DNA of 64,000 bases from a virus. The DNA lies in the IMG/VR virus record IMGVR_UViG_3300035670_000044, positions 62,001 through 126,000 of that record. One strand, 5' to 3'. Numbering within the stretch: the first letter of the stretch is position 1; the number at the start of each line of letters is the position of its first letter. Under the pieces are notes generated by a model. It did no database searches. It was given only the letters and a program-made list of their open reading frames with translations, and had not been told where the DNA came from. Shown in pieces: positions 1 through 64,000 of this stretch. The position numbers were made by a program, and so were the translations under genes.

Positions 1-825
1 TCTAGCAGTGACAGCAATATCTTGACCGTTAACTTTATCAAAAATCCCCTGCTTATTACGAATAATCTTAATAACTCTACTTTGTCTCAGAGTTACCCCA
101 TCGCCTTGTTCTCCGTTTCCGGGTCCCCCCAATTCGGTCTAGAGGTCGGATCAGGGACGGTACCCCGGGAAATCATCTCCGGTACTAATATCCCCAGTGG
201 TGATTTCGCTATTCTGACCGGCCTGCTAGCTTCAGATGGTTCGTATCTGCACTGCTACATGCGCGGCATCGCCACCGGATCTGTTCAGGTCGGTGGTTTC
301 CCAGCCTCCCCGTCCGTGTCTGAGTTTCCGGTTCTCGTCAGGTTCTTCCGCAAAGGTACCAAATATTACGTGCAGAACTACTCAGCTCAGTCTGCTCCCG
401 TATCGGTCTACGGCTCGCTACTTCCTGTCCGAATGTATACGTTTAACACCCAGGGGACGATAACTCCATTTACCGGTGACTTCACCCACTCCAAGTACGA
501 GGACCAGAAAAAGTGGAACGAGTCGGGATTTGTTGGTAGCTTTGAGTCCATCGCACAGCTTTCTGGAGCTTCGGTATCTCAAGATTTTCGCCTTTCACCT
601 GTCGCCGACACCGGTAACACGATCTTCTCCCTATACACTAACAGTGGCGGCTCTCAGTACGACCTGACCGACTACTTCTCCTACAACAAAGAGTACATCT
701 CGTATCCGTTAACAAATGAGGTAGATATTCTGTGTGCTTACGCTATGTGGGAGTCGACATCGGCAAACTTACAGCCTTCCAGTACCGTCTCAATCGTCAA
801 TTCTCTGACTTGGGAGGAGCAGTAA
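1..825 (+). CDS. Putative virion structural protein, 5' end cut by window
   Basis: The reading frame is open from the first base, so the true start probably lies outside the window; the first start-like codon inside is TTG at 22. The 267 or more visible residues are rich in Ser, Thr, Gly, Pro and Tyr with many short beta-type stretches and no catalytic motif, as is common in tail-fiber or baseplate-decoration proteins. It ends 3 bp before the next large virion gene on the same strand, which suggests co-transcription. I do not recognise a family. The structural role is inferred from composition and neighbours only. Confidence 0.6.
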   Translation, partial: SSSDSNILTVNFIKNPLLITNNLNNSTLSQSYPIALFSVSGSPQFGLEVGSGTVPREIISGTNIPSGDFAILTGLLASDGSYLHCYMRGIATGSVQVGGFPASPSVSEFPVLVRFFRKGTKYYVQNYSAQSAPVSVYGSLLPVRMYTFNTQGTITPFTGDFTHSKYEDQKKWNESGFVGSFESIAQLSGASVSQDFRLSPVADTGNTIFSLYTNSGGSQYDLTDYFSYNKEYISYPLTNEVDILCAYAMWESTSANLQPSSTVSIVNSLTWEEQ

Positions 826-828
826 ACC

Positions 829-3800
829 ATGGCTGGCAAACAATCGATCCGGGCGGATAAAACACCCCCCCGGCGCAGCCAAGGTGTTAAACAGATGGTG
901 GATACTGGGGGATTTGCCCTCTCCACAGAGCTAGGTGCCCCGCTGGTAACAGAAAAGGACGAATATAGGAGGAGTGAGTATGGGAAAGATACGGCGCCTA
1001 GCGTTGTCCTGAACTCCGAATCATATCAATCTGATGCTCTAAGTACCGCCAACAACTTCAGCAAGGGTAGTCCGGCCGCTTTACCTATAGTTGAGAGGTT
1101 CGCCGAGCAAAGTGAGGTATCCCGATCGTTGCTCGGGATCAACCGCGAAACTTCCCAGCAAGGCCTGTTCGGTAACGTGTCAACCTACGGTCTAGACCCC
1201 AAAGACTGGAGAGTTGACACACCGGACACCCGTTTCAGTGGAGATATGTGGTGGTGGATTCGTCGTCCCAGTTCCACAGGGAGTTATTACGAGGCTAAGG
1301 TTACTGAAGACGATAAAAACGCAGCGATTGTACTATCGGCAAGCCCTACACCGTTCCTAGAGCCCCCACGGCCGGGTATCCAGGACCAACTGATTAATCC
1401 GGGGGGTGCAGAGCGGTATACTGGATGGGGGCAATATATTAACTCAGTAGTAGCATTGTATTTGTTCCGGTACATGGTAGAAAAAACAACACCGTCTCAA
1501 TGGGAACAATTCAATCTTGGGTATCTGCTGTCAACCTATCCTCCGATCCAAAACAACAACGGCACATATAGTTTTAACGAACTGTACTGGGATAAGATCT
1601 GGCTGGACATCAAACAAAACAGATTTGGCCCGATTAGTAACTATCCGGTCATCCCAAGCGGCCGAGCATACAATTTTAACACGGCCACCATACCAAACTG
1701 GAGAGATAATCCTGGCCTGTGGGGCAGTAGCAGCGTCATAATTTCCGAGGCTACTAGCCGTCTACCACAAGATCTCGATATCTCCTGGGACTCATTCTTC
1801 TTTAGCTCAACACGGGTGTATTACCCATCCGATCGCCCGGAGGACCGTGGTCACTACCGGATCCAGACCAATCCCCAGGCGGACTTGTGGGAAAAGTACT
1901 TCGGGTTAAGGTACGACCAGCTTCGTAGCGACCTAAGGAATTGGGAGTTCACCGTACACCCGAACGAATCTAGTGTCACCCAACTTGAAAAAGATCTGAA
2001 ACTTCCATACTTCCTTCTTGACACACCCCTAGTCGCCGACAGAGCCAATAACGTCTTCTCGGACCTGTGGCCGTCTGAGTCGTTTGGGGAACAGATTGAC
2101 CTGCCGACCAACACCAATAGGATTGGTGGCGTTCAAGGTATCCGTAGCGAGATCACACTGAAGTCAATTCGGTCGTTTCGGTATCAGCCAGGGAGGATCA
2201 GTGGATTCACGTATGGGGTTAAGCTCAGTGAGATCGGGGCCGGACCAGGCACGGTGCTCGAGTTTGGAATTGAAAACGACACAGACGCGTACATGTTTCG
2301 GCTGAGCAACGGTGCGAACTTCTCAATCGTTCGCCGGTCCACTGTCCCGTTAGAGGACACGCCATTCTTGCAGGGCTCTAAATACGCCGAAAATACCCGG
2401 ACCATCGTCCGTAACGGCCAAGTCCAGTACGAGACGGTGATTGATCAAAAGATCATGAATGGGGACTCGTTGGGGGGAGAGGGAGAGTCAGGGTATATTC
2501 TCGATCCAGATACCGTCACCATGTATAAGATTGAGTTTGGGTGGTACGGGGCTATCGGGGCGAGATTCTATGCGTACATCCCAACCGGTAACGGTGACTG
2601 TCGTTGGGTGACCATGCACACCCTGGTTATCGAAAACCAGCTCGGGCGCCCATGCCTCGCCGATCCTTTCTTCTACTTTAAGTATCGATTGCTGGTTTCC
2701 GACTCCTCAACGATTCGTGTCGACCAGTACGTGAATAAGTTCGGTGCGTCCTACTATATTGACGGGTATGACGAAGGAACTCTATACAGCCTAAACGCAC
2801 AATCTAAAGTTCGTTACCTCCCCAATCCCAAATTTTCCCAGTCCAAGACTCAACTCAACGCGATTGACTGGACGACATTGATGGGTGTTAAGCCTCGGCA
2901 GTTTCTGGTGAACCGTTTTGGTACCGAACTTTACAACAAAAAGGAGATTTTCCCAGAAAACGCCTTTGTTTACTCTCAGCAAGACTGTGAAATAAAGATT
3001 ATCCGTCAACGAGGGTGTCCGGAGTGGGCGTACACACACCAGGAAGGATACCGTTGGTCTTCATTACCCGAGTCCCGGCGCATCAAAGGTAAGTTCACTA
3101 TCGACCCTTACTTCACCCTGGACCGCCCCGCTCTCGGCATTTCAAATGATGACGGGTCCAGTCACAGTGCGGTAGCCGCGTACAGTACGGGTTCGGAGGG
3201 ATCGTTCAGAAACCCGGTTGATTCTACATCGTGGGACGTTAACGTAATCGGCACCCAAGTCGTTCGGATGATCGCCGATGACCTCTACGCTACTTACCCG
3301 TCACCTCTTTACGACTTCAGCGGTGGATCATTAGCTCTCAAACTTCAACGGGACTCAGGGAATCAAGTCTACCTCTCAAGCCGTCAATCTTTCCCCACAC
3401 CTACTAACGTCCACCTACCCAATCTTTACACCCCCGTCTCTCCCTACAATCAAGGATACGATATTGAGTTCGATTACTTCCGCCGTGACCAAATACTCTT
3501 GAGTACTGTTGATGTACTTAGCGATGAATTTTATATTTATTGGGTGGGCGGACCTGGCAGTAATCCGTCCCCCGGACACGCAACCTCACTACGTTTCGGA
3601 TTCGTTTGGCCGGAGACAACAGACACAGGTAGTGACCTGTACGCTACCTCCCCCGACCAGGATTGGGGTATAGAGCTCAACGCATCCTGGGATGGACAAA
3701 ATTTTTACGAAGGACTGCCTTACGATTTTGTCAGTGACCACCCATTGAACACGTTATACGTTGAAACAAATCCAACATTAAATGTCGACACTTACAATCT

Positions 3801-4866
3801 AGAAGTTGGAGAGTTTACCAACTACGAGGATATTTACGGGCTAGAGGATAACCGGATCTCCGTACCAGGGTTGGAGGGGGGAGTATGCCGTGGTCTGTTC
3901 TGCAAGGTGGGTCGAGAAGTCCGTAGCAACGTCACTATTATCTCCGAAATTGACTCGGTCACTAACACGGTAAATTATTACGTGGTCGATCCCAACTCCC
4001 CTTGGCCAAACCTCGGAAACGAGTCTTACATTGTGACTCTGACCCAGGAAATCAGCACGGCTAATGTGTTAACTACTGGGGGGGAAGTCAGGTCATTTGA
4101 AGACACAACACTGTACTTCCTTCCTCTTGGCTCTTCTCTTCCCGTCGGGATCTCGATAGGCACAGTAGACTCGTCGTACAATATCGTGTACATCGCCACC
4201 ATTGACAAACGGTCACAGGTTAGGCAAATTCTAGTCTCGAAAATAGCTCCGGGCAATGTGCCGTTTGTCCGAGTATTTGTCCAGGGTAGACAGGGAGCGG
4301 AATTAGGAGGTGTATGGGTCGGTCAGAAGACTTCTATAGGGGCAGATGTCCGTCCCCTAACCCCCCACCGCAGCACGGTCTCCATTACCGATTCTGGACC
4401 TGCTGACTACCACAGCCAATGGTCGTCTAGCCCGGAATCGGACGGGGCAGTGAAGACAATCACGACCTATACTCAATCCGACGGGCTCGGACTATCCACT
4501 GCACCCACCTTCGACCCAGAAGAGGCCACCATTGACTCGTTTAAGTCCGTCCACAGCAATCAAAGAAAATGTGGTAGTTTTCTATCATCCGGAGGAACTA
4601 ACTCGGCCGGTATTTTTACCGAATCTCAGTACCCCATCCGGTGGTTAACCAGTCCGGGTAACGGCACTCCGCTAGCCACTTACTACGTCACAGCAAACAC
4701 CCCCACCGAGATCGACCTGAACCCTGTATTCAATGTATCAGCGGAAAGCATTGTCAACGAAGACGATGGAAATTTCGCTACGTTCTTCATTGCTCGAGCG
4801 TTAAACAACCACGAGGAGAACGACCCCAACGAGATCTACATGTCACTCAACTATACAGAACAGTAA
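829..4866 (+). CDS. Large putative virion (tail/fiber) protein, 1345 aa
   Basis: ATG at 829 follows the preceding stop by 3 bp, with pyrimidines before it (AACC-ATG) and no Shine-Dalgarno sequence. The product is Ser/Thr/Asn/Tyr-rich and beta-rich, without predicted membrane segments or recognisable enzyme motifs. The first 100 residues are polar and probably disordered; the middle contains jelly-roll-like stretches, and a CxxxxC pair (CRGLFC) lies near residue 1020. Size and position between other giant virion-like genes argue for a tail-fiber, adhesin or baseplate-periphery component. No family recognised; the function is inferred from context. Confidence 0.65.
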   Translation: MAGKQSIRADKTPPRRSQGVKQMVDTGGFALSTELGAPLVTEKDEYRRSEYGKDTAPSVVLNSESYQSDALSTANNFSKGSPAALPIVERFAEQSEVSRSLLGINRETSQQGLFGNVSTYGLDPKDWRVDTPDTRFSGDMWWWIRRPSSTGSYYEAKVTEDDKNAAIVLSASPTPFLEPPRPGIQDQLINPGGAERYTGWGQYINSVVALYLFRYMVEKTTPSQWEQFNLGYLLSTYPPIQNNNGTYSFNELYWDKIWLDIKQNRFGPISNYPVIPSGRAYNFNTATIPNWRDNPGLWGSSSVIISEATSRLPQDLDISWDSFFFSSTRVYYPSDRPEDRGHYRIQTNPQADLWEKYFGLRYDQLRSDLRNWEFTVHPNESSVTQLEKDLKLPYFLLDTPLVADRANNVFSDLWPSESFGEQIDLPTNTNRIGGVQGIRSEITLKSIRSFRYQPGRISGFTYGVKLSEIGAGPGTVLEFGIENDTDAYMFRLSNGANFSIVRRSTVPLEDTPFLQGSKYAENTRTIVRNGQVQYETVIDQKIMNGDSLGGEGESGYILDPDTVTMYKIEFGWYGAIGARFYAYIPTGNGDCRWVTMHTLVIENQLGRPCLADPFFYFKYRLLVSDSSTIRVDQYVNKFGASYYIDGYDEGTLYSLNAQSKVRYLPNPKFSQSKTQLNAIDWTTLMGVKPRQFLVNRFGTELYNKKEIFPENAFVYSQQDCEIKIIRQRGCPEWAYTHQEGYRWSSLPESRRIKGKFTIDPYFTLDRPALGISNDDGSSHSAVAAYSTGSEGSFRNPVDSTSWDVNVIGTQVVRMIADDLYATYPSPLYDFSGGSLALKLQRDSGNQVYLSSRQSFPTPTNVHLPNLYTPVSPYNQGYDIEFDYFRRDQILLSTVDVLSDEFYIYWVGGPGSNPSPGHATSLRFGFVWPETTDTGSDLYATSPDQDWGIELNASWDGQNFYEGLPYDFVSDHPLNTLYVETNPTLNVDTYNLEVGEFTNYEDIYGLEDNRISVPGLEGGVCRGLFCKVGREVRSNVTIISEIDSVTNTVNYYVVDPNSPWPNLGNESYIVTLTQEISTANVLTTGGEVRSFEDTTLYFLPLGSSLPVGISIGTVDSSYNIVYIATIDKRSQVRQILVSKIAPGNVPFVRVFVQGRQGAELGGVWVGQKTSIGADVRPLTPHRSTVSITDSGPADYHSQWSSSPESDGAVKTITTYTQSDGLGLSTAPTFDPEEATIDSFKSVHSNQRKCGSFLSSGGTNSAGIFTESQYPIRWLTSPGNGTPLATYYVTANTPTEIDLNPVFNVSAESIVNEDDGNFATFFIARALNNHEENDPNEIYMSLNYTEQ

Positions 4867-4869
4867 CCC

Positions 4870-4889
4870 GTTGAAAGCCAATTAGTAGA
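4870..4889 (+). promoter_or_regulatory. Class A element (putative late promoter) before LRR-like gene
   Basis: GTTGAAAGC at 4870-4878 is followed by AATTAGTAGA. It lies in the 35-bp gap between two virion genes and 23 nt separate it from the ATG at 4902. It is one of 14 copies in this window. Confidence 0.7.
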
Positions 4890-4901
4890 GTGATTTAGGG
4901 G

Positions 4902-7900
4902 ATGTCAGAGTCACAGTTCACGAGTTTTGGCAGATTCTCACGACCTGATATTGGACTGACATCCGACAGCACACGAAACCTGGCGGAAATCTTCGACTCA
5001 GATAAGCGGGAAGCCTTAAGAAATATACTAATTCGTCCGGAAATTCTCGACTCTTTGTACAAAGTGTCTGAGAATATTACCCGAGAAGATCTCAGATCTG
5101 CATCAGGGTTATCTCGCCTCCTCCTGCCATCTCTCAACCAGCTCGATGAGATAACCAACGATAGAGTACCTACTCGGTTATATGTCGACAAAGAGTTTTA
5201 TGCACCGGACACGGCCCTAGGGGGAATTGGATCTCCAGCCCTCAACACGCCCAACGTCATCCTTTTAAACGGTTCTGTACAATGTGAAGGAGTGCAATAT
5301 AGAGCGAACACAATAGGTGACAGACTGTTCACCAACCCTAACCGTGTAAACGTCTCCTTGTCTACGTCTAGAGCAAGCTTATTTAACTCCGAGACTGATC
5401 CGGAAAACACGGGGTACTTTCTTAGCGCGAGGTATCCGGGTTCGATACGTGTTCGGAGGAGGTCACATGTCAACAGAATATTAATCCCAAAGACCTCGTT
5501 TCTCACCAAACCACCCCTTCTTGAGAATCCTACTCACTCAATCCAGGTGAATGTGGACAATGGAAATACTGGGACAATTACTCCAGTAAGATTATTAGCA
5601 ACCAAGAACACCCCGTTACGGGTTTATTGCCGTATGTCTACGGGAAGAGTAACCTTCAAGTTTACAGACTCCGCCTCCCCGTATTTTTTCGGATACCAGA
5701 TCCAACCAGCACAACAACGTCCGAACTCGCCACCCGTAGAATTCCTACCCGTCGCCCCGGTATCTCAACAATCCGGATCTGCTACATTCGTCCTTAACAT
5801 TGACATTACGACGACCGGGTACCAGAATCTCTACGACCTGTATCTGTATCTGTACGTAAACCCTGAAAAAGTCTCGGGAATAGAGTTCTCCGGTATCGAT
5901 ATTCGTGAGTTCCCTGATCGTAAAGACCTGGGATTGATCGGGTTTAATAACCTCCGGGATTTTCGGGTGTCCGACGGCTCAATGACCATCCTCCCTTTGT
6001 GGTTAAAAACCCTCAGGACTAGCTTGAGATCTCTTGATCTGGCTTCTACAGGGGATACATGGCGTAACGGCCCCATGGGCTGGTTCGATATACGTGACTC
6101 TTCTGCAATCCCTTCCTTCACCCATCCACTGTATACCGCTGTCAGTTACCTAACCCTCCCAAAATCTGGTACTTTGATCAATGAGGTAGGAGATGATTGG
6201 AATGGTTCTTCTGGCTCTGGGGGGACTAGAGTGACAGGAATCTTTGAGAAATACATTAGGAATCAATCTAGAACCCCCGGTACTGACTACAGGCAGTTTA
6301 CCGAGTTGACATCACTGTCTCTCGGTGACAAATTTTTGGGGCGTAGCCCTCGCTTCGATGACGTATTTCCAAACCTTCTCAGGTTGTCATGGTCAAGACC
6401 TAACGGTAGCCGTACTTATCGTTTTTTGTTTGGTTCTTTACCTAAAATCAACAACAACGGTTCTGTTATAGATTACAATATAAGTGGGTCTGGAGCAGTA
6501 GGAGGTATCGTCGATATAGGAACATCAACTACTCCATCCAACAATGGCCATATTTCTAAATACAAGATGTCCACGTTTAACGTAGCGGGATACTTCTCGG
6601 TAAGAAATAACATCTCTGGGTATATTAATAACCCGGAGGAAGACTGGTCTAGTTGGAGAACAACAACAACGTCCATAGATTACACTTACACCGGATCAGG
6701 TCTCAGAATTAATCTTCAGTCGGGAACTTGGGAGAATCTTGTATCTCTATCCGCTTCATTCTCTGGGGGAACACTTCTTTCAGGGGATTCCTCCCCCCTC
6801 AATACCCCCAAGCTTCGATTGTTGTCACTATACGGATCTGGAACCACCGGCCCCGTGTTTAAGCTCGGATCGGTATCTAACACTAGCGCTCTCGAATCAA
6901 TCAATATCGGTGCATGTAATAGCATATCGCCTACCGTGTCGGTGGGCATCAATTACCTTCTTCCTTTCAATTTTGCTGAGTCTCGTAATCCCGGAAATGA
7001 ACACAGATTAACAACATTCTCCATCTCGTACTTTGCCCCACTATACAGATTCAGGAACCGAGACCTAGACAACCTGTACAATCTTACTTCCCTAAATACA
7101 TCATACAGCAATCTGACTGGCAAGTATCCGGTCTTCCCGTTAAAACGTCTATTTGACACGGATACAAAATCCGTATCGATTCAATCTGAAAATTCCAGTT
7201 TTTACGATCTCCGCAATTTAAGTATCAACCAGTCCAATTTTTACTTTTCTAGGGACGTAAGAAACCTGATCGTTTGGGGTCAAAATTCTGCCGGTGGTGG
7301 AGCTTTAATCCCGTCGTTTGAGGGAACTTCGACCAGTAGTATCCAAACAATCAATGTATCTAATTCCCAGCCATCGATCTACAGGTCCGACTGGTCTGCA
7401 CCAAATCAACGAAATAGCTGCGTGCGTGATGATGATCCGGCCACAGTGATATCCGGACTTTCCATCTCACGTTCCGTACAGCCCGACCCTGATGATAGCG
7501 TATATACACTGACCGGAGCTAGTAATTTTCGTCAACTGGTCCAGGTTGGGGATTCGGTTAGGTCATCAGTTAACGGATCAATCCTGGCCCGGGTTTTGTC
7601 GATATCAGACAGTAGTGTTATCATCGATTCCAATATCCCTGACCCTCTCCCCACCAGTCTATATTTTACCCGACAAACTAACAGTATCTCAAACTGGTTC
7701 GGGTCAGGTTTTAGCTCCCTACAGGTGTTCCGAGCCAGCAACTGCAAGTTGTCTGGTACACTCAACATCCGTAGCGGATTTGGCAGTATTCGTGACGATT
7801 CCCTCCCAGCCCTAGACCTCAGTAGTAACATGATCTCCGGTTACACTGTAGGAGGTCTTGGACGAATATTCTCCGGAAATAGCAGAAGGATAACTATAGA

Positions 7901-8456
7901 CCTGTCTCGTAATAACCTGAGCACCGAAACAATACGAAGTATTGTATCAGAGATTGCCGATCTCGACGCTTTGAGAAAGTTCAGCAACTGCAGGGTTAGA
8001 TTATCTTTAAATAAACTAGACCCTAGTAATCGCTATTCCAACTACACCCAGAACGAAGTATTCCCTGTTACCGTTTTGTCAGGATCAGGCATTGTCACGT
8101 CTCTCTCTCGCAACGAGTTGTTTAAGGTATTTACTGAGACGACTATCACTAACCCGGATGGAACTACAACAACCGAGCGTGTTCAAACGGGAACTATTAC
8201 TGTGAGTGTCCCAGGAGCTTTGGTGGGTAATGTATATTATAAAACCAAAACGGATAGTGCTCAGGTTGCTCAGGAGAACCCAGTCGCGTTAAAGTTTAAA
8301 ACTTTACGGGGCATATTAGTAGACCTAGGTTTCACTTACGTTTCCCCTAGTACAACACCAGTAATTACATCAACAGTTTACAGTAACGTCACCACTCGCT
8401 ACCAGTCAATCCTTGATCATACTGATTATGATCCAGCCGACCTAGTTAACCCTTAA
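4902..8456 (+). CDS. Virion protein with leucine-rich-repeat-like segments, 1184 aa
   Basis: ATG at 4902 lies 23 nt after a class A promoter element. Several segments look like irregular leucine-rich repeats: LRSLDLAST near residue 375, LTSLSLG near 468, LTSLNTSYSNLTG near 730, LQVFRASNCKLSG near 945, and the clearest pair LDLSSNMISG and ITIDLSRNNLS near 970-1000. The rest is Ser/Asn/Gly-rich and beta-rich. LRR folds are protein- or glycan-binding, so a host-recognition or tail-fiber role is plausible. The repeats are visible in the sequence, the structural role comes from the neighbours, and the ligand is unknown. Confidence 0.65.
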   Translation: MSESQFTSFGRFSRPDIGLTSDSTRNLAEIFDSDKREALRNILIRPEILDSLYKVSENITREDLRSASGLSRLLLPSLNQLDEITNDRVPTRLYVDKEFYAPDTALGGIGSPALNTPNVILLNGSVQCEGVQYRANTIGDRLFTNPNRVNVSLSTSRASLFNSETDPENTGYFLSARYPGSIRVRRRSHVNRILIPKTSFLTKPPLLENPTHSIQVNVDNGNTGTITPVRLLATKNTPLRVYCRMSTGRVTFKFTDSASPYFFGYQIQPAQQRPNSPPVEFLPVAPVSQQSGSATFVLNIDITTTGYQNLYDLYLYLYVNPEKVSGIEFSGIDIREFPDRKDLGLIGFNNLRDFRVSDGSMTILPLWLKTLRTSLRSLDLASTGDTWRNGPMGWFDIRDSSAIPSFTHPLYTAVSYLTLPKSGTLINEVGDDWNGSSGSGGTRVTGIFEKYIRNQSRTPGTDYRQFTELTSLSLGDKFLGRSPRFDDVFPNLLRLSWSRPNGSRTYRFLFGSLPKINNNGSVIDYNISGSGAVGGIVDIGTSTTPSNNGHISKYKMSTFNVAGYFSVRNNISGYINNPEEDWSSWRTTTTSIDYTYTGSGLRINLQSGTWENLVSLSASFSGGTLLSGDSSPLNTPKLRLLSLYGSGTTGPVFKLGSVSNTSALESINIGACNSISPTVSVGINYLLPFNFAESRNPGNEHRLTTFSISYFAPLYRFRNRDLDNLYNLTSLNTSYSNLTGKYPVFPLKRLFDTDTKSVSIQSENSSFYDLRNLSINQSNFYFSRDVRNLIVWGQNSAGGGALIPSFEGTSTSSIQTINVSNSQPSIYRSDWSAPNQRNSCVRDDDPATVISGLSISRSVQPDPDDSVYTLTGASNFRQLVQVGDSVRSSVNGSILARVLSISDSSVIIDSNIPDPLPTSLYFTRQTNSISNWFGSGFSSLQVFRASNCKLSGTLNIRSGFGSIRDDSLPALDLSSNMISGYTVGGLGRIFSGNSRRITIDLSRNNLSTETIRSIVSEIADLDALRKFSNCRVRLSLNKLDPSNRYSNYTQNEVFPVTVLSGSGIVTSLSRNELFKVFTETTITNPDGTTTTERVQTGTITVSVPGALVGNVYYKTKTDSAQVAQENPVALKFKTLRGILVDLGFTYVSPSTTPVITSTVYSNVTTRYQSILDHTDYDPADLVNP

Positions 8457-8460
8457 CTCC

Positions 8461-10098
8461 ATGTCATCCGGACTTTTTAGCAAAAACAACTTATCAGAAA
8501 ACGGACTTAACGCTGTCGATGCTTTACAGAAGCTGTATGGACCCCAGGTGCAGGAGGACATCAGTTTGTTCGCGTTTTCGGGGAGGCTGGAGTCCAGGGT
8601 TTCCTCGGACAACCAGTTGTATGGGTTAGTTAACGAGTCTATTTCTGACTCAAGCGGAAACGTATCCCCTCGTACTAAGTTTATCACAAACACTTTTACC
8701 TTTTCAGAAAACAATCTGGTGTGGATAGACCGGTCGGAGGGCTATGTCCTCGACAAACGAGCATCTGGTGAGCAGAGTACCGGAGCCCCGGTGAAGTTCT
8801 CGGTCAACGGGTCAGTGGTCAATACGGAGTTTGTGGGCACGGGAACCCAGTACGAGGTCAGGAATGGTTCGGGTGTTCTAGTCCCACTACCAGCTACGGT
8901 AAACGTCAACCTCGCAGGGGTTGAGTCCGGATCACGTAGCTGCGTCGTCCAGGTAACTGTCAACGCGAACGGCACTTTAAGCCGGCCTGGAGTGACAGTG
9001 CTGACCCCCGGGTCAGGATATATCGACAACGAGCTTCTCGAGCCTGTACCGGCCTGTAACCCCCATGACGATCCGTCCGAAGACAAATGTATGAGGTATA
9101 CTGGAAACTCCCTATACCACGTCACCTATAACCAAAATACAGGTACCCAGGGATATAAAGCCCTTCTCCGGAACACTAAGTACCAGTATACCGTTAAATT
9201 TTCTGGCCCGGATGGCTTTTTCTTGTACGACAACAAAGTCTCGGAATGGGTGTACTTAGGGGTAAGTTATAATACGACCCAGGTATTACCTAAACTCCCA
9301 GTACCTGTACTTCAAATTAACAGATACGATACAATATATCCCCAAAACCTTACTCATCTGTATAAGCTGGATGCCAAGTCCTTGTTCTTCTCTTACGGGG
9401 ATTCCTATCAACCTGAGGGCAACCTTAGCTCCAGTATCCGTTCTATATCTCAATCGGTCGAGGATATCAGTTCTTCACTCCAGACTTTCCCCCAAAACGT
9501 CAGGATCCAGGCAAAAATTGGTGATACCACCAATGACTTGGGCATCCCGTATAACATTTTGTCCGGCCAAAATATTCGATCGGATTACCGGGTCATCTTC
9601 AGGGATCCAGACGGTGTCCTGGACAACCCATCTCTTAGTTTTTTCACCCTTAGAAACCTTAATCAGCCAGGAGAGGTGAGATCGGGAAATGTTTCCGTCC
9701 CTGGAATATGGCTTTTCACTGGTGACAAATATCAAAGAGTATTTAGCTCAGACGATAAGCCGTTTTTTAGCCAGTCGAACATGGATTACCTCAGCCCGAT
9801 ACTAAGTAAGTTTAGTTCCGGGTCAGTCGTTTCCGTCTCGTCGTCGGGTGAGTATAAATATGGCATTAGCGCTGGATACTATAAACCCAACGAACCACTA
9901 AACAATACATCTGTTAGAGGATTTAACACCTCCGTCGGTACGTTGATTCAGAATCTATCCCTTACATTAAACAATGGCGGATTTGTTTATCACCGAACTC
10001 TACCAGTAACCACAGTACGTGGGAACATTAAGTCCTGGCCGTTGTTCTCCTACCGGGACGGAGTCTCGACACTCGACGCAAAATTTCTAGCTATCTAG
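8461..10098 (+). CDS. Putative virion structural protein, 545 aa
   Basis: ATG at 8461 is 4 bp after the LRR-like gene, so it is probably translated from the same message. The N-terminal 90 residues are polar. Residues about 115-190 carry a beta-sandwich-like stretch, including a GSGYIDNEL-type motif seen in many virion proteins. A CNPHDDPSEDKC loop contains two cysteines near residue 200. No enzyme motif or membrane segment is seen. Its 3' end overlaps the end of the opposing 1033-aa gene by 12 bp, with no terminator in between. Family not recognised; virion role inferred. Confidence 0.6.
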   Translation: MSSGLFSKNNLSENGLNAVDALQKLYGPQVQEDISLFAFSGRLESRVSSDNQLYGLVNESISDSSGNVSPRTKFITNTFTFSENNLVWIDRSEGYVLDKRASGEQSTGAPVKFSVNGSVVNTEFVGTGTQYEVRNGSGVLVPLPATVNVNLAGVESGSRSCVVQVTVNANGTLSRPGVTVLTPGSGYIDNELLEPVPACNPHDDPSEDKCMRYTGNSLYHVTYNQNTGTQGYKALLRNTKYQYTVKFSGPDGFFLYDNKVSEWVYLGVSYNTTQVLPKLPVPVLQINRYDTIYPQNLTHLYKLDAKSLFFSYGDSYQPEGNLSSSIRSISQSVEDISSSLQTFPQNVRIQAKIGDTTNDLGIPYNILSGQNIRSDYRVIFRDPDGVLDNPSLSFFTLRNLNQPGEVRSGNVSVPGIWLFTGDKYQRVFSSDDKPFFSQSNMDYLSPILSKFSSGSVVSVSSSGEYKYGISAGYYKPNEPLNNTSVRGFNTSVGTLIQNLSLTLNNGGFVYHRTLPVTTVRGNIKSWPLFSYRDGVSTLDAKFLAI

Positions 10099-13000
10099 CT
10101 TAACGTAGGCGTAGTAAGAGTCTTTCACTTTTTCTTGATTACCGATATGCTCCAAGACATCTTCGTCATAGACGGAGGGATCTAGAGGTACTTCAATTTT
10201 CATTCGGTGTGTGTAGTCGTTAGACAGCAAAGTTACCGGTGTTGACAGAGTCTGAATAGCGCTAAGACCATTAAACTCCAGCTTCTCCGTAACCGTCAAA
10301 GTGTTACCACCAAGTCCTGACTTAGTGTGATCACCCCACAGGACATCGTAGTTCCCTGGGGGTTTGTTATCATATAAGTTAGTGTCACTGATTGCAATCT
10401 CAGAGAGCAATGGATTACCAATAGCATAGGGAGGATAACACAGTCCTCCACCATACTCAGGCAGGTCAAATCCAAATGGTGCAACTCTGTCAGAGGGTGG
10501 TTTAGGGAGTTCGCTGGCTACGGAATCTAGCCCAGGGTTGTAAGTTATCTTGAGGACATCGCTAAAGGATAGACCCTCACCCGTGTCTACAAATCCAAAC
10601 TGAAACGCAATATTTTCTTCTGTATAGAACCTGACAAACTTCCCGTTAAACAGTGAAAGTTCGCTACCGCCAGCCAAAATCGATGCAAGGGTAGTTGTGA
10701 ATACGACTAGTTCGTAACCGTTCACTGTCTCTTTACCTACGGATAGAGTCAGGGGTGCTACGAAACTCCTTACGTTCGTCGTGAACCCAGAATCGTCTGC
10801 CACCTGTATAGCCGTAACTGTTATCGGTGAGATCCAGGCCGAACTTGAAAAGGCGGGGAGTCCGATAGAGGTCGGATTGTCGCTGGATGTTACTGTACCA
10901 GGAGTAGTGTGCAGATAATACTTACCCGATGTCAGGTACATCCTGGCCGAATTTGAGACAGTATTAGCAAACGCCACCGTTTTGTGATTAGGGTCTCCGC
11001 CCAGGTCATTAGCCCCCAACGTATTTGTTCCTGTGAACGTCGAGTTGTTAACCGGAAAACCTGACAGAACCATCCGACCGCCTTCCCCTAACCGATTAGG
11101 TGTCAACCTAAGCCCGATGTAGTTTGATCCACGATTGTCAGAGACACCGTACCTAGCCTCACCCAATATAATATTGGGTTTGTTACTATACACACCCGAT
11201 CCGTTCCCGTATAGCCCGATTCCAGTAGCCGAAGACTGAAGTGACGATTTAAACGAGTTAGGGATCATCCCGTCCAAAGGTGTGTTGGTTTTTGATACCG
11301 TCGACCCACGGTCAAACGGATGACCCTCAGTAATTTTCCACCAGTTCGGACGGGAATTATAGGGTCTCTTTTGAATGTTAGGGGTATAACTGCCATCTAC
11401 CATGTCGGCGTAAGTCTTATGGCTGACCGAAGGAGATGCGATGCGGCCTTTCCACAAAGCGTTCAGGTTTTCGTTGAATTGGCTAGGGCGGTTAGGAGAG
11501 ATTTTTAAGGTGTACGTACCGGAAGTCAATCCTGTTATCGTACTGGACACAGTAGTACCGTTAGTGGTTAAGGTTATAGCAACCGGATCCGGTAACACAT
11601 TATCGTCTTTAGCCACCAAACCATATGTTACCGACGCATTAGCATCCTGTAGGATGGAGATGATCCGGTTCAGCGTACCGCTTGTTATCGACCACGAGCC
11701 ATCCGTACCGGAGAGAGTGATATTATGCTCTTCACTGTAAAACGTTGTAGCCGACGGTACAGTTGTAGTTTTAATAAACAGATTGGGTTCGGTGGGAATG
11801 ATGACGTTTCTGTCCGCTTTATCCGGTCCACCTCGAAACATGCGGATGGTGATTGGAACATAAGAGACCCAGTCGTCTACACCAGAACCTGTAACATACT
11901 TAAATAGACTATTAACCCCCGCCGTGCTGAATGTTTCCGAAGAAACATAAGTGTCCTCATTTTCTTTTGCCGACACGCCCCTTGTATTAAAAACATTCAC
12001 CCAATACGGGCTGGTTGCACCTATACCCAAATCGATTCGGATGTCTACATTTGTCTGAACTTGCAGTCCGTAGATCCCAGGACCTATCCTGAGATATCCG
12101 TCCCACCTTACCCCCCAGTTATACTGTTCTCCTCGCAGTGGTGATGGGTTATCAAACCACTTCATGTTGGAGTCTTCGGTGACGCTATTTTCGCCAATCA
12201 ATTCTTGTTCCGTAGCCGTCCACCTTGTATCGACATACCCTTTACTATACCAATACCCCCTTTGAACAGACGGGACGACAACTCCGTTCTCGCTACGGAG
12301 GACTCGTGCAGATGTATCTGGATCGATATCGTCCGCCCCGTAGGCTAAAGATATCTCCGGATCTCCCGGCATCTGCCCATACCACTCCGGGACATTCAGG
12401 GTGGAGTAAGGTCTGGTAAGGAGGAATGACGCAGTGACGAATACAGTGTTGGTTAGCAGGTTACGGATGCTGGTTAGATTGGCTAGACCTTCTTCTACCG
12501 TCCATGCTGTTCCCGTTAGTCGTAGTGATATGCCGGAGCCAGATAGAGGTATACTTCCGCCCCGACCCGGTATCGTATACCCGTCTAAGTCCAGGACTAC
12601 AGACGTCTCCGTGCCAAGCACGTTAGAAGGCAAGATATTTGTGACATTGTCCGGACCTTTCAGGCTAGAAACGGTTACATTGGATCCGGTAAACGAAAAT
12701 TTAACGTACCCGATCACCTCAGGATCCGGATTTCGGTAGAATTGCGCGTCTGGGCCGCTGTGGAGTTCAGGAAAACTACCTTCTCCGTAGAAGGAGTTAG
12801 CGAGAGACAGGCGGTCTTCGATCCGGATTCGGGGGGTGATAGAGACCGTACTGCCCAGTGTGCCACCTCCAACACTAGCTCCGGACAATGGCAACAGAAA
12901 CTGTTTATCGATTCCCTCGTCAATAAAACTCTCAGTTACAGACCAGTCTACCCCAGTATAAGGCCCTCCGTACTGATTTCTCTCCCCTGTATCGGTTTCG

Positions 13001-13188
13001 GACAGCTTATCCAGCACATTGTCTAGGGCCTCCGCCGGACTATCCACATCTTCCAACGCAGCCGATCTCTTCAGGCCGATGAAATTCGAGTCACCCTCCC
13101 GCCTCGGAGACTTACCTCGCAACTTCTTTAATACTGTCGATTCTCCGGATGTGAAAAGACCTGGGGTTTTATCGATCCGGGTTGCCAT
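10087..13188 (-). CDS. Putative virion protein with PA14-like region, 1033 aa
   Basis: Minus-strand gene starting with ATG at 13188, 27 nt downstream of a class A element on the same strand. The N-terminal 100 residues are charged. Around residues 355-460 a stretch beginning WGVRWDGYLRIGPGIYGLQV resembles the PA14 fold (W..R.xGyl..p..G.Y.f.v), a beta-barrel that often binds glycans. A fibronectin-like segment rich in Thr/Val (TVSSTITGLTSGTYTL) lies near 560. The C-terminal third is Ser/Gly-rich. It is likely a tail-surface or fiber protein touching the host envelope. The PA14 call is by pattern only. It converges tail-to-tail with the plus-strand gene ending at 10098. Confidence 0.6.
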   Translation of the reverse strand: MATRIDKTPGLFTSGESTVLKKLRGKSPRREGDSNFIGLKRSAALEDVDSPAEALDNVLDKLSETDTGERNQYGGPYTGVDWSVTESFIDEGIDKQFLLPLSGASVGGGTLGSTVSITPRIRIEDRLSLANSFYGEGSFPELHSGPDAQFYRNPDPEVIGYVKFSFTGSNVTVSSLKGPDNVTNILPSNVLGTETSVVLDLDGYTIPGRGGSIPLSGSGISLRLTGTAWTVEEGLANLTSIRNLLTNTVFVTASFLLTRPYSTLNVPEWYGQMPGDPEISLAYGADDIDPDTSARVLRSENGVVVPSVQRGYWYSKGYVDTRWTATEQELIGENSVTEDSNMKWFDNPSPLRGEQYNWGVRWDGYLRIGPGIYGLQVQTNVDIRIDLGIGATSPYWVNVFNTRGVSAKENEDTYVSSETFSTAGVNSLFKYVTGSGVDDWVSYVPITIRMFRGGPDKADRNVIIPTEPNLFIKTTTVPSATTFYSEEHNITLSGTDGSWSITSGTLNRIISILQDANASVTYGLVAKDDNVLPDPVAITLTTNGTTVSSTITGLTSGTYTLKISPNRPSQFNENLNALWKGRIASPSVSHKTYADMVDGSYTPNIQKRPYNSRPNWWKITEGHPFDRGSTVSKTNTPLDGMIPNSFKSSLQSSATGIGLYGNGSGVYSNKPNIILGEARYGVSDNRGSNYIGLRLTPNRLGEGGRMVLSGFPVNNSTFTGTNTLGANDLGGDPNHKTVAFANTVSNSARMYLTSGKYYLHTTPGTVTSSDNPTSIGLPAFSSSAWISPITVTAIQVADDSGFTTNVRSFVAPLTLSVGKETVNGYELVVFTTTLASILAGGSELSLFNGKFVRFYTEENIAFQFGFVDTGEGLSFSDVLKITYNPGLDSVASELPKPPSDRVAPFGFDLPEYGGGLCYPPYAIGNPLLSEIAISDTNLYDNKPPGNYDVLWGDHTKSGLGGNTLTVTEKLEFNGLSAIQTLSTPVTLLSNDYTHRMKIEVPLDPSVYDEDVLEHIGNQEKVKDSYYAYVKLDS

Positions 13189-13205
13189 GGAAAACTATTC
13201 CGCTG

Positions 13206-13224
13206 CTACTTTAATGCTTTCAAC
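13206..13224 (-). promoter_or_regulatory. Class A element for the 1033-aa virion gene
   Basis: The minus strand reads GTTGAAAGCATTAAAGTAG, with 27 nt to the ATG at 13188. It is back-to-back with a plus-strand copy 9 bp away. Confidence 0.65.
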
Positions 13225-13233
13225 GAAAAACCC

Positions 13234-13249
13234 GTTGAAGGCAAAGTAG
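13234..13249 (+). promoter_or_regulatory. Class A-like element before small membrane protein
   Basis: GTTGAAGGCAAAGTAG differs from the consensus by one base in the GTTGAAAGC core. It is preceded by CCC as in several other copies and lies 19 nt before the ATG at 13262. Confidence 0.55.
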
Positions 13250-13261
13250 GTGGCAAGTACT

Positions 13262-13516
13262 ATGACACAGAAAATACTGAAGGCGACCGAGAGTACGGCG
13301 TTCCTGGTGGGTCAAATTATCTTTTGTTTGGCATTTCTATCCTCCTGCGAGATTCCAAACTGGGTATATGGTCCACGATTACCCAATGAATGTGTTGACA
13401 GGTGGATGTTCGCGACAGGATTGTTCGTGCCTTCCGGGCTACAAGCCGGGCTAGGGAACAGCTCCCCAGCCCGGACGAAACGCCCTACCCCTCGTACAGA
13501 TCCCGATACGATTTAA
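13262..13516 (+). CDS. Small putative membrane protein, 84 aa
   Basis: ATG at 13262 is preferred over an in-frame GTG at 13250, because a class A-like element ends only a few bases before that GTG. Residues about 12-31 (STAFLVGQIIFCLAFLSSC) form a hydrophobic helix, and a second weaker hydrophobic stretch (WMFATGLFVPSG) follows; the tail is basic and Pro-rich. The gene runs against its neighbours and overlaps the 3' end of phoH by 32 bp. A holin-like or membrane-accessory role is possible but unproven. Confidence 0.5.
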   Translation: MTQKILKATESTAFLVGQIIFCLAFLSSCEIPNWVYGPRLPNECVDRWMFATGLFVPSGLQAGLGNSSPARTKRPTPRTDPDTI

Positions 13517-14237
13517 TCACCTCTCTGACGAATTCCGATCGCACAATGTCGTCCATTCCGAATTCAACACAGCCAACAAACCCCTCCAGATGGGAGAGGC
13601 GAGACCTCGCATCGGACAGGCCATCCTTCCCGTAACGGTTAGCCAGGTCACGTTGGATGACATCACCGAGCAGGGCGATAGTGCTGTGATCTCCTAGACG
13701 AGAGAGGATCGTCAGCACGGAGTGGCTGGTAGCATTCTGCATCTCGTCAGCGATAATCATGCAGCGGTGCAAAGAGCGACCCCTTAGGTGTTCGATTGGC
13801 AAAAATTCGATGATCTTCTTGTCGACCAGGTAATCCGCCTTGCCCTTGGCCATAAACACACTCAGAGCATCGCGTAGGGAAGCTATGTGCGGCTCAAGTT
13901 TTTCCATCTCCGAGCCTGGCAAATACCCAATACCCTTCTCTCCCGGCGTATCGACAATCGGCTTGATGTAGTAAATTTTATCTATCTGCCTCTTCTGCAA
14001 CTTTTCGCACGCGATAAACACCGACAACAGGGTTTTGGCTGTACCTGGGGGCCCCGTAAGTACCGTCAGCGTCTTATGCCGCAAGTGGTCCAGAGCCTCT
14101 TTCTGACTCTCATTCATCGGGTGAATGGTCCGGACACCATCCCCCCGTGTCGCCGGCAACCCGTATGCAATCTCATCGTATCCTGGTACCGAAGCCTCTG
14201 TCACTTTGTCCTTGCGAGTCCTTGCTGCTCGAGCCAT
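13485..14237 (-). CDS. phoH: PhoH-like P-loop ATPase
   Basis: The 250-residue protein has the PhoH layout: Walker A TGPPGTAKT at about 61-69, the KPIVDTPGEKGIGYLPG-type segment at about 92-108 that marks the family, and a Walker B-like MIIADEMQNAT at 160-170 followed by a sensor-like LLGDVIQ. PhoH proteins are ATPases related to the N-terminal part of helicases and are among the most common auxiliary genes in cyanophages; their exact role is unsettled. ATG at 14237 lies about 16 bp downstream of the terminator of the upstream minus-strand gene, so it needs its own promoter or read-through. The 3' end overlaps the convergent small membrane gene. Confidence 0.9.
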   Translation of the reverse strand: MARAARTRKDKVTEASVPGYDEIAYGLPATRGDGVRTIHPMNESQKEALDHLRHKTLTVLTGPPGTAKTLLSVFIACEKLQKRQIDKIYYIKPIVDTPGEKGIGYLPGSEMEKLEPHIASLRDALSVFMAKGKADYLVDKKIIEFLPIEHLRGRSLHRCMIIADEMQNATSHSVLTILSRLGDHSTIALLGDVIQRDLANRYGKDGLSDARSRLSHLEGFVGCVEFGMDDIVRSEFVREVIKSYRDLYEG

Positions 14238-14253
14238 TAGGGTTAGTAGTTAC

Positions 14254-14297
14254 AAAAAAAAACCGGACGGCAACACACGATGTGCATTACAGTCCGG
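14254..14297 (-). terminator. Rho-independent terminator after kinase-like gene
   Basis: On the minus strand CCGGAC (14297-14292) pairs with GTCCGG (14268-14263). The loop contains a further GCACA/TGTGT pairing, and the hairpin is followed directly by a run of nine T residues. It sits between the kinase-like gene and phoH. Confidence 0.8.
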
Positions 14298-14351
14298 CAG
14301 GAGTTGGATTTCTTTTGGGTCAAAGGTGTTTCCTCATCCCTTACTGAGCTT

Positions 14352-14945
14352 TCACCAACTAAATCCCGAAGCCATATCGAGAGTCGGAGTGTTACCGGCC
14401 AAATGTCCAGGCAGCCTGTGCACACGAGTCCTATGGATAAGTGTCTTTGACTCCAAGTACTGATTGGTATGCTTGTAGTAAGATTCGTGCTCAAGACGAC
14501 GTTTTTCAAGTTGACTGTGGACCCAGTAATCCGTACATTCTGGCCATTGCTCGCGGATTTCTTCCTCGTGCCTGGTCCGGATTGCTGTATCCCACTCATG
14601 CTCGATGAGAACAATACTCAGACGGGTCGACATGCCCAGCAGAACTGACTCTGGCTCCGTGGCAACATAGTCTGGGACCGGTGATAACTGGTACCGGTAA
14701 GGCTCGTAGAACAAAGTGTCGGATACGAACCTATCGAGAATAAGGTAATCGACCTCCGTATCCTTAGTACTGATCCAGAACAGCGTGTCAACAAACTGCT
14801 GTACTGGACTGTGGTCTTTGGGTCTTACACTGCCGAAATGATACACAGCCACTGAGTGACCCCCACCCTCAAGATACTTTCGAGAGTTCCGTATGGCGGT
14901 TGTTTTCCCCACCCTATCCGCCCCCAGCACAATCACTGAATCCAT
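14352..14945 (-). CDS. P-loop nucleotide/deoxynucleotide kinase-like protein, 197 aa
   Basis: A P-loop, GADRVGKTT, sits at residues 8-16 directly after the first beta strand. YLILDRFVSDTLFYEPYRYQ near residues 77-96 matches the DR(F/Y) signature of thymidylate and deoxynucleoside kinases, where the Asp and Arg position the substrate. This makes it a probable dNMP or nucleoside kinase feeding phage DNA synthesis, in line with the nrdA, nrdB and dut genes elsewhere in the window. The start ATG at 14945 is 22 nt downstream of an extended -10 TGCTAGGGT on the minus strand. A strong terminator follows. The exact substrate cannot be told from sequence. Confidence 0.7.
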   Translation of the reverse strand: MDSVIVLGADRVGKTTAIRNSRKYLEGGGHSVAVYHFGSVRPKDHSPVQQFVDTLFWISTKDTEVDYLILDRFVSDTLFYEPYRYQLSPVPDYVATEPESVLLGMSTRLSIVLIEHEWDTAIRTRHEEEIREQWPECTDYWVHSQLEKRRLEHESYYKHTNQYLESKTLIHRTRVHRLPGHLAGNTPTLDMASGFSW

Positions 14946-14967
14946 AGCAATACCTCAATACCCCTCC

Positions 14968-14976
14968 ACCCTAGCA
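14968..14976 (-). promoter_or_regulatory. Class B extended -10 (TGCTAGGGT) for kinase gene
   Basis: The minus strand reads TGCTAGGGT, 22 nt before the ATG at 14945, matching the TGnTAnnnT pattern upstream of other metabolic genes here. No clear -35 box. Confidence 0.45.
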
Positions 14977-14988
14977 CGGATCCGGCTC

Positions 14989-15010
14989 GTTGAAAGCCAT
15001 ATATAGTAGA
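14989..15010 (+). promoter_or_regulatory. Class A element before 15024 gene
   Basis: GTTGAAAGC at 14989-14997 is followed by CATATATAGTAGA; 26 nt separate the core from the ATG at 15024. Confidence 0.7.
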
Positions 15011-15023
15011 TAGCTAAACTGCC

Positions 15024-15353
15024 ATGACCGTTCCTCTTGTCCGTTGGGGAGTTCGTTTTACCGCTAACACTTTGCGCCGCCAACAATACATACAGGACCT
15101 GTACAATAACGACGAGACATCTGCAAAACGTGGAGAACTGTTCCTCAATGAGGTGCACGAAGAGCTGTACTATGTGGGGTTGGACGGTATTGCGAAGACT
15201 GTGAATGGCACGGGTCCCATCCCCTTTGGCCGTATCGACTTCACGGGCTTGCGGAACTTTGCCGACGACGCCGCTGCCGCTGCCGCCACCCCGGCCGTCC
15301 CGGTAGGTGGCATGTATCGCACAGGGAGTATTTTGAAAGTCAGAGTCGTATAG
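15024..15353 (+). CDS. Small putative virion protein, 109 aa
   Basis: ATG at 15024 follows a class A element with GCC before the ATG and no Shine-Dalgarno. The N-terminal half is a mixed alpha/beta stretch. The C-terminus is Ala-rich and ends in a PVGGMYRTGSILKVRV-type segment that I associate with small phage structural proteins. The gene is a single-promoter unit followed 62 bp later by another class A element. Function inferred as virion assembly or decoration; no family name can be given. Confidence 0.55.
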   Translation: MTVPLVRWGVRFTANTLRRQQYIQDLYNNDETSAKRGELFLNEVHEELYYVGLDGIAKTVNGTGPIPFGRIDFTGLRNFADDAAAAAATPAVPVGGMYRTGSILKVRVV

Positions 15354-15359
15354 GGACCC

Positions 15360-15377
15360 GTTGAAAGCTATATGAGA
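15360..15377 (+). promoter_or_regulatory. Class A element before 15416 gene
   Basis: CCC-GTTGAAAGC at 15357-15368 is followed by TATATGAGA. The 47-nt distance to the ATG at 15416 is the longest in the set; two short out-of-frame ATGs lie between. Confidence 0.6.
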
Positions 15378-15415
15378 ATTAATGTTTACAGGGTCTATTC
15401 CCAACAACGTCAGCC

Positions 15416-16183
15416 ATGTCCGTAACCACCTTAAAGCGCCTAATCGGTATTGAATACAGCTATAAGCTTGAGCTCCAGTCTTGGTTCAGCACTGTGCTGG
15501 CCGATGAGCTTCTGGTCGGCTGGAGCTCTGGTACCAACACCCCCGCAGTCAGAACCGACCTGTTGAATAAGTTTGTGGCTTGCGGACCTAGCATGGGCTT
15601 CTCAGCCAAACAATTCGCCTACGGTATACTTGAGCTTGTAATCGACGCTCTCGTGAACAACGTCGATGTGCCCACCGACCCGTACGTCAACTCCCTCAAC
15701 TCCCAACTCGTTAATGTCACCCGGTACGTCGGCATGGAGGGCGATGGTGACTACAATTTCATGGTGGCCGTCTACAACCTCAGCGTCACCCTCGACTCGA
15801 TCTTCACCAATGTGGCGTCGGTTAACAACGCACCGGCAGGTACTAATAAGACCATCACGATGGTACGGAGTACTGTCTATACATTCGCTGCTGCCGACTT
15901 TGGCTTTACCGACCCCCTCGACAATCCAGCCGACGACCTTCTCGCCGTAAAGATTACCACCCTGCCCGCAGCCGGCACCTTGAAACTAGTTTCTACTAAC
16001 GTTGTTGCTGGAAACTCCATTCCTCTCGCTAGCATCGGATCCCTCAACTATACCCCTGTCGCTGCTGCGTTTGGTTCCCCTTACTCCACGTTCACGTTCC
16101 AGGTACAGGATGACGGTGGTACGGCGGGTGGTGGTGTCGATCTAGACGCTACCCCCAACACCATCACATTTAACGTAACCTGA
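15416..16183 (+). CDS. Virion protein with C-terminal Ig/cadherin-like domain, 255 aa
   Basis: Residues 1-130 are helical with no recognisable motif. Residues about 135-255 match the pattern of bacterial adhesin Ig/cadherin-like repeats: a VNNAPAGTNKT opening, YTFAAADFGFTDPLDNPADDLL, then GTLKL, LNYTP and a FTFQVQDDGG segment ending in VT. The Asp-rich turns suggest calcium binding. Such domains decorate phage capsids and tails and mediate weak cell-surface binding. It lies directly upstream of the hub gene (8 bp), which supports a tail location. Confidence 0.6.
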   Translation: MSVTTLKRLIGIEYSYKLELQSWFSTVLADELLVGWSSGTNTPAVRTDLLNKFVACGPSMGFSAKQFAYGILELVIDALVNNVDVPTDPYVNSLNSQLVNVTRYVGMEGDGDYNFMVAVYNLSVTLDSIFTNVASVNNAPAGTNKTITMVRSTVYTFAAADFGFTDPLDNPADDLLAVKITTLPAAGTLKLVSTNVVAGNSIPLASIGSLNYTPVAAAFGSPYSTFTFQVQDDGGTAGGGVDLDATPNTITFNVT

Positions 16184-16191
16184 GACACAGA

Positions 16192-19100
16192 GTGAATGGA
16201 CTATACCGCTGCCGGTGTGTTGTAGGGTATAGGCCGTACGCTAGCGATCGACTGATCGTGTTCAGTGAGCGGCAGGTAGCAAGTGTTAGCGTGAACCTGA
16301 AGTGGGATGCTAACAACATAACCCGAAACATGGACGGTAATACTGAGGCCGGACAGTTTGCAAATGCGTTGACCGGGTCGACAGCCAATGTCACGCTGTC
16401 CGACCCCTATATGACAGGGATCGCGTGGGCTGCCTTGTTCGATTCGGCTGCCGCGTACGGCAACTCCACCCAGGCGGCATGGAACAGCATCATGTTACCT
16501 CCGTGTAGTGAGAATGAGAATGAAGCGTCGGGCAAATGCCGCAAATACCCCGAGATCGACGACCCGATGTTGCGTAAGGCGGGATTCGGAGACTTCGCCC
16601 ACATCCTGATTAAGTTTTACTACGATGTGGCGGGAACAAAATTCGCCCTGGATACATACTTCAGGTTGCAGAATTTCTCCATACAGCACGGTAATGCCTA
16701 CCCTCAAGTCTCATTGCAGGGGGTAAACCCACAAACGGTTGTCTTCAACCAGTCACTGGTAAATTTCCAGCTCGAGGAGAACAAAACTCTGGAAGAAAAT
16801 CTCACCGAAATTGTTAACGACTACGGGTATAAGGTGTCATTCTGTACCGATCCGGAACAAAAAGAGACCAAGCGATACTTGATGCCCAAGGCGTTTAAAG
16901 AGAAGAGTGTTACGGCGTCTGAGGTATTGAAAAAGTACCTGGATAGTGTAGGGGGTACGATGCAGTCTTTGCCTACTCGCGAATACGCCAAGAAGATCTC
17001 TCTGTGTACCCGGGCCAACCTGAATCAGGGATGCTCGGTCTTCTATCTGGGCAAAGGCCTATACGAAAACTACACGATTACCGGAAACGTCGACCCGAAC
17101 ATTTGGAACCTAAATGCCGAATATAGTGTAGAGCGCGGACTGGGATACAACTACTCCGATGTGCCTTTAAGGGATGGGGAGAAATATACACTGTTTCCGA
17201 TCCGGTCTAAAGAACGTGAAGAGAAGCTCCGTAACGCCAACAAAGTAGCAACCTTTGGCTCGGAACAGTTTGCGGTATACAATAACCGGTACTCGAATAA
17301 GTTGAGTACTAGCGGTTATATTTGGCGCGAGAACGGTCCGAATATTATCACTGAGAGAAAGCAAAACACCAATATGTACGGTATAGGGGTTAACGGAAAT
17401 ACCCCTAAGGCGATGTTGGATGGCACGGTCATCACTCCCCCTAACGGGGCGGGCAGGGTTGTCATCGCCACTAACTATTTCCTTCGGTACTGCAATCGTG
17501 CCGACCCCAAGGTGTGTTGGAATACCGCCATCATGCAAGAGTCGGTCAACCTGGCCACTATTGCTGAGGGGCTGAAGGCGTACTCCAAGGTGAAGATCGG
17601 CGATGTGATCGGGACGGCGACCAGCGATAAGCCGGAGTTCATTCGGTTCTATGTTGGGGGAAACGGGTCGAGGGGGCGGGAGGTGACGATCACTCCGGGG
17701 TTGGTGTGGAAATACGCCATCCCGGTGGAGAAGCTCACTGAGGAGGAGAAGAAGAATATAGGACTGGAGAGCACGGCTGATACCCCGAGTGGTCCGGTAA
17801 CCTCCGCCCCGAGCGGGTCGTCAGCTTTTGCGGGGAGGGTAGGAAGTACCGGAAGCAGCACCGGACCTCACCTTCACGTAGAACTCTTCCTTGACTCTTC
17901 CACTGGGGGTAGGGGACAACCTATAACGTCTTCCGAAGTGGATCCATATGTTTCCATAGGTGGAACTCCTGCAAGCACTTGGGGGGTTTATTCACCCTAT
18001 GGCCCTCGGAGCGGAGGATTTCATTACGGTATAGACTTCTCTGGTCCAGGTCCGGGGGGTAAAAATATTAACAATCAAGATATAACAATAACCGGAGGGG
18101 CTGTGATTACTAAAGTCACTCCGAATAGTGGTGGTTTTGGCAATTCTGTGGAAATTAGGAGACCTGATGGGAAATATCTACTTCTGGCTCACCTAGCTGA
18201 CGGATCAACTAACAATGTCACCGGGACCCAGATCGGTACTGGATCGAAGGTTGCTACAGGGGTTCAAACCGCCCCCACATCTCTAGGGGCCGAACTCACC
18301 ACCTCGTTCCGGGGTATCCCGAGGGCATTGAGGATCGTACCGGGCCGGACCATCTTGTCGTTTGTCACCAAGTATGATGAGTGGGTGGAGCAGGGACGAC
18401 CTGCCAGTATCGATCCGGGAGTATGGATCGCCGGCAGGTTCTCGCGCTGGTTCGTGAAGGATGTTAACTACCAGTGGGGACAGGGGGACCTGCGCGTATC
18501 GGTGTCGGGAATTACCGACTGGGGTAACATCACCTCGAGGTTGAATGCACCGACGTTCGAAGAGTACCTGGAGGCATATCAAAATTCCGGAGACTTCACC
18601 GAAAAAACCATAGATTACTACGGATACATCCGGTCGGCTGGAGACTTGTGCTGGAAATTAAAAGACGGAAAAACATCTTGCGAGGTGATTTGCGAGGAAG
18701 CTCAGCAGTTCCAGAACTACTTGAGGGCTGGTCAGGACCAGAGCTCTGATCCCTCGGTTACGAGCAATTACCCTCCAGCCAATTGCCAATACACCGGGTC
18801 CAAATACCCCCGAGACCGGGTCAACGCAATCATCAACGCGGCGAGGCAGGGTGGCATTACTACGAGGTCGGGATACGCGGGGGTTGTAGGCAATGCCCTG
18901 GTCGAGTCTGGAGTGGCTCTTAGCCCTACGGCTGAAAATCCAGACACCAAAGCTTATGGTGTATTTCAATGGCTTGGTGGGAGACGTATAGGCCTAGAAC
19001 AATATGCGGCTAGCAAAGGAGCCTCTGCCAGCAGTTTTAATATACAAATGGAAAGATTCGTTCAAGAACTAAAAGGAGCTGACTTCCAGGGACCTGCAAC

Positions 19101-19254
19101 CGTACGAGCCCTAAACTCATCGGGGGACCCGTCTCAAGCTGCTTCGGAATTTAATCGACTGTTTGAGAGAGCACCCGGACAAAAGGAAGCAGAACGGCAA
19201 CAATATGCTAAAGAGATCTTCAACGACCTGAGCTGCCAATCGATCAACCCCTAA
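16192..19254 (+). CDS. Baseplate hub protein with M23 peptidase parts and tail lysozyme, 1020 aa
   Basis: GTG at 16192 is 8 bp after the previous stop; a GTG at 16258 is an alternative. Residues about 30-330 resemble hub proteins of the gpD/gp27 type, with a LEENKTLEENLTEIVNDYGY motif. Zn-peptidase M23 (LytM) signatures occur at 550-690 but in unusual order: STGPHLHVEL (His560, His562) comes first, then FHYGID (His611, Asp615), then LLLAH (His667); normal M23 order is HxxxD, H, HxH. Residues about 873-1012 form a phage tail lysozyme domain (GNALVESG with Glu905, then GVFQWLGGRR). The protein probably opens peptidoglycan during infection. Segments near 17930-18250 and 18940-19250 are visibly AT-richer than the rest of the gene. 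Confidence 0.75.
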   Translation: MNGLYRCRCVVGYRPYASDRLIVFSERQVASVSVNLKWDANNITRNMDGNTEAGQFANALTGSTANVTLSDPYMTGIAWAALFDSAAAYGNSTQAAWNSIMLPPCSENENEASGKCRKYPEIDDPMLRKAGFGDFAHILIKFYYDVAGTKFALDTYFRLQNFSIQHGNAYPQVSLQGVNPQTVVFNQSLVNFQLEENKTLEENLTEIVNDYGYKVSFCTDPEQKETKRYLMPKAFKEKSVTASEVLKKYLDSVGGTMQSLPTREYAKKISLCTRANLNQGCSVFYLGKGLYENYTITGNVDPNIWNLNAEYSVERGLGYNYSDVPLRDGEKYTLFPIRSKEREEKLRNANKVATFGSEQFAVYNNRYSNKLSTSGYIWRENGPNIITERKQNTNMYGIGVNGNTPKAMLDGTVITPPNGAGRVVIATNYFLRYCNRADPKVCWNTAIMQESVNLATIAEGLKAYSKVKIGDVIGTATSDKPEFIRFYVGGNGSRGREVTITPGLVWKYAIPVEKLTEEEKKNIGLESTADTPSGPVTSAPSGSSAFAGRVGSTGSSTGPHLHVELFLDSSTGGRGQPITSSEVDPYVSIGGTPASTWGVYSPYGPRSGGFHYGIDFSGPGPGGKNINNQDITITGGAVITKVTPNSGGFGNSVEIRRPDGKYLLLAHLADGSTNNVTGTQIGTGSKVATGVQTAPTSLGAELTTSFRGIPRALRIVPGRTILSFVTKYDEWVEQGRPASIDPGVWIAGRFSRWFVKDVNYQWGQGDLRVSVSGITDWGNITSRLNAPTFEEYLEAYQNSGDFTEKTIDYYGYIRSAGDLCWKLKDGKTSCEVICEEAQQFQNYLRAGQDQSSDPSVTSNYPPANCQYTGSKYPRDRVNAIINAARQGGITTRSGYAGVVGNALVESGVALSPTAENPDTKAYGVFQWLGGRRIGLEQYAASKGASASSFNIQMERFVQELKGADFQGPATVRALNSSGDPSQAASEFNRLFERAPGQKEAERQQYAKEIFNDLSCQSINP

Positions 19255-19260
19255 TCCGCC

Positions 19261-19818
19261 ATGCTCCTCATCAAGTCCATCCTCGGCATGTTCATGCGCG
19301 ACGTCATCGAGGACTCGATACGTGGTGTCGTCAAGCGAGAAGCGGTAGCACAACTGTCAGAATCGGTCCGGGCTGAATTTCTCCGAACCGTAGCGGAGGG
19401 CTACACTCGCGAAGTCACCCACAACATCGGACAATACGTCCGCTCGGTAGAGGCCATGTCCGTGGTGGTGTCGAGCGACAACACCGGAGAACGGCTATAC
19501 ACCGCCCTCCAGAGTTCACTGAAAAAGCTCGAAGTCGAGCTGGAACGTCAGGGTCCCGACTCCGCAGTGGTTAAATACCTGCAGGAGAAATACGGGGTAC
19601 GGGACGACCGGGCTAATGCTTACTCCGTGGTGGGTCTGCAACAACGTCCGGTATACTCAATGTTGTCAGGATACTCCGAATCTACCCAATCCGATCAGCC
19701 CTGGCTCAACCGTGCACTGGCCGACTCCCCTGAGATCGGGGAGGTCCTGGCCACCGAAGCGTCAAGGATCTTCGACAGGTTGTTCAGTAGCTCTACCGAA
19801 GTAGCGAGCTCCCTTTGA
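19261..19818 (+). CDS. Helical protein of unknown function, 185 aa
   Basis: ATG at 19261 follows the hub gene by 6 bp in a CCGCC-ATG context. The protein is mainly helical and charged (for example RLYTALQSSLKKLEVELERQ near residues 80-100), with a Ser-rich C-terminus and no membrane segment. It is likely co-transcribed with the hub gene and may be a tail or chaperone component. The last 57 bp overlap the opposing DCL-like gene. No family recognised. Confidence 0.55.
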   Translation: MLLIKSILGMFMRDVIEDSIRGVVKREAVAQLSESVRAEFLRTVAEGYTREVTHNIGQYVRSVEAMSVVVSSDNTGERLYTALQSSLKKLEVELERQGPDSAVVKYLQEKYGVRDDRANAYSVVGLQQRPVYSMLSGYSESTQSDQPWLNRALADSPEIGEVLATEASRIFDRLFSSSTEVASSL

Positions 19819-20484
19819 GCTATTCTCGGAGGCGTCCAAGACCTGGAACTCCGCATGCAAGGCGTGATAGTCAAACCAGGACTCGGCCATTTCAACCGAT
19901 TCCAATCTGCACACCGTGCCGCGACACCTAACCGGTATTGTTTCCAGGTCAAACCCATTCTCCCTGCACCACTCCTCCACTAGACGGATAAACGGGTACA
20001 CATGATCTACATGATACGGCCCGAAGATCGGGCGTCCGGTCAACGACGACTTTATGACCGATTTTCCCGCAAACCGTCTCCGGTATTCCCTGATCTGCGG
20101 CTCGATAACATCCCTTAAAGCCCGCAACACCTCCCTACGATTGACTTTGCCCTGATCGGGTATGTTGGTATTGGGGAACATCGCCCGGACAACGACCTGC
20201 TTGCCCACCCACACCTCATGCCCGGAGTTAGGAGTGACAAGCACAATCCCTTTTACCCTCTTCCCGTTAAAGGACTTCTGAACGACCCTAAACTGCACTT
20301 GCCCCCTATCCATGATCCTGGAGAACCTTGAGATCCGCCTAAGAACATCAGACAGGAATGACGAATCGTCCTGTGATACCGTCAAACCGATCTCGTACCC
20401 CGATACTATCGCCGACCATCTCGCCCCAAATCTCTTCTTGTTGTACTGGACCCCCGCTACCTCTACGTACCTTCTGACGGACAT
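19762..20484 (-). CDS. DCL (DUF3223)-like protein with C-terminal HNH-like region, 240 aa
   Basis: The N-terminal part (residues about 1-100, with YEIGLTVSQDDSSFLSDVL) resembles the DCL/DUF3223 domain. The C-terminal part has GPYHVDHVYPFIRLVEEW near residues 157-174 and SWFDYHALHAE near 207-217, a His-Asp-His arrangement like HNH-type nucleases often found after DCL domains. Function unknown; nuclease activity is possible. It is the last gene of the thioredoxin-sigma operon and overlaps the sigma gene by 22 bp, so it may be translationally coupled. Family assignment is by pattern and moderately uncertain. Confidence 0.55.
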   Translation of the reverse strand: MSVRRYVEVAGVQYNKKRFGARWSAIVSGYEIGLTVSQDDSSFLSDVLRRISRFSRIMDRGQVQFRVVQKSFNGKRVKGIVLVTPNSGHEVWVGKQVVVRAMFPNTNIPDQGKVNRREVLRALRDVIEPQIREYRRRFAGKSVIKSSLTGRPIFGPYHVDHVYPFIRLVEEWCRENGFDLETIPVRCRGTVCRLESVEMAESWFDYHALHAEFQVLDASENSSKGARYFGRATEQPVEDP

Positions 20485-21182
20485 TCCGATTCTCCCAAAA
20501 TATAAGCCATTAGCTCACTAGTTTTTTTCCGTATCCCCTCGGAAGAGTTAACTCCGGGATATTTACGAAAAATCGTAGAATTTGCCCGTTTTTCGATGTA
20601 AGTATCTGACAAAAACTCGATTTCAATTTCAGGGAGGCAGAACAGACGATCGATGACACCCTGATAATCGTCTAGCATTCGGTCCAAATTGTCGTCATTC
20701 AGGTCAACGCTGTCTACAGGCATCTCTGTATCCTCGTTAATCTCGAGGAAAGTGGTCTGGTAAGCGGCTCGAGTCTCCGTGACCATCGAGATAGGAATGT
20801 CTGTCAACTTAGCCAATTCCTTGTCAGACATATCTGGATCGGATCCAATATGCTTTCTGATCCTCATGTAGCAGTCTGCGTATGTACGCGGAATCCTGAT
20901 CATCCTGGAGTGATCACGGAGGTAGTTAAGCACCTGGAAAGTAAGTGAGCGGTTTAGCCAAGTACTAAAGTTGGCCTTACTGGGGTCCCATTTGTCATAG
21001 AGTTTTACCATGGCCTCCAGGGCTACAGAGCGTAAATCCTCAAATGGAAGACCACTGAATTGTGATACTTTCCGGGCCGTATGTCCCGCTTTCCACATGT
21101 TCTCCCGGATATGCTTGTCCCGGGTCCTCTCATACTCTGACCGGTGTACACCTTTAAGGGGCTCTAGTTCTAATGGTCTCAT
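20463..21182 (-). CDS. Sigma-70-family RNA polymerase sigma factor, 239 aa
   Basis: Residues about 45-100 match sigma region 2: PFEDLRSVALEAMVKLYDKWD, then FSTWLNRSLTFQVLNYLRDHSRMIRIPR, containing the core-binding and -10-recognition helices. Residues 115-148 (DPDMSDKELAKLTDIPISMVTETRAA) resemble region 3. A canonical region 4 helix-turn-helix is weak or absent, so recognition of a -35 box may be reduced. It starts 1 bp after the thioredoxin stop and overlaps the next gene. It is a strong candidate for the factor that redirects host polymerase to phage promoters (class A or B), but which class is an inference. Confidence 0.8.
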   Translation of the reverse strand: MRPLELEPLKGVHRSEYERTRDKHIRENMWKAGHTARKVSQFSGLPFEDLRSVALEAMVKLYDKWDPSKANFSTWLNRSLTFQVLNYLRDHSRMIRIPRTYADCYMRIRKHIGSDPDMSDKELAKLTDIPISMVTETRAAYQTTFLEINEDTEMPVDSVDLNDDNLDRMLDDYQGVIDRLFCLPEIEIEFLSDTYIEKRANSTIFRKYPGVNSSEGIRKKTSELMAYILGESECPSEGT

Positions 21183-21183
21183 G

Positions 21184-21510
21184 TCAGTTCTTGCACGACC
21201 TGATTACGAAGTCCTTGAGTTGCGATGCGGGCATGATCCCCTCCCCGTTGAAGGCAACCAACTCGCATTCCGAATTGAAAACGGCGATCTCCGGTGTTCC
21301 GTTACCCGATTCACCGGGCACCAGGGTCTCCAAGAACTCCCAACTATCATCGAGGACATTCATTTCCCCCCAGCCCACCCGAAGCTCAGGGTACTCCTCG
21401 GACACTTCCCCAGCTACTTTCGCCCAAATGGGCTTCATAGCATCGCACGCTGGGCAGCCCGGTTGGGTAAATAAAACTACCCGGTACTTAAACTCACCCG
21501 TTTCAGACAT
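21184..21510 (-). CDS. Thioredoxin/glutaredoxin-fold protein, 108 aa
   Basis: The active site CPAC is at residues 19-22 after a first beta strand (RVVLFTQPG), and a cis-Pro segment GTPEIAVF lies near 70-77, both diagnostic of the thioredoxin fold. It could reduce ribonucleotide reductase or other disulfides. It is the first gene of a minus-strand operon with the sigma factor and the DCL-like protein. Unlike most genes here it has a strong Shine-Dalgarno (GGGGAGG) before its ATG at 21510, and its promoter carries a palindromic operator-like site. Confidence 0.85.
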   Translation of the reverse strand: MSETGEFKYRVVLFTQPGCPACDAMKPIWAKVAGEVSEEYPELRVGWGEMNVLDDSWEFLETLVPGESGNGTPEIAVFNSECELVAFNGEGIMPASQLKDFVIRSCKN

Positions 21511-21530
21511 ACTACCTCCCCGTAGTTACG

Positions 21531-21544
21531 AGTACATACGTACT
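21531..21544. promoter_or_regulatory. Palindrome AGTACATACGTACT at thioredoxin-sigma promoter
   Basis: Arms AGTAC and GTACT are separated by ATAC. It overlaps the end of the -10 element and the expected transcription start of the minus-strand operon, a typical repressor position. The same arms recur upstream of hsp20 at 61914. Confidence 0.55.
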
Positions 21545-21550
21545 ATAGCA
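21542..21550 (-). promoter_or_regulatory. Class B extended -10 (TGCTATAGT) of thioredoxin-sigma operon
   Basis: The minus strand reads TGCTATAGT, 31 nt before the ATG at 21510 and next to the palindromic site. Confidence 0.6.
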
Positions 21551-21558
21551 CAATTTAC

Positions 21559-23214
21559 TCACAAGTAGTTAGTCCGTATTGATCCCCGTCCCAGTCTCCC
21601 AGTGGCCCTCTGTTGTCCTCCCTGGTAATTAGCCACAGGCAAGCGAATACGACTACCGCCGTGGGCAGCTTTAGATGAATTCATGATTTCATCCCGGTAA
21701 ATTTTAAGGCCAGCACAGAATGAGTCGGTAAAATCGTCGTGCTTAGTGTAGGGGAAAGCTGTTAGCTCAGACATGAACTGGGGCAGGTTGGGGATATCTG
21801 AGTAGATAGATACGCGACCATCTTCAGCAACAGGGGCAACCTCGTTGGCCCGAAGAACTTTATCTTTGCTAGGGATAATCTCCCTAACGGGGATCTGAAG
21901 CTCGGTTCTTAGCATCTGGATCAATGGCAACCCGGAAGCTCGAGCCTCAATATACAGAGTCCGTACCCTCCACATCTTCAACCACACAGGCATGGCTTTA
22001 AGTAACTCTGGGAACTCCATTTTCTCGGAATATACATGAAGCAAATGAAGTTTTCGGGTCTTCCTGACTACCCCGAACACGCAAATTACAGACGAGTCGT
22101 TCTCCTGACCCTTCTTCAGGGCAGTATCGGCAGTGGCGTAAACATACTCATAGTTTTCTCGATTTTTGTCATGATACTCAAACCAAAAATCCTTAAATAT
22201 CGCCCCACTCTCACCCCTCGGATTACCCTGATACAACACCTCGAACGTCTTTTCATCTTGCTTCTTAATGGACTCGAGAGCGGAGACCGGGAAAAACTCC
22301 GGCCAGTGAGATTCCCCAAGCTTCCTGCCCAGGGGGTCGGTCTCCTCATCAATACACAGGGCGGGGACGTTAAGTTGTTTCCATCCTTCCGGATCGCTGG
22401 CAATCAGCCTCCCAGACACATCCTCCTTATGGAACCTAGTTCCAATACTAGCCACGCAGTTATTGGGTAGACCTCTGGTTAAGAACTGAGTCGCGCACCA
22501 TGAGAATGTTGACTCCAGGACTTGAGAACTATTACCATCTTCCAGAAGGTCGTCGAGGATGCCAATACCTGGCAGGTCGTCTTCGCTGATTACTCCATAT
22601 CCAAACCCGGTAACACCGCCACCAGCCGATGCAGACATGATCAGGCCACCCTGCTCAGACCGCACCGTCTTCAGATTGGAGTTTTTCTCCAGGACCAGAC
22701 ATTCCGGAAATATCCAGTGAAATGCTTCGCTAGTGGTATACGCCAATATCGCCCTAGAGTTCTCCTGTGACAGCTTTAGAGCGTATGATGCCATAATCAT
22801 CTGAGCAGTAGGAGATCTCCCCATCTGCCAGCTAGGCATCAGCTTGCTGAGTAGCATAGATTTGCCCGTCCTGGGTGGTAGTGAGATCACCGTTCTTCGG
22901 TAATCCGGATCCCCATCACATATCTTTTGGACGTAATGACAAATCAGCTCATGCACTTTGTAGGGTACAAATGTTCCGCTGCTAGAAACTTCCCTGGTGA
23001 TAAATTTAGCGAACGTTGTGAATTCTGTGCGGCATCTTAACCGTAACAGCTCTTTTCTATCTTCAGTGCTGAGGTCATTGACCCTGGCGGTCATTTCGCG
23101 AACTCGGATCTTCTCCTCCGACAGTTGGATCTTATTCACAAGCCGTTTTCCTCTCTCGACCCGTAATGGCGTCGTATAGTGAGCTTTCACCTGGTGCGAG
23201 AGGGGTCGCAACAC
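21559..23214 (-). CDS. terL: Terminase large subunit
   Basis: The protein packages DNA into proheads. The ATPase domain shows Walker A PPRTGKSM at residues 113-120 and Walker B ILDD at 219-222. The RNase H-like nuclease domain includes YVYATADTAL with Asp363, a later YIEARASG and a terminal DDFTDSFCAGL acidic motif. At 551 residues it is of normal size for the family. It starts at GTG 23214, overlapping the gpV-like gene by 83 bp; in-frame later starts such as the GTG nine codons in are possible. It closes a minus-strand late unit that begins at the class A element near 30340. No small terminase subunit is recognised nearby. Confidence 0.92.
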   Translation of the reverse strand: MLRPLSHQVKAHYTTPLRVERGKRLVNKIQLSEEKIRVREMTARVNDLSTEDRKELLRLRCRTEFTTFAKFITREVSSSGTFVPYKVHELICHYVQKICDGDPDYRRTVISLPPRTGKSMLLSKLMPSWQMGRSPTAQMIMASYALKLSQENSRAILAYTTSEAFHWIFPECLVLEKNSNLKTVRSEQGGLIMSASAGGGVTGFGYGVISEDDLPGIGILDDLLEDGNSSQVLESTFSWCATQFLTRGLPNNCVASIGTRFHKEDVSGRLIASDPEGWKQLNVPALCIDEETDPLGRKLGESHWPEFFPVSALESIKKQDEKTFEVLYQGNPRGESGAIFKDFWFEYHDKNRENYEYVYATADTALKKGQENDSSVICVFGVVRKTRKLHLLHVYSEKMEFPELLKAMPVWLKMWRVRTLYIEARASGLPLIQMLRTELQIPVREIIPSKDKVLRANEVAPVAEDGRVSIYSDIPNLPQFMSELTAFPYTKHDDFTDSFCAGLKIYRDEIMNSSKAAHGGSRIRLPVANYQGGQQRATGRLGRGSIRTNYL

Positions 23215-26101
23215 CGCTCACCAATCCAGTACCTTTTAGTACTTCCACCTGGCTGGGTGAAAGCACCGAGTCCAGTAGGGGTTGGGGCTGTGGAGATGTC
23301 TCGCCCAGTTTCGACTCAACACTGATCGCCAAAATCCTGTCCCGGTCAAACAAAGTGCGTTCGGAGGGGTAGGGGGACGGGATAGACGGACCATAGGTGC
23401 CTAGGACCGAGTTGTAGTTGATACCTGGTGTCAGGCCGCGCCACTCTCTATCCGCTGGGACAATCCCCCCCCGCAATATTTTCAGGGCCTCGGCGCGGCT
23501 CTTCCGGCCCAAGGCATCCAGACCGGGTATATTGGCGAACGAATCTGCCAGGTTCCGCGTCACCCTGACTCCTGCGCTCCCTCCATCTTTCACCTGATCC
23601 AATTTTTTCACAAACTTATACAGGTCCCGGATAGCCTGAGCGTTTTCCCGGACATCACCAAACAGGTTGGGGAGAATTCCACCACCACCCCTCTTATACA
23701 CAATGTTGGTGAGCAAGTTGTACATCGAGTCGATAAGCTTCCGTTCCACCGACTCCACACCAGTGATATTGTTGTCGGCGGTTTTAAACGACTTCTCAAC
23801 TGCTTCGAAAGTGTATGCGAGCTCGGCTAAATGCTCGGGGAGATCAGCAAACCTGGCCGCGTTAAACTTTTCGGCCATGTCCTTCACCCGACTTACCTGC
23901 TCAACCATCTTGGTTAGATCAGCTCGATTGGACGGGATAAGCTCTGATCCGACAGCCGTATCTGTCAGACCTTGCTCTGCTGCTACCGGGCCTGTATTGT
24001 TCGGAATTGGGACTCCGGACGGATTGTAGGAGTTAGAGTTGTTAGCCGTAAGTGCTCCGCACTTCTCAAGCAAATTATTCCCGTCGCTATCCTCTCCGTG
24101 CGAGACTTTACGACATTTGGGTCCGCATGGGCAGTCAGAAACCGAAGAAGATCCTGATCCGAATACTCCCCTCAGTCCATCAACCCCACCAATAATAGTA
24201 GCGGCGGCATTGAACCCACCACCGACAAGTTGGTTTAGTTGGTCGATCCCGATACCGCCATTCCCTAGCAGTTTTGTCATTGATTCGGACTGACCAATGA
24301 GACCTAAGGCGGTAGTGGCCAGAACCGGCAACGACCCCAACCCGGTCGGTAACTTCGACACGGCATCCAGGTTGGATAACGACCCGAACAGTTTCGGAAT
24401 TTCACCAAATGCTCCCGATGTCAACCCCGATGCCACATTACCCAACAGTGCCGGACTCACTACATTGGCCCCGATGGCAGTATTGATAATCCCGGTGACT
24501 GCACCGAGCAGTCCGCCACCAGTGGAGGAGTTAAGGATGGTCCCCAGGGCGGTGGGGTACGCCGACTCCAACAGACCCTGCGCAATGTCGATAACCGGAC
24601 CGACGTACTTGCTGACCTCGGGGGGTAGTTCATCCAACCCGACAGCCACCGCACTGTCGATAGCTCCGGCTATTCCACCACTCATCAGACCGGTCATAAC
24701 AGATGCGGATCTAGGCTCGAGAGTTAACAACGCACTCTGGAGGGTGTCTTGGCCGATCTGGAGCAATGCGGCTCCGGTATCCCCCGTTACAACCCCGTTC
24801 ACCAATACATCCGCTGCAGCACCCACCCCCGCCAAGATGGTCCCGGTCTCTGGTGTCAGTGAACCGTTATCATCAAGCTCCTCCCGGATCGTCTGGAACA
24901 GGGTTTCGATGGGAATACCGATCCGGCTAGACAACACCTCTCGGGCCGCTTGCTGCAGAGTATCGCCCCCGTCGAATGCGGTTGCCGGCACCAGTGATGC
25001 GGATTGCAGTAAGGCCCGCAGGGCCGGATCCGTGCCAGTGAGGGGAATGTTCCGAACCGTGGCGTCGAAAGCCACTCTGGCAACATCTCCAGAGACCCAA
25101 TCGTAGTTTGTAGACGCTAGCGTCTTTTCCTCCAACGCCTTAATCGGCTTATAGCTGGTCGTGAACTCAACACGGCTTAGCGGCTTGTCCTGGGTGTGAA
25201 ATTTGTGGGGAACACGTTGACCCTGCTTCACCCACTTCATCGAACCCTGGTACCGTTGACAGATCAACATCTCGGAGTTGTTTCCATCATCGAGTAGAGC
25301 CTCCATCCCATGAAGCTTCTCGGTGCAGTTCGGCATTGTGGTCCGGAAATACGTCGGTATCGCACTGCTTGGACGCCAACCCCACGATTTGTTCTCATCC
25401 CGTTGGCATATCATCTTGATGGTGCGGAAACTCCGGTCTTCGGAGAACTCGTGTTCCTCGCCAGCTAGCGCCTCACTGCACTCAGGGATGCCCGGGTTCC
25501 GCTTCTGTCCCTGTTCGATCGCCAGTGTGGTTTCGTTGCCGGGATTGACCCCCTTCTCAACCCACAACCCGTGGGTGAAGGATTTCCAGGCCCAGGCCGG
25601 CTTCGACCCCCCCTGCTTGCTAGTGCGGCGTAGACACACCACGACATCCTGATTCATCTCATTGCTGAGGACGTAAACTCGCCCCTGATTACCCTCGTTA
25701 CAAGACATTCCCTGGTCGGTGGAACCATTCCACACCGCCATACTCTCATCGATTACGGGGAGTTGTAGTGGGTTGCCGTTAATCCCCACATCCGGATCGC
25801 TACGTATTACACCGATTACATACATGTCGTCCGAGCGACCACTCCGTTTACCGATCAGAACCTGCGCCCCGATATACCTAGCGCTCAACGTCCCACTATT
25901 TGACCCGGAGACAGGTATCCAAGACGATGTGATCTGGTCATCGGTCCTCACCTTAACCCTGCCCAACTTTAGTGGGTCGTTAACATCCGAAATTACCCCC
26001 TCCTCGTTGAAGGGATCGGAATACGGGACGCCAAGGGTTTCAATAATCCTAGTCTGGGTTTGCGCTATAGACGCTATAGGAATAAAAGGATTCTTGTTCA
26101 A
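23132..26101 (-). CDS. Baseplate spike/hub protein, gpV/gp5 OB-fold type, 989 aa
   Basis: Residues about 35-110 read GVISDVNDPLKLGRVKV, then SWIPVSG and VLIGKRSG, the OB-fold pattern of gpV/gp5/VgrG baseplate spike proteins. Residues about 120-340 carry repeated Trp/Cys segments such as VCLRRTS. Residues about 400-640 are a long Gly/Ala/Leu-rich hydrophobic stretch. A cysteine cluster CPCGPKCRK near 650 could bind metal. The C-terminal part is helical. The long C-terminal extension is much larger than in classical gpV. It overlaps the gpI-like gene by 4 bp (ATGA) and terL by 83 bp. Confidence 0.75.
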   Translation of the reverse strand: MNKNPFIPIASIAQTQTRIIETLGVPYSDPFNEEGVISDVNDPLKLGRVKVRTDDQITSSWIPVSGSNSGTLSARYIGAQVLIGKRSGRSDDMYVIGVIRSDPDVGINGNPLQLPVIDESMAVWNGSTDQGMSCNEGNQGRVYVLSNEMNQDVVVCLRRTSKQGGSKPAWAWKSFTHGLWVEKGVNPGNETTLAIEQGQKRNPGIPECSEALAGEEHEFSEDRSFRTIKMICQRDENKSWGWRPSSAIPTYFRTTMPNCTEKLHGMEALLDDGNNSEMLICQRYQGSMKWVKQGQRVPHKFHTQDKPLSRVEFTTSYKPIKALEEKTLASTNYDWVSGDVARVAFDATVRNIPLTGTDPALRALLQSASLVPATAFDGGDTLQQAAREVLSSRIGIPIETLFQTIREELDDNGSLTPETGTILAGVGAAADVLVNGVVTGDTGAALLQIGQDTLQSALLTLEPRSASVMTGLMSGGIAGAIDSAVAVGLDELPPEVSKYVGPVIDIAQGLLESAYPTALGTILNSSTGGGLLGAVTGIINTAIGANVVSPALLGNVASGLTSGAFGEIPKLFGSLSNLDAVSKLPTGLGSLPVLATTALGLIGQSESMTKLLGNGGIGIDQLNQLVGGGFNAAATIIGGVDGLRGVFGSGSSSVSDCPCGPKCRKVSHGEDSDGNNLLEKCGALTANNSNSYNPSGVPIPNNTGPVAAEQGLTDTAVGSELIPSNRADLTKMVEQVSRVKDMAEKFNAARFADLPEHLAELAYTFEAVEKSFKTADNNITGVESVERKLIDSMYNLLTNIVYKRGGGGILPNLFGDVRENAQAIRDLYKFVKKLDQVKDGGSAGVRVTRNLADSFANIPGLDALGRKSRAEALKILRGGIVPADREWRGLTPGINYNSVLGTYGPSIPSPYPSERTLFDRDRILAISVESKLGETSPQPQPLLDSVLSPSQVEVLKGTGLVSGVATPLAPGESSLYDAITGRERKTACE

Positions 26102-28002
26102 CTCACGACCTCTGGTTCAAAAAATACATCGTCGGCGACTAGTAAGTCAGCTACCGAATACGCATACTGTACTCTATTTATTGAGGTACTGGGGGCATAA
26201 TTGTCCATTACCGATACAACGGAGTCCCAGCTACGACCGTTCCGGTTATAGTAAAATGGCATACGTACTACCGTAGTATTTGCAGATAGCTCATCTTGGC
26301 AGGTACCGATACCCGCTATAAGCTGGTTGGGGTAATTAGATACCTCCGCGTCTGTGTCGGTGCCAGCCCTTAGCACATCAACAATGTAAGGAACGTTAAT
26401 AGGAGCATTGAGCTCGCGATCCCGGAGTCCACTCCGAACAACAAATGTTCCCGTACTCGGGTCATACCGGAGTTCTTCCGGGGTGTGAGCCTTTATGCCC
26501 AAAGCCCAGAGCATAAACAGCAATGTCAATGTGCTACCACGGGAAGGCAAAATACCCTGCCAACGGGATACATCAACTACCAAGTTATTAAAAGTCCCGA
26601 CGGTGGTGAGATCGGTGGTTGTGTTGTACACCCGTCCGCTATACCTATACGCAGTGGTGACAACCCCTGTACCCGAATTCACTTGAACCCGCTCGATCCG
26701 ACCCATATCAATACGGCGCAGCGTATCTAGTGAGGGGGTTTGAGTCCACATTGATCCAGACACCCTGTTCACATGGGCGTTGCTTAACAACAAGCGCTTA
26801 GTGGAATTCGACCACTCAAGGTTCCACAAACCACCAACAAAGCCGAGGTGTTGGGCAAGCCAGTCAAGATTAGGAGGATAACAGGTGTCGGGATTTAGGT
26901 AGGTTCGGTAAAAATTATCCACGATGTGTTTGGTACCAGACAACATATCGTCGGCTCCAGATGTCAGCCACTTCGCCGGAGTATCAGGTTCGTCCGGATT
27001 GTTGTAGGTACCCTCGACACCGGGTAACCTCCCATACACCGGCCTCCCGATCCGGTCATCAACCGAAACCCTCGACCCCTGTATACCTGACATCATCACC
27101 TCGACCCCTGACCCATAGAGCTCGGTTAGAGCCCCATAGGCCTCTATGGCAAACTCTCTGTTTGTTAGATTTACATTCCAGATTGAATAGATAGAGTCCG
27201 ATACAAACTCGTACCAGGCCGGATCCAGGAGAGACTGTAAGGTGTCTAGTAACCGGTCACGTACCGCCGTCTCAACTCTTACTGTAGCCTGGTCAGTCCC
27301 CAGCAACGCCCGAGTAAAGTTGTCAGCCGAATCAGTTAACGAACGGACCGTGACAGAGTCAGAGTATCGGGTTTTAATTACCCTTCGGGTAAATGTCTCC
27401 TCTAAGTACGTATTAGGGGGTAGATATATGGTTGCCGGGATGCTTGCTACCCTGGGGACATTTACCGTCCCTGCTCCAGCCGGCAAGCTAAACTTCCCCC
27501 GGGTGATGCTACGTAGCGTGATCTTGTCGGTACCAAATACAAAATAGTACAGCCCCGGAACCGTGAGGGAATCATATCTCCAACGGTCCCCAGACACACG
27601 GCTTAGGGTTCCTACGCCACATTTGCCCCTCTCACACTCTGTATCGCTACCAGTCCCTTGGCATTCCGACCCAGCCATAGCACAATTTTCTAGACCGTTG
27701 CTGGTGGGAATCCCATGCCCCACCACCACCAACTCTTCTCCGAGCAGAACCGGAGTAATATGAACATGGGCTACCGATTTGTAGGCAATATCCCCATAAA
27801 GACCCTCTATCTGTTCGTTGCGCCCCGATGACAACTGGGAATCCAATCCGGACCTAAAGTCAACACGTCCCAAGGTATGGGAAAATATCTTACTTGACCT
27901 ACGATTTTCAAACTCGTAGATTACACGTCCGGACCCCTTGGTAAACGCCGGGGATAAAGTTTTCTTAGCCTCTTTCCGGTCCCAAGTGCTATTAGACAAC
28001 AC
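26098..28002 (-). CDS. Baseplate protein, P2 gpI-like region, 634 aa
   Basis: Residues about 345-410, with CYPPNLDWLAQHLGFVGGLW followed by STKRLLLSNAHV, match the tail protein I pattern (C.p..L.wLa..lg...w....s...kr.li..a). The rest is beta-rich and Ser/Thr/Arg-rich with a CAMAGSECQGTGSDTECERGKC cysteine-rich loop near 130. In P2-like phages gpI joins gpJ in the baseplate wedge, and here it lies between the gpJ-like and gpV-like genes, overlapping both by a few bases. The order J-I-V supports the assignment. Confidence 0.7.
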   Translation of the reverse strand: MLSNSTWDRKEAKKTLSPAFTKGSGRVIYEFENRRSSKIFSHTLGRVDFRSGLDSQLSSGRNEQIEGLYGDIAYKSVAHVHITPVLLGEELVVVGHGIPTSNGLENCAMAGSECQGTGSDTECERGKCGVGTLSRVSGDRWRYDSLTVPGLYYFVFGTDKITLRSITRGKFSLPAGAGTVNVPRVASIPATIYLPPNTYLEETFTRRVIKTRYSDSVTVRSLTDSADNFTRALLGTDQATVRVETAVRDRLLDTLQSLLDPAWYEFVSDSIYSIWNVNLTNREFAIEAYGALTELYGSGVEVMMSGIQGSRVSVDDRIGRPVYGRLPGVEGTYNNPDEPDTPAKWLTSGADDMLSGTKHIVDNFYRTYLNPDTCYPPNLDWLAQHLGFVGGLWNLEWSNSTKRLLLSNAHVNRVSGSMWTQTPSLDTLRRIDMGRIERVQVNSGTGVVTTAYRYSGRVYNTTTDLTTVGTFNNLVVDVSRWQGILPSRGSTLTLLFMLWALGIKAHTPEELRYDPSTGTFVVRSGLRDRELNAPINVPYIVDVLRAGTDTDAEVSNYPNQLIAGIGTCQDELSANTTVVRMPFYYNRNGRSWDSVVSVMDNYAPSTSINRVQYAYSVADLLVADDVFFEPEVVS

Positions 28003-29284
28003 GGTACAGTTCCTCGTAAGTATAGGTCAATGTGCTAAAATCCACTACAGATACAAGTGAAACTACGGCCCGGTAAATCCTAAATCCGGACGTAGAGTCT
28101 GGAACCGTTAATGGAGTAGACGAGAGTTTATCGATAACCTGCTCATACTCATACGAGCACGTGCCAGCTACCTCGTCTTCAACACCCAAGAACCTTCCGC
28201 AATATCCGTCAGTAGACCCGGTGATAGTGGGATCTAGAGACATCTGTTTAATGTCCAGAACGGGAATATCAACCACAAAGTCCAGAGCAAGAAGTTCTCT
28301 TAAAACAGTAGCCCCGGAAAGATTATTCCCCAACCCAATCGTCGAAGGATAAATTATATCTGACAAGAGGGTTTTTACCTGATTAGCCAGTGTATCCGTA
28401 AACGTAGTTGTGACTCTGGGGTCCCACTGGATAGTTGCAACCACTTCAACCGGGAGAACGGTAGGGGATGACAAATACACCTTAACGTCGAGGGGTACTC
28501 GATCCCTCAAAGACGTCAGCAGAAGAGACTGAGTCGGCACGCTAAGCTTACTGCCGTCATCACCACCTGCCACAACATACACCCCTCTAGACTCAGTACC
28601 GAATCTGTCCTCGTACGACATGACTTTTACCAGTGTCGCCTCTGGTGCAATAGCGGAAACTTCGCCCTCAAAATCAGAACGCGATGTTAAATTTCTTCTA
28701 CCGAACAGCTCAAATGCCCTGAGCTTCATCTCATCCACGGTCTCAAGGTCGGTCCCCCCAGCAGCCGGGGAGTTATTCGTCACCAGATCTAGCCCGAGGA
28801 AATTGCGCTCGATCCGTCCTATACTCCCAGCCGGAACATTGTATACGGTTCCCCATCTCTCCGACTGAGCTGTGACAGTGGCACTGGACTCTGTCATCCT
28901 TACCTGATCCAGGAGTACGAACACTTGTCCGGAGTTGGCATACACCTTTGTCCCAGAGGGGATTGTTATGGGGCGGGTGTACCCGGGTACCCTGAAAAAA
29001 GTCACATCGACGAGGGCTCGGGAACCAATCCGACGTTGAACCCCCAAACTACGCAACCACTGGATCGTTACCGCCTCTGGCAGGGAGTTCAGGTAGTAAA
29101 GTAGCTCGGCTTGGGCAAATCCCTGACCCTCGCTAATAGCAGCAAGGGGGGATGCAGGTGTAAAATCAGTCAACTGACCACCAGACTCAATGTGGATCCG
29201 GGATTGAATAGCCCGAACGACCTCATTGACGTTTCTGCTGTCAAGCTGTAGAGGGAGTAAAGGTCCGAATATCTCAGTTGCCAT
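27992..29284 (-). CDS. Baseplate J-like protein (gp6/gpJ/gp47 family), 430 aa
   Basis: The N-terminus, with LTDFTPASPLAAISEGQGFAQAELLYYLN at about 39-67, is the conserved opening of baseplate J proteins. This is followed by VTFFRVPGYTRPITIPSGTKV, AGTxxN-type turns (NNSPAAGGTDLETVDEMKLRAF) and a C-terminal ferredoxin-like repeat region. These proteins form the wedge ring around the hub in contractile tails. It starts 12 bp after the LysM-like gene and overlaps the gpI-like gene by 11 bp. The assignment is firm. Confidence 0.88.
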   Translation of the reverse strand: MATEIFGPLLPLQLDSRNVNEVVRAIQSRIHIESGGQLTDFTPASPLAAISEGQGFAQAELLYYLNSLPEAVTIQWLRSLGVQRRIGSRALVDVTFFRVPGYTRPITIPSGTKVYANSGQVFVLLDQVRMTESSATVTAQSERWGTVYNVPAGSIGRIERNFLGLDLVTNNSPAAGGTDLETVDEMKLRAFELFGRRNLTSRSDFEGEVSAIAPEATLVKVMSYEDRFGTESRGVYVVAGGDDGSKLSVPTQSLLLTSLRDRVPLDVKVYLSSPTVLPVEVVATIQWDPRVTTTFTDTLANQVKTLLSDIIYPSTIGLGNNLSGATVLRELLALDFVVDIPVLDIKQMSLDPTITGSTDGYCGRFLGVEDEVAGTCSYEYEQVIDKLSSTPLTVPDSTSGFRIYRAVVSLVSVVDFSTLTYTYEELYRVV

Positions 29285-29296
29285 GGTAATTAGTTA

Positions 29297-30316
29297 TCAG
29301 TCGAAGGTTGAGGTGCGGGGACGTTGCGAATATGGCAGACCGGTATCGGAGTTTTCGGAGGAATAATCCGGCGCCAGAGCGATGTCGATAAAGTCACCGT
29401 TGGAGTCAGTGGCTGGGTCGTAAACGGTATAACCATTCATCCCGACAACTATTTCGGACAAGTCGACACTGTACATAATCTGGTCGGCCGGACTCATAGA
29501 GCCAATGCCGCTCAGATCTTTCAAAGTGCCGATTGTCCCCAGACCAGCGATAGCCCTATTCGTCCCCCGGATGTCTGAAATGTCCGCTAGAGACATTAGC
29601 GTGGCAAGTCCTGGGCGGAGCAAGTCATCTAAGGGCTGAAGGGTCGCATATCCCTGATACCCCTCGGTTAACGACTTGACAATGTTATCCGGGAGATTAG
29701 TTCCGTCTACTCCCATTCCAGGATATGCAATCCCGTTAAAATAATCTCTAGGAGTCAGGTACCCAGTGGGGAACCCAATACCGCTCGAGTCGCTATCCAA
29801 ACTGGTACTATCGTCCAGTTGGATTCTAGTTCCGGCTGGTAGCTTATCCAACTTGTTGTGTGTGACGTTGGAAGCTAATCGGCTATACAGATCCAGATCT
29901 GCTACCGATTTAACAAGGTCGTCTTTTACCCTCTGGATATTCAAAATAACCCCCAATCCCCCAGTAACGTACTCTAGCGCATCAGTTAGAGAGGATTCGT
30001 ACGTTGAGAATTCGTTGTAAGCCTGCAAAACATCGTGGTAGAGTTTTTCAGACCAAAAAGACAAAGTCTGACCTTGACTGTCGATAAATCTAGTAAAATC
30101 TTGCCCCCTGTCGTATTCAGACGTTAACGCGTTGGTAAAACTAGACAAATCAAGACGACCCCCAATTACATCACCTGGGGGTGTCGGTCCGAGAAAACCC
30201 GTAACCGATTTGCGCCGCACCTGGTTGGCCACCTCCGGATAGCGATCTGGAGAGCCGTAAGCTACCGCTGCCAGCCCGGATATTGTCGACCAGGGGTCGG
30301 TCAGATACGTTGCCAC
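29297..30316 (-). CDS. LysM-like tail/baseplate protein, 339 aa
   Basis: The start is GTG at 30316, 24 nt downstream of a minus-strand class A element. Residues about 6-33 (DPWSTISGLAAVAYGSPDRYPEVAN) follow the LysM pattern (W.si..lA..fyG....y..i...N), as in tail proteins that link tube and baseplate. The rest has Asp-rich turns and helical stretches without known motifs. It is the first gene of a late minus-strand unit running through baseplate J, I and V to terminase. Confidence 0.6.
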   Translation of the reverse strand: MATYLTDPWSTISGLAAVAYGSPDRYPEVANQVRRKSVTGFLGPTPPGDVIGGRLDLSSFTNALTSEYDRGQDFTRFIDSQGQTLSFWSEKLYHDVLQAYNEFSTYESSLTDALEYVTGGLGVILNIQRVKDDLVKSVADLDLYSRLASNVTHNKLDKLPAGTRIQLDDSTSLDSDSSGIGFPTGYLTPRDYFNGIAYPGMGVDGTNLPDNIVKSLTEGYQGYATLQPLDDLLRPGLATLMSLADISDIRGTNRAIAGLGTIGTLKDLSGIGSMSPADQIMYSVDLSEIVVGMNGYTVYDPATDSNGDFIDIALAPDYSSENSDTGLPYSQRPRTSTFD

Positions 30317-30330
30317 GGCAGATGTTCAGT

Positions 30331-30349
30331 CTTCTAAAGGGCTTTCAAC
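30331..30349 (-). promoter_or_regulatory. Class A element for baseplate-terminase unit (minus)
   Basis: The minus strand reads GTTGAAAGCCCTTTAGAAG, 24 nt before the GTG at 30316. With its plus-strand partner it forms the 19-bp inverted repeat GCTTTCAACGGTTGAAAGC. Confidence 0.75.
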
Positions 30350-30350
30350 G

Positions 30351-30369
30351 GTTGAAAGCAGGGTAGAAG
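30351..30369 (+). promoter_or_regulatory. Class A element for 30381 gene (plus)
   Basis: GTTGAAAGCAGGGTAGAAG lies 21 nt (core to start) before the GTG at 30381. It is divergent from the minus-strand copy with a single base between the two cores. Confidence 0.7.
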
Positions 30370-30380
30370 CTATTAATTCT

Positions 30381-30857
30381 GTGGAAGCAACTGTACAAAC
30401 ACTTACAACCTCACTGCCCGGCGAAGAGCCGTTTATCGGAGATGGGGCCGAAGGGGAGCTGATTACCAACACGGCCGATGGCAGGTTGTGGGCGGCGGAT
30501 GTTGCCGGAAACCCCATTGAGCTGGGGGGTGCATGCGTCAATCGACCGATTAACGGAAATCTGTTCGCCGGAAACTACCTTGACCTCGACGTCACCAATC
30601 CGGATAATTTGCCGGTTCCGGTGCCCAACCCCAACAATGTTCCGTCAGGATTTTACCGTGAACTACGTATCCTGTTGAGGTTTGTTGGTACTCCATTGGA
30701 GACCTTCGCTACTTACTTTGATTACGATGTTGATTGGGGGGAAGGAGTAAATCCAGACACCTACGCCGAGACCGGTTCCCTCGTACTAATCGAGCTGTGC
30801 TCATTCGGGCCAAGTCCAGCGTGGCTGGGACGTGTCGTTTGGCACCGTCTCCCCTAG
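30381..30857 (+). CDS. Small putative virion protein, 158 aa
   Basis: The start is GTG at 30381, chosen because the class A core lies 21 nt upstream, the usual spacing. The protein is beta-rich, with a GDGAEGELITNTADGRLWAAD segment near residues 20-40 that resembles the beta-hairpin tips of phage tail or fiber proteins, and a later hydrophobic beta stretch (LVLIELCSFGPSP). No family name can be given. The position before the fiber gene suggests a tail role. Confidence 0.6.
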   Translation: MEATVQTLTTSLPGEEPFIGDGAEGELITNTADGRLWAADVAGNPIELGGACVNRPINGNLFAGNYLDLDVTNPDNLPVPVPNPNNVPSGFYRELRILLRFVGTPLETFATYFDYDVDWGEGVNPDTYAETGSLVLIELCSFGPSPAWLGRVVWHRLP

Positions 30858-30877
30858 CCTACACCCACTCGTTAGTT

Positions 30878-30896
30878 GTTGAAAGCCCTATAGAAG
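30878..30896 (+). promoter_or_regulatory. Class A element before fiber gene
   Basis: GTTGAAAGCCCTATAGAAG is one of the two best matches to the consensus. The distance to the GTG at 30921 is 34 nt. Confidence 0.75.
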
Positions 30897-30920
30897 AGCC
30901 AGCCAATCCCGTCATTACCT

Positions 30921-33900
30921 GTGGATCGTATTGTATTTCAAAACGGCAGAGCCGTGTCCAGCCAGTACCTTAATTCTGTCCAGGAAGGTGCAAAGTTTAC
31001 TGGGGACACCAGGACTAACTACTACGCTGATCCAACGACGGGAGACGAAGCGGGTTGGGAGATCGGTCAGCGAGACGGAATCAAGGACTGGGAGATCGCT
31101 GACCCCCGTGTTGATAGAGAGTCCTCTTTGGGGCGTAGCGCACATGACGGTATTGTGCTGGGTTGGAATGGTACAAGCGTGGTGGTGCCGGGTGTACCTG
31201 CCACCCGTCCCTCTGGCTCCAGCGGGGTCGGAGTCACGGTTGAGGCCGGCACGTTCATCAGCCGTAACGGTAACCAGGTATCTTGGTCGCGCCAGCTTGT
31301 TCAAATTCTAGGCGGAGGCAATTCCGTCTCGTACTTGTACGTTCTTGACGACGGCAGCAATCCGGTTACAGTTTCAATGGGTAATTCATTGCCCAGTGTG
31401 ACAGCCGCTCACGTTCCCCTCGCCCGAATCCAGCTTAATTCGACAGGGAACGGCCTGGCCACACATCCTACCACCGGAGAAGTAGTCGGCACTGGGTATA
31501 TCGACCTCCGCCCCAACACATTTGTTGGTAACCTCAACTCCTACCCACAAAACCTCACCAACACTGCCATTAAGTCAGCGGACTACACCGCTAACGTTTG
31601 GGATCGGGTCATTGCTGACACCAGCAACGGTAGCACCATTATCACCCTGCCCGAGTCACCCTCTGATTCAGATCGCGTAGCCGTTGTAGACATTAGCGGG
31701 ACGTTTGATAGATTCCCACTGATCATTCGTCAAAACCCGATCAGCAGTGAGTTCCTTAATAACTCTTCGGACGACTGGATCATCAATATTCGAGACGCAC
31801 ACCTGGAATTATTCTTTCACGACGCGACTAACCAGTGGAAATTTGAAGAAGCTCCTGGGTCTGAATGCAATCCGGTCCTGGGGACATTCCTCTCCTGCGG
31901 CGGTCGTGAATTTATCGGAGATCGTGTAGCTACAGAGTGTCCTGATGGGGGCGCACTTCCTTCGCGTTATCCTAACCAAAGTCCGGGTACTTACGAGTTC
32001 GAACCATCCCCCTCAGATCCGGCTCTCGGTAAGTGCTATAGGTCCTACAACAACCTGGTTGCGCTGTTTGCGAACGGAACCGGCGGGCTGATCAGTGTAA
32101 CCAACGCCCCCCGCTGCGACCGGAATGGTGCAGCTCTATCTACTTCAACTACCCGAAATACCATCTACATCGACCCGAGCATTGGTGACGACTCGATCGG
32201 AAACTCTGGTACTGACCAAAACCGTCCTTTCAGAACCCCAGAGCGAGCAATTATTGAGGCGGTGAGGGAATCGCGCCGATCCGGGCAATCCAATGACCGT
32301 TACGACCGGGTAATGCTCGAACTCGCCCCTGGGGACTACTACATCGATAACAGCCCTGGATCCTTGGCAACTTTGTCAATCACCGAGGACACCGGACTGA
32401 TTCAGAGGACTAATACGACATACAGGGTCGGAAGTGTTCTGGTCGGAGATCGGGTTACCCATCTTACCGTAGATGTGGGAGACCCGGTGTCCACTCAGCC
32501 CCCACGCCCCCTAAACCTGGGCCGAGTTCTATACTCTGAGTCGGGCGGCGTAGGAAACATCTCTCGGATCGAAAAACAATCGTCGTCCAGCTCGAACTGG
32601 ATCGTTACTCTTGAATACGTTAACGGTTCTTTTAACGTAAACGACGAGCTTTATTACGACAACCTCGCTGTTGTCAACCCCCAAACCGGTGGACTTATCG
32701 TACCCCGTGGCATCTCCATTGACGGTACCGACCTCCGAAAGGTCAGGCTCCGCCCCATGTACGTGCCTGAGCTGACCCCCGTTCAGAATGATCCTCAGGT
32801 CAACCGGACCGCCATCTTGAAAGTGACTGGGGGCACATATGTGTCTCTGCTCACCTTCACTGACAACCCCCAGTACGCCCGCAGCCACAACACCGTGACT
32901 TCGGTGGCATTTGCGTCACAAGCCGAAATCAATGGTGGTGGAACCGAAACCCCGTACTACAGCCGTCTCAACAATTTGTTCCAGGAAATCGATAACTGGG
33001 GGGCTGAAGGCCTCGAGGCCATCCCGGCCGAGACTACCATTGTAGCTCCGATTGCCAGCAGCAAAGCCAACAGAGCCCAGGATCTCGAAGAGAACCAGAC
33101 CGGGCTGTTGGTGACTGGTGGTGACAGTCGTTCTAACGCACCTGTCTCTTACCCCGGAGCAACCCGTATCCGTGACACGGACGGTTCGATTGTCCCGCTG
33201 CCGGATATCAACAGCACGAGATCGTCCTCTCCGTACGTGTTCAACTGTTCCGTCCGGTCGATTTTCGGACTGAATGGTTTGTGGGCTGATGGCTCTCGTG
33301 TGGCCGGCTTCAAGTCGATGGTTACAGCGAACTTCACCCAAGTCTCCCTGCAGACAGACCCGAACTGCTTCGCCCCTACCACATATTTCCAGGATCCTCC
33401 TACCGACAAAGAGTCCGGAACCGGAAAACAGTATAAAACCTGCAGCACCGACTTGTTCAAGTACCGCCACTTCGGTATGCGTGGTAGCAATGATGCCACC
33501 ATCCAGATTGTGTCGGTATTTGTTATTGGCAACTCCGATCACTTCGTTTCAGAATCCGGAGCAGACCTTTCAATCACCAACTCCTGCTCGGATTTTGGCG
33601 ACATCTCATTGCGGGGTATCGGGTACAAAGATAAGTCGTTTAGTCAGGACGAGGCTACAACGGCACCGGGGTATAGCGGCACCCGCATCACCCAAATCAT
33701 TCCGCCACTCCCTCTCTCTTACTCCCCCCTCTCCGACGGTCGTCCTGCCACCTTAGAAGACACCGAGATTAATACTGGATTGACGATAGACTACAACAAG
33801 ACTCTGGCTTACACCTATAAGAACCGTACTCCTGGTGGTGACTCTCCGAGCACCATGCGGATATATGTTCAAAACTCCAACACCGCGTCGGTACTATCGC

Positions 33901-36089
33901 TAGTTAATCCCCCATCCGCCTCCGACATCGCGTTCGGGCAGTTCTCTTACACCAACAAGGTAAGTGAAGGGGTGTGGGAGCTGGCCGGAGGACCCAGCCG
34001 AGCCAACCGTAAACGGGTCTATGTGAGTGGTTTTGACGAGCTGGGCAACTCCATCCTGTACGCTGGTAATCTCACCCTCCCTGATCCACTTTCTTCCCAG
34101 GGCTTCTCAGCTCTCGACGACAGGTCTAAGATCTTTGTGTGGGATCCGGCTCCTCAGGACTATAGCGGAACCCCTGGTGGAGTAAGTGATCTCCCGAACA
34201 CCGTCATTGGCTCTGGAGCGTGGTACATTCCAGTAACTTACTCAGACATTCTGGAGGAAGAAACTGATCTGGATGACGACGGGTACCTCCTAAAGCGTTT
34301 TGACTACGCATTCCGGTATAAACTCCTCGGGTCACCTTCCGGGTCCGAGGAAGTATTTTCCACCCTTGATTTCATCTTTGACAAAGCTCCGGTAAAAATT
34401 ATCAGGGCTAACGACAAACGTAAAGCCGATGATCGGGTGTATCGAGTTGTCCTTGACGGTTTTATCAAGGAAGAACGTGGAATCCGTCGTCCCCAACCTT
34501 ACTACATCATGGAGAAGCAGGTTGGTGTGGCGGGATACCCCCTCAACTCCGGAACCGATCTCCTGTCCGACCCGTTAACCATTACGCAGGTCCGGACATA
34601 CGACGAGGTATTCAGGCCCGGAAAGCTTGATGTTCAATTCCCAGGCCAGTACGTAACCTACCTAACCCAGGGTTCTAAGGCCCGTGAAGTCTTTACATCC
34701 GACCACTACCCCAGCCTGGATCGAGATTACCCTGAACTGACCGAAGACCCCAGCGACAGCCCTACCAAAGTGGCTCTGGAGGCCATGAGGGCCCGTTCTG
34801 GGGTGTGGTTCAGTATTGGTTCAAGCCCCCTAGGCCCATCGGTCACTCCGATCACAATCAAAACATCTTCCGGTGCCAGCACTACCGGATTCCGTATCGG
34901 TCTTCGTCGCCCTAGCGTAATTCGAGCTTCCAGCCACACCTGGGAATGGACTGGTTACCTCAACTACGACACCGCTTTCCCCACCTTCCAGGGCGATCCT
35001 CTCGAGCAGGACTTCGCCCTCGGAAAGATCATTGTGGAGGAAAGTGGCGGACGCGTATATGCCACCGGCATGAATGAAGAAGGCAGCTACTACCTGGGTA
35101 CTACCGTGTTCGATCTGCGCTCCGGTGAGCAATTTGCGATCCCCCTGTCATCGGATGGAGAACCAGGAAACGTAACCAACCAGGTACTTAACAACGTCAT
35201 TGTCCGAACCACCTTGCTGATGCAGGATGGGTCGAGTCTGGTGATGGGTCGAGACACCACTCTGTTCTTCAGCAATGATACTCAATTCAAGTCTTTAACG
35301 TCTGGGGATATCGTAGCTAGCCGCAACCCTCCTGCGGTTTATGCTACCAAGTCCCGAGCCGGACTGGTGCAACTGGCCGACAGTTCGATGATTAGGGGTG
35401 CGAAGGGAACTTCGGCGACTGGCGTAAGCGACAAGGCCGTTGTAACCGCACTCGATCTGGCTAACGAACTAGACGTCCGGTTTACCAATAGTGTGTCCGG
35501 GGGTAATGGGGTCATTGTTACCCAGGCTCAAGTAGAACTCCCCGGAGGAGACCCTAACGACCCTAACGACAACATTACCCAGTTTGTCATCGCAGTAAAT
35601 CCCGAGTTTGGTGGATTCACCCCAATCGGTGGCATTATCATGTGGTCTGGGAGCTCAAATACAATTCCTGCCAATTGGTCACTTTGTAACGGGTCTAACA
35701 ACACCCCGGATTTAAGAAGTAGATTTATTGTTGGTTCCGGGGGAACGTTCACTACAGGAAATACGGGCGGTAGCGCTAATTCCGTAGTAGTAGCCCACTC
35801 ACACACCGCTACCTCTAGTGTGACAGATCCGGGTCACTCTCATCCACCCGGAACTAATCCGGATGACGGGTCGGCGTTAAATTACACTGGCCAAGTAGCT
35901 ATACAAACAAATGAAATGCTGCTTGAGGCCAATGTGGCCCCTTCCAGCAAAGGAACGACGTTCACACAAACTGGAAACGCTCAGACTGGGGTCACTGTTA
36001 GTACTACTGTAAATTCGTCTGGTGTTTCAGGTACAAATGCCAACCTCCCACCTTACTACGCCCTGGCATTTATAATGCGAGTGTCGTAA
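30921..36089 (+). CDS. Tail fiber with beta-helix-like region and C-terminal collar domain, 1722 aa
   Basis: The start is GTG at 30921 after a class A element. Residues about 1-200 form an N-terminal attachment-like region. Around residues 415-480 TIYIDPSIGDDSIGNSGTDQ and PFRTPERAIIEAV match the opening of pectate-lyase/right-handed beta-helix fibers. The C-terminal region (about 1565-1722) reads PIGGIIMWSGSSNTIPANW, LCNGSNNTPDLRSRFIVG, a His-rich HSHTATSSVTDPGHSHPPG loop and a final PPYYALAFIMRVS: the phage tail-collar domain. It probably binds the host surface. The last 450 bp are AT-richer than the rest, as if the tip had been exchanged. Confidence 0.85.
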   Translation: MDRIVFQNGRAVSSQYLNSVQEGAKFTGDTRTNYYADPTTGDEAGWEIGQRDGIKDWEIADPRVDRESSLGRSAHDGIVLGWNGTSVVVPGVPATRPSGSSGVGVTVEAGTFISRNGNQVSWSRQLVQILGGGNSVSYLYVLDDGSNPVTVSMGNSLPSVTAAHVPLARIQLNSTGNGLATHPTTGEVVGTGYIDLRPNTFVGNLNSYPQNLTNTAIKSADYTANVWDRVIADTSNGSTIITLPESPSDSDRVAVVDISGTFDRFPLIIRQNPISSEFLNNSSDDWIINIRDAHLELFFHDATNQWKFEEAPGSECNPVLGTFLSCGGREFIGDRVATECPDGGALPSRYPNQSPGTYEFEPSPSDPALGKCYRSYNNLVALFANGTGGLISVTNAPRCDRNGAALSTSTTRNTIYIDPSIGDDSIGNSGTDQNRPFRTPERAIIEAVRESRRSGQSNDRYDRVMLELAPGDYYIDNSPGSLATLSITEDTGLIQRTNTTYRVGSVLVGDRVTHLTVDVGDPVSTQPPRPLNLGRVLYSESGGVGNISRIEKQSSSSSNWIVTLEYVNGSFNVNDELYYDNLAVVNPQTGGLIVPRGISIDGTDLRKVRLRPMYVPELTPVQNDPQVNRTAILKVTGGTYVSLLTFTDNPQYARSHNTVTSVAFASQAEINGGGTETPYYSRLNNLFQEIDNWGAEGLEAIPAETTIVAPIASSKANRAQDLEENQTGLLVTGGDSRSNAPVSYPGATRIRDTDGSIVPLPDINSTRSSSPYVFNCSVRSIFGLNGLWADGSRVAGFKSMVTANFTQVSLQTDPNCFAPTTYFQDPPTDKESGTGKQYKTCSTDLFKYRHFGMRGSNDATIQIVSVFVIGNSDHFVSESGADLSITNSCSDFGDISLRGIGYKDKSFSQDEATTAPGYSGTRITQIIPPLPLSYSPLSDGRPATLEDTEINTGLTIDYNKTLAYTYKNRTPGGDSPSTMRIYVQNSNTASVLSLVNPPSASDIAFGQFSYTNKVSEGVWELAGGPSRANRKRVYVSGFDELGNSILYAGNLTLPDPLSSQGFSALDDRSKIFVWDPAPQDYSGTPGGVSDLPNTVIGSGAWYIPVTYSDILEEETDLDDDGYLLKRFDYAFRYKLLGSPSGSEEVFSTLDFIFDKAPVKIIRANDKRKADDRVYRVVLDGFIKEERGIRRPQPYYIMEKQVGVAGYPLNSGTDLLSDPLTITQVRTYDEVFRPGKLDVQFPGQYVTYLTQGSKAREVFTSDHYPSLDRDYPELTEDPSDSPTKVALEAMRARSGVWFSIGSSPLGPSVTPITIKTSSGASTTGFRIGLRRPSVIRASSHTWEWTGYLNYDTAFPTFQGDPLEQDFALGKIIVEESGGRVYATGMNEEGSYYLGTTVFDLRSGEQFAIPLSSDGEPGNVTNQVLNNVIVRTTLLMQDGSSLVMGRDTTLFFSNDTQFKSLTSGDIVASRNPPAVYATKSRAGLVQLADSSMIRGAKGTSATGVSDKAVVTALDLANELDVRFTNSVSGGNGVIVTQAQVELPGGDPNDPNDNITQFVIAVNPEFGGFTPIGGIIMWSGSSNTIPANWSLCNGSNNTPDLRSRFIVGSGGTFTTGNTGGSANSVVVAHSHTATSSVTDPGHSHPPGTNPDDGSALNYTGQVAIQTNEMLLEANVAPSSKGTTFTQTGNAQTGVTVSTTVNSSGVSGTNANLPPYYALAFIMRVS

Positions 36090-36096
36090 AAAGAGA

Positions 36097-36396
36097 ATGT
36101 CCAAAACTAGACCCCCGGCGTGGTGGGGAAAATTCACCAGCTCCCTGCCAAAATTCGATCTGCCCGGAATCGAACCGGAGACATGGACGGTCGAATTAGC
36201 TCAGAAATGGATCCGCGCTATTCCGGCCAAATGCCCGTTTGAGAGGGAGGTGTGGTGGAGAGGGATCCTGGTCCTGTATATTCCGGCTCTCTGTCCCCTC
36301 AATCCGATCTCGACTCAACTGTACAAGATCAGGATCGAGGCCCAGCAGTACCTATTGTCAGCGAACCCGGACACAACCGGTACTGATCTGAGCTAG
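36097..36396 (+). CDS. Mo-nitro_C-like (Mo-dependent nitrogenase C-terminal family) protein, 99 aa
   Basis: Residues about 38-88 read WIRAIPAKCPFEREVWW, then YIPALCPLNP and YKIRIEAQQYL. This matches the Mo-nitro_C family signature (IPaqCPFERd....IPpLCkLNPly..l..lR..A..yL), a small protein family found almost only in cyanobacteria and of unknown function despite its name. ATG at 36097 is 7 bp after the fiber stop, so it may be expressed with the fiber. Its presence is the strongest host clue in the window. The two PxxCP motifs are intact. Confidence 0.75.
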   Translation: MSKTRPPAWWGKFTSSLPKFDLPGIEPETWTVELAQKWIRAIPAKCPFEREVWWRGILVLYIPALCPLNPISTQLYKIRIEAQQYLLSANPDTTGTDLS

Positions 36397-36419
36397 TCCA
36401 CCCATAACCATTAGTTATC

Positions 36420-36428
36420 TGCTACATT
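36420..36428 (+). promoter_or_regulatory. Class B extended -10 (TGCTACATT)
   Basis: The hexamer ends 6 nt before an ATG at 36435, so transcription from it would start close to that codon. It also overlaps a TTG at 36427 that could otherwise be taken as a start. Confidence 0.5.
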
Positions 36429-36434
36429 GGTCTC

Positions 36435-36503
36435 ATGGAGCGAATCCCGCTCCCATATCCAAAGAACCAACCCAGTGGCAACAACTACAGCTTTTACAGT
36501 TAA
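36435..36503 (+). CDS. Possible 22-codon leader peptide
   Basis: ATG at 36435, directly after a -10-like element, opens MERIPLPYPKNQPSGNNYSF and stops at 36501-36503. It overlaps the start of the next long frame, one base out of phase. It could be a leader peptide, the true N-terminus joined by a +1 shift, or chance. Low confidence. Confidence 0.25.
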   Translation: MERIPLPYPKNQPSGNNYSFYS

Positions 36504-37425
36504 CACCATCAATGTGGGCACTAGCTCACCAGATCTCGCCCCCTTGGCCGGTCGCGAGTACCCTAGCCATTACACGTCACTCCCCAACGCAAACCTGCCC
36601 AAGGCAATGCGTCGGGATCTGGACAAAGTGTTCGTATCCCTTACAGGGGAAGAGCTCCCGCTTGAAGAGAATACCTTCCTGATCAAAGCGGAAGACGGAG
36701 TTTACAACCGTCTGTTCGGTCCGATCCTCAAGGTAGGTGTTGATGGCATCGAAAACACCGAGGCCGGCAAAGCCTACATCCAGTGGGGCAACCGGTACAT
36801 TCCAGTGTCCCTGGGCAAATCGGGAGTCTCGGTTGACATCAACGGTCAAACTGTCTCCCTGGAATCGGAGTTCGCTGAGTTTAACTTCAGTGGTCGCGGC
36901 AACGACATCGGACTGATGGTCTCGGTCGACGAAGAGGACGGGTCGGGTCAGGTCGTACTCCCCATTGCTGTCCGCTTCACCGATTGGGAAAATCCCCCCG
37001 AAATCAAGGCACTCAACGCCATGATGAAAAAGGGCAAGGACGCCGACATTCTGTCCCTGATTCAAGAGGTGACTGCCCGAGGCACTGGTCGTCAGCAGGC
37101 CGACCATGAGATCGACTTCCGTGATCTCGATGAGGGAGAAAGCTTCACTGTGGTTAGTTACAGATCGGTAGATACAAAACATGGTGTTAGTTTTAGAGTT
37201 GTTTTGGGAGATCACCCTGTGGTCGGCGAAACATCTGAGTGCTGGGCTCACGCCTCCCTCCGACCTCTCCTTGCTACTCAGCCCGAGATATCGGTTGAGA
37301 AGCCCGCAACTATCCACATCAAGGAAAAGACTGTGGGTTCTGACGGCAAGGTCCGTATCCGTTGCTCGATGATCCTGTCCCAACAAGAGGAGGTTGACAG
37401 TGACGCTCTAGACCTAAACTTCTAA
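36475..37425 (+). CDS. Candidate single-stranded DNA-binding protein with acidic tail
   Basis: The frame is open from TTG 36427, but that codon lies in the -10 box; GTG 36475 (MATTTAF...) is a better start. The protein is beta-rich with many charged residues in the middle (residues about 70-200) and ends in DSDALDLNF, an acidic tip with a terminal Phe like those of SSB and T7 gp2.5 that dock replication proteins. It sits at the head of the replication and nucleotide-metabolism region, has its own promoter and a terminator, as an abundant protein would. No family motif is certain, so SSB is an inference. Confidence 0.45.
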   Translation: MATTTAFTVNTINVGTSSPDLAPLAGREYPSHYTSLPNANLPKAMRRDLDKVFVSLTGEELPLEENTFLIKAEDGVYNRLFGPILKVGVDGIENTEAGKAYIQWGNRYIPVSLGKSGVSVDINGQTVSLESEFAEFNFSGRGNDIGLMVSVDEEDGSGQVVLPIAVRFTDWENPPEIKALNAMMKKGKDADILSLIQEVTARGTGRQQADHEIDFRDLDEGESFTVVSYRSVDTKHGVSFRVVLGDHPVVGETSECWAHASLRPLLATQPEISVEKPATIHIKEKTVGSDGKVRIRCSMILSQQEEVDSDALDLNF

Positions 37426-37458
37426 AGGGAATTTGGACCACCCTAATCGGGTCTAAAT

Positions 37459-37492
37459 AAGGCTGAGGGGAAACTACTACCCCCTTGGCCTT
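37459..37492 (+). terminator. Terminator hairpin after SSB-like gene
   Basis: AAGGCTGAGGGG (37459-37470) pairs over 12 positions, two of them G-U, with CCCCTTGGCCTT (37481-37492) around a 10-nt loop. The U tract is short (TTTCCT). Confidence 0.7.
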
Positions 37493-37515
37493 TCCTATCA
37501 AAAATTAAAAGTCCA

Positions 37516-37524
37516 TGCTATAAT
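37516..37524 (+). promoter_or_regulatory. Class B extended -10 (TGCTATAAT) of GIY-YIG gene 1
   Basis: A perfect extended -10 ends 7 nt before the ATG at 37532, so the message should be leaderless or nearly so. Confidence 0.65.
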
Positions 37525-37531
37525 CGTACCC

Positions 37532-38593
37532 ATGAGCAAAAAACCCAAACCAGACGACAACTTCGTCGTCTACGCTTATTCTCGCAGTGAGGGTAGTGAA
37601 AACGGCCCCGAGGATAGTTTTTACTACATTGGAAAAGGGAGACCTGAGCGCCCATACAACTGTAAAAGCAGGAAGCATATAAGATGCCCAAGAGACAAAA
37701 AGAAGAATATTCATATTCTCCACAAAAGATTGAAAGAGAATGTAGCATTTGACTACGAGATAAAACTCATCCAATTTTATGGAAGAATTGATACTCAGGA
37801 GGGTTGGCAGACTCTTAGAAACTTGACTGACGGGGGAGAGGGAGTTTCTAATCCTTCCTCTGAAACTAGGAGAAAAAAATCAGTAAGATTTAAAGGTAAA
37901 AGAAACCCAATGTACGGAAAAATCCCTTCAAAGGAACATAGAGAACTAACATCAAAAATACACAGGGGTAAAAATAACTTTAATTACAAACCACGTAACT
38001 GGTACCATCCTGACTATGGAGTTATACTCCAAAAATCATGTTGCGATATCATAGAAATGTACCCTAAAGATAACTTAATATCTTCTGGACTTTCCGCAGT
38101 TGCTCTCGGTAAAAGAAAATATCACCGTAATTGGATGTGTCTAGGTGATGAAAAAAATCCACCAGAAGGAATCATGACTCAAGATGAAAAAAGGATAGAC
38201 TTGGGGAAAAGATTAGACTGGTATCACAAAGAACATGGAGAGGTTAAGGGCGTATCCGCCACTAAGTTGGCCAGGATGTTTCCTGAAAAGGGTTTAGACC
38301 CTAGCTGTCTAACCAAGGTCTCTAAGGGCAAGAAGAAAATCTACAAGGGGTGGGTACCCTTGAGCAAAAAGGAGCTGGCTGACAACCCCCCTGTCCGTGG
38401 CATTCTAAGAGACTGGTACCACCCTGATATCGGAATTGTCAGGGGAGTAACGGCGAGCCAAATGCCTAAAATGTTTCCTCAATATGGGTTACGGGTCGGT
38501 AGTCTCAACGATCTCGCCAATGGTAAACTGAGGACTCACAGCGGGTGGTCCTTGCCACCCTGTAGACTAGACGAGCTAACCCCCTCCTGTTGA
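37532..38593 (+). CDS. GIY-YIG homing endonuclease 1 with three C-terminal DNA-binding modules
   Basis: Residues about 12-100 form the GIY-YIG-type nuclease: VVYAYSRSE, then FYYIGKGRPERPY, and LIQFYGRIDTQEGW with the family Glu/Arg positions. A NUMOD3-like NPMYGK motif follows near 126. The rest holds three copies of a ~45-residue module (about 157-201, 229-274, 295-339), each opening with a (N/D)WYH....G motif and closing in GW or NW, which probably reads DNA. The first half is much AT-richer than the phage background, the second half less so. Its stop codon TGA lies inside the next gene's GTTGAAAGC element. Confidence 0.85.
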   Translation: MSKKPKPDDNFVVYAYSRSEGSENGPEDSFYYIGKGRPERPYNCKSRKHIRCPRDKKKNIHILHKRLKENVAFDYEIKLIQFYGRIDTQEGWQTLRNLTDGGEGVSNPSSETRRKKSVRFKGKRNPMYGKIPSKEHRELTSKIHRGKNNFNYKPRNWYHPDYGVILQKSCCDIIEMYPKDNLISSGLSAVALGKRKYHRNWMCLGDEKNPPEGIMTQDEKRIDLGKRLDWYHKEHGEVKGVSATKLARMFPEKGLDPSCLTKVSKGKKKIYKGWVPLSKKELADNPPVRGILRDWYHPDIGIVRGVTASQMPKMFPQYGLRVGSLNDLANGKLRTHSGWSLPPCRLDELTPSC

Positions 38594-38605
38594 AAGCTAA
38601 ACAGA
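38589..38605 (+). promoter_or_regulatory. Class A element before 38619 gene
   Basis: GTTGAAAGCTAAACAGA with 21 nt from core to ATG at 38619. The TGA within GTTGA is the stop of the upstream homing endonuclease. Confidence 0.65.
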
Positions 38606-38618
38606 CACGACAAATCCC

Positions 38619-39179
38619 ATGACCGATACCGCCTCTGTCCCCTACGGCTGGACCTCTCCCGACCCGGACACAATCGCCTACGACTTTGGCGAGGCGAGAT
38701 TCGGTAAAGCCCCTAATGACATCCAGGCTAACGATACCGGCACGGATGGGAAGAGCCAGGAAGATGAATACCATAGCGAGTCGGTGGAGGCCGACAGCGA
38801 TCGGGGTCCGGCCAAGGTTGGCGGAGGCGAAAAATCCTCGTATGGCGGTACCTCGGACTACAAGCCGGAAGCCGGTGATAAGGATCCGGGAGATACCGGC
38901 ACACTCGACCTACCGGTTGGCCATATTGTCACCGAGAATGGCGTGGCTCAGGGGCGTAACTACTACCTCGTGCGGGATATTAAGACCGAGAAAGTGTATG
39001 GCGTCGTGCCGAACTTAAAGGAGGGCCAGCAGTACGAGACGGGAATGAAATCGAACCGTACCAGCGCTTTGGGAGACGTATACCGGGTACTTTCTGCGTC
39101 GTTGCCTGATTCGGTTCTCTCTCAGCTCCGCGAGAGATTCCCTGAGACCGAAGCCCTTACCAACGTCTACGACCGATAA
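38619..39179 (+). CDS. Hypothetical acidic protein, 186 aa
   Basis: The start follows CCC-ATG without Shine-Dalgarno, behind a class A element, so late expression is likely. Residues 1-95 are acidic, Gly/Asp/Lys-rich and probably disordered. Residues about 100-186 are folded (NYYLVRDIKTEKVYGVVP and a helical ERFPETEALTNVY end). It resembles small prohead or scaffold-type proteins only in composition. No family recognised. It stands alone between a homing endonuclease and nrdB. Confidence 0.5.
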   Translation: MTDTASVPYGWTSPDPDTIAYDFGEARFGKAPNDIQANDTGTDGKSQEDEYHSESVEADSDRGPAKVGGGEKSSYGGTSDYKPEAGDKDPGDTGTLDLPVGHIVTENGVAQGRNYYLVRDIKTEKVYGVVPNLKEGQQYETGMKSNRTSALGDVYRVLSASLPDSVLSQLRERFPETEALTNVYDR

Positions 39180-39219
39180 GAAAACCTGAACCTCCGGCCC
39201 ACTTCTAATCAAAATCCCC

Positions 39220-39225
39220 TATACT
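39220..39225 (+). promoter_or_regulatory. -10-like TATACT before nrdB
   Basis: TATACT lies 26 nt upstream of ATG 39252, followed by a run of eleven C. There is no TG extension and no clear -35. Confidence 0.4.
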
Positions 39226-39251
39226 GGACTTCTACCCCCCCCCCCTCACCC

Positions 39252-40262
39252 ATGCCGCCCCGCTCACTGCTATCGCACCCGCCAATGGTCTACAAGAAGG
39301 CGGGGGGATTTGAGTACCCTGAGTTTTTCGACTACTACCGTAAGGCGGTAGCTTCGGTTTGGAGGCCGGAAGAGGTGGCGATGGGGGCCGATGTTGCGGA
39401 CTGGCAGCAAAACCTCAGCGAAAGCGAAAAGCAACTGATTGCTGGTGTGTTGCGCGGCTTCACTGTCATGGAGATGGGAATCTCGGAGTACTGGGGAGAC
39501 GTGGTATGCCGGAAGTTCCCCAAACCTGAGATTTTATCTATGGCCCGGGCGTTCAGCTTTTTCGAGCAGATCCACGCTCAGGCCTACAACCACCTCTCCG
39601 ACACCCTTGGAATCAACGAATCTGAGGCTTTCCTATCCGACCCGGCCGCACAGAAAAAGGTAGAGAAATTCTTCACGGAATGCAGCTCGGAAAAAGTGTC
39701 TCTGGCGGTATTCAGTGGTGCGGGGGAGGGGGTAAGCCTATTCGCGTCATTCGCACTACTGCTGGCGTTCAACAAAACTGGCCGGATGAAAGGGTTAGCC
39801 CAGATTATCTCCTGGTCTGTTAGGGACGAGCAAAATCACAGTGATGGCGGTTGCGAACTCTTCAAGAGGTTGGTGGAAGAAACAGGAATTACTGATGAGG
39901 AGATTAAAGAGATTAGCGAGGGATTCAATACTGTACTAGAGAACGAGTTCAGTTTTCTAGATAACATCTTTGATAATATCGACAACTCGGAAATCCCTGT
40001 CCGACTGGAGGAAGCCAAGGCCTATCTTAAGCTCCGAACCAATAACCGTTATGGCTGGCTTAACCTGGACCTATCCATCCCCATGAGCGATCAGGAGAAA
40101 ATCTCGGCGGCCAACATCTCCTCCTGGTTCGACCCGATGGTAAGGGGCCAAACCAACTCCGATGTCTTCTCTCAGGCAAAAGACGGGTCTGTGTATGTAG
40201 CTAAGCCCTCCCAAGATTGGATGTCAGTCGATTTATCCGTTCTGGACTTGGCCCTAACATAA
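39252..40262 (+). CDS. nrdB: Ribonucleotide reductase class I small subunit (NrdB)
   Basis: It makes the radical needed by NrdA to convert ribonucleotides to deoxyribonucleotides. All metal ligands and the radical Tyr are visible: Asp50 (VADWQ), Glu105 and His108 with Tyr112 in FEQIHAQAY, Glu159 in GEGVSL, and Glu193 and His196 in RDEQNH. At 336 residues it has normal length. It is separated from nrdA by three small genes. CCC-ATG start without Shine-Dalgarno. Confidence 0.93.
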   Translation: MPPRSLLSHPPMVYKKAGGFEYPEFFDYYRKAVASVWRPEEVAMGADVADWQQNLSESEKQLIAGVLRGFTVMEMGISEYWGDVVCRKFPKPEILSMARAFSFFEQIHAQAYNHLSDTLGINESEAFLSDPAAQKKVEKFFTECSSEKVSLAVFSGAGEGVSLFASFALLLAFNKTGRMKGLAQIISWSVRDEQNHSDGGCELFKRLVEETGITDEEIKEISEGFNTVLENEFSFLDNIFDNIDNSEIPVRLEEAKAYLKLRTNNRYGWLNLDLSIPMSDQEKISAANISSWFDPMVRGQTNSDVFSQAKDGSVYVAKPSQDWMSVDLSVLDLALT

Positions 40263-40273
40263 CCCTATCCGCC

Positions 40274-40438
40274 ATGTACCCGTACCCGAAACCGTATCGC
40301 CAAGAACCAAACGGTCCCTGGATCATACAAACCGGGCGCGGAATACGAACCTACGACGACCCTGAGCTCGCCTGGAGCGCCTACTACTTCTCTAAACTTC
40401 GATACGAAAAAGACCATGGAAAAAATCAAGCAGGTTGA
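40274..40438 (+). CDS. Small protein, 54 aa
   Basis: ATG at 40274 in a CCGCC-ATG context, 11 bp after nrdB. The product (MYPYPKPYRQEPNGPWIIQT at its start) is rich in aromatic residues, with a WSAYYFSKLRYEK helix. The context and spacing match the other genes. No family; a small accessory protein of the nrdB region. Confidence 0.45.
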   Translation: MYPYPKPYRQEPNGPWIIQTGRGIRTYDDPELAWSAYYFSKLRYEKDHGKNQAG

Positions 40439-40589
40439 TAAAGACACCCGGTACATGCTCCAGGAGCACGGGACTGTCTGTCTAATCACCGAGCCAGGAC
40501 GAGCCGACCGCCTCCTAGAGCTCGCACACAAGAGACGAGTGAACCAGGCTTGTTACTTACACTCCCCCATCGACTCCTGGGATATCTGA
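40416..40589 (+). CDS. Small protein, 57 aa
   Basis: ATG at 40416 overlaps the previous gene by 23 bp and ends 5 bp before the next start, filling the gap exactly. The product begins MEKIKQVDKDTRYMLQEHGT, has a helical EPGRADRLLELAHKRRV stretch and ends in SPIDSWDI. Unknown function. Support comes from tiling and codon use only. Confidence 0.45.
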   Translation: MEKIKQVDKDTRYMLQEHGTVCLITEPGRADRLLELAHKRRVNQACYLHSPIDSWDI

Positions 40590-40594
40590 CGACC

Positions 40595-41071
40595 ATGGAC
40601 ATCAACATCAACATACCAGATGGGTGGGAAGTAGGAGAGACCGAATCGTTCGAGGAGGTGCCAGATCTAGACCCGAACGACGCCAAATCCGAGCAGTGGA
40701 AGCAGTGGAAAGACTCCCCGTACCAGATTAGTGATATGGGCCGAGTGAGGAGAGTTTATGAGAACGGAGAGATCAAGTACCGTAAACCCCGATCGGATGA
40801 CCGGGGGAAATACCGTGTCAACCTCACCTGGACACGCAACGGCACCCCATACCGAGAAGAGCCTTTCCAGCACCAAATGGTGATGGCCGTTTTTGGTCCC
40901 GAAAAACCAACCGGTGAGCACATTGTTGTGTGCCACAAAAAGCCAACCGGGCCCGACGGCAAGCCGGACAACCGCCTCTCCAACCTGTACTGGTGCGACC
41001 GAAGCCGGAACGTTGAAGACTCGTGGGATGATGGTCTGATGGATTCGGGAGCCGAATGGAAAGATGAGTAG
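40595..41071 (+). CDS. NUMOD4/HNH endonuclease-like protein, 158 aa
   Basis: The preferred start is ATG 40595 (ACC-ATG); the longer frame from 40550 overlaps the upstream small gene. Residues about 33-55 (EQWKQWKDSPYQISDMGRVR) match the NUMOD4 module. Residues about 93-131 carry an HNH-type pattern: His93, VVCHKKP with His114, and PDNRLSNLYW with Asn126. It is a probable homing-type or structure-specific nuclease. Its N-terminal IPDGWEV recurs in other small genes of the window. GC content is like its neighbours, unlike the GIY-YIG genes. Confidence 0.7.
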   Translation: MDININIPDGWEVGETESFEEVPDLDPNDAKSEQWKQWKDSPYQISDMGRVRRVYENGEIKYRKPRSDDRGKYRVNLTWTRNGTPYREEPFQHQMVMAVFGPEKPTGEHIVVCHKKPTGPDGKPDNRLSNLYWCDRSRNVEDSWDDGLMDSGAEWKDE

Positions 41072-41134
41072 TGTGCCCGACGAGCTGCTAGCTCAGCCTC
41101 CCTGACCTTTAAGCCGCTAACCGCCCCCACCCAC

Positions 41135-41157
41135 CTCGACCCACGTGTCGGGATAAA
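41135..41157 (+). terminator. Weak terminator-like hairpin before nrdA
   Basis: CTCGAC pairs with GTCGGG (one U-G) around a 6-nt loop, followed by ATAAATTTTT. The 118-bp gap between 41072 and 41189 otherwise shows nothing clear. Confidence 0.35.
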
Positions 41158-41189
41158 TTTTTGCACCCTTTAAATCTTCGTTAACTACT

Positions 41190-43136
41190 ATGACTGCCTT
41201 CAACATCGACACTCTCCCCACTCACCCCGACTGGTTAACCGAAGAGGCCCAGCAGACTCTGAGTAAGGGCTATCTCATTCCAGGGGAAACTTCCCGGGAT
41301 ATGTGGAAACGCTGCGCGGTTACGGCGGAAAAATACCTTAACTACCCGGGGATCAGCACCGATTTCATGGAGATGTTTTGGAAAGGATATATGGGAGGAG
41401 CGTCTCCGGTTCTGAGTAACTTCGGAACCAATAGGGGGTTACCTTCTAGTTGCTATAGCCACTCCATTTCCGATGACACCAATAGCATCTTCAGCCATCT
41501 CAAGGAGGTTGCGGCTCTGAGTAAGAACGGTGGTGGAGTTGGTAGTTATTTTGGTGAGCTAAGGCCTAGCGGTTCTCCGATCCGGGGGGGCGGCAAGTCA
41601 GGCTCTATCGTTGACTGGATGCGTCTGTATGACCGCACCGCAGCGACTGTGTCCCAGGGGAATACACGTCGCGGTTCATTCGCCCTCTACCTCCCCATCG
41701 ACCACCCCGATCTGATGGAGGCCCTGCGTAGCAAAGACCATAGCCAGGGAGATCCCCGGCAGTTCATCGACTCCAACCTGGCCGTAACTGTAACCGACGA
41801 ATGGATCGAATCGATGTTGGCCGGTGATCAGCACAAAAAGGAGATATTTGCTGAAGTCCTTAAGTACCGAATGATCTCTGGATCTCCCTACATCATTTAC
41901 ATCGACAATGCCAATAACCAGCGTCCGGATTGTTTCAAGGAAAGAAACCTTAAGGTCCTGTTTTCAAACCTGTGCTCGGAAATTTTCCTGCCATCCGATG
42001 AAAATCACACGTTTGTTTGTGTCCTCAGCTCGTTAAATTTGGCCAAATACGATGAGTGGAAAACCTGGAGAGGAAGTGTTACCGGTAAAACTCTCCCCGA
42101 GCTTGGTATCTATTTCCTCGACGCAGTAGTCTCTGAATTTATTCACAAAGCCGAACGCATTCCTTCAATGGGTCGTGCGATTAGGTTCGCTAAGAAGTCT
42201 CGTTCCCTCGGACTAGGTACCATGGGTCTTCACGCCCTGTACCAATCCCACAACCTCCCATTCGCATCCAAAGGTGCCCGAGAACTGAACATCGAAACCC
42301 ACCGCTGGATCGATGAAATGACCCTTAAGGCATCACAGGACATGGCTAAAGTTTATGGGGAGCCGGAGTGGTGTGAGGGTAATGGCGTTCGCCATGCTAC
42401 CCGAATTGCAATTGCCCCCACAAAAACCAACTCGGTTATCTGTGGGGCGGTTTCAGAAGGTATCGAGCCCCTGACAGCCAATCTGTTCTCTGCCTTAAAC
42501 GCCAAGGGCACATTTGTTCGCCGCAACCCATATTTAGAGGCTCATCTCGATTCAATCGGACGCAATAACCAGGACGTGTGGGATTCTATCCTGGATGAGC
42601 TCGGCTCTGTCCAGCATCTCGACTTCCTGGACACCAGGGCCAAAGAGGTCTTCAAAACTGCCCGGGAGATTGATCAGTTCGAACTAGTGGCTCAAGCAGC
42701 GGAGCGCCAACCTTACGTGTGTCAGGGGCAGTCCCTCAACCTCTACGTTGACCCAGAAGCATCAGCTAAACAGCTCTGGAGACTCCACCTCAGTGCGTGG
42801 AAAGCAGGTCTGAAGTCCCTCTATTACCTGAAATCCCGCTCTTTGCAAGTCACTAAGTCCAAGAAACCACAACAGAGCTCTTCTCAGGTTGCCATGGTAG
42901 TCAGTAAGTCTGATTGCCCGTGGTGTGTCAAGGCAAAGGAACTCCTATCTTCAAGTGGCTATGTAGTTCAGGAAGTCGACCGATCCACCATCGCCGATTC
43001 TGACTGGCCATACACCACCGTCCCCCAGATTTGGTTAAACGGAACCCATGTTGATGGGGGTTACGAAGGTCTTGCTAAACTCCTAGGTGATCCAGAAGCG
43101 GATCGATACAGCGAGTGTTTAGCCTGTCAAGGCTAA
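41190..43136 (+). CDS. nrdA: Ribonucleotide reductase class I large subunit (NrdA) with internal glutaredoxin domain
   Basis: The 648-residue catalytic subunit lacks an N-terminal ATP cone. Catalytic residues are present: Cys88 (SSC), Asn260-x-Cys262-x-Glu264 (NLCSE), Cys277 (FVCVLSS) and the radical-path pair Tyr545-Tyr546. After the barrel, residues about 565-632 form a glutaredoxin-like domain with CPWC at 576-579 and a cis-Pro TVPQIW segment. The protein ends in the usual swinging-tail motif CLAC (643-646). Thus the reductant is built in between barrel and tail. No intein or frameshift is seen. Confidence 0.92.
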   Translation: MTAFNIDTLPTHPDWLTEEAQQTLSKGYLIPGETSRDMWKRCAVTAEKYLNYPGISTDFMEMFWKGYMGGASPVLSNFGTNRGLPSSCYSHSISDDTNSIFSHLKEVAALSKNGGGVGSYFGELRPSGSPIRGGGKSGSIVDWMRLYDRTAATVSQGNTRRGSFALYLPIDHPDLMEALRSKDHSQGDPRQFIDSNLAVTVTDEWIESMLAGDQHKKEIFAEVLKYRMISGSPYIIYIDNANNQRPDCFKERNLKVLFSNLCSEIFLPSDENHTFVCVLSSLNLAKYDEWKTWRGSVTGKTLPELGIYFLDAVVSEFIHKAERIPSMGRAIRFAKKSRSLGLGTMGLHALYQSHNLPFASKGARELNIETHRWIDEMTLKASQDMAKVYGEPEWCEGNGVRHATRIAIAPTKTNSVICGAVSEGIEPLTANLFSALNAKGTFVRRNPYLEAHLDSIGRNNQDVWDSILDELGSVQHLDFLDTRAKEVFKTAREIDQFELVAQAAERQPYVCQGQSLNLYVDPEASAKQLWRLHLSAWKAGLKSLYYLKSRSLQVTKSKKPQQSSSQVAMVVSKSDCPWCVKAKELLSSSGYVVQEVDRSTIADSDWPYTTVPQIWLNGTHVDGGYEGLAKLLGDPEADRYSECLACQG

Positions 43137-43147
43137 TCCCCAACCTG

Positions 43148-43156
43148 TGCTACACT
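43148..43156 (+). promoter_or_regulatory. Class B extended -10 (TGCTACACT) before dUTPase
   Basis: It ends 13 nt before ATG 43170, in the 33-bp gap after nrdA. Confidence 0.5.
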
Positions 43157-43169
43157 AAAAATACAACTA

Positions 43170-43814
43170 ATGCACCCCGTGATCTCCCCCCTATTCTTTG
43201 TCAACCCCGGCGATGAAGCTTTTGTCCCCACCGTCTCTCACCCAGGTGAAGATGCTGGTGCCGACATTCGAGCCCATGCTCAAAACAGCTACGATCATGC
43301 TTCAGCGGTCTTATTTTACCGTGAGTTTGAGGAATGGGCTATCAAGCATGGAACTCGTCTGTATATTGACGGGGAGGTATTTACATCCGAGTCGGAAACA
43401 GATTTTGTCGAAGTAGTAGAGCAATGCGGAGGGGCAGTTTTTCTCGGCCCTGACGAAACCGAGCTAGTTCACAGCGGGTTCAAGGTTATTCTCCCCAAAC
43501 TTGACGGTCTCGGGTCTCCCTGGAACAACTTCATTTCAGTGTACAAAATTGTGCCGAGGTCTGGATTGGCCCATAATCACAAAATCCTGGTAACTAACTC
43601 CCCTGGCATCATAGACTCCGGATATCAAGACTGGGTTAAAGTGTCTCTGACCAATCGTGGTGACAACTTTCACGTTTTTACCCATGGTTCCCGTATAGCC
43701 CAAGGTTTATGCGAGCTGGTCATAGACCAATCCAGGTCTGAGTTTACCACAGTCCCCGGGGTTTTTGGGGTGACAGCCAGAGCTACTGGAGGATTTGGCT
43801 CTACATCAGTTTGA
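43170..43814 (+). CDS. dut: Trimeric-type dUTPase with a ~65-residue insertion
   Basis: The enzyme hydrolyses dUTP to dUMP, protecting DNA from uracil. All five motifs are visible: GEDAGADIRA (I), PRSGLA (II), TNSPGIIDSGY (III), GSRIAQGLCE (IV) and RATGGFGSTS (V, the P-loop-like tail). Between motif I and the LVHSGFKVILP strand an extra segment (about residues 38-100) carries helices and is not part of the standard fold; total length is 214 against about 150. The gene ends in a TGATG overlap with the next one. Confidence 0.9.
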   Translation: MHPVISPLFFVNPGDEAFVPTVSHPGEDAGADIRAHAQNSYDHASAVLFYREFEEWAIKHGTRLYIDGEVFTSESETDFVEVVEQCGGAVFLGPDETELVHSGFKVILPKLDGLGSPWNNFISVYKIVPRSGLAHNHKILVTNSPGIIDSGYQDWVKVSLTNRGDNFHVFTHGSRIAQGLCELVIDQSRSEFTTVPGVFGVTARATGGFGSTSV

Positions 43815-43996
43815 TGAGGGATACTCAAGCCCTACACCCCAACTACCGGTCTCGTCTTTGTCGCTATTGCGGCGGCCGAGGCTTTACTTTAGTTGAGCAG
43901 GTCGATCCCAAAAATCCTGACAAAGAGGTATGGAACAATGTTGTCATCGAGTGCAAATTTTGTGGCGGGGAGGGAATTTCCAAGCCCAGAGATTGA
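43814..43996 (+). CDS. Small DnaJ-type zinc-finger protein, 60 aa
   Basis: ATG 43814 overlaps the dUTPase stop (TGATG). Two CxxCxGxG motifs, CRYCGGRG and CKFCGGEG, form a single DnaJ-like zinc-binding unit. The function may be chaperone-like or simply metal-stabilised protein binding; similar tiny proteins are frequent in phages. It overlaps the HNH gene in another frame by up to 59 bp. Confidence 0.65.
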
Positions 43997-44459
43997 GGTT
44001 TTAGTCCTGAATTTCGACTATACCCCCGTAAACATTGTGTCAGGTAAAAGGGCGATCGTACTTCTTCTAAAGGAGCGTGCACACTATGTTTCGGTGAAAG
44101 TAATCCGTCTTGGAGGATACGTCTCACTACCCCTGAGCCGTACTGCCAAGGAAAAACCTACCAAGTCGGCAATCTATCGCCGAGACGGACACACATGTCA
44201 GTACTGCGGATCTACTCGCAACCTAACCATCGATCACCTGATACCTCGTTGCCGAGGGGGACAAGACATTTGGGAAAATCTCCTCCTTGCCTGCTCCAAA
44301 TGCAATACGGTAAAGGGGCATCGTACACCAGAACAATCTGGATTGAAATTGAGACGTAAGCCTAGGCCACCTCTGCCCAAAGTTATCGAACTGGTTCAAC
44401 GTTCTAGTGACCCAGAGTGGTCACAATATGGCTACGGAATGACAGTCTCTGTTCACTAG
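43938..44459 (+). CDS. HNH endonuclease, about 173 aa
   Basis: [24 protein letters not shown] near the N-terminus is the typical opening of stand-alone HNH nucleases. CQYCG and CSKCN bind zinc, and [18 protein letters not shown] with KGH supplies the H-N-H residues. The start is uncertain: ATG 43938 lies inside the zinc-finger gene, while the conserved part begins near 43992; TTG 43893 is also open. It may be a homing or packaging-associated nuclease. Confidence 0.8.
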
Positions 44460-44462
44460 ACT

Positions 44463-44480
44463 GTTGAAAGCCACATAGAG
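44463..44480 (+). promoter_or_regulatory. Class A element before 44494 gene
   Basis: GTTGAAAGCCACATAGAG, 22 nt from core to ATG 44494, only a few bases after the HNH stop. Confidence 0.7.
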
Positions 44481-44493
44481 ACCTTTAAACCCC

Positions 44494-45009
44494 ATGATCA
44501 AGTTCACCTTCAACCTGCTGGACCGATACGGTTTGGTAGAACTCGGGTACATTCGCCTATCCAATTTAATCAACAAAAACCTCCTGAAGCGCAACACCCT
44601 GAACACCGAGTTAATTGCCGATGCCTTTCAAGCTGTGGACGGATTTTGGCTTAAGCACGGTCGCACCCAGTGGTATAGCGAGTCTGATATCCGCATCATT
44701 GTTGGGAGTGTCGTGGAATCGTTGCGGGACAACAGCCTGGATTCGGACGAAATCCGCACCCTGGTCAACTATATCACCGCAAAGTGGAAACCGGAGATCG
44801 CTGAGTCCAAGTCTACTGCCGATACCGATGTCCTAATCCCCTCCCCGGTAGAGAACAATGCACTGAGGGCGGTAGAGGTCTGGAAGCAGGTTCCGGCCGG
44901 GCTCATGAGCACTTCCGACTTCATCTCATTGGGATCTAAAGCCATCTCGGAAAACCTCCCCGACGCGTCAATTGTGAACGGCGTCATCTCGGCCCTGGGC
45001 CTCAAGTAA
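44494..45009 (+). CDS. Helical protein of unknown function, 171 aa
   Basis: ATG 44494 (CCCC-ATG) is placed by a class A element. The protein is alpha-helical throughout (LIADAFQAVDGFWLKHGRTQ, ITAKWKPEIAES), with a Pro-containing linker near residue 115 and a compact C-terminal helical domain. It heads a three-gene unit with two other small genes. Late promoter and size suggest a virion or assembly protein. No family recognised. Confidence 0.55.
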   Translation: MIKFTFNLLDRYGLVELGYIRLSNLINKNLLKRNTLNTELIADAFQAVDGFWLKHGRTQWYSESDIRIIVGSVVESLRDNSLDSDEIRTLVNYITAKWKPEIAESKSTADTDVLIPSPVENNALRAVEVWKQVPAGLMSTSDFISLGSKAISENLPDASIVNGVISALGLK

Positions 45010-45021
45010 ACCGCAATCACC

Positions 45022-45462
45022 ATGAACGACAACAGTTTTGAAAAACCAAAGGATTGGGGTATTGCCCCGTCTACCAGTTGGGTCTCCGGTACCCCTATCG
45101 GTGAGGTCCGGATGCCGGACTTGGGGGATCCTGGAGCCCATGAAAACTCCTCCGAACGGGTATCGTTTGGGGATGACGAAAAGCCTGCCGGTACCCCCTC
45201 CCTGTGGCAGGGCAAAATGGTCAAGCAGTGCCCGGCCGGAACTTCATCGAAAGGGGGCGTGTGCATGCCGGACCCGAAGTCCGAAGCAACCCCGGAGACA
45301 AAATCCAAAGTGGTGAGCCGGCAGTTTGACCGAGAGGCGGTCAAGGGTGAGGGTAAGGGGCCTTCGGCTGACTCGTTTAAACGGGAAATCCCCAGGGCAC
45401 CCGAAATCGATCCCCAGATTCGCCGGATCACCAAAGAAGGCTACAAAGGGAGAAACAAATGA
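45022..45462 (+). CDS. Hypothetical disordered protein, 146 aa
   Basis: ATG 45022 (ATCACC-ATG), 12 bp after the preceding gene. The product is rich in Pro, Gly, Ser and Lys and probably disordered, with a short KQCPAGTSSKGGVCMPDPKS cysteine loop near residues 72-91. It ends with an ATGA overlap with the next gene, a sign of translational coupling. Function unknown; possibly a scaffold or structural accessory. Confidence 0.5.
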   Translation: MNDNSFEKPKDWGIAPSTSWVSGTPIGEVRMPDLGDPGAHENSSERVSFGDDEKPAGTPSLWQGKMVKQCPAGTSSKGGVCMPDPKSEATPETKSKVVSRQFDREAVKGEGKGPSADSFKREIPRAPEIDPQIRRITKEGYKGRNK

Positions 45463-45689
45463 TCGAAAAGATTCAAAAACCAATCCGGTTCGATAAGGAC
45501 GTAGAAGTGTTGGTTGTGGCCAGGGACGGGGAGAAATTTTTCGTATCTGATTCCGACCCGAGTCTTGACTTGTCGCTCGAGGATATGAAAATCCGCCCGC
45601 TGCTCGAGTGGGCGATGATTACAAACTACCCGATCCGGAAATTCGTGAGGGCGCAGCGCGTGCTCAGCGCCCGGTATTTTGGTGTATAA
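45459..45689 (+). CDS. Hypothetical protein, 76 aa
   Basis: Starts in an ATGA overlap with the previous gene. The 76-residue product is a compact alpha/beta protein (VEVLVVARDGEKFFVSD, then LLEWAMITNYPIRKFVRAQ). Function unknown. It is the last gene before the second GIY-YIG insertion. Confidence 0.55.
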   Translation: MIEKIQKPIRFDKDVEVLVVARDGEKFFVSDSDPSLDLSLEDMKIRPLLEWAMITNYPIRKFVRAQRVLSARYFGV

Positions 45690-45711
45690 GCCCCAACATT
45701 CTATGATTTTG

Positions 45712-45720
45712 TGGTAGGAT
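45712..45720 (+). promoter_or_regulatory. Class B extended -10 (TGGTAGGAT) of GIY-YIG gene 2
   Basis: 19 nt separate it from ATG 45740. A second weak candidate, TATGAT, lies at 45702-45707. Confidence 0.45.
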
Positions 45721-45739
45721 ATGGTCTACCGATGGAGAG

Positions 45740-46537
45740 ATGACTACTTATTACACCTATCGCTCGTTTGAAGAGTTTGATTCCGGGAGATCTTATATCG
45801 GTGTGAGAAAATGCCCGGAAGGTAAAACCCCAGAAACTGATTCGTATCTAGGGTCGTACACTGATAAGACATTTAGTCCTACTGCTAAGGAGATTCTAGG
45901 AGTCTACTACTCCAAAGAAGAGGCTTTGCAGGCAGAGATAGATCTTCACAAAGAATTTGATGTGGCGAGAAATCCCCACTTTTCTAATCGGGCTTGTGCC
46001 ACTAGCACTGGATTTAGTTATGGGATGACCGGTAGAAAGCATACTGAAGGGACTAAAAGAAAGATGAGTGAAGCTAATTCAGGTGAAAATCATTACATGT
46101 ATGGTAAAACAAAAGAGGATCACCGATTGTTCGGGAAAAGTCTTTCTGAGGAGACCAAGGCGAAAATATCTGAAGCGATGTCTGGGGAAAATCACCCCAT
46201 GTATGGTAAAAAAAGTCATATGCACGGTAAGAACCATTCAGAGGAGACCAAGGCAAAAATTTCCGAGGCTAATCTAGGGAGGAAGCTTTCTGAAGAAACC
46301 AGGGAGAAAATTTCCGAGTCGAAGTTGGGAGAAAATAACCCTATGTACGGTAAAACGGGAGAGAATAACCCCAACTACACACCTAGAAACTGGTATCATC
46401 CAGTCCATGGAGAAGTTTTGCAGAAATCCTGTTCTGATTTGGTAAGAATGTTCCCTGAGCAAAATCTCCACGATAGTTCCCTGAGCTGGGTTGCCCTCAA
46501 GAAACGACCTCACCACAAAGGCTGGAAATCGTGCTAG
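45740..46537 (+). CDS. GIY-YIG homing endonuclease 2 with NUMOD3 array
   Basis: The N-terminal part (TYYTYRSFEEFDSGRSYIGV, then AEIDLHKEFDV near 74-84) is a variant of the GIY-YIG nuclease fold, differing from genes 1 and 3. Five or so NUMOD3-type repeats follow (HPMYGK and SEETKAKISEA patterns, residues 95-215), then one (N)WYH....G module ending in HKGW near residue 262. The gene is AT-rich against the background. The stop TAG is part of the TGCTAGCAT promoter of the next gene. Confidence 0.82.
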   Translation: MTTYYTYRSFEEFDSGRSYIGVRKCPEGKTPETDSYLGSYTDKTFSPTAKEILGVYYSKEEALQAEIDLHKEFDVARNPHFSNRACATSTGFSYGMTGRKHTEGTKRKMSEANSGENHYMYGKTKEDHRLFGKSLSEETKAKISEAMSGENHPMYGKKSHMHGKNHSEETKAKISEANLGRKLSEETREKISESKLGENNPMYGKTGENNPNYTPRNWYHPVHGEVLQKSCSDLVRMFPEQNLHDSSLSWVALKKRPHHKGWKSC

Positions 46538-46540
46538 CAT
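46532..46540 (+). promoter_or_regulatory. Class B extended -10 (TGCTAGCAT) before exonuclease gene
   Basis: 21 nt before ATG 46562; it contains the stop codon of GIY-YIG gene 2. A second -10-like CATATAAC lies nearer, at 46546-46553. Confidence 0.5.
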
Positions 46541-46561
46541 CAGGGCATATAACGAACAGTA

Positions 46562-47779
46562 ATGTCCCACCCTCCAACAGATTTGAAAGACCTATGGCTT
46601 GAGTCCGAGCTCGACAACCACCGTCACCTCCCCCTGATCGTCATCGACTTCCGGGTCTACGCCCACCAGATCCACGGATTTACCGAATCAGCCCTGGGAA
46701 TTGTCGGAGAAGACGAAGCCAAGCTCAGGACGGTGGTCCGGGCCCTGTGGGCATACCGCCTCAACCGTGGTATAGACTCTCTACCCGTCCGAGACTTTAC
46801 CGCCGTGGTGGTCGATGACCACAAAGCCCCCTTTGAAGAGGAGGGGATTACAGGATACTGGCGCCATCTAGAAGCTCACAAACTTGGGCTACCAGAGTAC
46901 AAAGGAGGTCGTCCCAGTAAGCCCTCCTTGTTTCCAATTATCCTGGAAGAAGGACTCAAATACGTTCAGTCTCCAGGGTCCAGGTATCACTTCTTCGACA
47001 AAAAATACTACGAGGCTGACGATATAGCCGGAAAAATTGCCCGGATCCAGCGCACTGATCCGGCATTAGATCGTTACGTTTTGCTATCCACTGTGGACGG
47101 TGACTGGCAAGGCCTTGTATCAGATCAACATAAAATAGTTTGGTGCGGCACAGGGCCATGGTTACCAAGAATACGCTGCGAAGCCGAAGTTTGCGACTAC
47201 TACCTCCGAAAAGAAAAACTCCACATCAAGACAGCGAGGGAAACCTACACTGTTAAGGTAGAGGTCGGCGATGCCGGAGACAACCTCCTCCCTGGTACCC
47301 CACTCCGTTTTTTCGACCTGTACGAAGAGGACCCGGTATGGGGCTGGACGGACGGGGAGGAAGCCACCCTTCGAGCTATTATCTCCGACACAAAGCCGTC
47401 CAACCGTCGCGACCATCTGACCAACGCAGCCAGATTCCTCAAATCAATCGGGATGTTCATGCCGGAGATCCCACCCCCGACACCTTACGAGGTCACCTCG
47501 TTCTCAGAGAGGGCTGAGCAGGAGAGGCGCAAAGCGAGGCACCCCGGCCTGAGGGGGCTCAACAAAAAGTACTGCATGGAGATCTCCGACCCCTACCGGT
47601 TCGAGAAATGTGCTAAGGTTGTTACCGATGACAATGCCGCTTTAGAACGGATCAAAGAGTTGGAGGAGCTACGAAAAACTGACCCGGAGAAGCACAACCC
47701 CGGACTTCTTAAGGCTCTTAAAGAGTCTCGCAAAGACTACAAAGCCTCTCTGATCAGATTCTCGGAAACTAATGGCTGA
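46562..47779 (+). CDS. 5'-3' exonuclease / flap endonuclease family, 405 aa
   Basis: Acidic metal-binding residues of the FEN/T4 RNase H type are visible: Asp29 (VIDFRVYAH), Asp85-Asp86 (VVVDDHK), Glu151-x-Asp153-Asp154 (YEADDIA), Asp179 and Asp181 (TVDGDWQGL) and GDAGDNLLPG at 236-245, the helix-hairpin-helix region. It likely removes RNA primers or processes 5' ends during phage replication. It overlaps the helicase gene by 8 bp. The C-terminal 100 residues are a charged helical extension. Confidence 0.82.
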   Translation: MSHPPTDLKDLWLESELDNHRHLPLIVIDFRVYAHQIHGFTESALGIVGEDEAKLRTVVRALWAYRLNRGIDSLPVRDFTAVVVDDHKAPFEEEGITGYWRHLEAHKLGLPEYKGGRPSKPSLFPIILEEGLKYVQSPGSRYHFFDKKYYEADDIAGKIARIQRTDPALDRYVLLSTVDGDWQGLVSDQHKIVWCGTGPWLPRIRCEAEVCDYYLRKEKLHIKTARETYTVKVEVGDAGDNLLPGTPLRFFDLYEEDPVWGWTDGEEATLRAIISDTKPSNRRDHLTNAARFLKSIGMFMPEIPPPTPYEVTSFSERAEQERRKARHPGLRGLNKKYCMEISDPYRFEKCAKVVTDDNAALERIKELEELRKTDPEKHNPGLLKALKESRKDYKASLIRFSETNG

Positions 47780-49607
47780 GAACAATTCGGACAAGGAGTT
47801 AAAAAGTGGCGGTCCTGCTAGTAAATACGCGAAGATCATGTTCTGCATGGAGAATGCAGGGTACTATCTCCGGGTCAACTTGGACTCAAAACTTACATCG
47901 TTTCACGACCTGTACGAGAGGTTTACCCCCTCCGGACCTAACGCTCACCTGGCCCCAAAGGGTATCACATACCCCGACTGGTTCGAGTTTTTGGTGCCTG
48001 CTTCAGAAACCACTCTTGAGACCATCCAAAACGACATCTTGAGTGACGAGTTCTTGCATGATGCCGGTCCGGATGTGCGCGATTTTGCTTTGCCCCTGTT
48101 CATGTACCGATCTGGGAGAGCTAGTGAGGTAACCGACTATGTGTTGGGTGTTGAGAACTTGAAGGCTATCCGTCACAAGAAGCTTGGTGAGGGAACATAC
48201 CGTCTCGGGATAGTGTACGCTCCCGAGTCTATCAAGAACGAGCTGAAAGGTAGAGTGGTCAACGATATTTTCTCTTACGTACCCGAGCTGTCTTGGTTCG
48301 ATGAGAGAATCCAGAAGCTGAAGTTCGAAGACATTATCACCATATTTCCACCGGCTGAAGCCGAAATGTTTAAACTGATTATCGGCAGGGCGTGTGTAGG
48401 CCGTTCAGGTTCTATTCACCCCGGTCACAACGAACCCATCAAACACGGGTTTCGCAAGGCCGGAATCATTGTTGGAGAGCCGGGTGTTGGTAAAACCACC
48501 ATTCTGAATGGGTTGATGAAAGCCATGCAGTATTGTGGATACAATGTGGTGAGTATGGGTGACCTGTCCCACAAGTTCGGTCAAGGTTCGGTTATCAGTT
48601 CGCACCTCGCTTATAACGACGACCTGACACTAGATTCGTTGGAACGTATGCTGAAATCCGCAAGCTTTAAATCTGTGGTCACCGGAGGAACAGAAAAAGT
48701 TGAGAACAAGGGGACCGACGCCATCGAGGTGGTTTCCAATACAGTGATTGTAGCCAACTGTAACGAAATCCGGCCCGAGATATCCTATAGCCTTGATTCC
48801 GGTGCCATTAGCCGACTCGCCCTCATATCCACGTACCGAGCCTACGAGCAGGAGGATATGTCCGAGGCTGCAAAAAGAGACATTCACCCTGTACCCAACA
48901 TTAAGCACCTGTGCAAAACGTTGAGAGTTGATGAGGTCGTGTTATTCATGAGAGTGATGCGTCACTGCACTGACTTCTTTCTGGAGAAAGTGAACTCCGG
49001 TGTCGATGTCCATTACCATAGTGAACAGTTGTTGCCATACCTCCGGATCCAGATACACAAGAATGCCCTCGAGTGTTTTGTGAGGTTCTGTATGTTGTCC
49101 TTCGCCATCCGAAATCAGAAGGGCCAGGGGGACTATTTGCCAGAGCTGACACTAGGGTCCCTAGCAACCATCCTCGAGTCCACTCGGTATATGATGATTG
49201 ACATGAACGCCAACAATCTCCGTCGTAACATGAAAGCTCACTGGGAGAAAGAAAAACGAGAACAGTCTCATCCGTACTGGGCTCAACGAAAGATGCTTAT
49301 CACGAGTGTCGACAAGGCATACGAGATATTCAACAACTACAAGTCCGATAAGGATCTCGGACTTGCTATCGAGTCTGTGTTTACGGCCCTAACTTTGCGT
49401 GACGGATTCTCGATGTCTAAAAAGCCTAGCCATATAGTCCGGGTATGGGAGCAGATTAGGGGGGAGAAGAGGAAGATCTACAGGATGGCTAACGATCTCA
49501 TGGCCAGTATAACCGATCCGGAGGAATTGAAAAAGATCATCGATACATCGAGCCGGTGCACATCAGATTGGCTGTACGACCCCACCTACGACCCTACGAA
49601 AATGTGA
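47772..49607 (+). CDS. Superfamily 3-type replicative helicase, 611 aa
   Basis: Walker A GEPGVGKTT at 235-243, a Walker B-like YNDDLTLDSLE at 281-291, motif C VVSNTVIVANCNE at 320-332 (sensor Asn) and an arginine finger candidate near Arg348 match SF3 helicases of the D5/P4 type. The N-terminal 200 residues show no primase motif; the primase is the next gene. The C-terminal part has a possible winged-helix-like end. Together with the following gene it forms a split primase-helicase. Confidence 0.75.
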   Translation: MAENNSDKELKSGGPASKYAKIMFCMENAGYYLRVNLDSKLTSFHDLYERFTPSGPNAHLAPKGITYPDWFEFLVPASETTLETIQNDILSDEFLHDAGPDVRDFALPLFMYRSGRASEVTDYVLGVENLKAIRHKKLGEGTYRLGIVYAPESIKNELKGRVVNDIFSYVPELSWFDERIQKLKFEDIITIFPPAEAEMFKLIIGRACVGRSGSIHPGHNEPIKHGFRKAGIIVGEPGVGKTTILNGLMKAMQYCGYNVVSMGDLSHKFGQGSVISSHLAYNDDLTLDSLERMLKSASFKSVVTGGTEKVENKGTDAIEVVSNTVIVANCNEIRPEISYSLDSGAISRLALISTYRAYEQEDMSEAAKRDIHPVPNIKHLCKTLRVDEVVLFMRVMRHCTDFFLEKVNSGVDVHYHSEQLLPYLRIQIHKNALECFVRFCMLSFAIRNQKGQGDYLPELTLGSLATILESTRYMMIDMNANNLRRNMKAHWEKEKREQSHPYWAQRKMLITSVDKAYEIFNNYKSDKDLGLAIESVFTALTLRDGFSMSKKPSHIVRVWEQIRGEKRKIYRMANDLMASITDPEELKKIIDTSSRCTSDWLYDPTYDPTKM

Positions 49608-49635
49608 GGGGTGACCTCTTGCTCCGTTTGTTAGC

Positions 49636-50682
49636 ATGGATCTGGGCAGGATACGCCCTAGCCATGGTGAGTATTTTTACTTACTTCTCCCTGAACCTCC
49701 TGTGACCGCTACTATCTCAATCGACTCTGAGAGCTGGGACCACAAGCCCAGCGCAACACTCCAATACAGAAAGGAGAAGGACAAGTACGGAAACCCGAAG
49801 ACGGAAGTACGGGTGTTGGGTGCCCGGCTGGGGACCGACATTGAGACCGTGACCCCGAAACAGCTATCCCGGTGTATTGTTCGTGGCCAAACTTGGTCTC
49901 CGTTTGTGTTCAATATTTGTCCGGACTGGAAGAGACGCCGGAGACAAGAGGGGCTATTTGCCAGTTGTCAAGTACTAGGGGTGGATTATGATGCGGGCGA
50001 CAGCATCGACGGGATTGTTACCACAGCCGAGCAGCTCGGGATCCGGTTCAACATCCTACACCACTCCTTCTCCAGCACACCGGAGCACCCTAAACTCCGT
50101 GGCATCATCTTTCTAGAGGAAGAAGTCACCGATCTGGAGACGGCTAAACTGCTCGCGACAGGTCTGGCATATTCCCTTGGAGGAGACCGGGCTTGCGTGG
50201 ACACGGCCAGATTGTATTTTGGCTCCAGGCCCGACTCCATCGTCCACCTCGACAACGATGTCGTCACTAGCCTGGACACACTGCGGGGACTTGCCGAAGC
50301 GTCCGACGCAGCACGTTACGTCACCACCCGCACCGCTAACGTCAAAGATCACGACCCGGAATGGGGGACCTTGCAGGATCAAAGGGTGCTGTGGTCGAAA
50401 CTGACTCCGGGCAAGCGAGAGTTCGTTAAAAGGAAGATACTCGGGATTTTACGGGAGATCGAATCCTTCAATGGGTCTGATGGGACAAGCCGATACGAGT
50501 GTGTTTGGAAACGCACCAGCCGGATCGCCAGGATGCCCGAGACTGTGGGCAACGTCACCTACGACTGGGTCCTAGAACGCATCAGCAACAACCCTCACTT
50601 CTCGGATTGGGATAAAGACGCTAGCGATATCGTTCGGAACGCTATAGCCTGGAGTCACGATCACGCCGAACCCCCTGTGTAG
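49636..50682 (+). CDS. Archaeo-eukaryotic-type primase (AEP/prim-pol-like), 348 aa
   Basis: The catalytic pattern is visible: hhDhD at LGVDYDAG (Asp117, Asp119), the SxH-like SFSSTPEHPK with His151, and a downstream Asp189 (CVDTARLYFG). These are features of AEP-superfamily primases and prim-pols, common in phages beside SF3 helicases. ATG 49636 overlaps a TGTTAGCAT -10-like box, so the GTG at 49702 is a possible alternative start. It is 28 bp after the helicase. Confidence 0.75.
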   Translation: MDLGRIRPSHGEYFYLLLPEPPVTATISIDSESWDHKPSATLQYRKEKDKYGNPKTEVRVLGARLGTDIETVTPKQLSRCIVRGQTWSPFVFNICPDWKRRRRQEGLFASCQVLGVDYDAGDSIDGIVTTAEQLGIRFNILHHSFSSTPEHPKLRGIIFLEEEVTDLETAKLLATGLAYSLGGDRACVDTARLYFGSRPDSIVHLDNDVVTSLDTLRGLAEASDAARYVTTRTANVKDHDPEWGTLQDQRVLWSKLTPGKREFVKRKILGILREIESFNGSDGTSRYECVWKRTSRIARMPETVGNVTYDWVLERISNNPHFSDWDKDASDIVRNAIAWSHDHAEPPV

Positions 50683-50695
50683 CAGCATATTTCCC

Positions 50696-50714
50696 GTTGA
50701 AAGCCATATAGAAG
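50696..50714 (+). promoter_or_regulatory. Class A element before baseplate/tube-type gene
   Basis: GTTGAAAGCCATATAGAAG, 23 nt from core to GTG 50728. It is among the best matches to the consensus and marks the start of the third virion block. Confidence 0.75.
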
Positions 50715-50727
50715 ACTATATGGTTCT

Positions 50728-52503
50728 GTGGCGGAATTTCCCCCAATCTCTGAGAATTTTACCCCCACCGTATCTTCTCCCGAAGTGTCGTGGGAAAGCG
50801 CCTTAACAACCCCGGTCCAGGGATATGTGGATACCGATGTTTCCGGGTCCTTTGACTCAGATACTTCCGATGAACCCTATGCGTTCCCGTCAGTCAGCGG
50901 GGCCGCCGTCTCTGTAGAACAAAGCCTTAGAAAAATCTCCTTCGTTCCGGGTACATCGGGGCAGATGTCATCGGCCATCGCATATATCCGTTACTGGTCC
51001 CGTAGGGGTACACAACAGAAGACAGCCGTGAGGGACAATCCCGTAAACGGGGCCGTCTCCGACCCTCAAGACGCCCTTCTGAGCCAGATAAACGCCCTGT
51101 CGTATGGCACCGATCTGGACCTGGGGCTCTCAATCCAGCCTCCCTCGCAACCAGGACCGGCGCTGACCATTCCCACTAACACGGCGTACCAGAGTCGCCC
51201 CAGGCAACCCGTGCCGACTCCCACCTCCCCCGCCGGCCCGTCATCCCTAAACCGTCTCGGATCGATCTTCAGCGCCAATCCGGGGGGAGTGACGGCCCCG
51301 GCCTGGGCCAACCCGTTCGCCTCCCAACCAGCCTCCCCGTCACCCGACAACGCCGTCTGGCAGTTTCTATTCAACCCGGAGGAGTTACAACTATCGTCGG
51401 GTCCGGACTTCAACCGGGCTGAGACTTGGGGCGTGTCGGACCCCGCCAATAGCGGCCAGCCGTTATCTTGGCGCAGTAATAAGAACCGCAAGCTGACATT
51501 CGGCAAAGTGCTGTTGCACGGGTATACGTTTGGGCGGAGAGTCGATAGCCTTGAAAAGGGCCTGCAGCAGTTGTTTCTCGCTCGGGATGGAGAAAATGGG
51601 GCTGACGGTCCTCCGGTCCTCGAGTTCGTGTGGGGTCAGCGCGTATTCGGGCCCTGCGTAATCCAGAATATCCAAGTTCGGGAGAAAGCGTGGGACAAAG
51701 GCCTTCTGGTCAATGCCGAGGTGTCCTTCGAACTGGAGCAAGTCCCGGAGTGGACCATTAATGACGAGTTTGTGGATGTGCTGAGGCCGGGACGACAGTC
51801 AACGGTCAACGATCCGACAGTTGTGAGTCAAACCGCCCCTGGTGAAGGGAGTGTCGATGACGATGAGGAGAGAGAGCCACCAAAAACTGCCCCTGAAACC
51901 TCCCCACAGACAGGTTTAGACCCCACCCTTTGTAACTTTGCTGTTCAACAAAGTAAAATATTCCAAGGGTTGTTCAAAAGAGCTGATGCACTGCTAAAAA
52001 TTACTTTTTTTGATCCGTCTTTGCTTACCCAAAAGTCCGAGTTAGATTCTGTCCTTAGGGGATTTTTAAACGCAAAATCTAATTTTTATTCAAGATCACA
52101 AGAGGTGGGTAAATCTGTAGACTCTAAGTTAAATAACAACGGGTGCGTACGAAATAAATACCAAGATACAATCAGAAAAATTAACTCTGAGAGCGGCTCT
52201 GAAGATCAGAAAAAAGTACAAGCTTTAAAATTTGCACACGGTTGCATAAAGGAGACAAAACAGTATATTGATGACTGGCAACAAACATCTCCTAAATGTA
52301 AAGCTCAGAGGGTATCTGGTCAACAGTTAAAAAAATTTAAGGAAAAACAGGCCAAATTAAATAAACAGTGCGAGCAGATTAAGCCGGGAAAATCTTGTTC
52401 TGGTTTTCCAAACCTTGGTGAAAGAACCCTGTCAAAATGCAATTCCGGAAAAACTCTGGTATGTGTCAGAAATACCTGGCAATTGAAGTACCCTAGGGGA
52501 TAA
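50728..52503 (+). CDS. Baseplate/tube-adaptor protein of CIS-tube type, 591 aa
   Basis: GTG start fixed by the class A element. Residues about 210-345 (WQFLFNPEELQLS, then KLTFGKVLLHGYTFG and a CVIQNIQVREKAW-type end) match the contractile-injection tube/LysM-adaptor family that connects tube and baseplate. The N-terminal 200 residues are Pro/Ser-rich. From about 51900 the DNA becomes clearly AT-rich and codes a Lys- and Cys-rich helical extension (residues about 395-591) unlike the rest, which looks like an acquired cassette. It is followed directly by the tape-measure gene. Confidence 0.65.
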   Translation: MAEFPPISENFTPTVSSPEVSWESALTTPVQGYVDTDVSGSFDSDTSDEPYAFPSVSGAAVSVEQSLRKISFVPGTSGQMSSAIAYIRYWSRRGTQQKTAVRDNPVNGAVSDPQDALLSQINALSYGTDLDLGLSIQPPSQPGPALTIPTNTAYQSRPRQPVPTPTSPAGPSSLNRLGSIFSANPGGVTAPAWANPFASQPASPSPDNAVWQFLFNPEELQLSSGPDFNRAETWGVSDPANSGQPLSWRSNKNRKLTFGKVLLHGYTFGRRVDSLEKGLQQLFLARDGENGADGPPVLEFVWGQRVFGPCVIQNIQVREKAWDKGLLVNAEVSFELEQVPEWTINDEFVDVLRPGRQSTVNDPTVVSQTAPGEGSVDDDEEREPPKTAPETSPQTGLDPTLCNFAVQQSKIFQGLFKRADALLKITFFDPSLLTQKSELDSVLRGFLNAKSNFYSRSQEVGKSVDSKLNNNGCVRNKYQDTIRKINSESGSEDQKKVQALKFAHGCIKETKQYIDDWQQTSPKCKAQRVSGQQLKKFKEKQAKLNKQCEQIKPGKSCSGFPNLGERTLSKCNSGKTLVCVRNTWQLKYPRG

Positions 52504-52510
52504 ATAAAAC

Positions 52511-55500
52511 ATGGCAATATCCAACCTCAATCTCAACGTAACGGCCAACACGGCCCGCGCCCTCGCCGACTTTAACAAGTTCTCGAGATCACTCGACAAT
52601 AAGTTCCTGGTTAGCGGACTGAAGCTTGATGTGGTCCGTAGCGCCCTCAGCCAGATCAACCGGGACTTCCAGCGGGCTATCGGTGAGCAAGGACTAGCGA
52701 GTGCCTCGTCTCTGCGGGCGGCCCAGAACCAAGCCGCGTTGTTGACCCAAACCTTTAAAGGTTTTGCGTCCGAGTCGGCGCTAGCCATCACCACCAACAT
52801 CGGCACTGCGTTGAACAAGGTGGCGGTGACCGCTGGCGGCACCATGAAAGACGTCCAGAAGACCTTGCTGGCGACCCCGTTCATATCGACTCGCCTCAGC
52901 GAAGATGTCCATCTTGGATTGAGCAAGGGGGTACTGGACTTCCAGAAAAATATTCGCCGGGCCGGACTGGGTGATAACTTTGGCGGTGTAGCTCAGCAAT
53001 TCCTTATGGGGACCAGGACCACCATGCAAATGGTGCAGTCTGGCAATCCGCTCGAGATGTTCCTGGGGTCCGAGCTAATCAAGCGTGGTGCGGGTGTAGG
53101 GGAGATTGCTAATCCGGAGATACGCAGCAAGCTCCTCAACATGATTGTTGGGGACAAGGATCTGGCCGACCAGCTCGAGATTGCTGCGAGACGGGCAGCA
53201 GGTTTCCGGATCATTCTGGAGGATATGAATTCCAGGCTGTTTAACCCGGAGTCCGGAGTATTTGGGTCGTTGAGGAAGGTTGTGGATTCGGCCGGGAAAT
53301 CCACCACGATGTTTGATGAGGTAGAGAAGTTAGTCGGGCAGGTTTTTGGTGACAACGGCCTGTTCGCCACCCTAGTCAAGTCGTTCCGATCCGTGTTCGG
53401 CTCTGGAGACCCGATGAGGCCGTTTATCGACGGGGTCCAGTTCATGACCCGGATCTTTAAGTCGATTACCGATTACTTTAATACGCCGGGGTTCAAGGCC
53501 GTACTCGGGTACGTCAAGGACATCGTCGACCGGGTCACCAGTGTGTTTACCGGCATTTATCAGCAGATAAGGAGTGGTGGGTTCAACGCAGTAGATATTA
53601 CCCGCACCATTGGGGAGATCGGGAACTCGATACGTGGGTATATCCGCCAATTCGGTGAAGCCATTCGGAACAAGAATGTGTCGGGAGAGAGTGGATTTGC
53701 GGGAGATATCCTCGGGACGTTGGTCGAGGAGGTAGGCCGCACCGCAGTAGTCCTCATCAAAGAGCTGTTGATGACCCTGGTGGACAAGGTGCCGGAAATT
53801 GCCACGGCCGTGTTGCCATCTATCAACAAAGGTATCAATGCCATGTTTACCGAGATCTTCGGAAACGGGTTGGTTGGTAAAGTGGTCAAGATGGTCCTAG
53901 GATTTGTTCCCGGCCCGATTGGTATGATTGCCAGGGCCAGCTCTGTTGGAGATGTAACAGGTGGGGGTGGTAATATCCTAAGCATGCTGGCGATGGGTGC
54001 CGGCGCCCTGCTGGGTCCTGGGGCGATGTTGGGACTCGGTCGTGGTGCTATGGGGGCAGGGACATTCGCCAGACAAGTCTCTTCTCAGAGGGGGAGATTC
54101 TCACTGCTAAACGCCATGGGAGATAGGGCGTACGGGTTTGAGACCAACCTGAACCGCCGCCTGTTCCTAGATGACCCCCTGACTGGTGCAAATAGGTTTA
54201 GCCCGCTCTCGAGGGGGATTGTAGATCGGCTATCCGGCAGGATTCGTCCCTCCACCTCCTTCGCATCGGTAAACCCTAATTTCTACTCCTCATCCCAAAA
54301 TCCAAATTTTTTCCCCTCGTCTATAAATCCCCTTTACGGGCCCTCTTCTATACTCCCACCCAGATCCCCTTGGCATGATAGGATAAGACTTCCGGGGTAC
54401 CAGGTAGGAGGTCCATCTTCTGAGCTGGGCAGGATAACTCCTGAGTCTAGCATGTTTAACCCCATGTTTGGCGGATACATGACTCCCCAGGAGAAATTTA
54501 TGCGTGGGGAAAAACTGAGAAGGGACTCCCTTATCAGGAGAGGAATGATTAATGTTCCAGAAAGGATTGGTGGAAGATTCTCCATATTGGGTAGAATAAC
54601 TAGGGAATCCAGCATGTTTGTACCTAGAACCTCTAGCGGTCTACCTTCCCCACGAGGTAGAGGGGTAACTCAATACACAGGGGTTATTGGTCCTCAGCCA
54701 CATAATTACGATTGGGCTTATGCCCCTGACTATGGAGGAGTAGGGGGAGGAGGTGACTATGCCCCATTCATAGAGTCCTCGTCAATTACACCGCGAGAAA
54801 GACTCACCAGTGCCAGGTCCCGAATAGGCAGAAGGTTTGGAACTGCAGCCCTGATCGGGGGGACTTTAGCTGCTGTTCTGGGGACTTCGGCACAAGCTTC
54901 TACTGGGGCAGGGGGGATCGATAGCACTTCCATGATTCAAAATCTCCTGATGTCTGGGGGAGGTGCCGCAATGGCTTTTGGCCCGTGGGGTGCGGCTATT
55001 GGTGGCATTATGATGGCCGGTTCTGCGTTGATGGACAAGGGTGTCCGGGATGGGGTCGGAACATTCATCTCCGGTCTAGGGAATACAATGAAGGCGTTTG
55101 GAGCCGGGATTGTCACCGGCATAACCGAATTTGGGAACGGCCTGCTCTCGGCCCTGAGCTCACTCCCCAAAATGGCATCGGGCGTGATGCAAGCTATTTA
55201 CAACACACTCCCGCCCCCAATCAAAGCTGGTGTGGGGTTCTTAAATACCGCGTGGAGTGGCGTTACTGGATTCGTATCCCGACTCAACATCCCAAGTCCG
55301 TTCTATGCCGGCAAAGACTATGCCGGTCCGGCCATGGCCCTCGAGGCCCGGATGAGTGGTCGCCGCCCCATGGTTGTTAACGATGGGGAGTTTGTCATTC
55401 CCCGCGACGGATTCCCGACACTAGCCGGCTTAGTTGGCGATAACCTCCGGAGTACCGGAGCCATGAACCACGGTACTTCCCAGCCGATCCAGGTCAATGT

Positions 55501-55645
55501 CACCCTTGCCATCACCACTCACTCCGTTGTAGCCGATCCCAACGAGCTGGCCAACGCTCTCCGAGACCCCGTGTACAAGATTATCGGCGAGGCATGGGAT
55601 GAAGCGTACAACTCCACCAGGATCCACCGAGCCAAAGTAAGCTAA
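52511..55645 (+). CDS. Tail tape-measure protein, 1044 aa
   Basis: A long, helix-rich protein with hydrophobic Gly/Ala segments (for example LAMGAGALLGPGAMLGLG near 495 and GGAAMAFGPWGAAIGGIMMA near 815) and a C-terminal MVVNDGEFVIPRDGFPTLA signature found in tape-measure proteins. It sets tail length and is probably ejected with DNA. Around 54260-54830 the DNA is AT-richer and codes for Asn/Ser/Pro repeats (NPNFYSSSQNPNFFPSS), an insertion that would lengthen the rod. Located between the tube-adaptor and gp25-like genes. Confidence 0.85.
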   Translation: MAISNLNLNVTANTARALADFNKFSRSLDNKFLVSGLKLDVVRSALSQINRDFQRAIGEQGLASASSLRAAQNQAALLTQTFKGFASESALAITTNIGTALNKVAVTAGGTMKDVQKTLLATPFISTRLSEDVHLGLSKGVLDFQKNIRRAGLGDNFGGVAQQFLMGTRTTMQMVQSGNPLEMFLGSELIKRGAGVGEIANPEIRSKLLNMIVGDKDLADQLEIAARRAAGFRIILEDMNSRLFNPESGVFGSLRKVVDSAGKSTTMFDEVEKLVGQVFGDNGLFATLVKSFRSVFGSGDPMRPFIDGVQFMTRIFKSITDYFNTPGFKAVLGYVKDIVDRVTSVFTGIYQQIRSGGFNAVDITRTIGEIGNSIRGYIRQFGEAIRNKNVSGESGFAGDILGTLVEEVGRTAVVLIKELLMTLVDKVPEIATAVLPSINKGINAMFTEIFGNGLVGKVVKMVLGFVPGPIGMIARASSVGDVTGGGGNILSMLAMGAGALLGPGAMLGLGRGAMGAGTFARQVSSQRGRFSLLNAMGDRAYGFETNLNRRLFLDDPLTGANRFSPLSRGIVDRLSGRIRPSTSFASVNPNFYSSSQNPNFFPSSINPLYGPSSILPPRSPWHDRIRLPGYQVGGPSSELGRITPESSMFNPMFGGYMTPQEKFMRGEKLRRDSLIRRGMINVPERIGGRFSILGRITRESSMFVPRTSSGLPSPRGRGVTQYTGVIGPQPHNYDWAYAPDYGGVGGGGDYAPFIESSSITPRERLTSARSRIGRRFGTAALIGGTLAAVLGTSAQASTGAGGIDSTSMIQNLLMSGGGAAMAFGPWGAAIGGIMMAGSALMDKGVRDGVGTFISGLGNTMKAFGAGIVTGITEFGNGLLSALSSLPKMASGVMQAIYNTLPPPIKAGVGFLNTAWSGVTGFVSRLNIPSPFYAGKDYAGPAMALEARMSGRRPMVVNDGEFVIPRDGFPTLAGLVGDNLRSTGAMNHGTSQPIQVNVTLAITTHSVVADPNELANALRDPVYKIIGEAWDEAYNSTRIHRAKVS

Positions 55646-55654
55646 CCCTGCCCC

Positions 55655-56197
55655 ATGGCCAACCTAGTAAACAGCATCCAGACCATTCCCAACCAAATCG
55701 ATACGGCTGAACTGGCTCGGATCAAAAATCAATTCAGGTTGCGAGACCGCAGCAACTCCGATCTGTCCGGATCTATTCGGGCCGATCGAAGCAATCCGGT
55801 CCGGGTATTCGATACCCTGGCCACACCAGCCTCGCTGGAGTCCACCACCCTCCGAGGGCTTAGCTACCCACTCGAGCTCGACGGGAACGGAGGCCTTAAA
55901 GTCTCGTACGGCATCGACCGCATCGCCCAGGCCATTCGCGAGGTGTTCGAAACCCGGATCGGTGAACGAGTAGCCAACCCGTTTATTGGGGTGCGTGAGT
56001 TGTTGTTCGAAACCATCAGCGAGGATGCCGAAGCCCAATCGATTAAACGCCAGCTACTATCGGCTATCCCTTACCTCCGTCCGGAGAACCTCTCAGTCTC
56101 GATGTCGATTGAGGAGTCAGGCACATGCTACATCGTGTGCCGATATGCCGCCGAAGGTATTAGCGAAGTCCTGGTAAGGTATAACTTCAGCGCGTAG
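55655..56197 (+). CDS. gp25/GPW-family baseplate wedge protein, 180 aa
   Basis: Residues about 68-175 carry the gp25 pattern: LSYPLELDGNGGLKVSYG, then IAQAIREVFETRIGERVANP, and LFETISEDAE with a final beta strand. GERV-type loops are diagnostic. In contractile tails gp25 is a sheath-initiating baseplate wedge protein. CCCC-ATG start, 9 bp after the tape measure. The assignment is firm. Confidence 0.88.
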   Translation: MANLVNSIQTIPNQIDTAELARIKNQFRLRDRSNSDLSGSIRADRSNPVRVFDTLATPASLESTTLRGLSYPLELDGNGGLKVSYGIDRIAQAIREVFETRIGERVANPFIGVRELLFETISEDAEAQSIKRQLLSAIPYLRPENLSVSMSIEESGTCYIVCRYAAEGISEVLVRYNFSA

Positions 56198-56206
56198 CCC
56201 AATCCC

Positions 56207-56222
56207 GTTGAAAGCCCTATAT
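56207..56222 (+). promoter_or_regulatory. Class A element at start of 56221 gene
   Basis: GTTGAAAGCCCTATAT; the ATG at 56221 lies inside the TATATGG part of the element, so the start of the gene or the role of this copy is unclear. Confidence 0.55.
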
Positions 56223-56658
56223 GGGTAAGTCACTCTCTCGGCTTAAAGATTTCTCCTCCTTTGGTCTCGACACCCAAGAGATGATTTTGTCTCAGCTCAG
56301 CTCCATAGAGCTGGACCGTATTGGCCCTAAGTCCATCGCGACTGTGGGCAAAAGCTTAATCAAAATTATCGCTCAGAGTCATCGATACCAGGAGGAATCT
56401 GACAATGATGAGGTCCGGGAGAATTGGCTGGCTGTTCGGGAGATGAGTCTGGATATCCTCGAGTCGATTCTGGCCCGGTTCCAGGAGCTTAGTGACAATG
56501 CTGAAATCGCCGAGTGGGACAGGTCGGCCGTGCTCAGCCTCCTGGCCGACATTAGCAAGGTGTGTCATGATGAGCAGAAACGCACCGAGGAGCAGATAAA
56601 GGCGGGGGCGGGCAAAGAGCTCAGCACCGAGCTGTTGAACGAAATCCTAGGAATTTAA
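56221..56658 (+). CDS. Helical protein of unknown function, 145 aa
   Basis: The annotated ATG 56221 lies within a class A element. If the element is a promoter the message would begin downstream and the in-frame ATG at 56281 (caagag-ATG) would be used, giving 125 residues. The protein is helical and acidic (VRENWLAVREMSLDILESIL, FQELSDNAEIAEW). The position after gp25 suggests a tail or baseplate assembly factor. No family recognised. Confidence 0.55.
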   Translation: MGKSLSRLKDFSSFGLDTQEMILSQLSSIELDRIGPKSIATVGKSLIKIIAQSHRYQEESDNDEVRENWLAVREMSLDILESILARFQELSDNAEIAEWDRSAVLSLLADISKVCHDEQKRTEEQIKAGAGKELSTELLNEILGI

Positions 56659-56662
56659 CACC

Positions 56663-56872
56663 ATGATGAATATCGATCAGGCTCGAGCTGCAGACCCGGT
56701 AGTGAAAATGGCCGACGCCGGAATCTCAATCCTCGACCCCAAGAAGCCCAAGAAGCACAAGGAACGAGAGGATGTGTCCGAGGCCCCCGGTGTAACCGAG
56801 CCGGTGTTCCAGGCCGAGGAGAGCAATTTGAATATTGAGATCCCGCAGGGTTGGAAGGTTTCCGGGCGTTGA
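56663..56872 (+). CDS. Small protein ending in IPQGWKVSGR, 69 aa
   Basis: ATG 56663 (ACACC-ATG). The middle is a Lys/Glu-rich KKPKKHKEREDVSE stretch, and the C-terminus IEIPQGWKVSGR resembles IPDGWEV of the 40595 protein and VPSGWNV of the 59363 protein. The stop TGA lies within the following GTTGAAAGC core. Function unknown; possibly an assembly or targeting peptide. Confidence 0.5.
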   Translation: MMNIDQARAADPVVKMADAGISILDPKKPKKHKEREDVSEAPGVTEPVFQAEESNLNIEIPQGWKVSGR

Positions 56873-56885
56873 AAGCAAGATAGAG
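56868..56885 (+). promoter_or_regulatory. Class A element before 56899 gene
   Basis: GTTGAAAGCAAGATAGAG, 22 nt from core to GTG 56899; overlaps the stop codon of the previous gene. Confidence 0.7.
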
Positions 56886-56898
56886 ACTAAGTACCGCC

Positions 56899-58704
56899 GT
56901 GGATTTCCAAGACCAGCCCAAACCAGAAAAAGTTGCCCGTAACCCGAACAACTTCAATATCCTGAAGGGTGGAAAGGTTGATCCGCGCTCCAAGTTGTAT
57001 CAGAGGTCGGTTGCTGGACGCGAACAACTTAAGGATTACCTGAGCAGGTTGTCCAACAGTGGCATGGATGAGGCTGATGTGTTCATGTCTGGCGTTAAGA
57101 GCCTGATGAACCGGGGTCACGGTTACGTCGGAGCGTACCTGGATAGCAAGAACCCGGGACGTCGGTACGAAAAGAACCAGGCCATGGCCATCACCGACAA
57201 AGTGATGACTGATGAGGGGATTGGCGAACATCCTGGTGCCAGGTTGACGCGACCGAAGGTCAAAGACGAGGATGGCAATATCGATAAAGAGGCCACGAAG
57301 GAGGCCAAGGCTAAAAGAAAAGAGGCCAATGCTGGGCGCGGATTCGGTCCCCAGCAGGCTCCCGGACCCTCAGCTAAACCGGTAGGTCAGCAACGCAAAG
57401 AGGGAAAGCGCGAGAGCACGGGACAGGCCCTGGAAGATAGCCGTCGAGATGGTGTAGGTGACAAAGACACAGGTCCGGTTTCGGAGTGGCAAAACACCCT
57501 CAAGAGTAGACTGGAGGGTGAGGCTACCACTCAGGACGTGTTGTCCGCATTCCAGAAACAATATCAGAGCCAGATTGGTGGTAAGAAGAAAGCCGCTCCG
57601 GGTGGAGCAGCTCCTAGCCCCAGCGGGGCTCCGGGAAGTGCAGCACAGCCCCCGGCCGAAGAGTCTGCTACCCCTGAGGAAGAAACGGAAGAGACCGGAA
57701 AACCCTCGGCTGATGGGGTTACCATCTCGAGTAAGTTTAAAGAACTGGTTGAGGATAATATCAAGAGCAATCTTCCCTCAACTGACAAAAATGCACTTGA
57801 GAGTAGTATCCAAGAAGCCATAGAAATCCTGGAAGATGACTATGATGTGGATCCGGAAGTTGCCAGAGCTGCGATATTTAGGAGGTTCAATAATAAGCTA
57901 ATTGGTGGGAGAAAAATTGTTTTTGACCCGTCTTCCGCACCAGAGGCTTCTGGCCCTAAGGGGCCCGGACAGCAAGAGTCTGCGGCCCCTACCGCTGCGC
58001 CGGAGTCTAAGACCCCACAATCCGGACAGCAGGAGGCTGCGGCACCACAAGGTGGCGGTCAAGAGGCCCAGGCTCCGGCCTCTGCGGCACCTGAGAAACC
58101 CAAAGGTGGCCTCAATATCCCCAAACAACCTGCTCGCAAGGGTGGTGGTGGATTCACCACCGAAGTCGGTAAGCAGGCCATCGACACCATCCGCCAAGCC
58201 GTATCTGAAGGCAAGAGCAAGGGGGAGGTTGTCGAACAATTCAAGCAGGGCACTCTGTTCCCAGGAGGTCTAGTCACCGACACCGCCCAAACCAACCCGC
58301 TGGAGGGAGGTAGCACACCGGCAAGTCCGGCTTCCCCTGGAGCCCCCCAGACCCAGGAGGAGAGAGGTGGCAGCCTTCTCGATAAGCAAGGCCAGGCTAA
58401 GGACTTCCGCAAGTCTGGCCCTCAACCTACAGGCGGTGGAACTGCCAGACAGCTTCCGCTTTCCCTAGGTAGAGATAATAGCGCCGCCAAGTTAAGGGGT
58501 AGAGCCGATGTTGAAAAGAGGCGCCTGGCGAAACAAGAAAAATCCCTCGGTAAGCCTAGCCCTCGTCCCCGCAAATCAGGGAAATCCCCCGTCCAGCCCG
58601 AGCTATTTACAAAGTCCGGCAACCCCCGTAAATTCAATACGTCAGAGATGAGTAGCATGTCCTATGATGAGTTCTCTCAGTCCGTACGCTCCATGATGCG
58701 GTAA
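56899..58704 (+). CDS. Pro/Ala-rich disordered virion-like protein, 601 aa
   Basis: GTG start set by the class A element. Residues 1-100 are folded (KDYLSRLSNSGMDEADVFMSG helix). From about 130 onward it is low-complexity, rich in Pro, Ala, Gly, Lys and Gln (PSGAPGSAAQPPAEESATPE). A folded helical insert near residues 280-335 is coded by AT-richer DNA (57740-57930). A KGGLNIPKQPARKGGGGF stretch and a short helical C-terminus (MSYDEFSQSVRSMMR) end the protein. It could be a scaffold, internal or head-associated protein. Confidence 0.5.
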   Translation: MDFQDQPKPEKVARNPNNFNILKGGKVDPRSKLYQRSVAGREQLKDYLSRLSNSGMDEADVFMSGVKSLMNRGHGYVGAYLDSKNPGRRYEKNQAMAITDKVMTDEGIGEHPGARLTRPKVKDEDGNIDKEATKEAKAKRKEANAGRGFGPQQAPGPSAKPVGQQRKEGKRESTGQALEDSRRDGVGDKDTGPVSEWQNTLKSRLEGEATTQDVLSAFQKQYQSQIGGKKKAAPGGAAPSPSGAPGSAAQPPAEESATPEEETEETGKPSADGVTISSKFKELVEDNIKSNLPSTDKNALESSIQEAIEILEDDYDVDPEVARAAIFRRFNNKLIGGRKIVFDPSSAPEASGPKGPGQQESAAPTAAPESKTPQSGQQEAAAPQGGGQEAQAPASAAPEKPKGGLNIPKQPARKGGGGFTTEVGKQAIDTIRQAVSEGKSKGEVVEQFKQGTLFPGGLVTDTAQTNPLEGGSTPASPASPGAPQTQEERGGSLLDKQGQAKDFRKSGPQPTGGGTARQLPLSLGRDNSAAKLRGRADVEKRRLAKQEKSLGKPSPRPRKSGKSPVQPELFTKSGNPRKFNTSEMSSMSYDEFSQSVRSMMR

Positions 58705-58708
58705 ACTG

Positions 58709-58717
58709 TGTTATGAT
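58709..58717 (+). promoter_or_regulatory. Class B extended -10 (TGTTATGAT) of GIY-YIG gene 3
   Basis: It ends 9 nt before ATG 58727; a leaderless or nearly leaderless message is expected. Confidence 0.55.
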
Positions 58718-58726
58718 CGGGGGACT

Positions 58727-59344
58727 ATGAACACAGTTGTTTACCAGTGGTTGAGAAAAGAAGGAACCCCATACTATATTGGAATTGGTAATCCTAGGAG
58801 GCCTTACAGAGGCAGAAGACTCTGTGGTTGCCCTCCTCCGAGGGATAGGATCGTTATCCTGCATGAGCATCTTGAGTGGGAGGAGGCTTGTAGAATTGAA
58901 AAAGAACTTATTGCTTTTTACGGAAGGAAGGACCTCGGGACAGGTATCTTACGTAACCTGACTGATGGAGGAGAAGGTATTGTTAACCTTTCTGAAAAGT
59001 CCAAGGGAAAAATATCCAAAGCTAACTCAGGAAAGAATCACCCTTTCTTTGGTAAAGAACGTCCTGAGGAGACTAAAAAGAAGATATCGGATATGCACAA
59101 AGGTAAAAAATTATCGGAAGAGACTAAGAAAAAGCTATCAGAAGCCGGGATAGGAGAAAAAAGCCATAATCGTATCCCAAGAGACTGGTGGCACCCGGTT
59201 CACGGAACGGTTTTACAAAAATCAGCGTCTGAGTTGGCAAGATTATTTCCAGAGCAAAAGCTCAATAGGGGCCATTTGGCAGAAGTTGCTAGAGGGGGAG
59301 GAAAAAGGTTTCAACACAAAGGCTGGATATCGTTGAAAGCTTAG
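58727..59344 (+). CDS. GIY-YIG homing endonuclease 3, 205 aa
   Basis: VVYQWLRKEG, TPYYIGIGNPRRPYRGR and IEKELIAFYGRKDLGTG give the GIY-YIG domain in residues 1-90. NUMOD3 repeats (SEETKKKLSEAG pattern) span about 95-145, and one WWHPVHG....HKGW module closes the protein. It is AT-rich against the background. The final codons and stop overlap the GTTGAAAGC element of the following gene (AAA-GCT-TAG). Confidence 0.85.
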   Translation: MNTVVYQWLRKEGTPYYIGIGNPRRPYRGRRLCGCPPPRDRIVILHEHLEWEEACRIEKELIAFYGRKDLGTGILRNLTDGGEGIVNLSEKSKGKISKANSGKNHPFFGKERPEETKKKISDMHKGKKLSEETKKKLSEAGIGEKSHNRIPRDWWHPVHGTVLQKSASELARLFPEQKLNRGHLAEVARGGGKRFQHKGWISLKA

Positions 59345-59349
59345 TATAC
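59332..59349 (+). promoter_or_regulatory. Class A element before 59363 gene
   Basis: GTTGAAAGCTTAGTATAC, 22 nt from core to ATG 59363. This spacing favours ATG 59363 over the in-frame TTG at 59354. Confidence 0.65.
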
Positions 59350-59362
59350 AGGATTGACCGAC

Positions 59363-60073
59363 ATGCCTCTCAAAGAAGGTACCTCCGAGGAGGTCATTTC
59401 ACACAACATTTCGAAACTGATGGAGGAAGGGACTCCGCAAAAACAGGCCATCGCCATGGCCCTACGCAGTGCAGGCAAATCCAAGTATGATGGATCAGAA
59501 GGCAAGGACCACGATGTCGATGGAAATATCGACTCGGATGACTGGAAGACGGCCCGGGACAAAGCCATTAAAAAAGGGATGTTGGAAGACGACGAGGACA
59601 AAAAAGGCTCGTATTGTGAGGAGGAAGACGATGGCGAGGGACAAATGGCACAGGGGGACCTCAGGTCGGCCGCCCGCAATGCCCTTCTCATTGACTCTCT
59701 AATCGACGAAAACTCAGATATCCCTGAGTGGGTTTCTAATAAACTAACCCTCGCCTCCGACTACCTCAACTCGGTCTCCCAGTACATGCAACATACTGGT
59801 GAAGACCGTGATGCTATGTTCGCCGAGGAGATGCAAGGACCGGATCCGTGCTGGCGCGGGTATACAATGAGGGGTACGAAAAAGAAAGATGGAAAGGATG
59901 TGCCGAATTGTGTGAAAGCCGAGAGCTCGGACTCGGGGGAATGTGGTACGAATTATGCCGAAATCCGTGTACCCTCCGGGTGGAATGTTACAGAGTCTGG
60001 AGGAGTAGTAGGCCCTAAAATCACCAAATTCCAGCACCTCAGCGGCAACCAAGACAAAAGCAGTGCAGAGTAG
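59363..60073 (+). CDS. Prohead/virion-associated protein, 236 aa
   Basis: Residues 1-40 (MPLKEGTSEEVISHNISKLM, then GTPQKQAIAMALRSAGKS) match a small N-terminal module common in phage head proteins. Then follow an acidic DDEDKKGSYCEEEDDGEG stretch, a helical EWVSNKLTLASDYLNSVSQY segment, and DPCWRGYTMRGTKKKDGKDV with PNC, a metal-knot-like motif I know from phage prohead core and virion proteins. A VPSGWNV motif lies near the end. Likely scaffold or internal protein. Confidence 0.6.
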   Translation: MPLKEGTSEEVISHNISKLMEEGTPQKQAIAMALRSAGKSKYDGSEGKDHDVDGNIDSDDWKTARDKAIKKGMLEDDEDKKGSYCEEEDDGEGQMAQGDLRSAARNALLIDSLIDENSDIPEWVSNKLTLASDYLNSVSQYMQHTGEDRDAMFAEEMQGPDPCWRGYTMRGTKKKDGKDVPNCVKAESSDSGECGTNYAEIRVPSGWNVTESGGVVGPKITKFQHLSGNQDKSSAE

Positions 60074-60078
60074 GAAAC

Positions 60079-60159
60079 ATGGCTTACCTGAAACGCTATC
60101 CACTACCGACCAATAAGTCCGAAGGAGGGTGTTCCAGGACAAAGTCCCGCAAAGCGTAG
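60079..60159 (+). CDS. Possible 26-residue basic peptide
   Basis: ATG 60079 is preceded by AGGAAAC and opens MAYLKRYPLPTNKSEGGCSR, ending TKSRKA. It fills part of the 127-bp gap before the holin-like gene. Basic and short; could be chance. Confidence 0.25.
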   Translation: MAYLKRYPLPTNKSEGGCSRTKSRKA

Positions 60160-60164
60160 TTACG

Positions 60165-60173
60165 TGCTATACT
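60165..60173 (+). promoter_or_regulatory. Class B extended -10 (TGCTATACT) of lysis genes
   Basis: 27 nt before ATG 60201; the element lies inside the longer open frame from 60129, so it decides for the ATG start. Confidence 0.6.
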
Positions 60174-60200
60174 GATCTTCACCAACTCTCTCCCCTCACC

Positions 60201-60554
60201 ATGCTCACCACGATTCTGTATGTCTTTACCTTCACGAGCTGGGGATTCGGACTGTTGGCTGCCTTGACCGCATTGTCCATGAAGCTGCAGGAACACGGAA
60301 TCCGGATGCGTGGGATGTCTCTAGAGGTTGAATCGGACGCTCTCGAGCTATCTGGCAAGCAGGCGTTCGTCAATCGGATTTCAGGGGGGCGAGTTTCACG
60401 TCCTATCCCAGACGAGCTCAAGAAACTCATGGAGAACAGCCCTGAGCATCCCGAGGTAAACGAGATCGACGGAGACGACGAGGTTTACGGGGTTGTGTTC
60501 AAGTCCCACTCCTATCCTCCATCAATGGACCCCGAAGACGATGACAACGAGTAG
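60201..60554 (+). CDS. Candidate holin or spanin-like membrane protein, 117 aa
   Basis: The start at ATG 60201 (TCACC-ATG) rather than 60129 is supported by the -10 element at 60165. Residues 1-27 (LTTILYVFTFTSWGFGLLAAL) form one transmembrane helix, followed by a long charged cytoplasmic or periplasmic part ending in an acidic DPEDDDNE tail. The gene overlaps the endolysin start by 14 bp (ATGA-type). Small membrane protein plus endolysin is the classical lysis cassette, hence the call, but there is no family match. Confidence 0.5.
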   Translation: MLTTILYVFTFTSWGFGLLAALTALSMKLQEHGIRMRGMSLEVESDALELSGKQAFVNRISGGRVSRPIPDELKKLMENSPEHPEVNEIDGDDEVYGVVFKSHSYPPSMDPEDDDNE

Positions 60555-61839
60555 AAACAACAACGACATCCCCAAGTGCGGCGTAGAGCTGATTAAACGG
60601 TTCGAGGAATGTGAGCTGAAGGCGTATCCGGACCCGAAGACCGGTGGTGCACCATGGACCATCGGTTGGGGTAGCACGAGGTGGATGGATGGCAGCCCCG
60701 TTAAGCCGGGTCAGACCATAACCGCCGCCGAAGCCGACACCCTTCTGGACGACTCCTTGAGGGGGTTTTTCTGGCCACGTATCCGCCTCATACCCCACTT
60801 CGCCGACATGTCAGACGAGCAACGTGGTGCGTTGCTGTCCTTTGCGTACAACCTGGGCGAGGGGTTCTATGGGGCGGAGGGGTTTACCACTATCAGCCGG
60901 CTCCTCCGAAACAAAGACTGGGACAAAGTCCCTGACGCACTGGTGCTGTACCGGGACCCCGGCTCAGAGGTTGAAGCTGGCCTGAAACGGCGCAGGGTGG
61001 CGGAAGGCGCCCTGTGGACCTATGGCCTACAGAAATTCAAATCGGAAAAACGCATCATCACTGCCAAGCAGGACACCCTGCTGAAGAAAGAGCCGCTGCA
61101 GGCATTCGAGTTGTCCGAGAAGGCCAAGGTCAGTGTGGAGCGGGGTCGTTCGTACACCATTATCGACAGTCTCGATGAGGGGAGCCATACCCGTGTCACC
61201 CTCGACCACAGCGCTGGGGTGTGGTACATATACACACCCCACTGGGATATTTCCGTACCTGGACAGCCTGTAACCCCTCCGACCGGGAACCAAATTCTGC
61301 TGAATGTCCCCTATTATACCCAACTCGATTCGGCAACGTCTCAAGCCCAACGCATGTGTTTCTCGTCGTCATGCGCTATGGCTGCCGAGTACCTTAAGCC
61401 AGGTTGTCTGGGTGGTGGACGCAATGCCGACGACGTATATTTAAGGGCAGTAATGAAACACGGAGACACCACTAACCCGATCGCCCAGGTCCGAACCCTA
61501 GCCGACCTCGGCATCACAGCAGTATATCGTCAAAACCTCGGACGTCAAGACATCATCGACCAGCTCCGCAAGGGTATTCCGGTCCCGGTTGGTTATCTCC
61601 ATAAAGGCCCGGTAGGACGACCGACAGGTGGTGGACACTGGTGCACCATTGTTGGTATCGATCTGGAAAAGTCTCAATACATTGTCAACGATCCGTGGGG
61701 GGAGGGTGACATGGTATATGGGGGGTTTGTAGGTAGCCAGAACGGCTCCAGGGTCAGGTATTCTTTCCGGAATTTCGAAAAGCGCTGGATGGTCGAAGGT
61801 CCAAAGACCGGTTGGGGTCTGATCCTTGTCAAGCCTTAG
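60541..61839 (+). CDS. Endolysin: GH24 muramidase, SH3-like linker and C39-like peptidase, 432 aa
   Basis: Residues about 10-165 are a T4-type lysozyme: FEECELKAYPD with Glu22, TIGWGST at 40-46 and a helical ALLSFAYNLGEGFY core. Residues 170-235 form an SH3-like stretch (DTLLKKEPLQA...GVWYIYTP). Residues about 250-400 match C39-like cysteine peptidases: LNVPYYTQLDS, Cys273 in RMCFSSSCAM, His366 in GGGHWCTIVG and Asp384 in VNDPWGEG. ATG 60541 overlaps the holin-like gene. It likely cuts glycan strands and peptide bonds. Confidence 0.8.
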   Translation: MTTSRNNNDIPKCGVELIKRFEECELKAYPDPKTGGAPWTIGWGSTRWMDGSPVKPGQTITAAEADTLLDDSLRGFFWPRIRLIPHFADMSDEQRGALLSFAYNLGEGFYGAEGFTTISRLLRNKDWDKVPDALVLYRDPGSEVEAGLKRRRVAEGALWTYGLQKFKSEKRIITAKQDTLLKKEPLQAFELSEKAKVSVERGRSYTIIDSLDEGSHTRVTLDHSAGVWYIYTPHWDISVPGQPVTPPTGNQILLNVPYYTQLDSATSQAQRMCFSSSCAMAAEYLKPGCLGGGRNADDVYLRAVMKHGDTTNPIAQVRTLADLGITAVYRQNLGRQDIIDQLRKGIPVPVGYLHKGPVGRPTGGGHWCTIVGIDLEKSQYIVNDPWGEGDMVYGGFVGSQNGSRVRYSFRNFEKRWMVEGPKTGWGLILVKP

Positions 61840-61842
61840 TGT

Positions 61843-61856
61843 TTCGGTAATCCGAA
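61843..61856. other. Hairpin TTCGG-TAAT-CCGAA after endolysin
   Basis: Perfect 5-bp stem. A second nested structure follows: ATTGT (61858) pairs with ACAAT (61882) around TCGG/CCGA. There is no U-run, so it may be a weak terminator or RNA-stability element in the 107-bp gap before hsp20. Confidence 0.35.
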
Positions 61857-61913
61857 TATTGTAGTTTCGGTTCCCCGACCCACAATACTGGGCAGTTCCG
61901 TGTAAAGTCATGT

Positions 61914-61927
61914 AGTACATTTGTACT
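61914..61927. promoter_or_regulatory. Palindrome AGTACATTTGTACT at hsp20 promoter
   Basis: Perfect 6-bp arms AGTACA/TGTACT around TT, next to a -10-like TGTAGT at 61911-61916. It shares the AGTACAT--GTACT frame with the site at 21531. Confidence 0.55.
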
Positions 61928-61946
61928 TTACTACTCACGTACTTCC

Positions 61947-62342
61947 ATGCTTACCACACTTTCCCGAATCCTGTCCGAAGAATCCCTTCTCCGCCCCGCC
62001 CTTTTCTCTACCATCCCCGCGACCAAAAGCTCCAACCCGATCCGATACAACGTCAGGGTCGACGAGGCTGACAACAGCGCGGTGTACGAAGTTGCGCTGC
62101 CGGGATACGGCAAGTCGGATGTCGAAGTCCGGTATTCAGCCAACAGGCTGACGATCTCGAGCGATAAGTCGGACCGGGATGAGTCCGGGTACGTGGTCCA
62201 GACATTTGCCAAACGTCCCTTCTCCCTCTCCTGGTCTGTTTTGGACGCGAAGGTCGCCTCAGCCACCATGGTTGACGGAGTCCTTCGGGTCGTTATGTCA
62301 AGGGACGATAACAGAACCTCTGAACTCATCCCGGTCACCTGA
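61947..62342 (+). CDS. Hsp20-family small heat-shock protein, 131 aa
   Basis: Residues about 35-128 form an alpha-crystallin domain: IRYNVRVDEADNSAVYEVAL, then LPGYGKSDVEV, RLTIS, and the late motif ATMVDGVLRVVM (A-x-x-x-G-V-L). Phage Hsp20 proteins are typical of cyanophages and are thought to protect proteins or membranes during infection. The start lies downstream of the palindromic site shared with the thioredoxin-sigma operon, which suggests joint regulation. The C-terminal IxI motif is not obvious. Confidence 0.85.
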   Translation: MLTTLSRILSEESLLRPALFSTIPATKSSNPIRYNVRVDEADNSAVYEVALPGYGKSDVEVRYSANRLTISSDKSDRDESGYVVQTFAKRPFSLSWSVLDAKVASATMVDGVLRVVMSRDDNRTSELIPVT

Positions 62343-62348
62343 GTCGTG

Positions 62349-62357
62349 TGCTAGGCT
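62349..62357 (+). promoter_or_regulatory. Class B extended -10 (TGCTAGGCT) before MoxR-type ATPase
   Basis: 22 nt before ATG 62380, in the 37-bp gap after hsp20. Confidence 0.45.
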
Positions 62358-62379
62358 TCTCACAGGTACACAACCAACA

Positions 62380-63384
62380 ATGCTCACGATCAACCTGTCC
62401 GAAGCCAGCAAGCACCTTAACTCCATCATTCGCGGGGGTATGAAAACCTCCGTGATGATGTGGGGAGCCCCTGGAATCGGCAAGAGCTCTATCGTCAACG
62501 CGGTGGCCAAAGAAAATGACATGGAGGTAATCGATGTCCGGCTTAGCCAGCTTGCCCCAACCGACCTCCGGGGTCTCCCGTACGTGGAGGGTGGATCCGC
62601 CCACTTCGCCCCTCCCAGCTTCCTCCCGCAATCCGGACGTGGCATCCTGTTCCTGGACGAAATCAACCTGGCCCCCCCAGCCGTCCAGAATGTCGGTATG
62701 CAGCTTGTGCTTGACCGACGAGTAGGCGACTACGTACTCCCAGACGACTGGTTCGTGATTGCTGCTGGTAACCGTGTTGAGGACCGGGCTGCTGTATCCC
62801 AAATGCCCGCCCCTCTGGCTAACCGCTTCATCCACTTCACAATCGAGCATGACCTGGGGTCGTGGAAAGAGTACGCGTTGACGACTGGTGTCAAGGAGGA
62901 GATCATCTCGTTCCTGAACTTCCGTCCTACCCTTCTGCACTCTTTCAACAAAAACGCAATCGCCTGGCCAAGTCCTCGTTCCTGGGACTTCGCTTCTGAC
63001 CTGATGAAGATCGGTCTTCCGGTAGATTCCGCTGTTGGTGAAGGAGCAGCCGCTGAGTTCAAGAACTTCGTGAAGATCTACAGCAAACTTCCGGATGTCG
63101 AGAAGGTTCTGGCTGGCGACAAGTCAGTCAAGATGCCCAAGGAACCATCCATCTTGTTCGCTATCACTGGCGCTCTGGTAAACCGCTCTGAAACCGCCGA
63201 CAACTTCTTTAACGGCATGATGTGGCTCATCGACGCCGCCACTGAGGACTACGTTGGGGTGTATATGTCGGACGCTCTGGTTCGGATGAAGAGCATGGGA
63301 GTCCAGGGAGCCTTTATCTCGAAGGTGACCAAGAGCCCCGAGGCCAAGAAATTTGTGGCCAAGTACCAGGAGCTTCTTCGGTAG
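62380..63384 (+). CDS. MoxR-type AAA+ ATPase, 334 aa
   Basis: Walker A GAPGIGKSS at 29-37, Walker B ILFLDEIN at 89-96, sensor Asn131 (AAGNRVED) and an Arg finger at 149 (ANRF) match the MoxR branch of AAA+ proteins. These act as chaperones that activate partner proteins, usually with a VWA protein, which is not seen here; the partner may be off-window. ATG 62380 is chosen over an upstream open frame by the -10 element and the hsp20 overlap. A strong terminator follows the gene. Confidence 0.85.
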   Translation: MLTINLSEASKHLNSIIRGGMKTSVMMWGAPGIGKSSIVNAVAKENDMEVIDVRLSQLAPTDLRGLPYVEGGSAHFAPPSFLPQSGRGILFLDEINLAPPAVQNVGMQLVLDRRVGDYVLPDDWFVIAAGNRVEDRAAVSQMPAPLANRFIHFTIEHDLGSWKEYALTTGVKEEIISFLNFRPTLLHSFNKNAIAWPSPRSWDFASDLMKIGLPVDSAVGEGAAAEFKNFVKIYSKLPDVEKVLAGDKSVKMPKEPSILFAITGALVNRSETADNFFNGMMWLIDAATEDYVGVYMSDALVRMKSMGVQGAFISKVTKSPEAKKFVAKYQELLR

Positions 63385-63406
63385 ACTGAGGTTGTTACTT
63401 AATGTC

Positions 63407-63433
63407 AGCGGGGGCTTTGTCCCCCGCTTTTTT
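63407..63433 (+). terminator. Strong rho-independent terminator
   Basis: AGCGGGGG (63407-63414) pairs perfectly with CCCCCGCT (63421-63428) around CTTTGT, followed by TTTTT. It also lies at the 3' end of the converging GIY-YIG gene. Confidence 0.92.
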
Positions 63434-63439
63434 ATTATT

Positions 63440-64000
63440 TCAGTCCCCTCTAAGTTGTTTTCTCCTAATCCAACCCTTATGGCGGGCTCTTATTCCATTC
63501 TTTACATTACTTAGCTTTGAAACTAAAAGATTATCTTCTGGGTACCTTTTAGACAAATCCAAAGCACAAGTTTTCTCTACAACTCCATATTTTTCGTTAT
63601 ACCAATCTATTTCAATTACAACTCTCTTTTTATTTTCAAATCTTTTAAGTTTCCACTCTTCGGATTGTTTTTTATTATATTGTGGGTGATTTATCCCGCT
63701 ATGTTTAAGCGACAAAATTCTCTTAGTTTCATCTGTATGCTTTTTTCCAAACCATGGGCTTTTCTCCCCTGTTTTCCCAAACATGTGATTTTTGTCCCCC
63801 CTTAGTCCATTCGATATACGGAGTTTTTCCTCTCCTGTTCGGGGTTTCCCATACTGGGGATGATTCTCCCAACTCATTCCTTTGGATATTTTTTCCCTGG
63901 TTTCCGTAGTTCTTTTGTATCCGGAAGGCCCTTGTCCACCATCTGATTTATTTCTTAGCACGGACCAACCTTCTTTAGTATCCAATCTACCATAAAATCT
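63440..64000 (-). CDS. GIY-YIG homing endonuclease 4, N-terminus cut by window end
   Basis: The frame is open to the window end, where it reads RFYGRLDTKEGWSVLRNKSD, the end of the GIY-YIG domain seen in gene 1. NUMOD3 repeats (HPQYGKP, NHMFGKTGEKSPWFGKK) follow, then a DWYNEKYGVVEKTC....HKGW module. It is very AT-rich. The opposite orientation and position behind a terminator set it apart from the other three, which are on the plus strand before promoters. Confidence 0.85.
   Translation of the reverse strand, partial: RFYGRLDTKEGWSVLRNKSDGGQGPSGYKRTTETREKISKGMSWENHPQYGKPRTGEEKLRISNGLRGDKNHMFGKTGEKSPWFGKKHTDETKRILSLKHSGINHPQYNKKQSEEWKLKRFENKKRVVIEIDWYNEKYGVVEKTCALDLSKRYPEDNLLVSKLSNVKNGIRARHKGWIRRKQLRGD

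Follow-up and report, generated by a model that had tools for sequence, protein, structure and literature searches.

What reads the short element GTTGAAAGC that recurs ahead of genes on both strands of this viral DNA, and which part of it positions the polymerase? The initial annotation listed 14 such cores in the window (the whole stretch analysed, 64,000 nucleotides). Thirteen were confirmed as exact copies of GTTGAAAGC, far above dinucleotide shuffles of the window (mean 0.37, maximum 3), and the single core described as carrying an A-to-G change is the plus-strand one at 13234, which reads GTTGAAGGC; one relative (L001/L152) has an exact GTTGAAAGC at the corresponding place. The sites are as follows.

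4870..4886, plus strand: GTTGAAAGC-CAATTAGT, before the 1184-aa virion gene 4902-8456 (its ortholog in S-TIM5 is a virion protein)
13208..13224, minus strand: GTTGAAAGC-ATTAAAGT, before the 1033-aa gene 10087-13188 (minus strand; partial match to an S-TIM5 virion protein)
13234..13250, plus strand: variant GTTGAAGGC-AAAGTAGG, before an 84-aa ORF (ATG at 13262); back to back with 13224 (minus)
14989..15005, plus strand: motif, before the 109-aa gene 15024-15353 (S-TIM5 virion ortholog)
15360..15376, plus strand: motif, before the 255-aa gene 15416-16183 (S-TIM5 virion ortholog)
30333..30349, minus strand: motif, heading a minus-strand run from 30316 to 19762 (virion ortholog, baseplate, TerL, sigma)
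30351..30367, plus strand: motif, before the 158-aa gene 30381-30857; forms a back-to-back pair with 30349 (minus)
30878..30894, plus strand: GTTGAAAGC-CC-TATAGA, before the 1722-aa tail fibre gene 30921-36089 (S-TIM5 virion ortholog)
38589..38605, plus strand: motif, before the 186-aa gene 38619-39179
44463..44479, plus strand: motif, before the 171-aa gene 44494-45009
50696..50712, plus strand: GTTGAAAGC-CA-TATAGA, before the 591-aa gene 50728-52503 (weakly matched by Pfam CIS_tube and in part by an S-TIM5 virion protein)
56207..56223, plus strand: motif, before a 145-aa gene near 56221 (start codon uncertain)
56868..56884, plus strand: motif, before the 601-aa gene 56899-58704
59332..59348, plus strand: motif, before a gene with its ATG at about 59363

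The start codon mostly lies 21-27 nt from the end of the core, in agreement with the 19-27 nt first reported. The sites are not all strictly intergenic, some of them (38589, 56868, and 59332) running into the 3' end of the gene before them. That the element mostly precedes virion genes is borne out by the S-TIM5 virion orthologs that follow 4870, 14989, 15360, 30349 (minus), and 30878; the genes after 13224 (minus) and 50696 look like virion genes from partial matches, and the other downstream genes in the window have no assigned function.

The motif extends beyond the window and marks the whole phage lineage. The complete record (127,396 bases) holds 34 copies of GTTGAAAGC, 26 on the plus and 8 on the minus strand, against one copy of the reversed word, and 2000 permuted 9-mers averaged 0.9 copies in the same record, with a maximum of 7. 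The reported orientation in the sense of the downstream gene also held: counting ORFs of at least 80 aa, a same-strand start lies 24-64 nt downstream of 29 of the 34 sites, compared with 8% of random positions. Judged by its sequence, the record is an S-TIM5-like (Aurunvirus) cyanomyovirus. It matches 82 S-TIM5 genes in largely collinear order, with 58% identity in TerL and 55% in the sheath protein, and its TerL, sheath, DNA polymerase, and sigma genes are orthologous to, and in the same order as, those of that lineage. Megablast found no match among phage records to 24 kb of the window, and tblastn was required. In the IMG/VR relatives, GTTGAAAGC is retained at orthologous sites, whereas S-TIM5 and S-TIM54 carry GTTTAAAG there, a version with T in place of G at base 4, no fixed base at position 9, and a weak TAG part; the sharing of a site by orthologous genes of the window phage and S-TIM5 exceeds chance (Fisher p 0.003). 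A leave-one-out scan also returned the core variants GTGGAAAGC and GGTGAAAGC, which for the most part fall in conserved coding sequence of the sigma and TerL genes and were rejected as sites. A collection-wide scan with GTTGAAAGCNNTATAG found at least 120 stretches among the matches listed; most were judged to be chance and were left out.

The complete S-TIM5 genome allows the distribution of the motif to be set against gene function. GTTTAAAG lies 20-100 nt before 27 genes, of which 18 are virion genes, compared with 47 of 212 overall (hypergeometric p 9e-8), and it precedes none of the 67 genes of the AMG/tRNA region at 8.3-36.5 kb. The constant position shortly before start codons would also suit an RNA-level element of the 5' leader, either a translation enhancer or a processing site, in place of a promoter. 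Against this, the motif is concentrated at strand switches and gaps and, of the 114 genes in tight same-strand runs, which also need translation, it precedes only 2; all seven S-TIM5 divergent gaps that carry GTTTAAAG border a virion gene or the direct partner of one; and the motif varies with the sigma clade, as described below. We regard an RNA-level element as very improbable. The initial assignment to a phage late-promoter type is sustained by orientation, start-codon spacing, virion enrichment, a phage-encoded sigma, conservation in relatives, and the lack of sites in the early/AMG region of S-TIM5.

The putative reader of the motif and its neighbor are encoded at the end of the run headed by the 30349 (minus) site.

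20463..21182, minus strand: phage sigma factor, 239 aa, the proposed reader of the motif, with region 2, region 3, and a region-4-like helical domain
19762..20484, minus strand: 240-aa protein directly downstream of sigma, found beside sigma in nearly all relatives

The sigma assignment comes from Pfam (Sigma70_r2, 8e-9), from a PDB profile match of regions 2-3 to cyanobacterial SigA, and from orthology to S-TIM5 SigF (40%); an orthologous sigma gene lies beside TerL in S-TIM5, S-TIM54, and the IMG/VR relatives. The predicted model matches full-length PDB sigmas along its fold and has a confident four-helix C-terminal domain, although region 4 was seen by the model and fold search alone (pTM 0.43). 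In ordinary sigmas, region 4 reads the -35 element; the predicted protein keeps a region-4-like domain, yet no -35 element was seen at the motif sites. The position of the sigma gene at the end of a motif-headed run means that its first expression needs another promoter, and a scan for host-type promoters and terminators around the sigma operon gave no excess over shuffled sequence. The C-terminal half of the 240-aa neighbor has a 2k0m-like fold, and this protein is a possible co-factor.

A compact, strictly spaced element of ~19 bp with a TATAGAAG end might instead be a promoter for a single-subunit RNA polymerase of the T7/SP6 type; SP6-type promoters have comparable length, rigid spacing, and a TATAGAAG-like ending, and back-to-back pairs would be possible. 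However, PF00940 is absent from the record, the complete S-TIM5 and S-TIM54 genomes, and three relatives (T7 control, E 1e-109), and Pfam detected neither a single-subunit nor a multisubunit RNA polymerase, the controls having worked. The large ORFs (at least 700 aa) have S-TIM5 counterparts that are virion proteins, DNA polymerase, or other proteins, and the sigma factor fits instead. A T7/SP6-type promoter is a most unlikely reading.

We favor, with a probability of roughly 0.68, the reading of the GTTGAAAGC block as a one-block late promoter at which the phage sigma directs host RNA polymerase; the binding of sigma to the block, its register, and its late timing are inferred. Host RNA polymerase carrying the phage sigma would recognize the contiguous c-GTT-GAAAGC as an extended -10 equivalent, with GTT at about -15 to -13 and GAAAGC at about -12 to -7. 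No -35 element would be required, the downstream stretch would melt, and transcription would start at or next to the TAG at its fixed position 14-16, giving leaders of ~12-22 nt ahead of the start codon. One copy would serve each late, mainly virion, transcription unit on either strand, and at divergent units two copies may meet head to head and form an 18-bp palindrome.

The register was seen differently in the initial annotation, which took TATAGA as the -10 and GTTGAAAGC as an adjacent recognition block. In such a reading TAGAAG could stand in for TATAGA, and the upstream block would be read by the phage sigma or a helper protein. The spacing between the core and the TAG is indeed strictly fixed: the TAG occupies positions 14-16 (first G = 1) at 16 of 34 sites, compared with ~0.4 expected. 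It is also invariant, with the 9-bp core, in an alignment of one divergent intergenic region (11 copies) whose flanks drift, and the TAG/TATAGA part is conserved in the window's clade beyond what bare start sites usually show. On the other hand, just two of the 13 window sites (30878 and 50696) have an exact TATAGA, and the conserved part proved to be N3-R-TAG-AAG, the consensus with relatives added being GTTGAAAGC-N3-R-TAG-AAG. In the GTTTAAAG clade, the first block stays and the TATAGA part has decayed to AT-rich sequence. With start codons mostly 26-36 nt after the first G, a -10 at TATAGA would often leave leaders of ~1-10 nt. A further point comes from Synechococcus phage S-CBWM1, which encodes a homologous sigma (gp152) and in which we found GGGTAAAAT sites: GGGTAAAA occurs 34 times (reversed word, 5), 30 of them before a start with a mode of 31-36 nt. 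The block there, GGG-TAAAAT, lies at the same distance from start codons as in the window lineage and is itself -10-like, seemingly an extended -10 followed by a near-TATAAT hexamer. TATAGA decay and the S-CBWM1 block together make GTTGAAAGC better read as a -10-type element and the TAG as the start region; the TATAGA register is probably wrong and in our view unlikely, the 9-bp block being what is kept across lineages.

That the element is not a standard sigma-70 promoter, as first proposed, agrees with the absence of a second block at the 16-18 nt spacing of -35 TTGACA and -10 TATAAT in 115 sites, and no column upstream of the core is conserved. Taking TTGAAA as a -35 would place many transcription starts at or past the start codon.

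Motif version and sigma clade vary together. Across 78 IMG/VR loci, picked by their sigma gene, a sigma at least 57% identical to that of the window goes with GTTGAAAGC and one at most 45% identical with GTTTAAAG; the pairing is independent of GC content, being seen also at 51-56% GC. The association represents one deep split plus S-CBWM1, not many independent events, and the pattern would be equally expected from any other lineage-specific regulator. Four of the differences fixed between the sigma clades lie in region 2.4 (L76V, S79C/N, T81Q, and Q83H), whereas neither the PR.Y.D segment of region 3.0 nor the GTT of the motif varies. No comparable enriched block was found in the Cylindrospermopsis phage Cr-LKS4, whose sigma fragment is 30% identical (GTTTAAAG, 14; reversed, 4).

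Back-to-back sites lie 0-1 bp apart; the 30349 (minus) and 30351 (plus) sites together read GCTTTCAAC-G-GTTGAAAGC, and many relatives have perfect palindromes, GCTTTCAACGTTGAAAGC. Such palindromes could be dimer sites, and single sites half-sites, for a MotA-like phage activator recruiting host sigma-70 RNA polymerase. Most sites, though, are single and of one polarity, and no convergent pairs were present. There is also no conserved -10 TATAAT at the usual distance downstream, and an activator leaves the co-distribution with sigma clade unexplained; we consider it improbable.

Extending the one-block sigma promoter to the whole cyanophage sigma family (S-TIM5-like, window lineage, and S-CBWM1-like) is a bolder proposal, to which we give somewhat less than even odds. 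Late transcription would start throughout from a single 8-9 bp extended-minus-10 block with no -35 and the region-4-like domain kept; the word would have been rewritten (GTT-GAAAGC, GTT-TAAAGN, and GGG-TAAAAT) together with region 2.4 changes, including a -12-equivalent switch, and the back-to-back 18-bp palindrome would fire both ways.

Among known systems, the T4 late promoters (gp55) are similar in their phage-encoded sigma-family protein and their many copies on both strands, mostly before virion genes. They likewise have a single short block, the -10 position here being putative. The T4 late promoter sequence is TATAAATA, which is not matched by our consensus; gp55 has no region-4 equivalent, whereas the window sigma is predicted to have region 3 and a region-4-like domain, and the window phage is not T4-like in its structural genes. 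The T4 system further depends on a sliding clamp and a co-activator (gp45/gp33). T4-type late promoters, including those of T4-like cyanophages, lack a -35 and occur in either polarity (PMC2988020). S-TIM5/Aurunvirus SigF and its GTTTAAAG sites share the orthologous sigma, the gene order around TerL, and the motif at orthologous genes. S-CBWM1 shares a homologous sigma, a one-block element, and the start-codon distance, but its word differs, its sites are almost all on one strand, and its genome is distantly related. The group 3 sigma P-SS2 ORF003, next to terL, is also a small sigma gene beside a cyanophage terminase; it likely recognizes regulon-specific sequences, with no matching motif given (PMC2784084). 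Ma-LMM01 is likewise a cyanomyovirus with temporal gene classes, but it has no phage sigma and uses SigA-like -35/-10 promoters in all classes (PMC5780444). The titles and abstracts searched linked neither GTTGAAAGC nor GTTTAAAG to a cyanophage promoter.

The motif offers a readable late-gene signal for widespread, poorly studied cyanobacterial viruses, so that late transcription units become callable directly from metagenomic genomes. It is also a natural experiment in promoter specificity, with one sigma family and three promoter words, in which a -12-equivalent base change goes with a few region 2.4 substitutions that are testable singly. If true, phage late promoters lacking a -35 would gain a second kind, in this case with a sigma that apparently retains the -35-reading domain.

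The 9-bp core GTTGAAAGC, with positions counted from its first G, occurs 13 times in the window against 0.37 expected from shuffles, and the initial annotation had placed all 13 copies correctly; its fourteenth site, 13234, reads GTTGAAGGC. That variant site lies in window 13184-13262; the small gene behind it is kept in relatives, where it has an exact GTTGAAAGC, and the 13234 copy has thus drifted in the window's phage. Over the 127,396-base record, of which the window takes up bases 62001-126000, there are 34 copies of the core and one of the reversed word, whereas permuted 9-mers average 0.9 copies record-wide, with a maximum of seven. A same-strand ORF of at least 80 amino acids starts 24-64 nt downstream of 29 of the 34 record sites, as against 8% of random positions, start codons in the record and in the IMG/VR loci being ORF-based.

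An alignment of 82 sites, drawn from this record and from its relatives, gave the consensus c-GTTGAAAGC-N3-R-TAG-AAG, in which the sole conservation upstream of the core is a weak C immediately 5' of it. Sixteen of the 34 record sites have the TAG at position 14-16, and it is almost absent at other positions. The initial annotation had read TATAGA as the -10 block of a late promoter at 14 sites, but that block is exact at only two window sites. The divergent intergenic region at window 30317-30380 was compared in 11 copies, across which its two 9-bp cores and two TAG triplets are invariant; the spacers and flanks drift. True core variants were rare in a leave-one-out scan, the commonest apparent ones being mainly coding sequence within the genes for sigma and TerL. 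The window's clade has two gene borders where oppositely oriented copies lie 0 or 1 bp apart and form GCTTTCAACGTTGAAAGC, a perfect 18-bp palindrome; convergent pairs were not seen. In abutting pairs, the other core fills the upstream side of each core, which argues that the element needs no -35 sequence.

The record is related to the cultured Aurunvirus S-TIM5 and its kin (58% identity in TerL, 55% in tail sheath), and 82 S-TIM5 genes are matched in it, largely collinearly. The window carries virion, baseplate, tail-fibre, TerL, PhoH, ribonucleotide reductase, primase, and lysis genes. Several homing-endonuclease-like ORFs (PHROGs/NUMOD3 matches) lie among ordinary phage genes, here or in L138, a stretch that also has a transposase-family gene:

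window 37532-38593, homing-endonuclease-like ORF
window 45740-46537, homing-endonuclease-like ORF
window 58727-59344, homing-endonuclease-like ORF
L138 4929-5882, homing-endonuclease-like ORF
L138 6897-7610, homing-endonuclease-like ORF
L138 14394-15563, minus strand, transposase-family protein (phrog_506), 389 aa, adjoining the tail sheath gene

A 127-bp perfect inverted repeat at both ends of the whole record, G000 (L137 1-127 and the end of L141), may be a genuine terminal feature or an assembly artefact.

S-TIM5 contains GTTGAAAGC only twice; its most over-represented 8-mer is GTTTAAAG, found 36 times against 16.8 expected and at many of the genes marked in the record (S-TIM54 has 38 copies). 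Of these 36 sites, 27 lie 20-100 nt ahead of a same-strand annotated gene. By the S-TIM5 annotation, 18 of the 27 marked genes are virion genes, compared with 47/212 overall (p 9e-8), and the AMG and tRNA region at 8.3-36.5 kb, with 67 genes, has no gene preceded by a GTTTAAAG site. Marked genes make up 2/114 of those inside tight same-strand runs versus 25/98 of those following either a change of strand or a gap of at least 30 nt.

The likely reader of the element is a sigma factor encoded in the window:

window 20463-21182, minus strand, sigma factor, 239 aa, Pfam Sigma70_r2, orthologous to S-TIM5 SigF
window 19762-20484, minus strand, 240-aa protein directly downstream of sigma

A profile match to cyanobacterial SigA extends over regions 2 and 3 of this sigma. 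Its structural model comprises regions 2 and 3 followed by a C-terminal domain of four helices, modelled with confidence, and it matched whole sigma factors in a fold search; with a mean pLDDT of 75 and a pTM of 0.43, the domain order and fold are usable and the details are not. The downstream protein (191-240 aa) is found in nearly all sigma loci, has a 25% identical relative in the more distant S-CBWM1, and may be a partner of sigma; its C-terminal half resembles 2k0m (E 1.3e-3, TM 0.75), a fold uninformative about its role. Searches for a phage RNA polymerase, in which T7 and cellular controls were positive, detected none, and the phage therefore presumably relies on the host core enzyme.

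Among 78 IMG/VR loci, gathered by the sigma gene alone and partly near-identical, sigmas with 57% or more identity to the window's accompany GTTGAAAGC and sigmas with 45% or less accompany GTTTAAAG; loci that carry neither word, being short or distal, were taken as uninformative. Base composition is not the cause of this choice, because GTTTAAAG is in use at 51-56% GC (loci L191-L197 and L219-L221) and GTTGAAAGC at 44-47% (L155, L164, L165). On the sigma tree the word changes at one split, a computed count of two being ascribed to a tie at L164, and the association of motif variant with sigma clade is thus suggestive rather than replicated. Four of the fixed differences between the clades lie in region 2.4 (76, 79, 81, and 83); PR.Y.D in region 3.0 does not vary across them, nor does the GTT of the DNA word.

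S-CBWM1, a distant cyanomyovirus, encodes a sigma homologue (gp152, E 8e-8) and carries a block of its own, GGGTAAAA, present in 34 copies versus five reversed; 30 of the 34 lie ahead of a start codon, the distance from the block's first base being mostly 31-36 nt, and T is preferred as the following base. In this phage (MG450654, L231-L233) the one-block motif, separate from that of the window and read as GGGTAAAAT, lies ahead of ~30 genes, virion genes included. The words align as GTT-GAAAGC, GTT-TAAAGN, and, in S-CBWM1, GGG-TAAAAT, which reads as a putative extended -10 with a near-TATAAT hexamer. By this resemblance, core positions 4-9 would fall at about -12 to -7, with the conserved A5 at -11, and the transcription start would lie around position 15-17, occupied by TAG in the window's clade; either placement may be one base off. 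Leaders would then be about 12-22 nt, whereas with TATAGA as the -10 many would be just 1-10 nt, and the S-CBWM1 word supports the one-block register.

One block at the -10 position, read by a phage sigma without a -35, is the arrangement proposed here and that of the T4 late system (PMC2988020), but sequence and sigma architecture differ, and the element is not a member of that system. It is also unlike Ma-LMM01, whose promoters are all SigA-type (PMC5780444). In P-SS2 a group 3 sigma gene adjoins terL and no motif was reported (PMC2784084). The titles and abstracts searched, the S-TIM5 genome paper aside, present neither GTTGAAAGC nor GTTTAAAG as a phage promoter. We propose that the host sigma reads the early genes and that the phage sigma, with host core RNA polymerase, would then open the late units at single-block promoters, both binding and timing being predicted. 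The sigma gene lies distally in the run that the 30349(-) copy heads, at its far end, and sigma, once produced, may also boost its own level.
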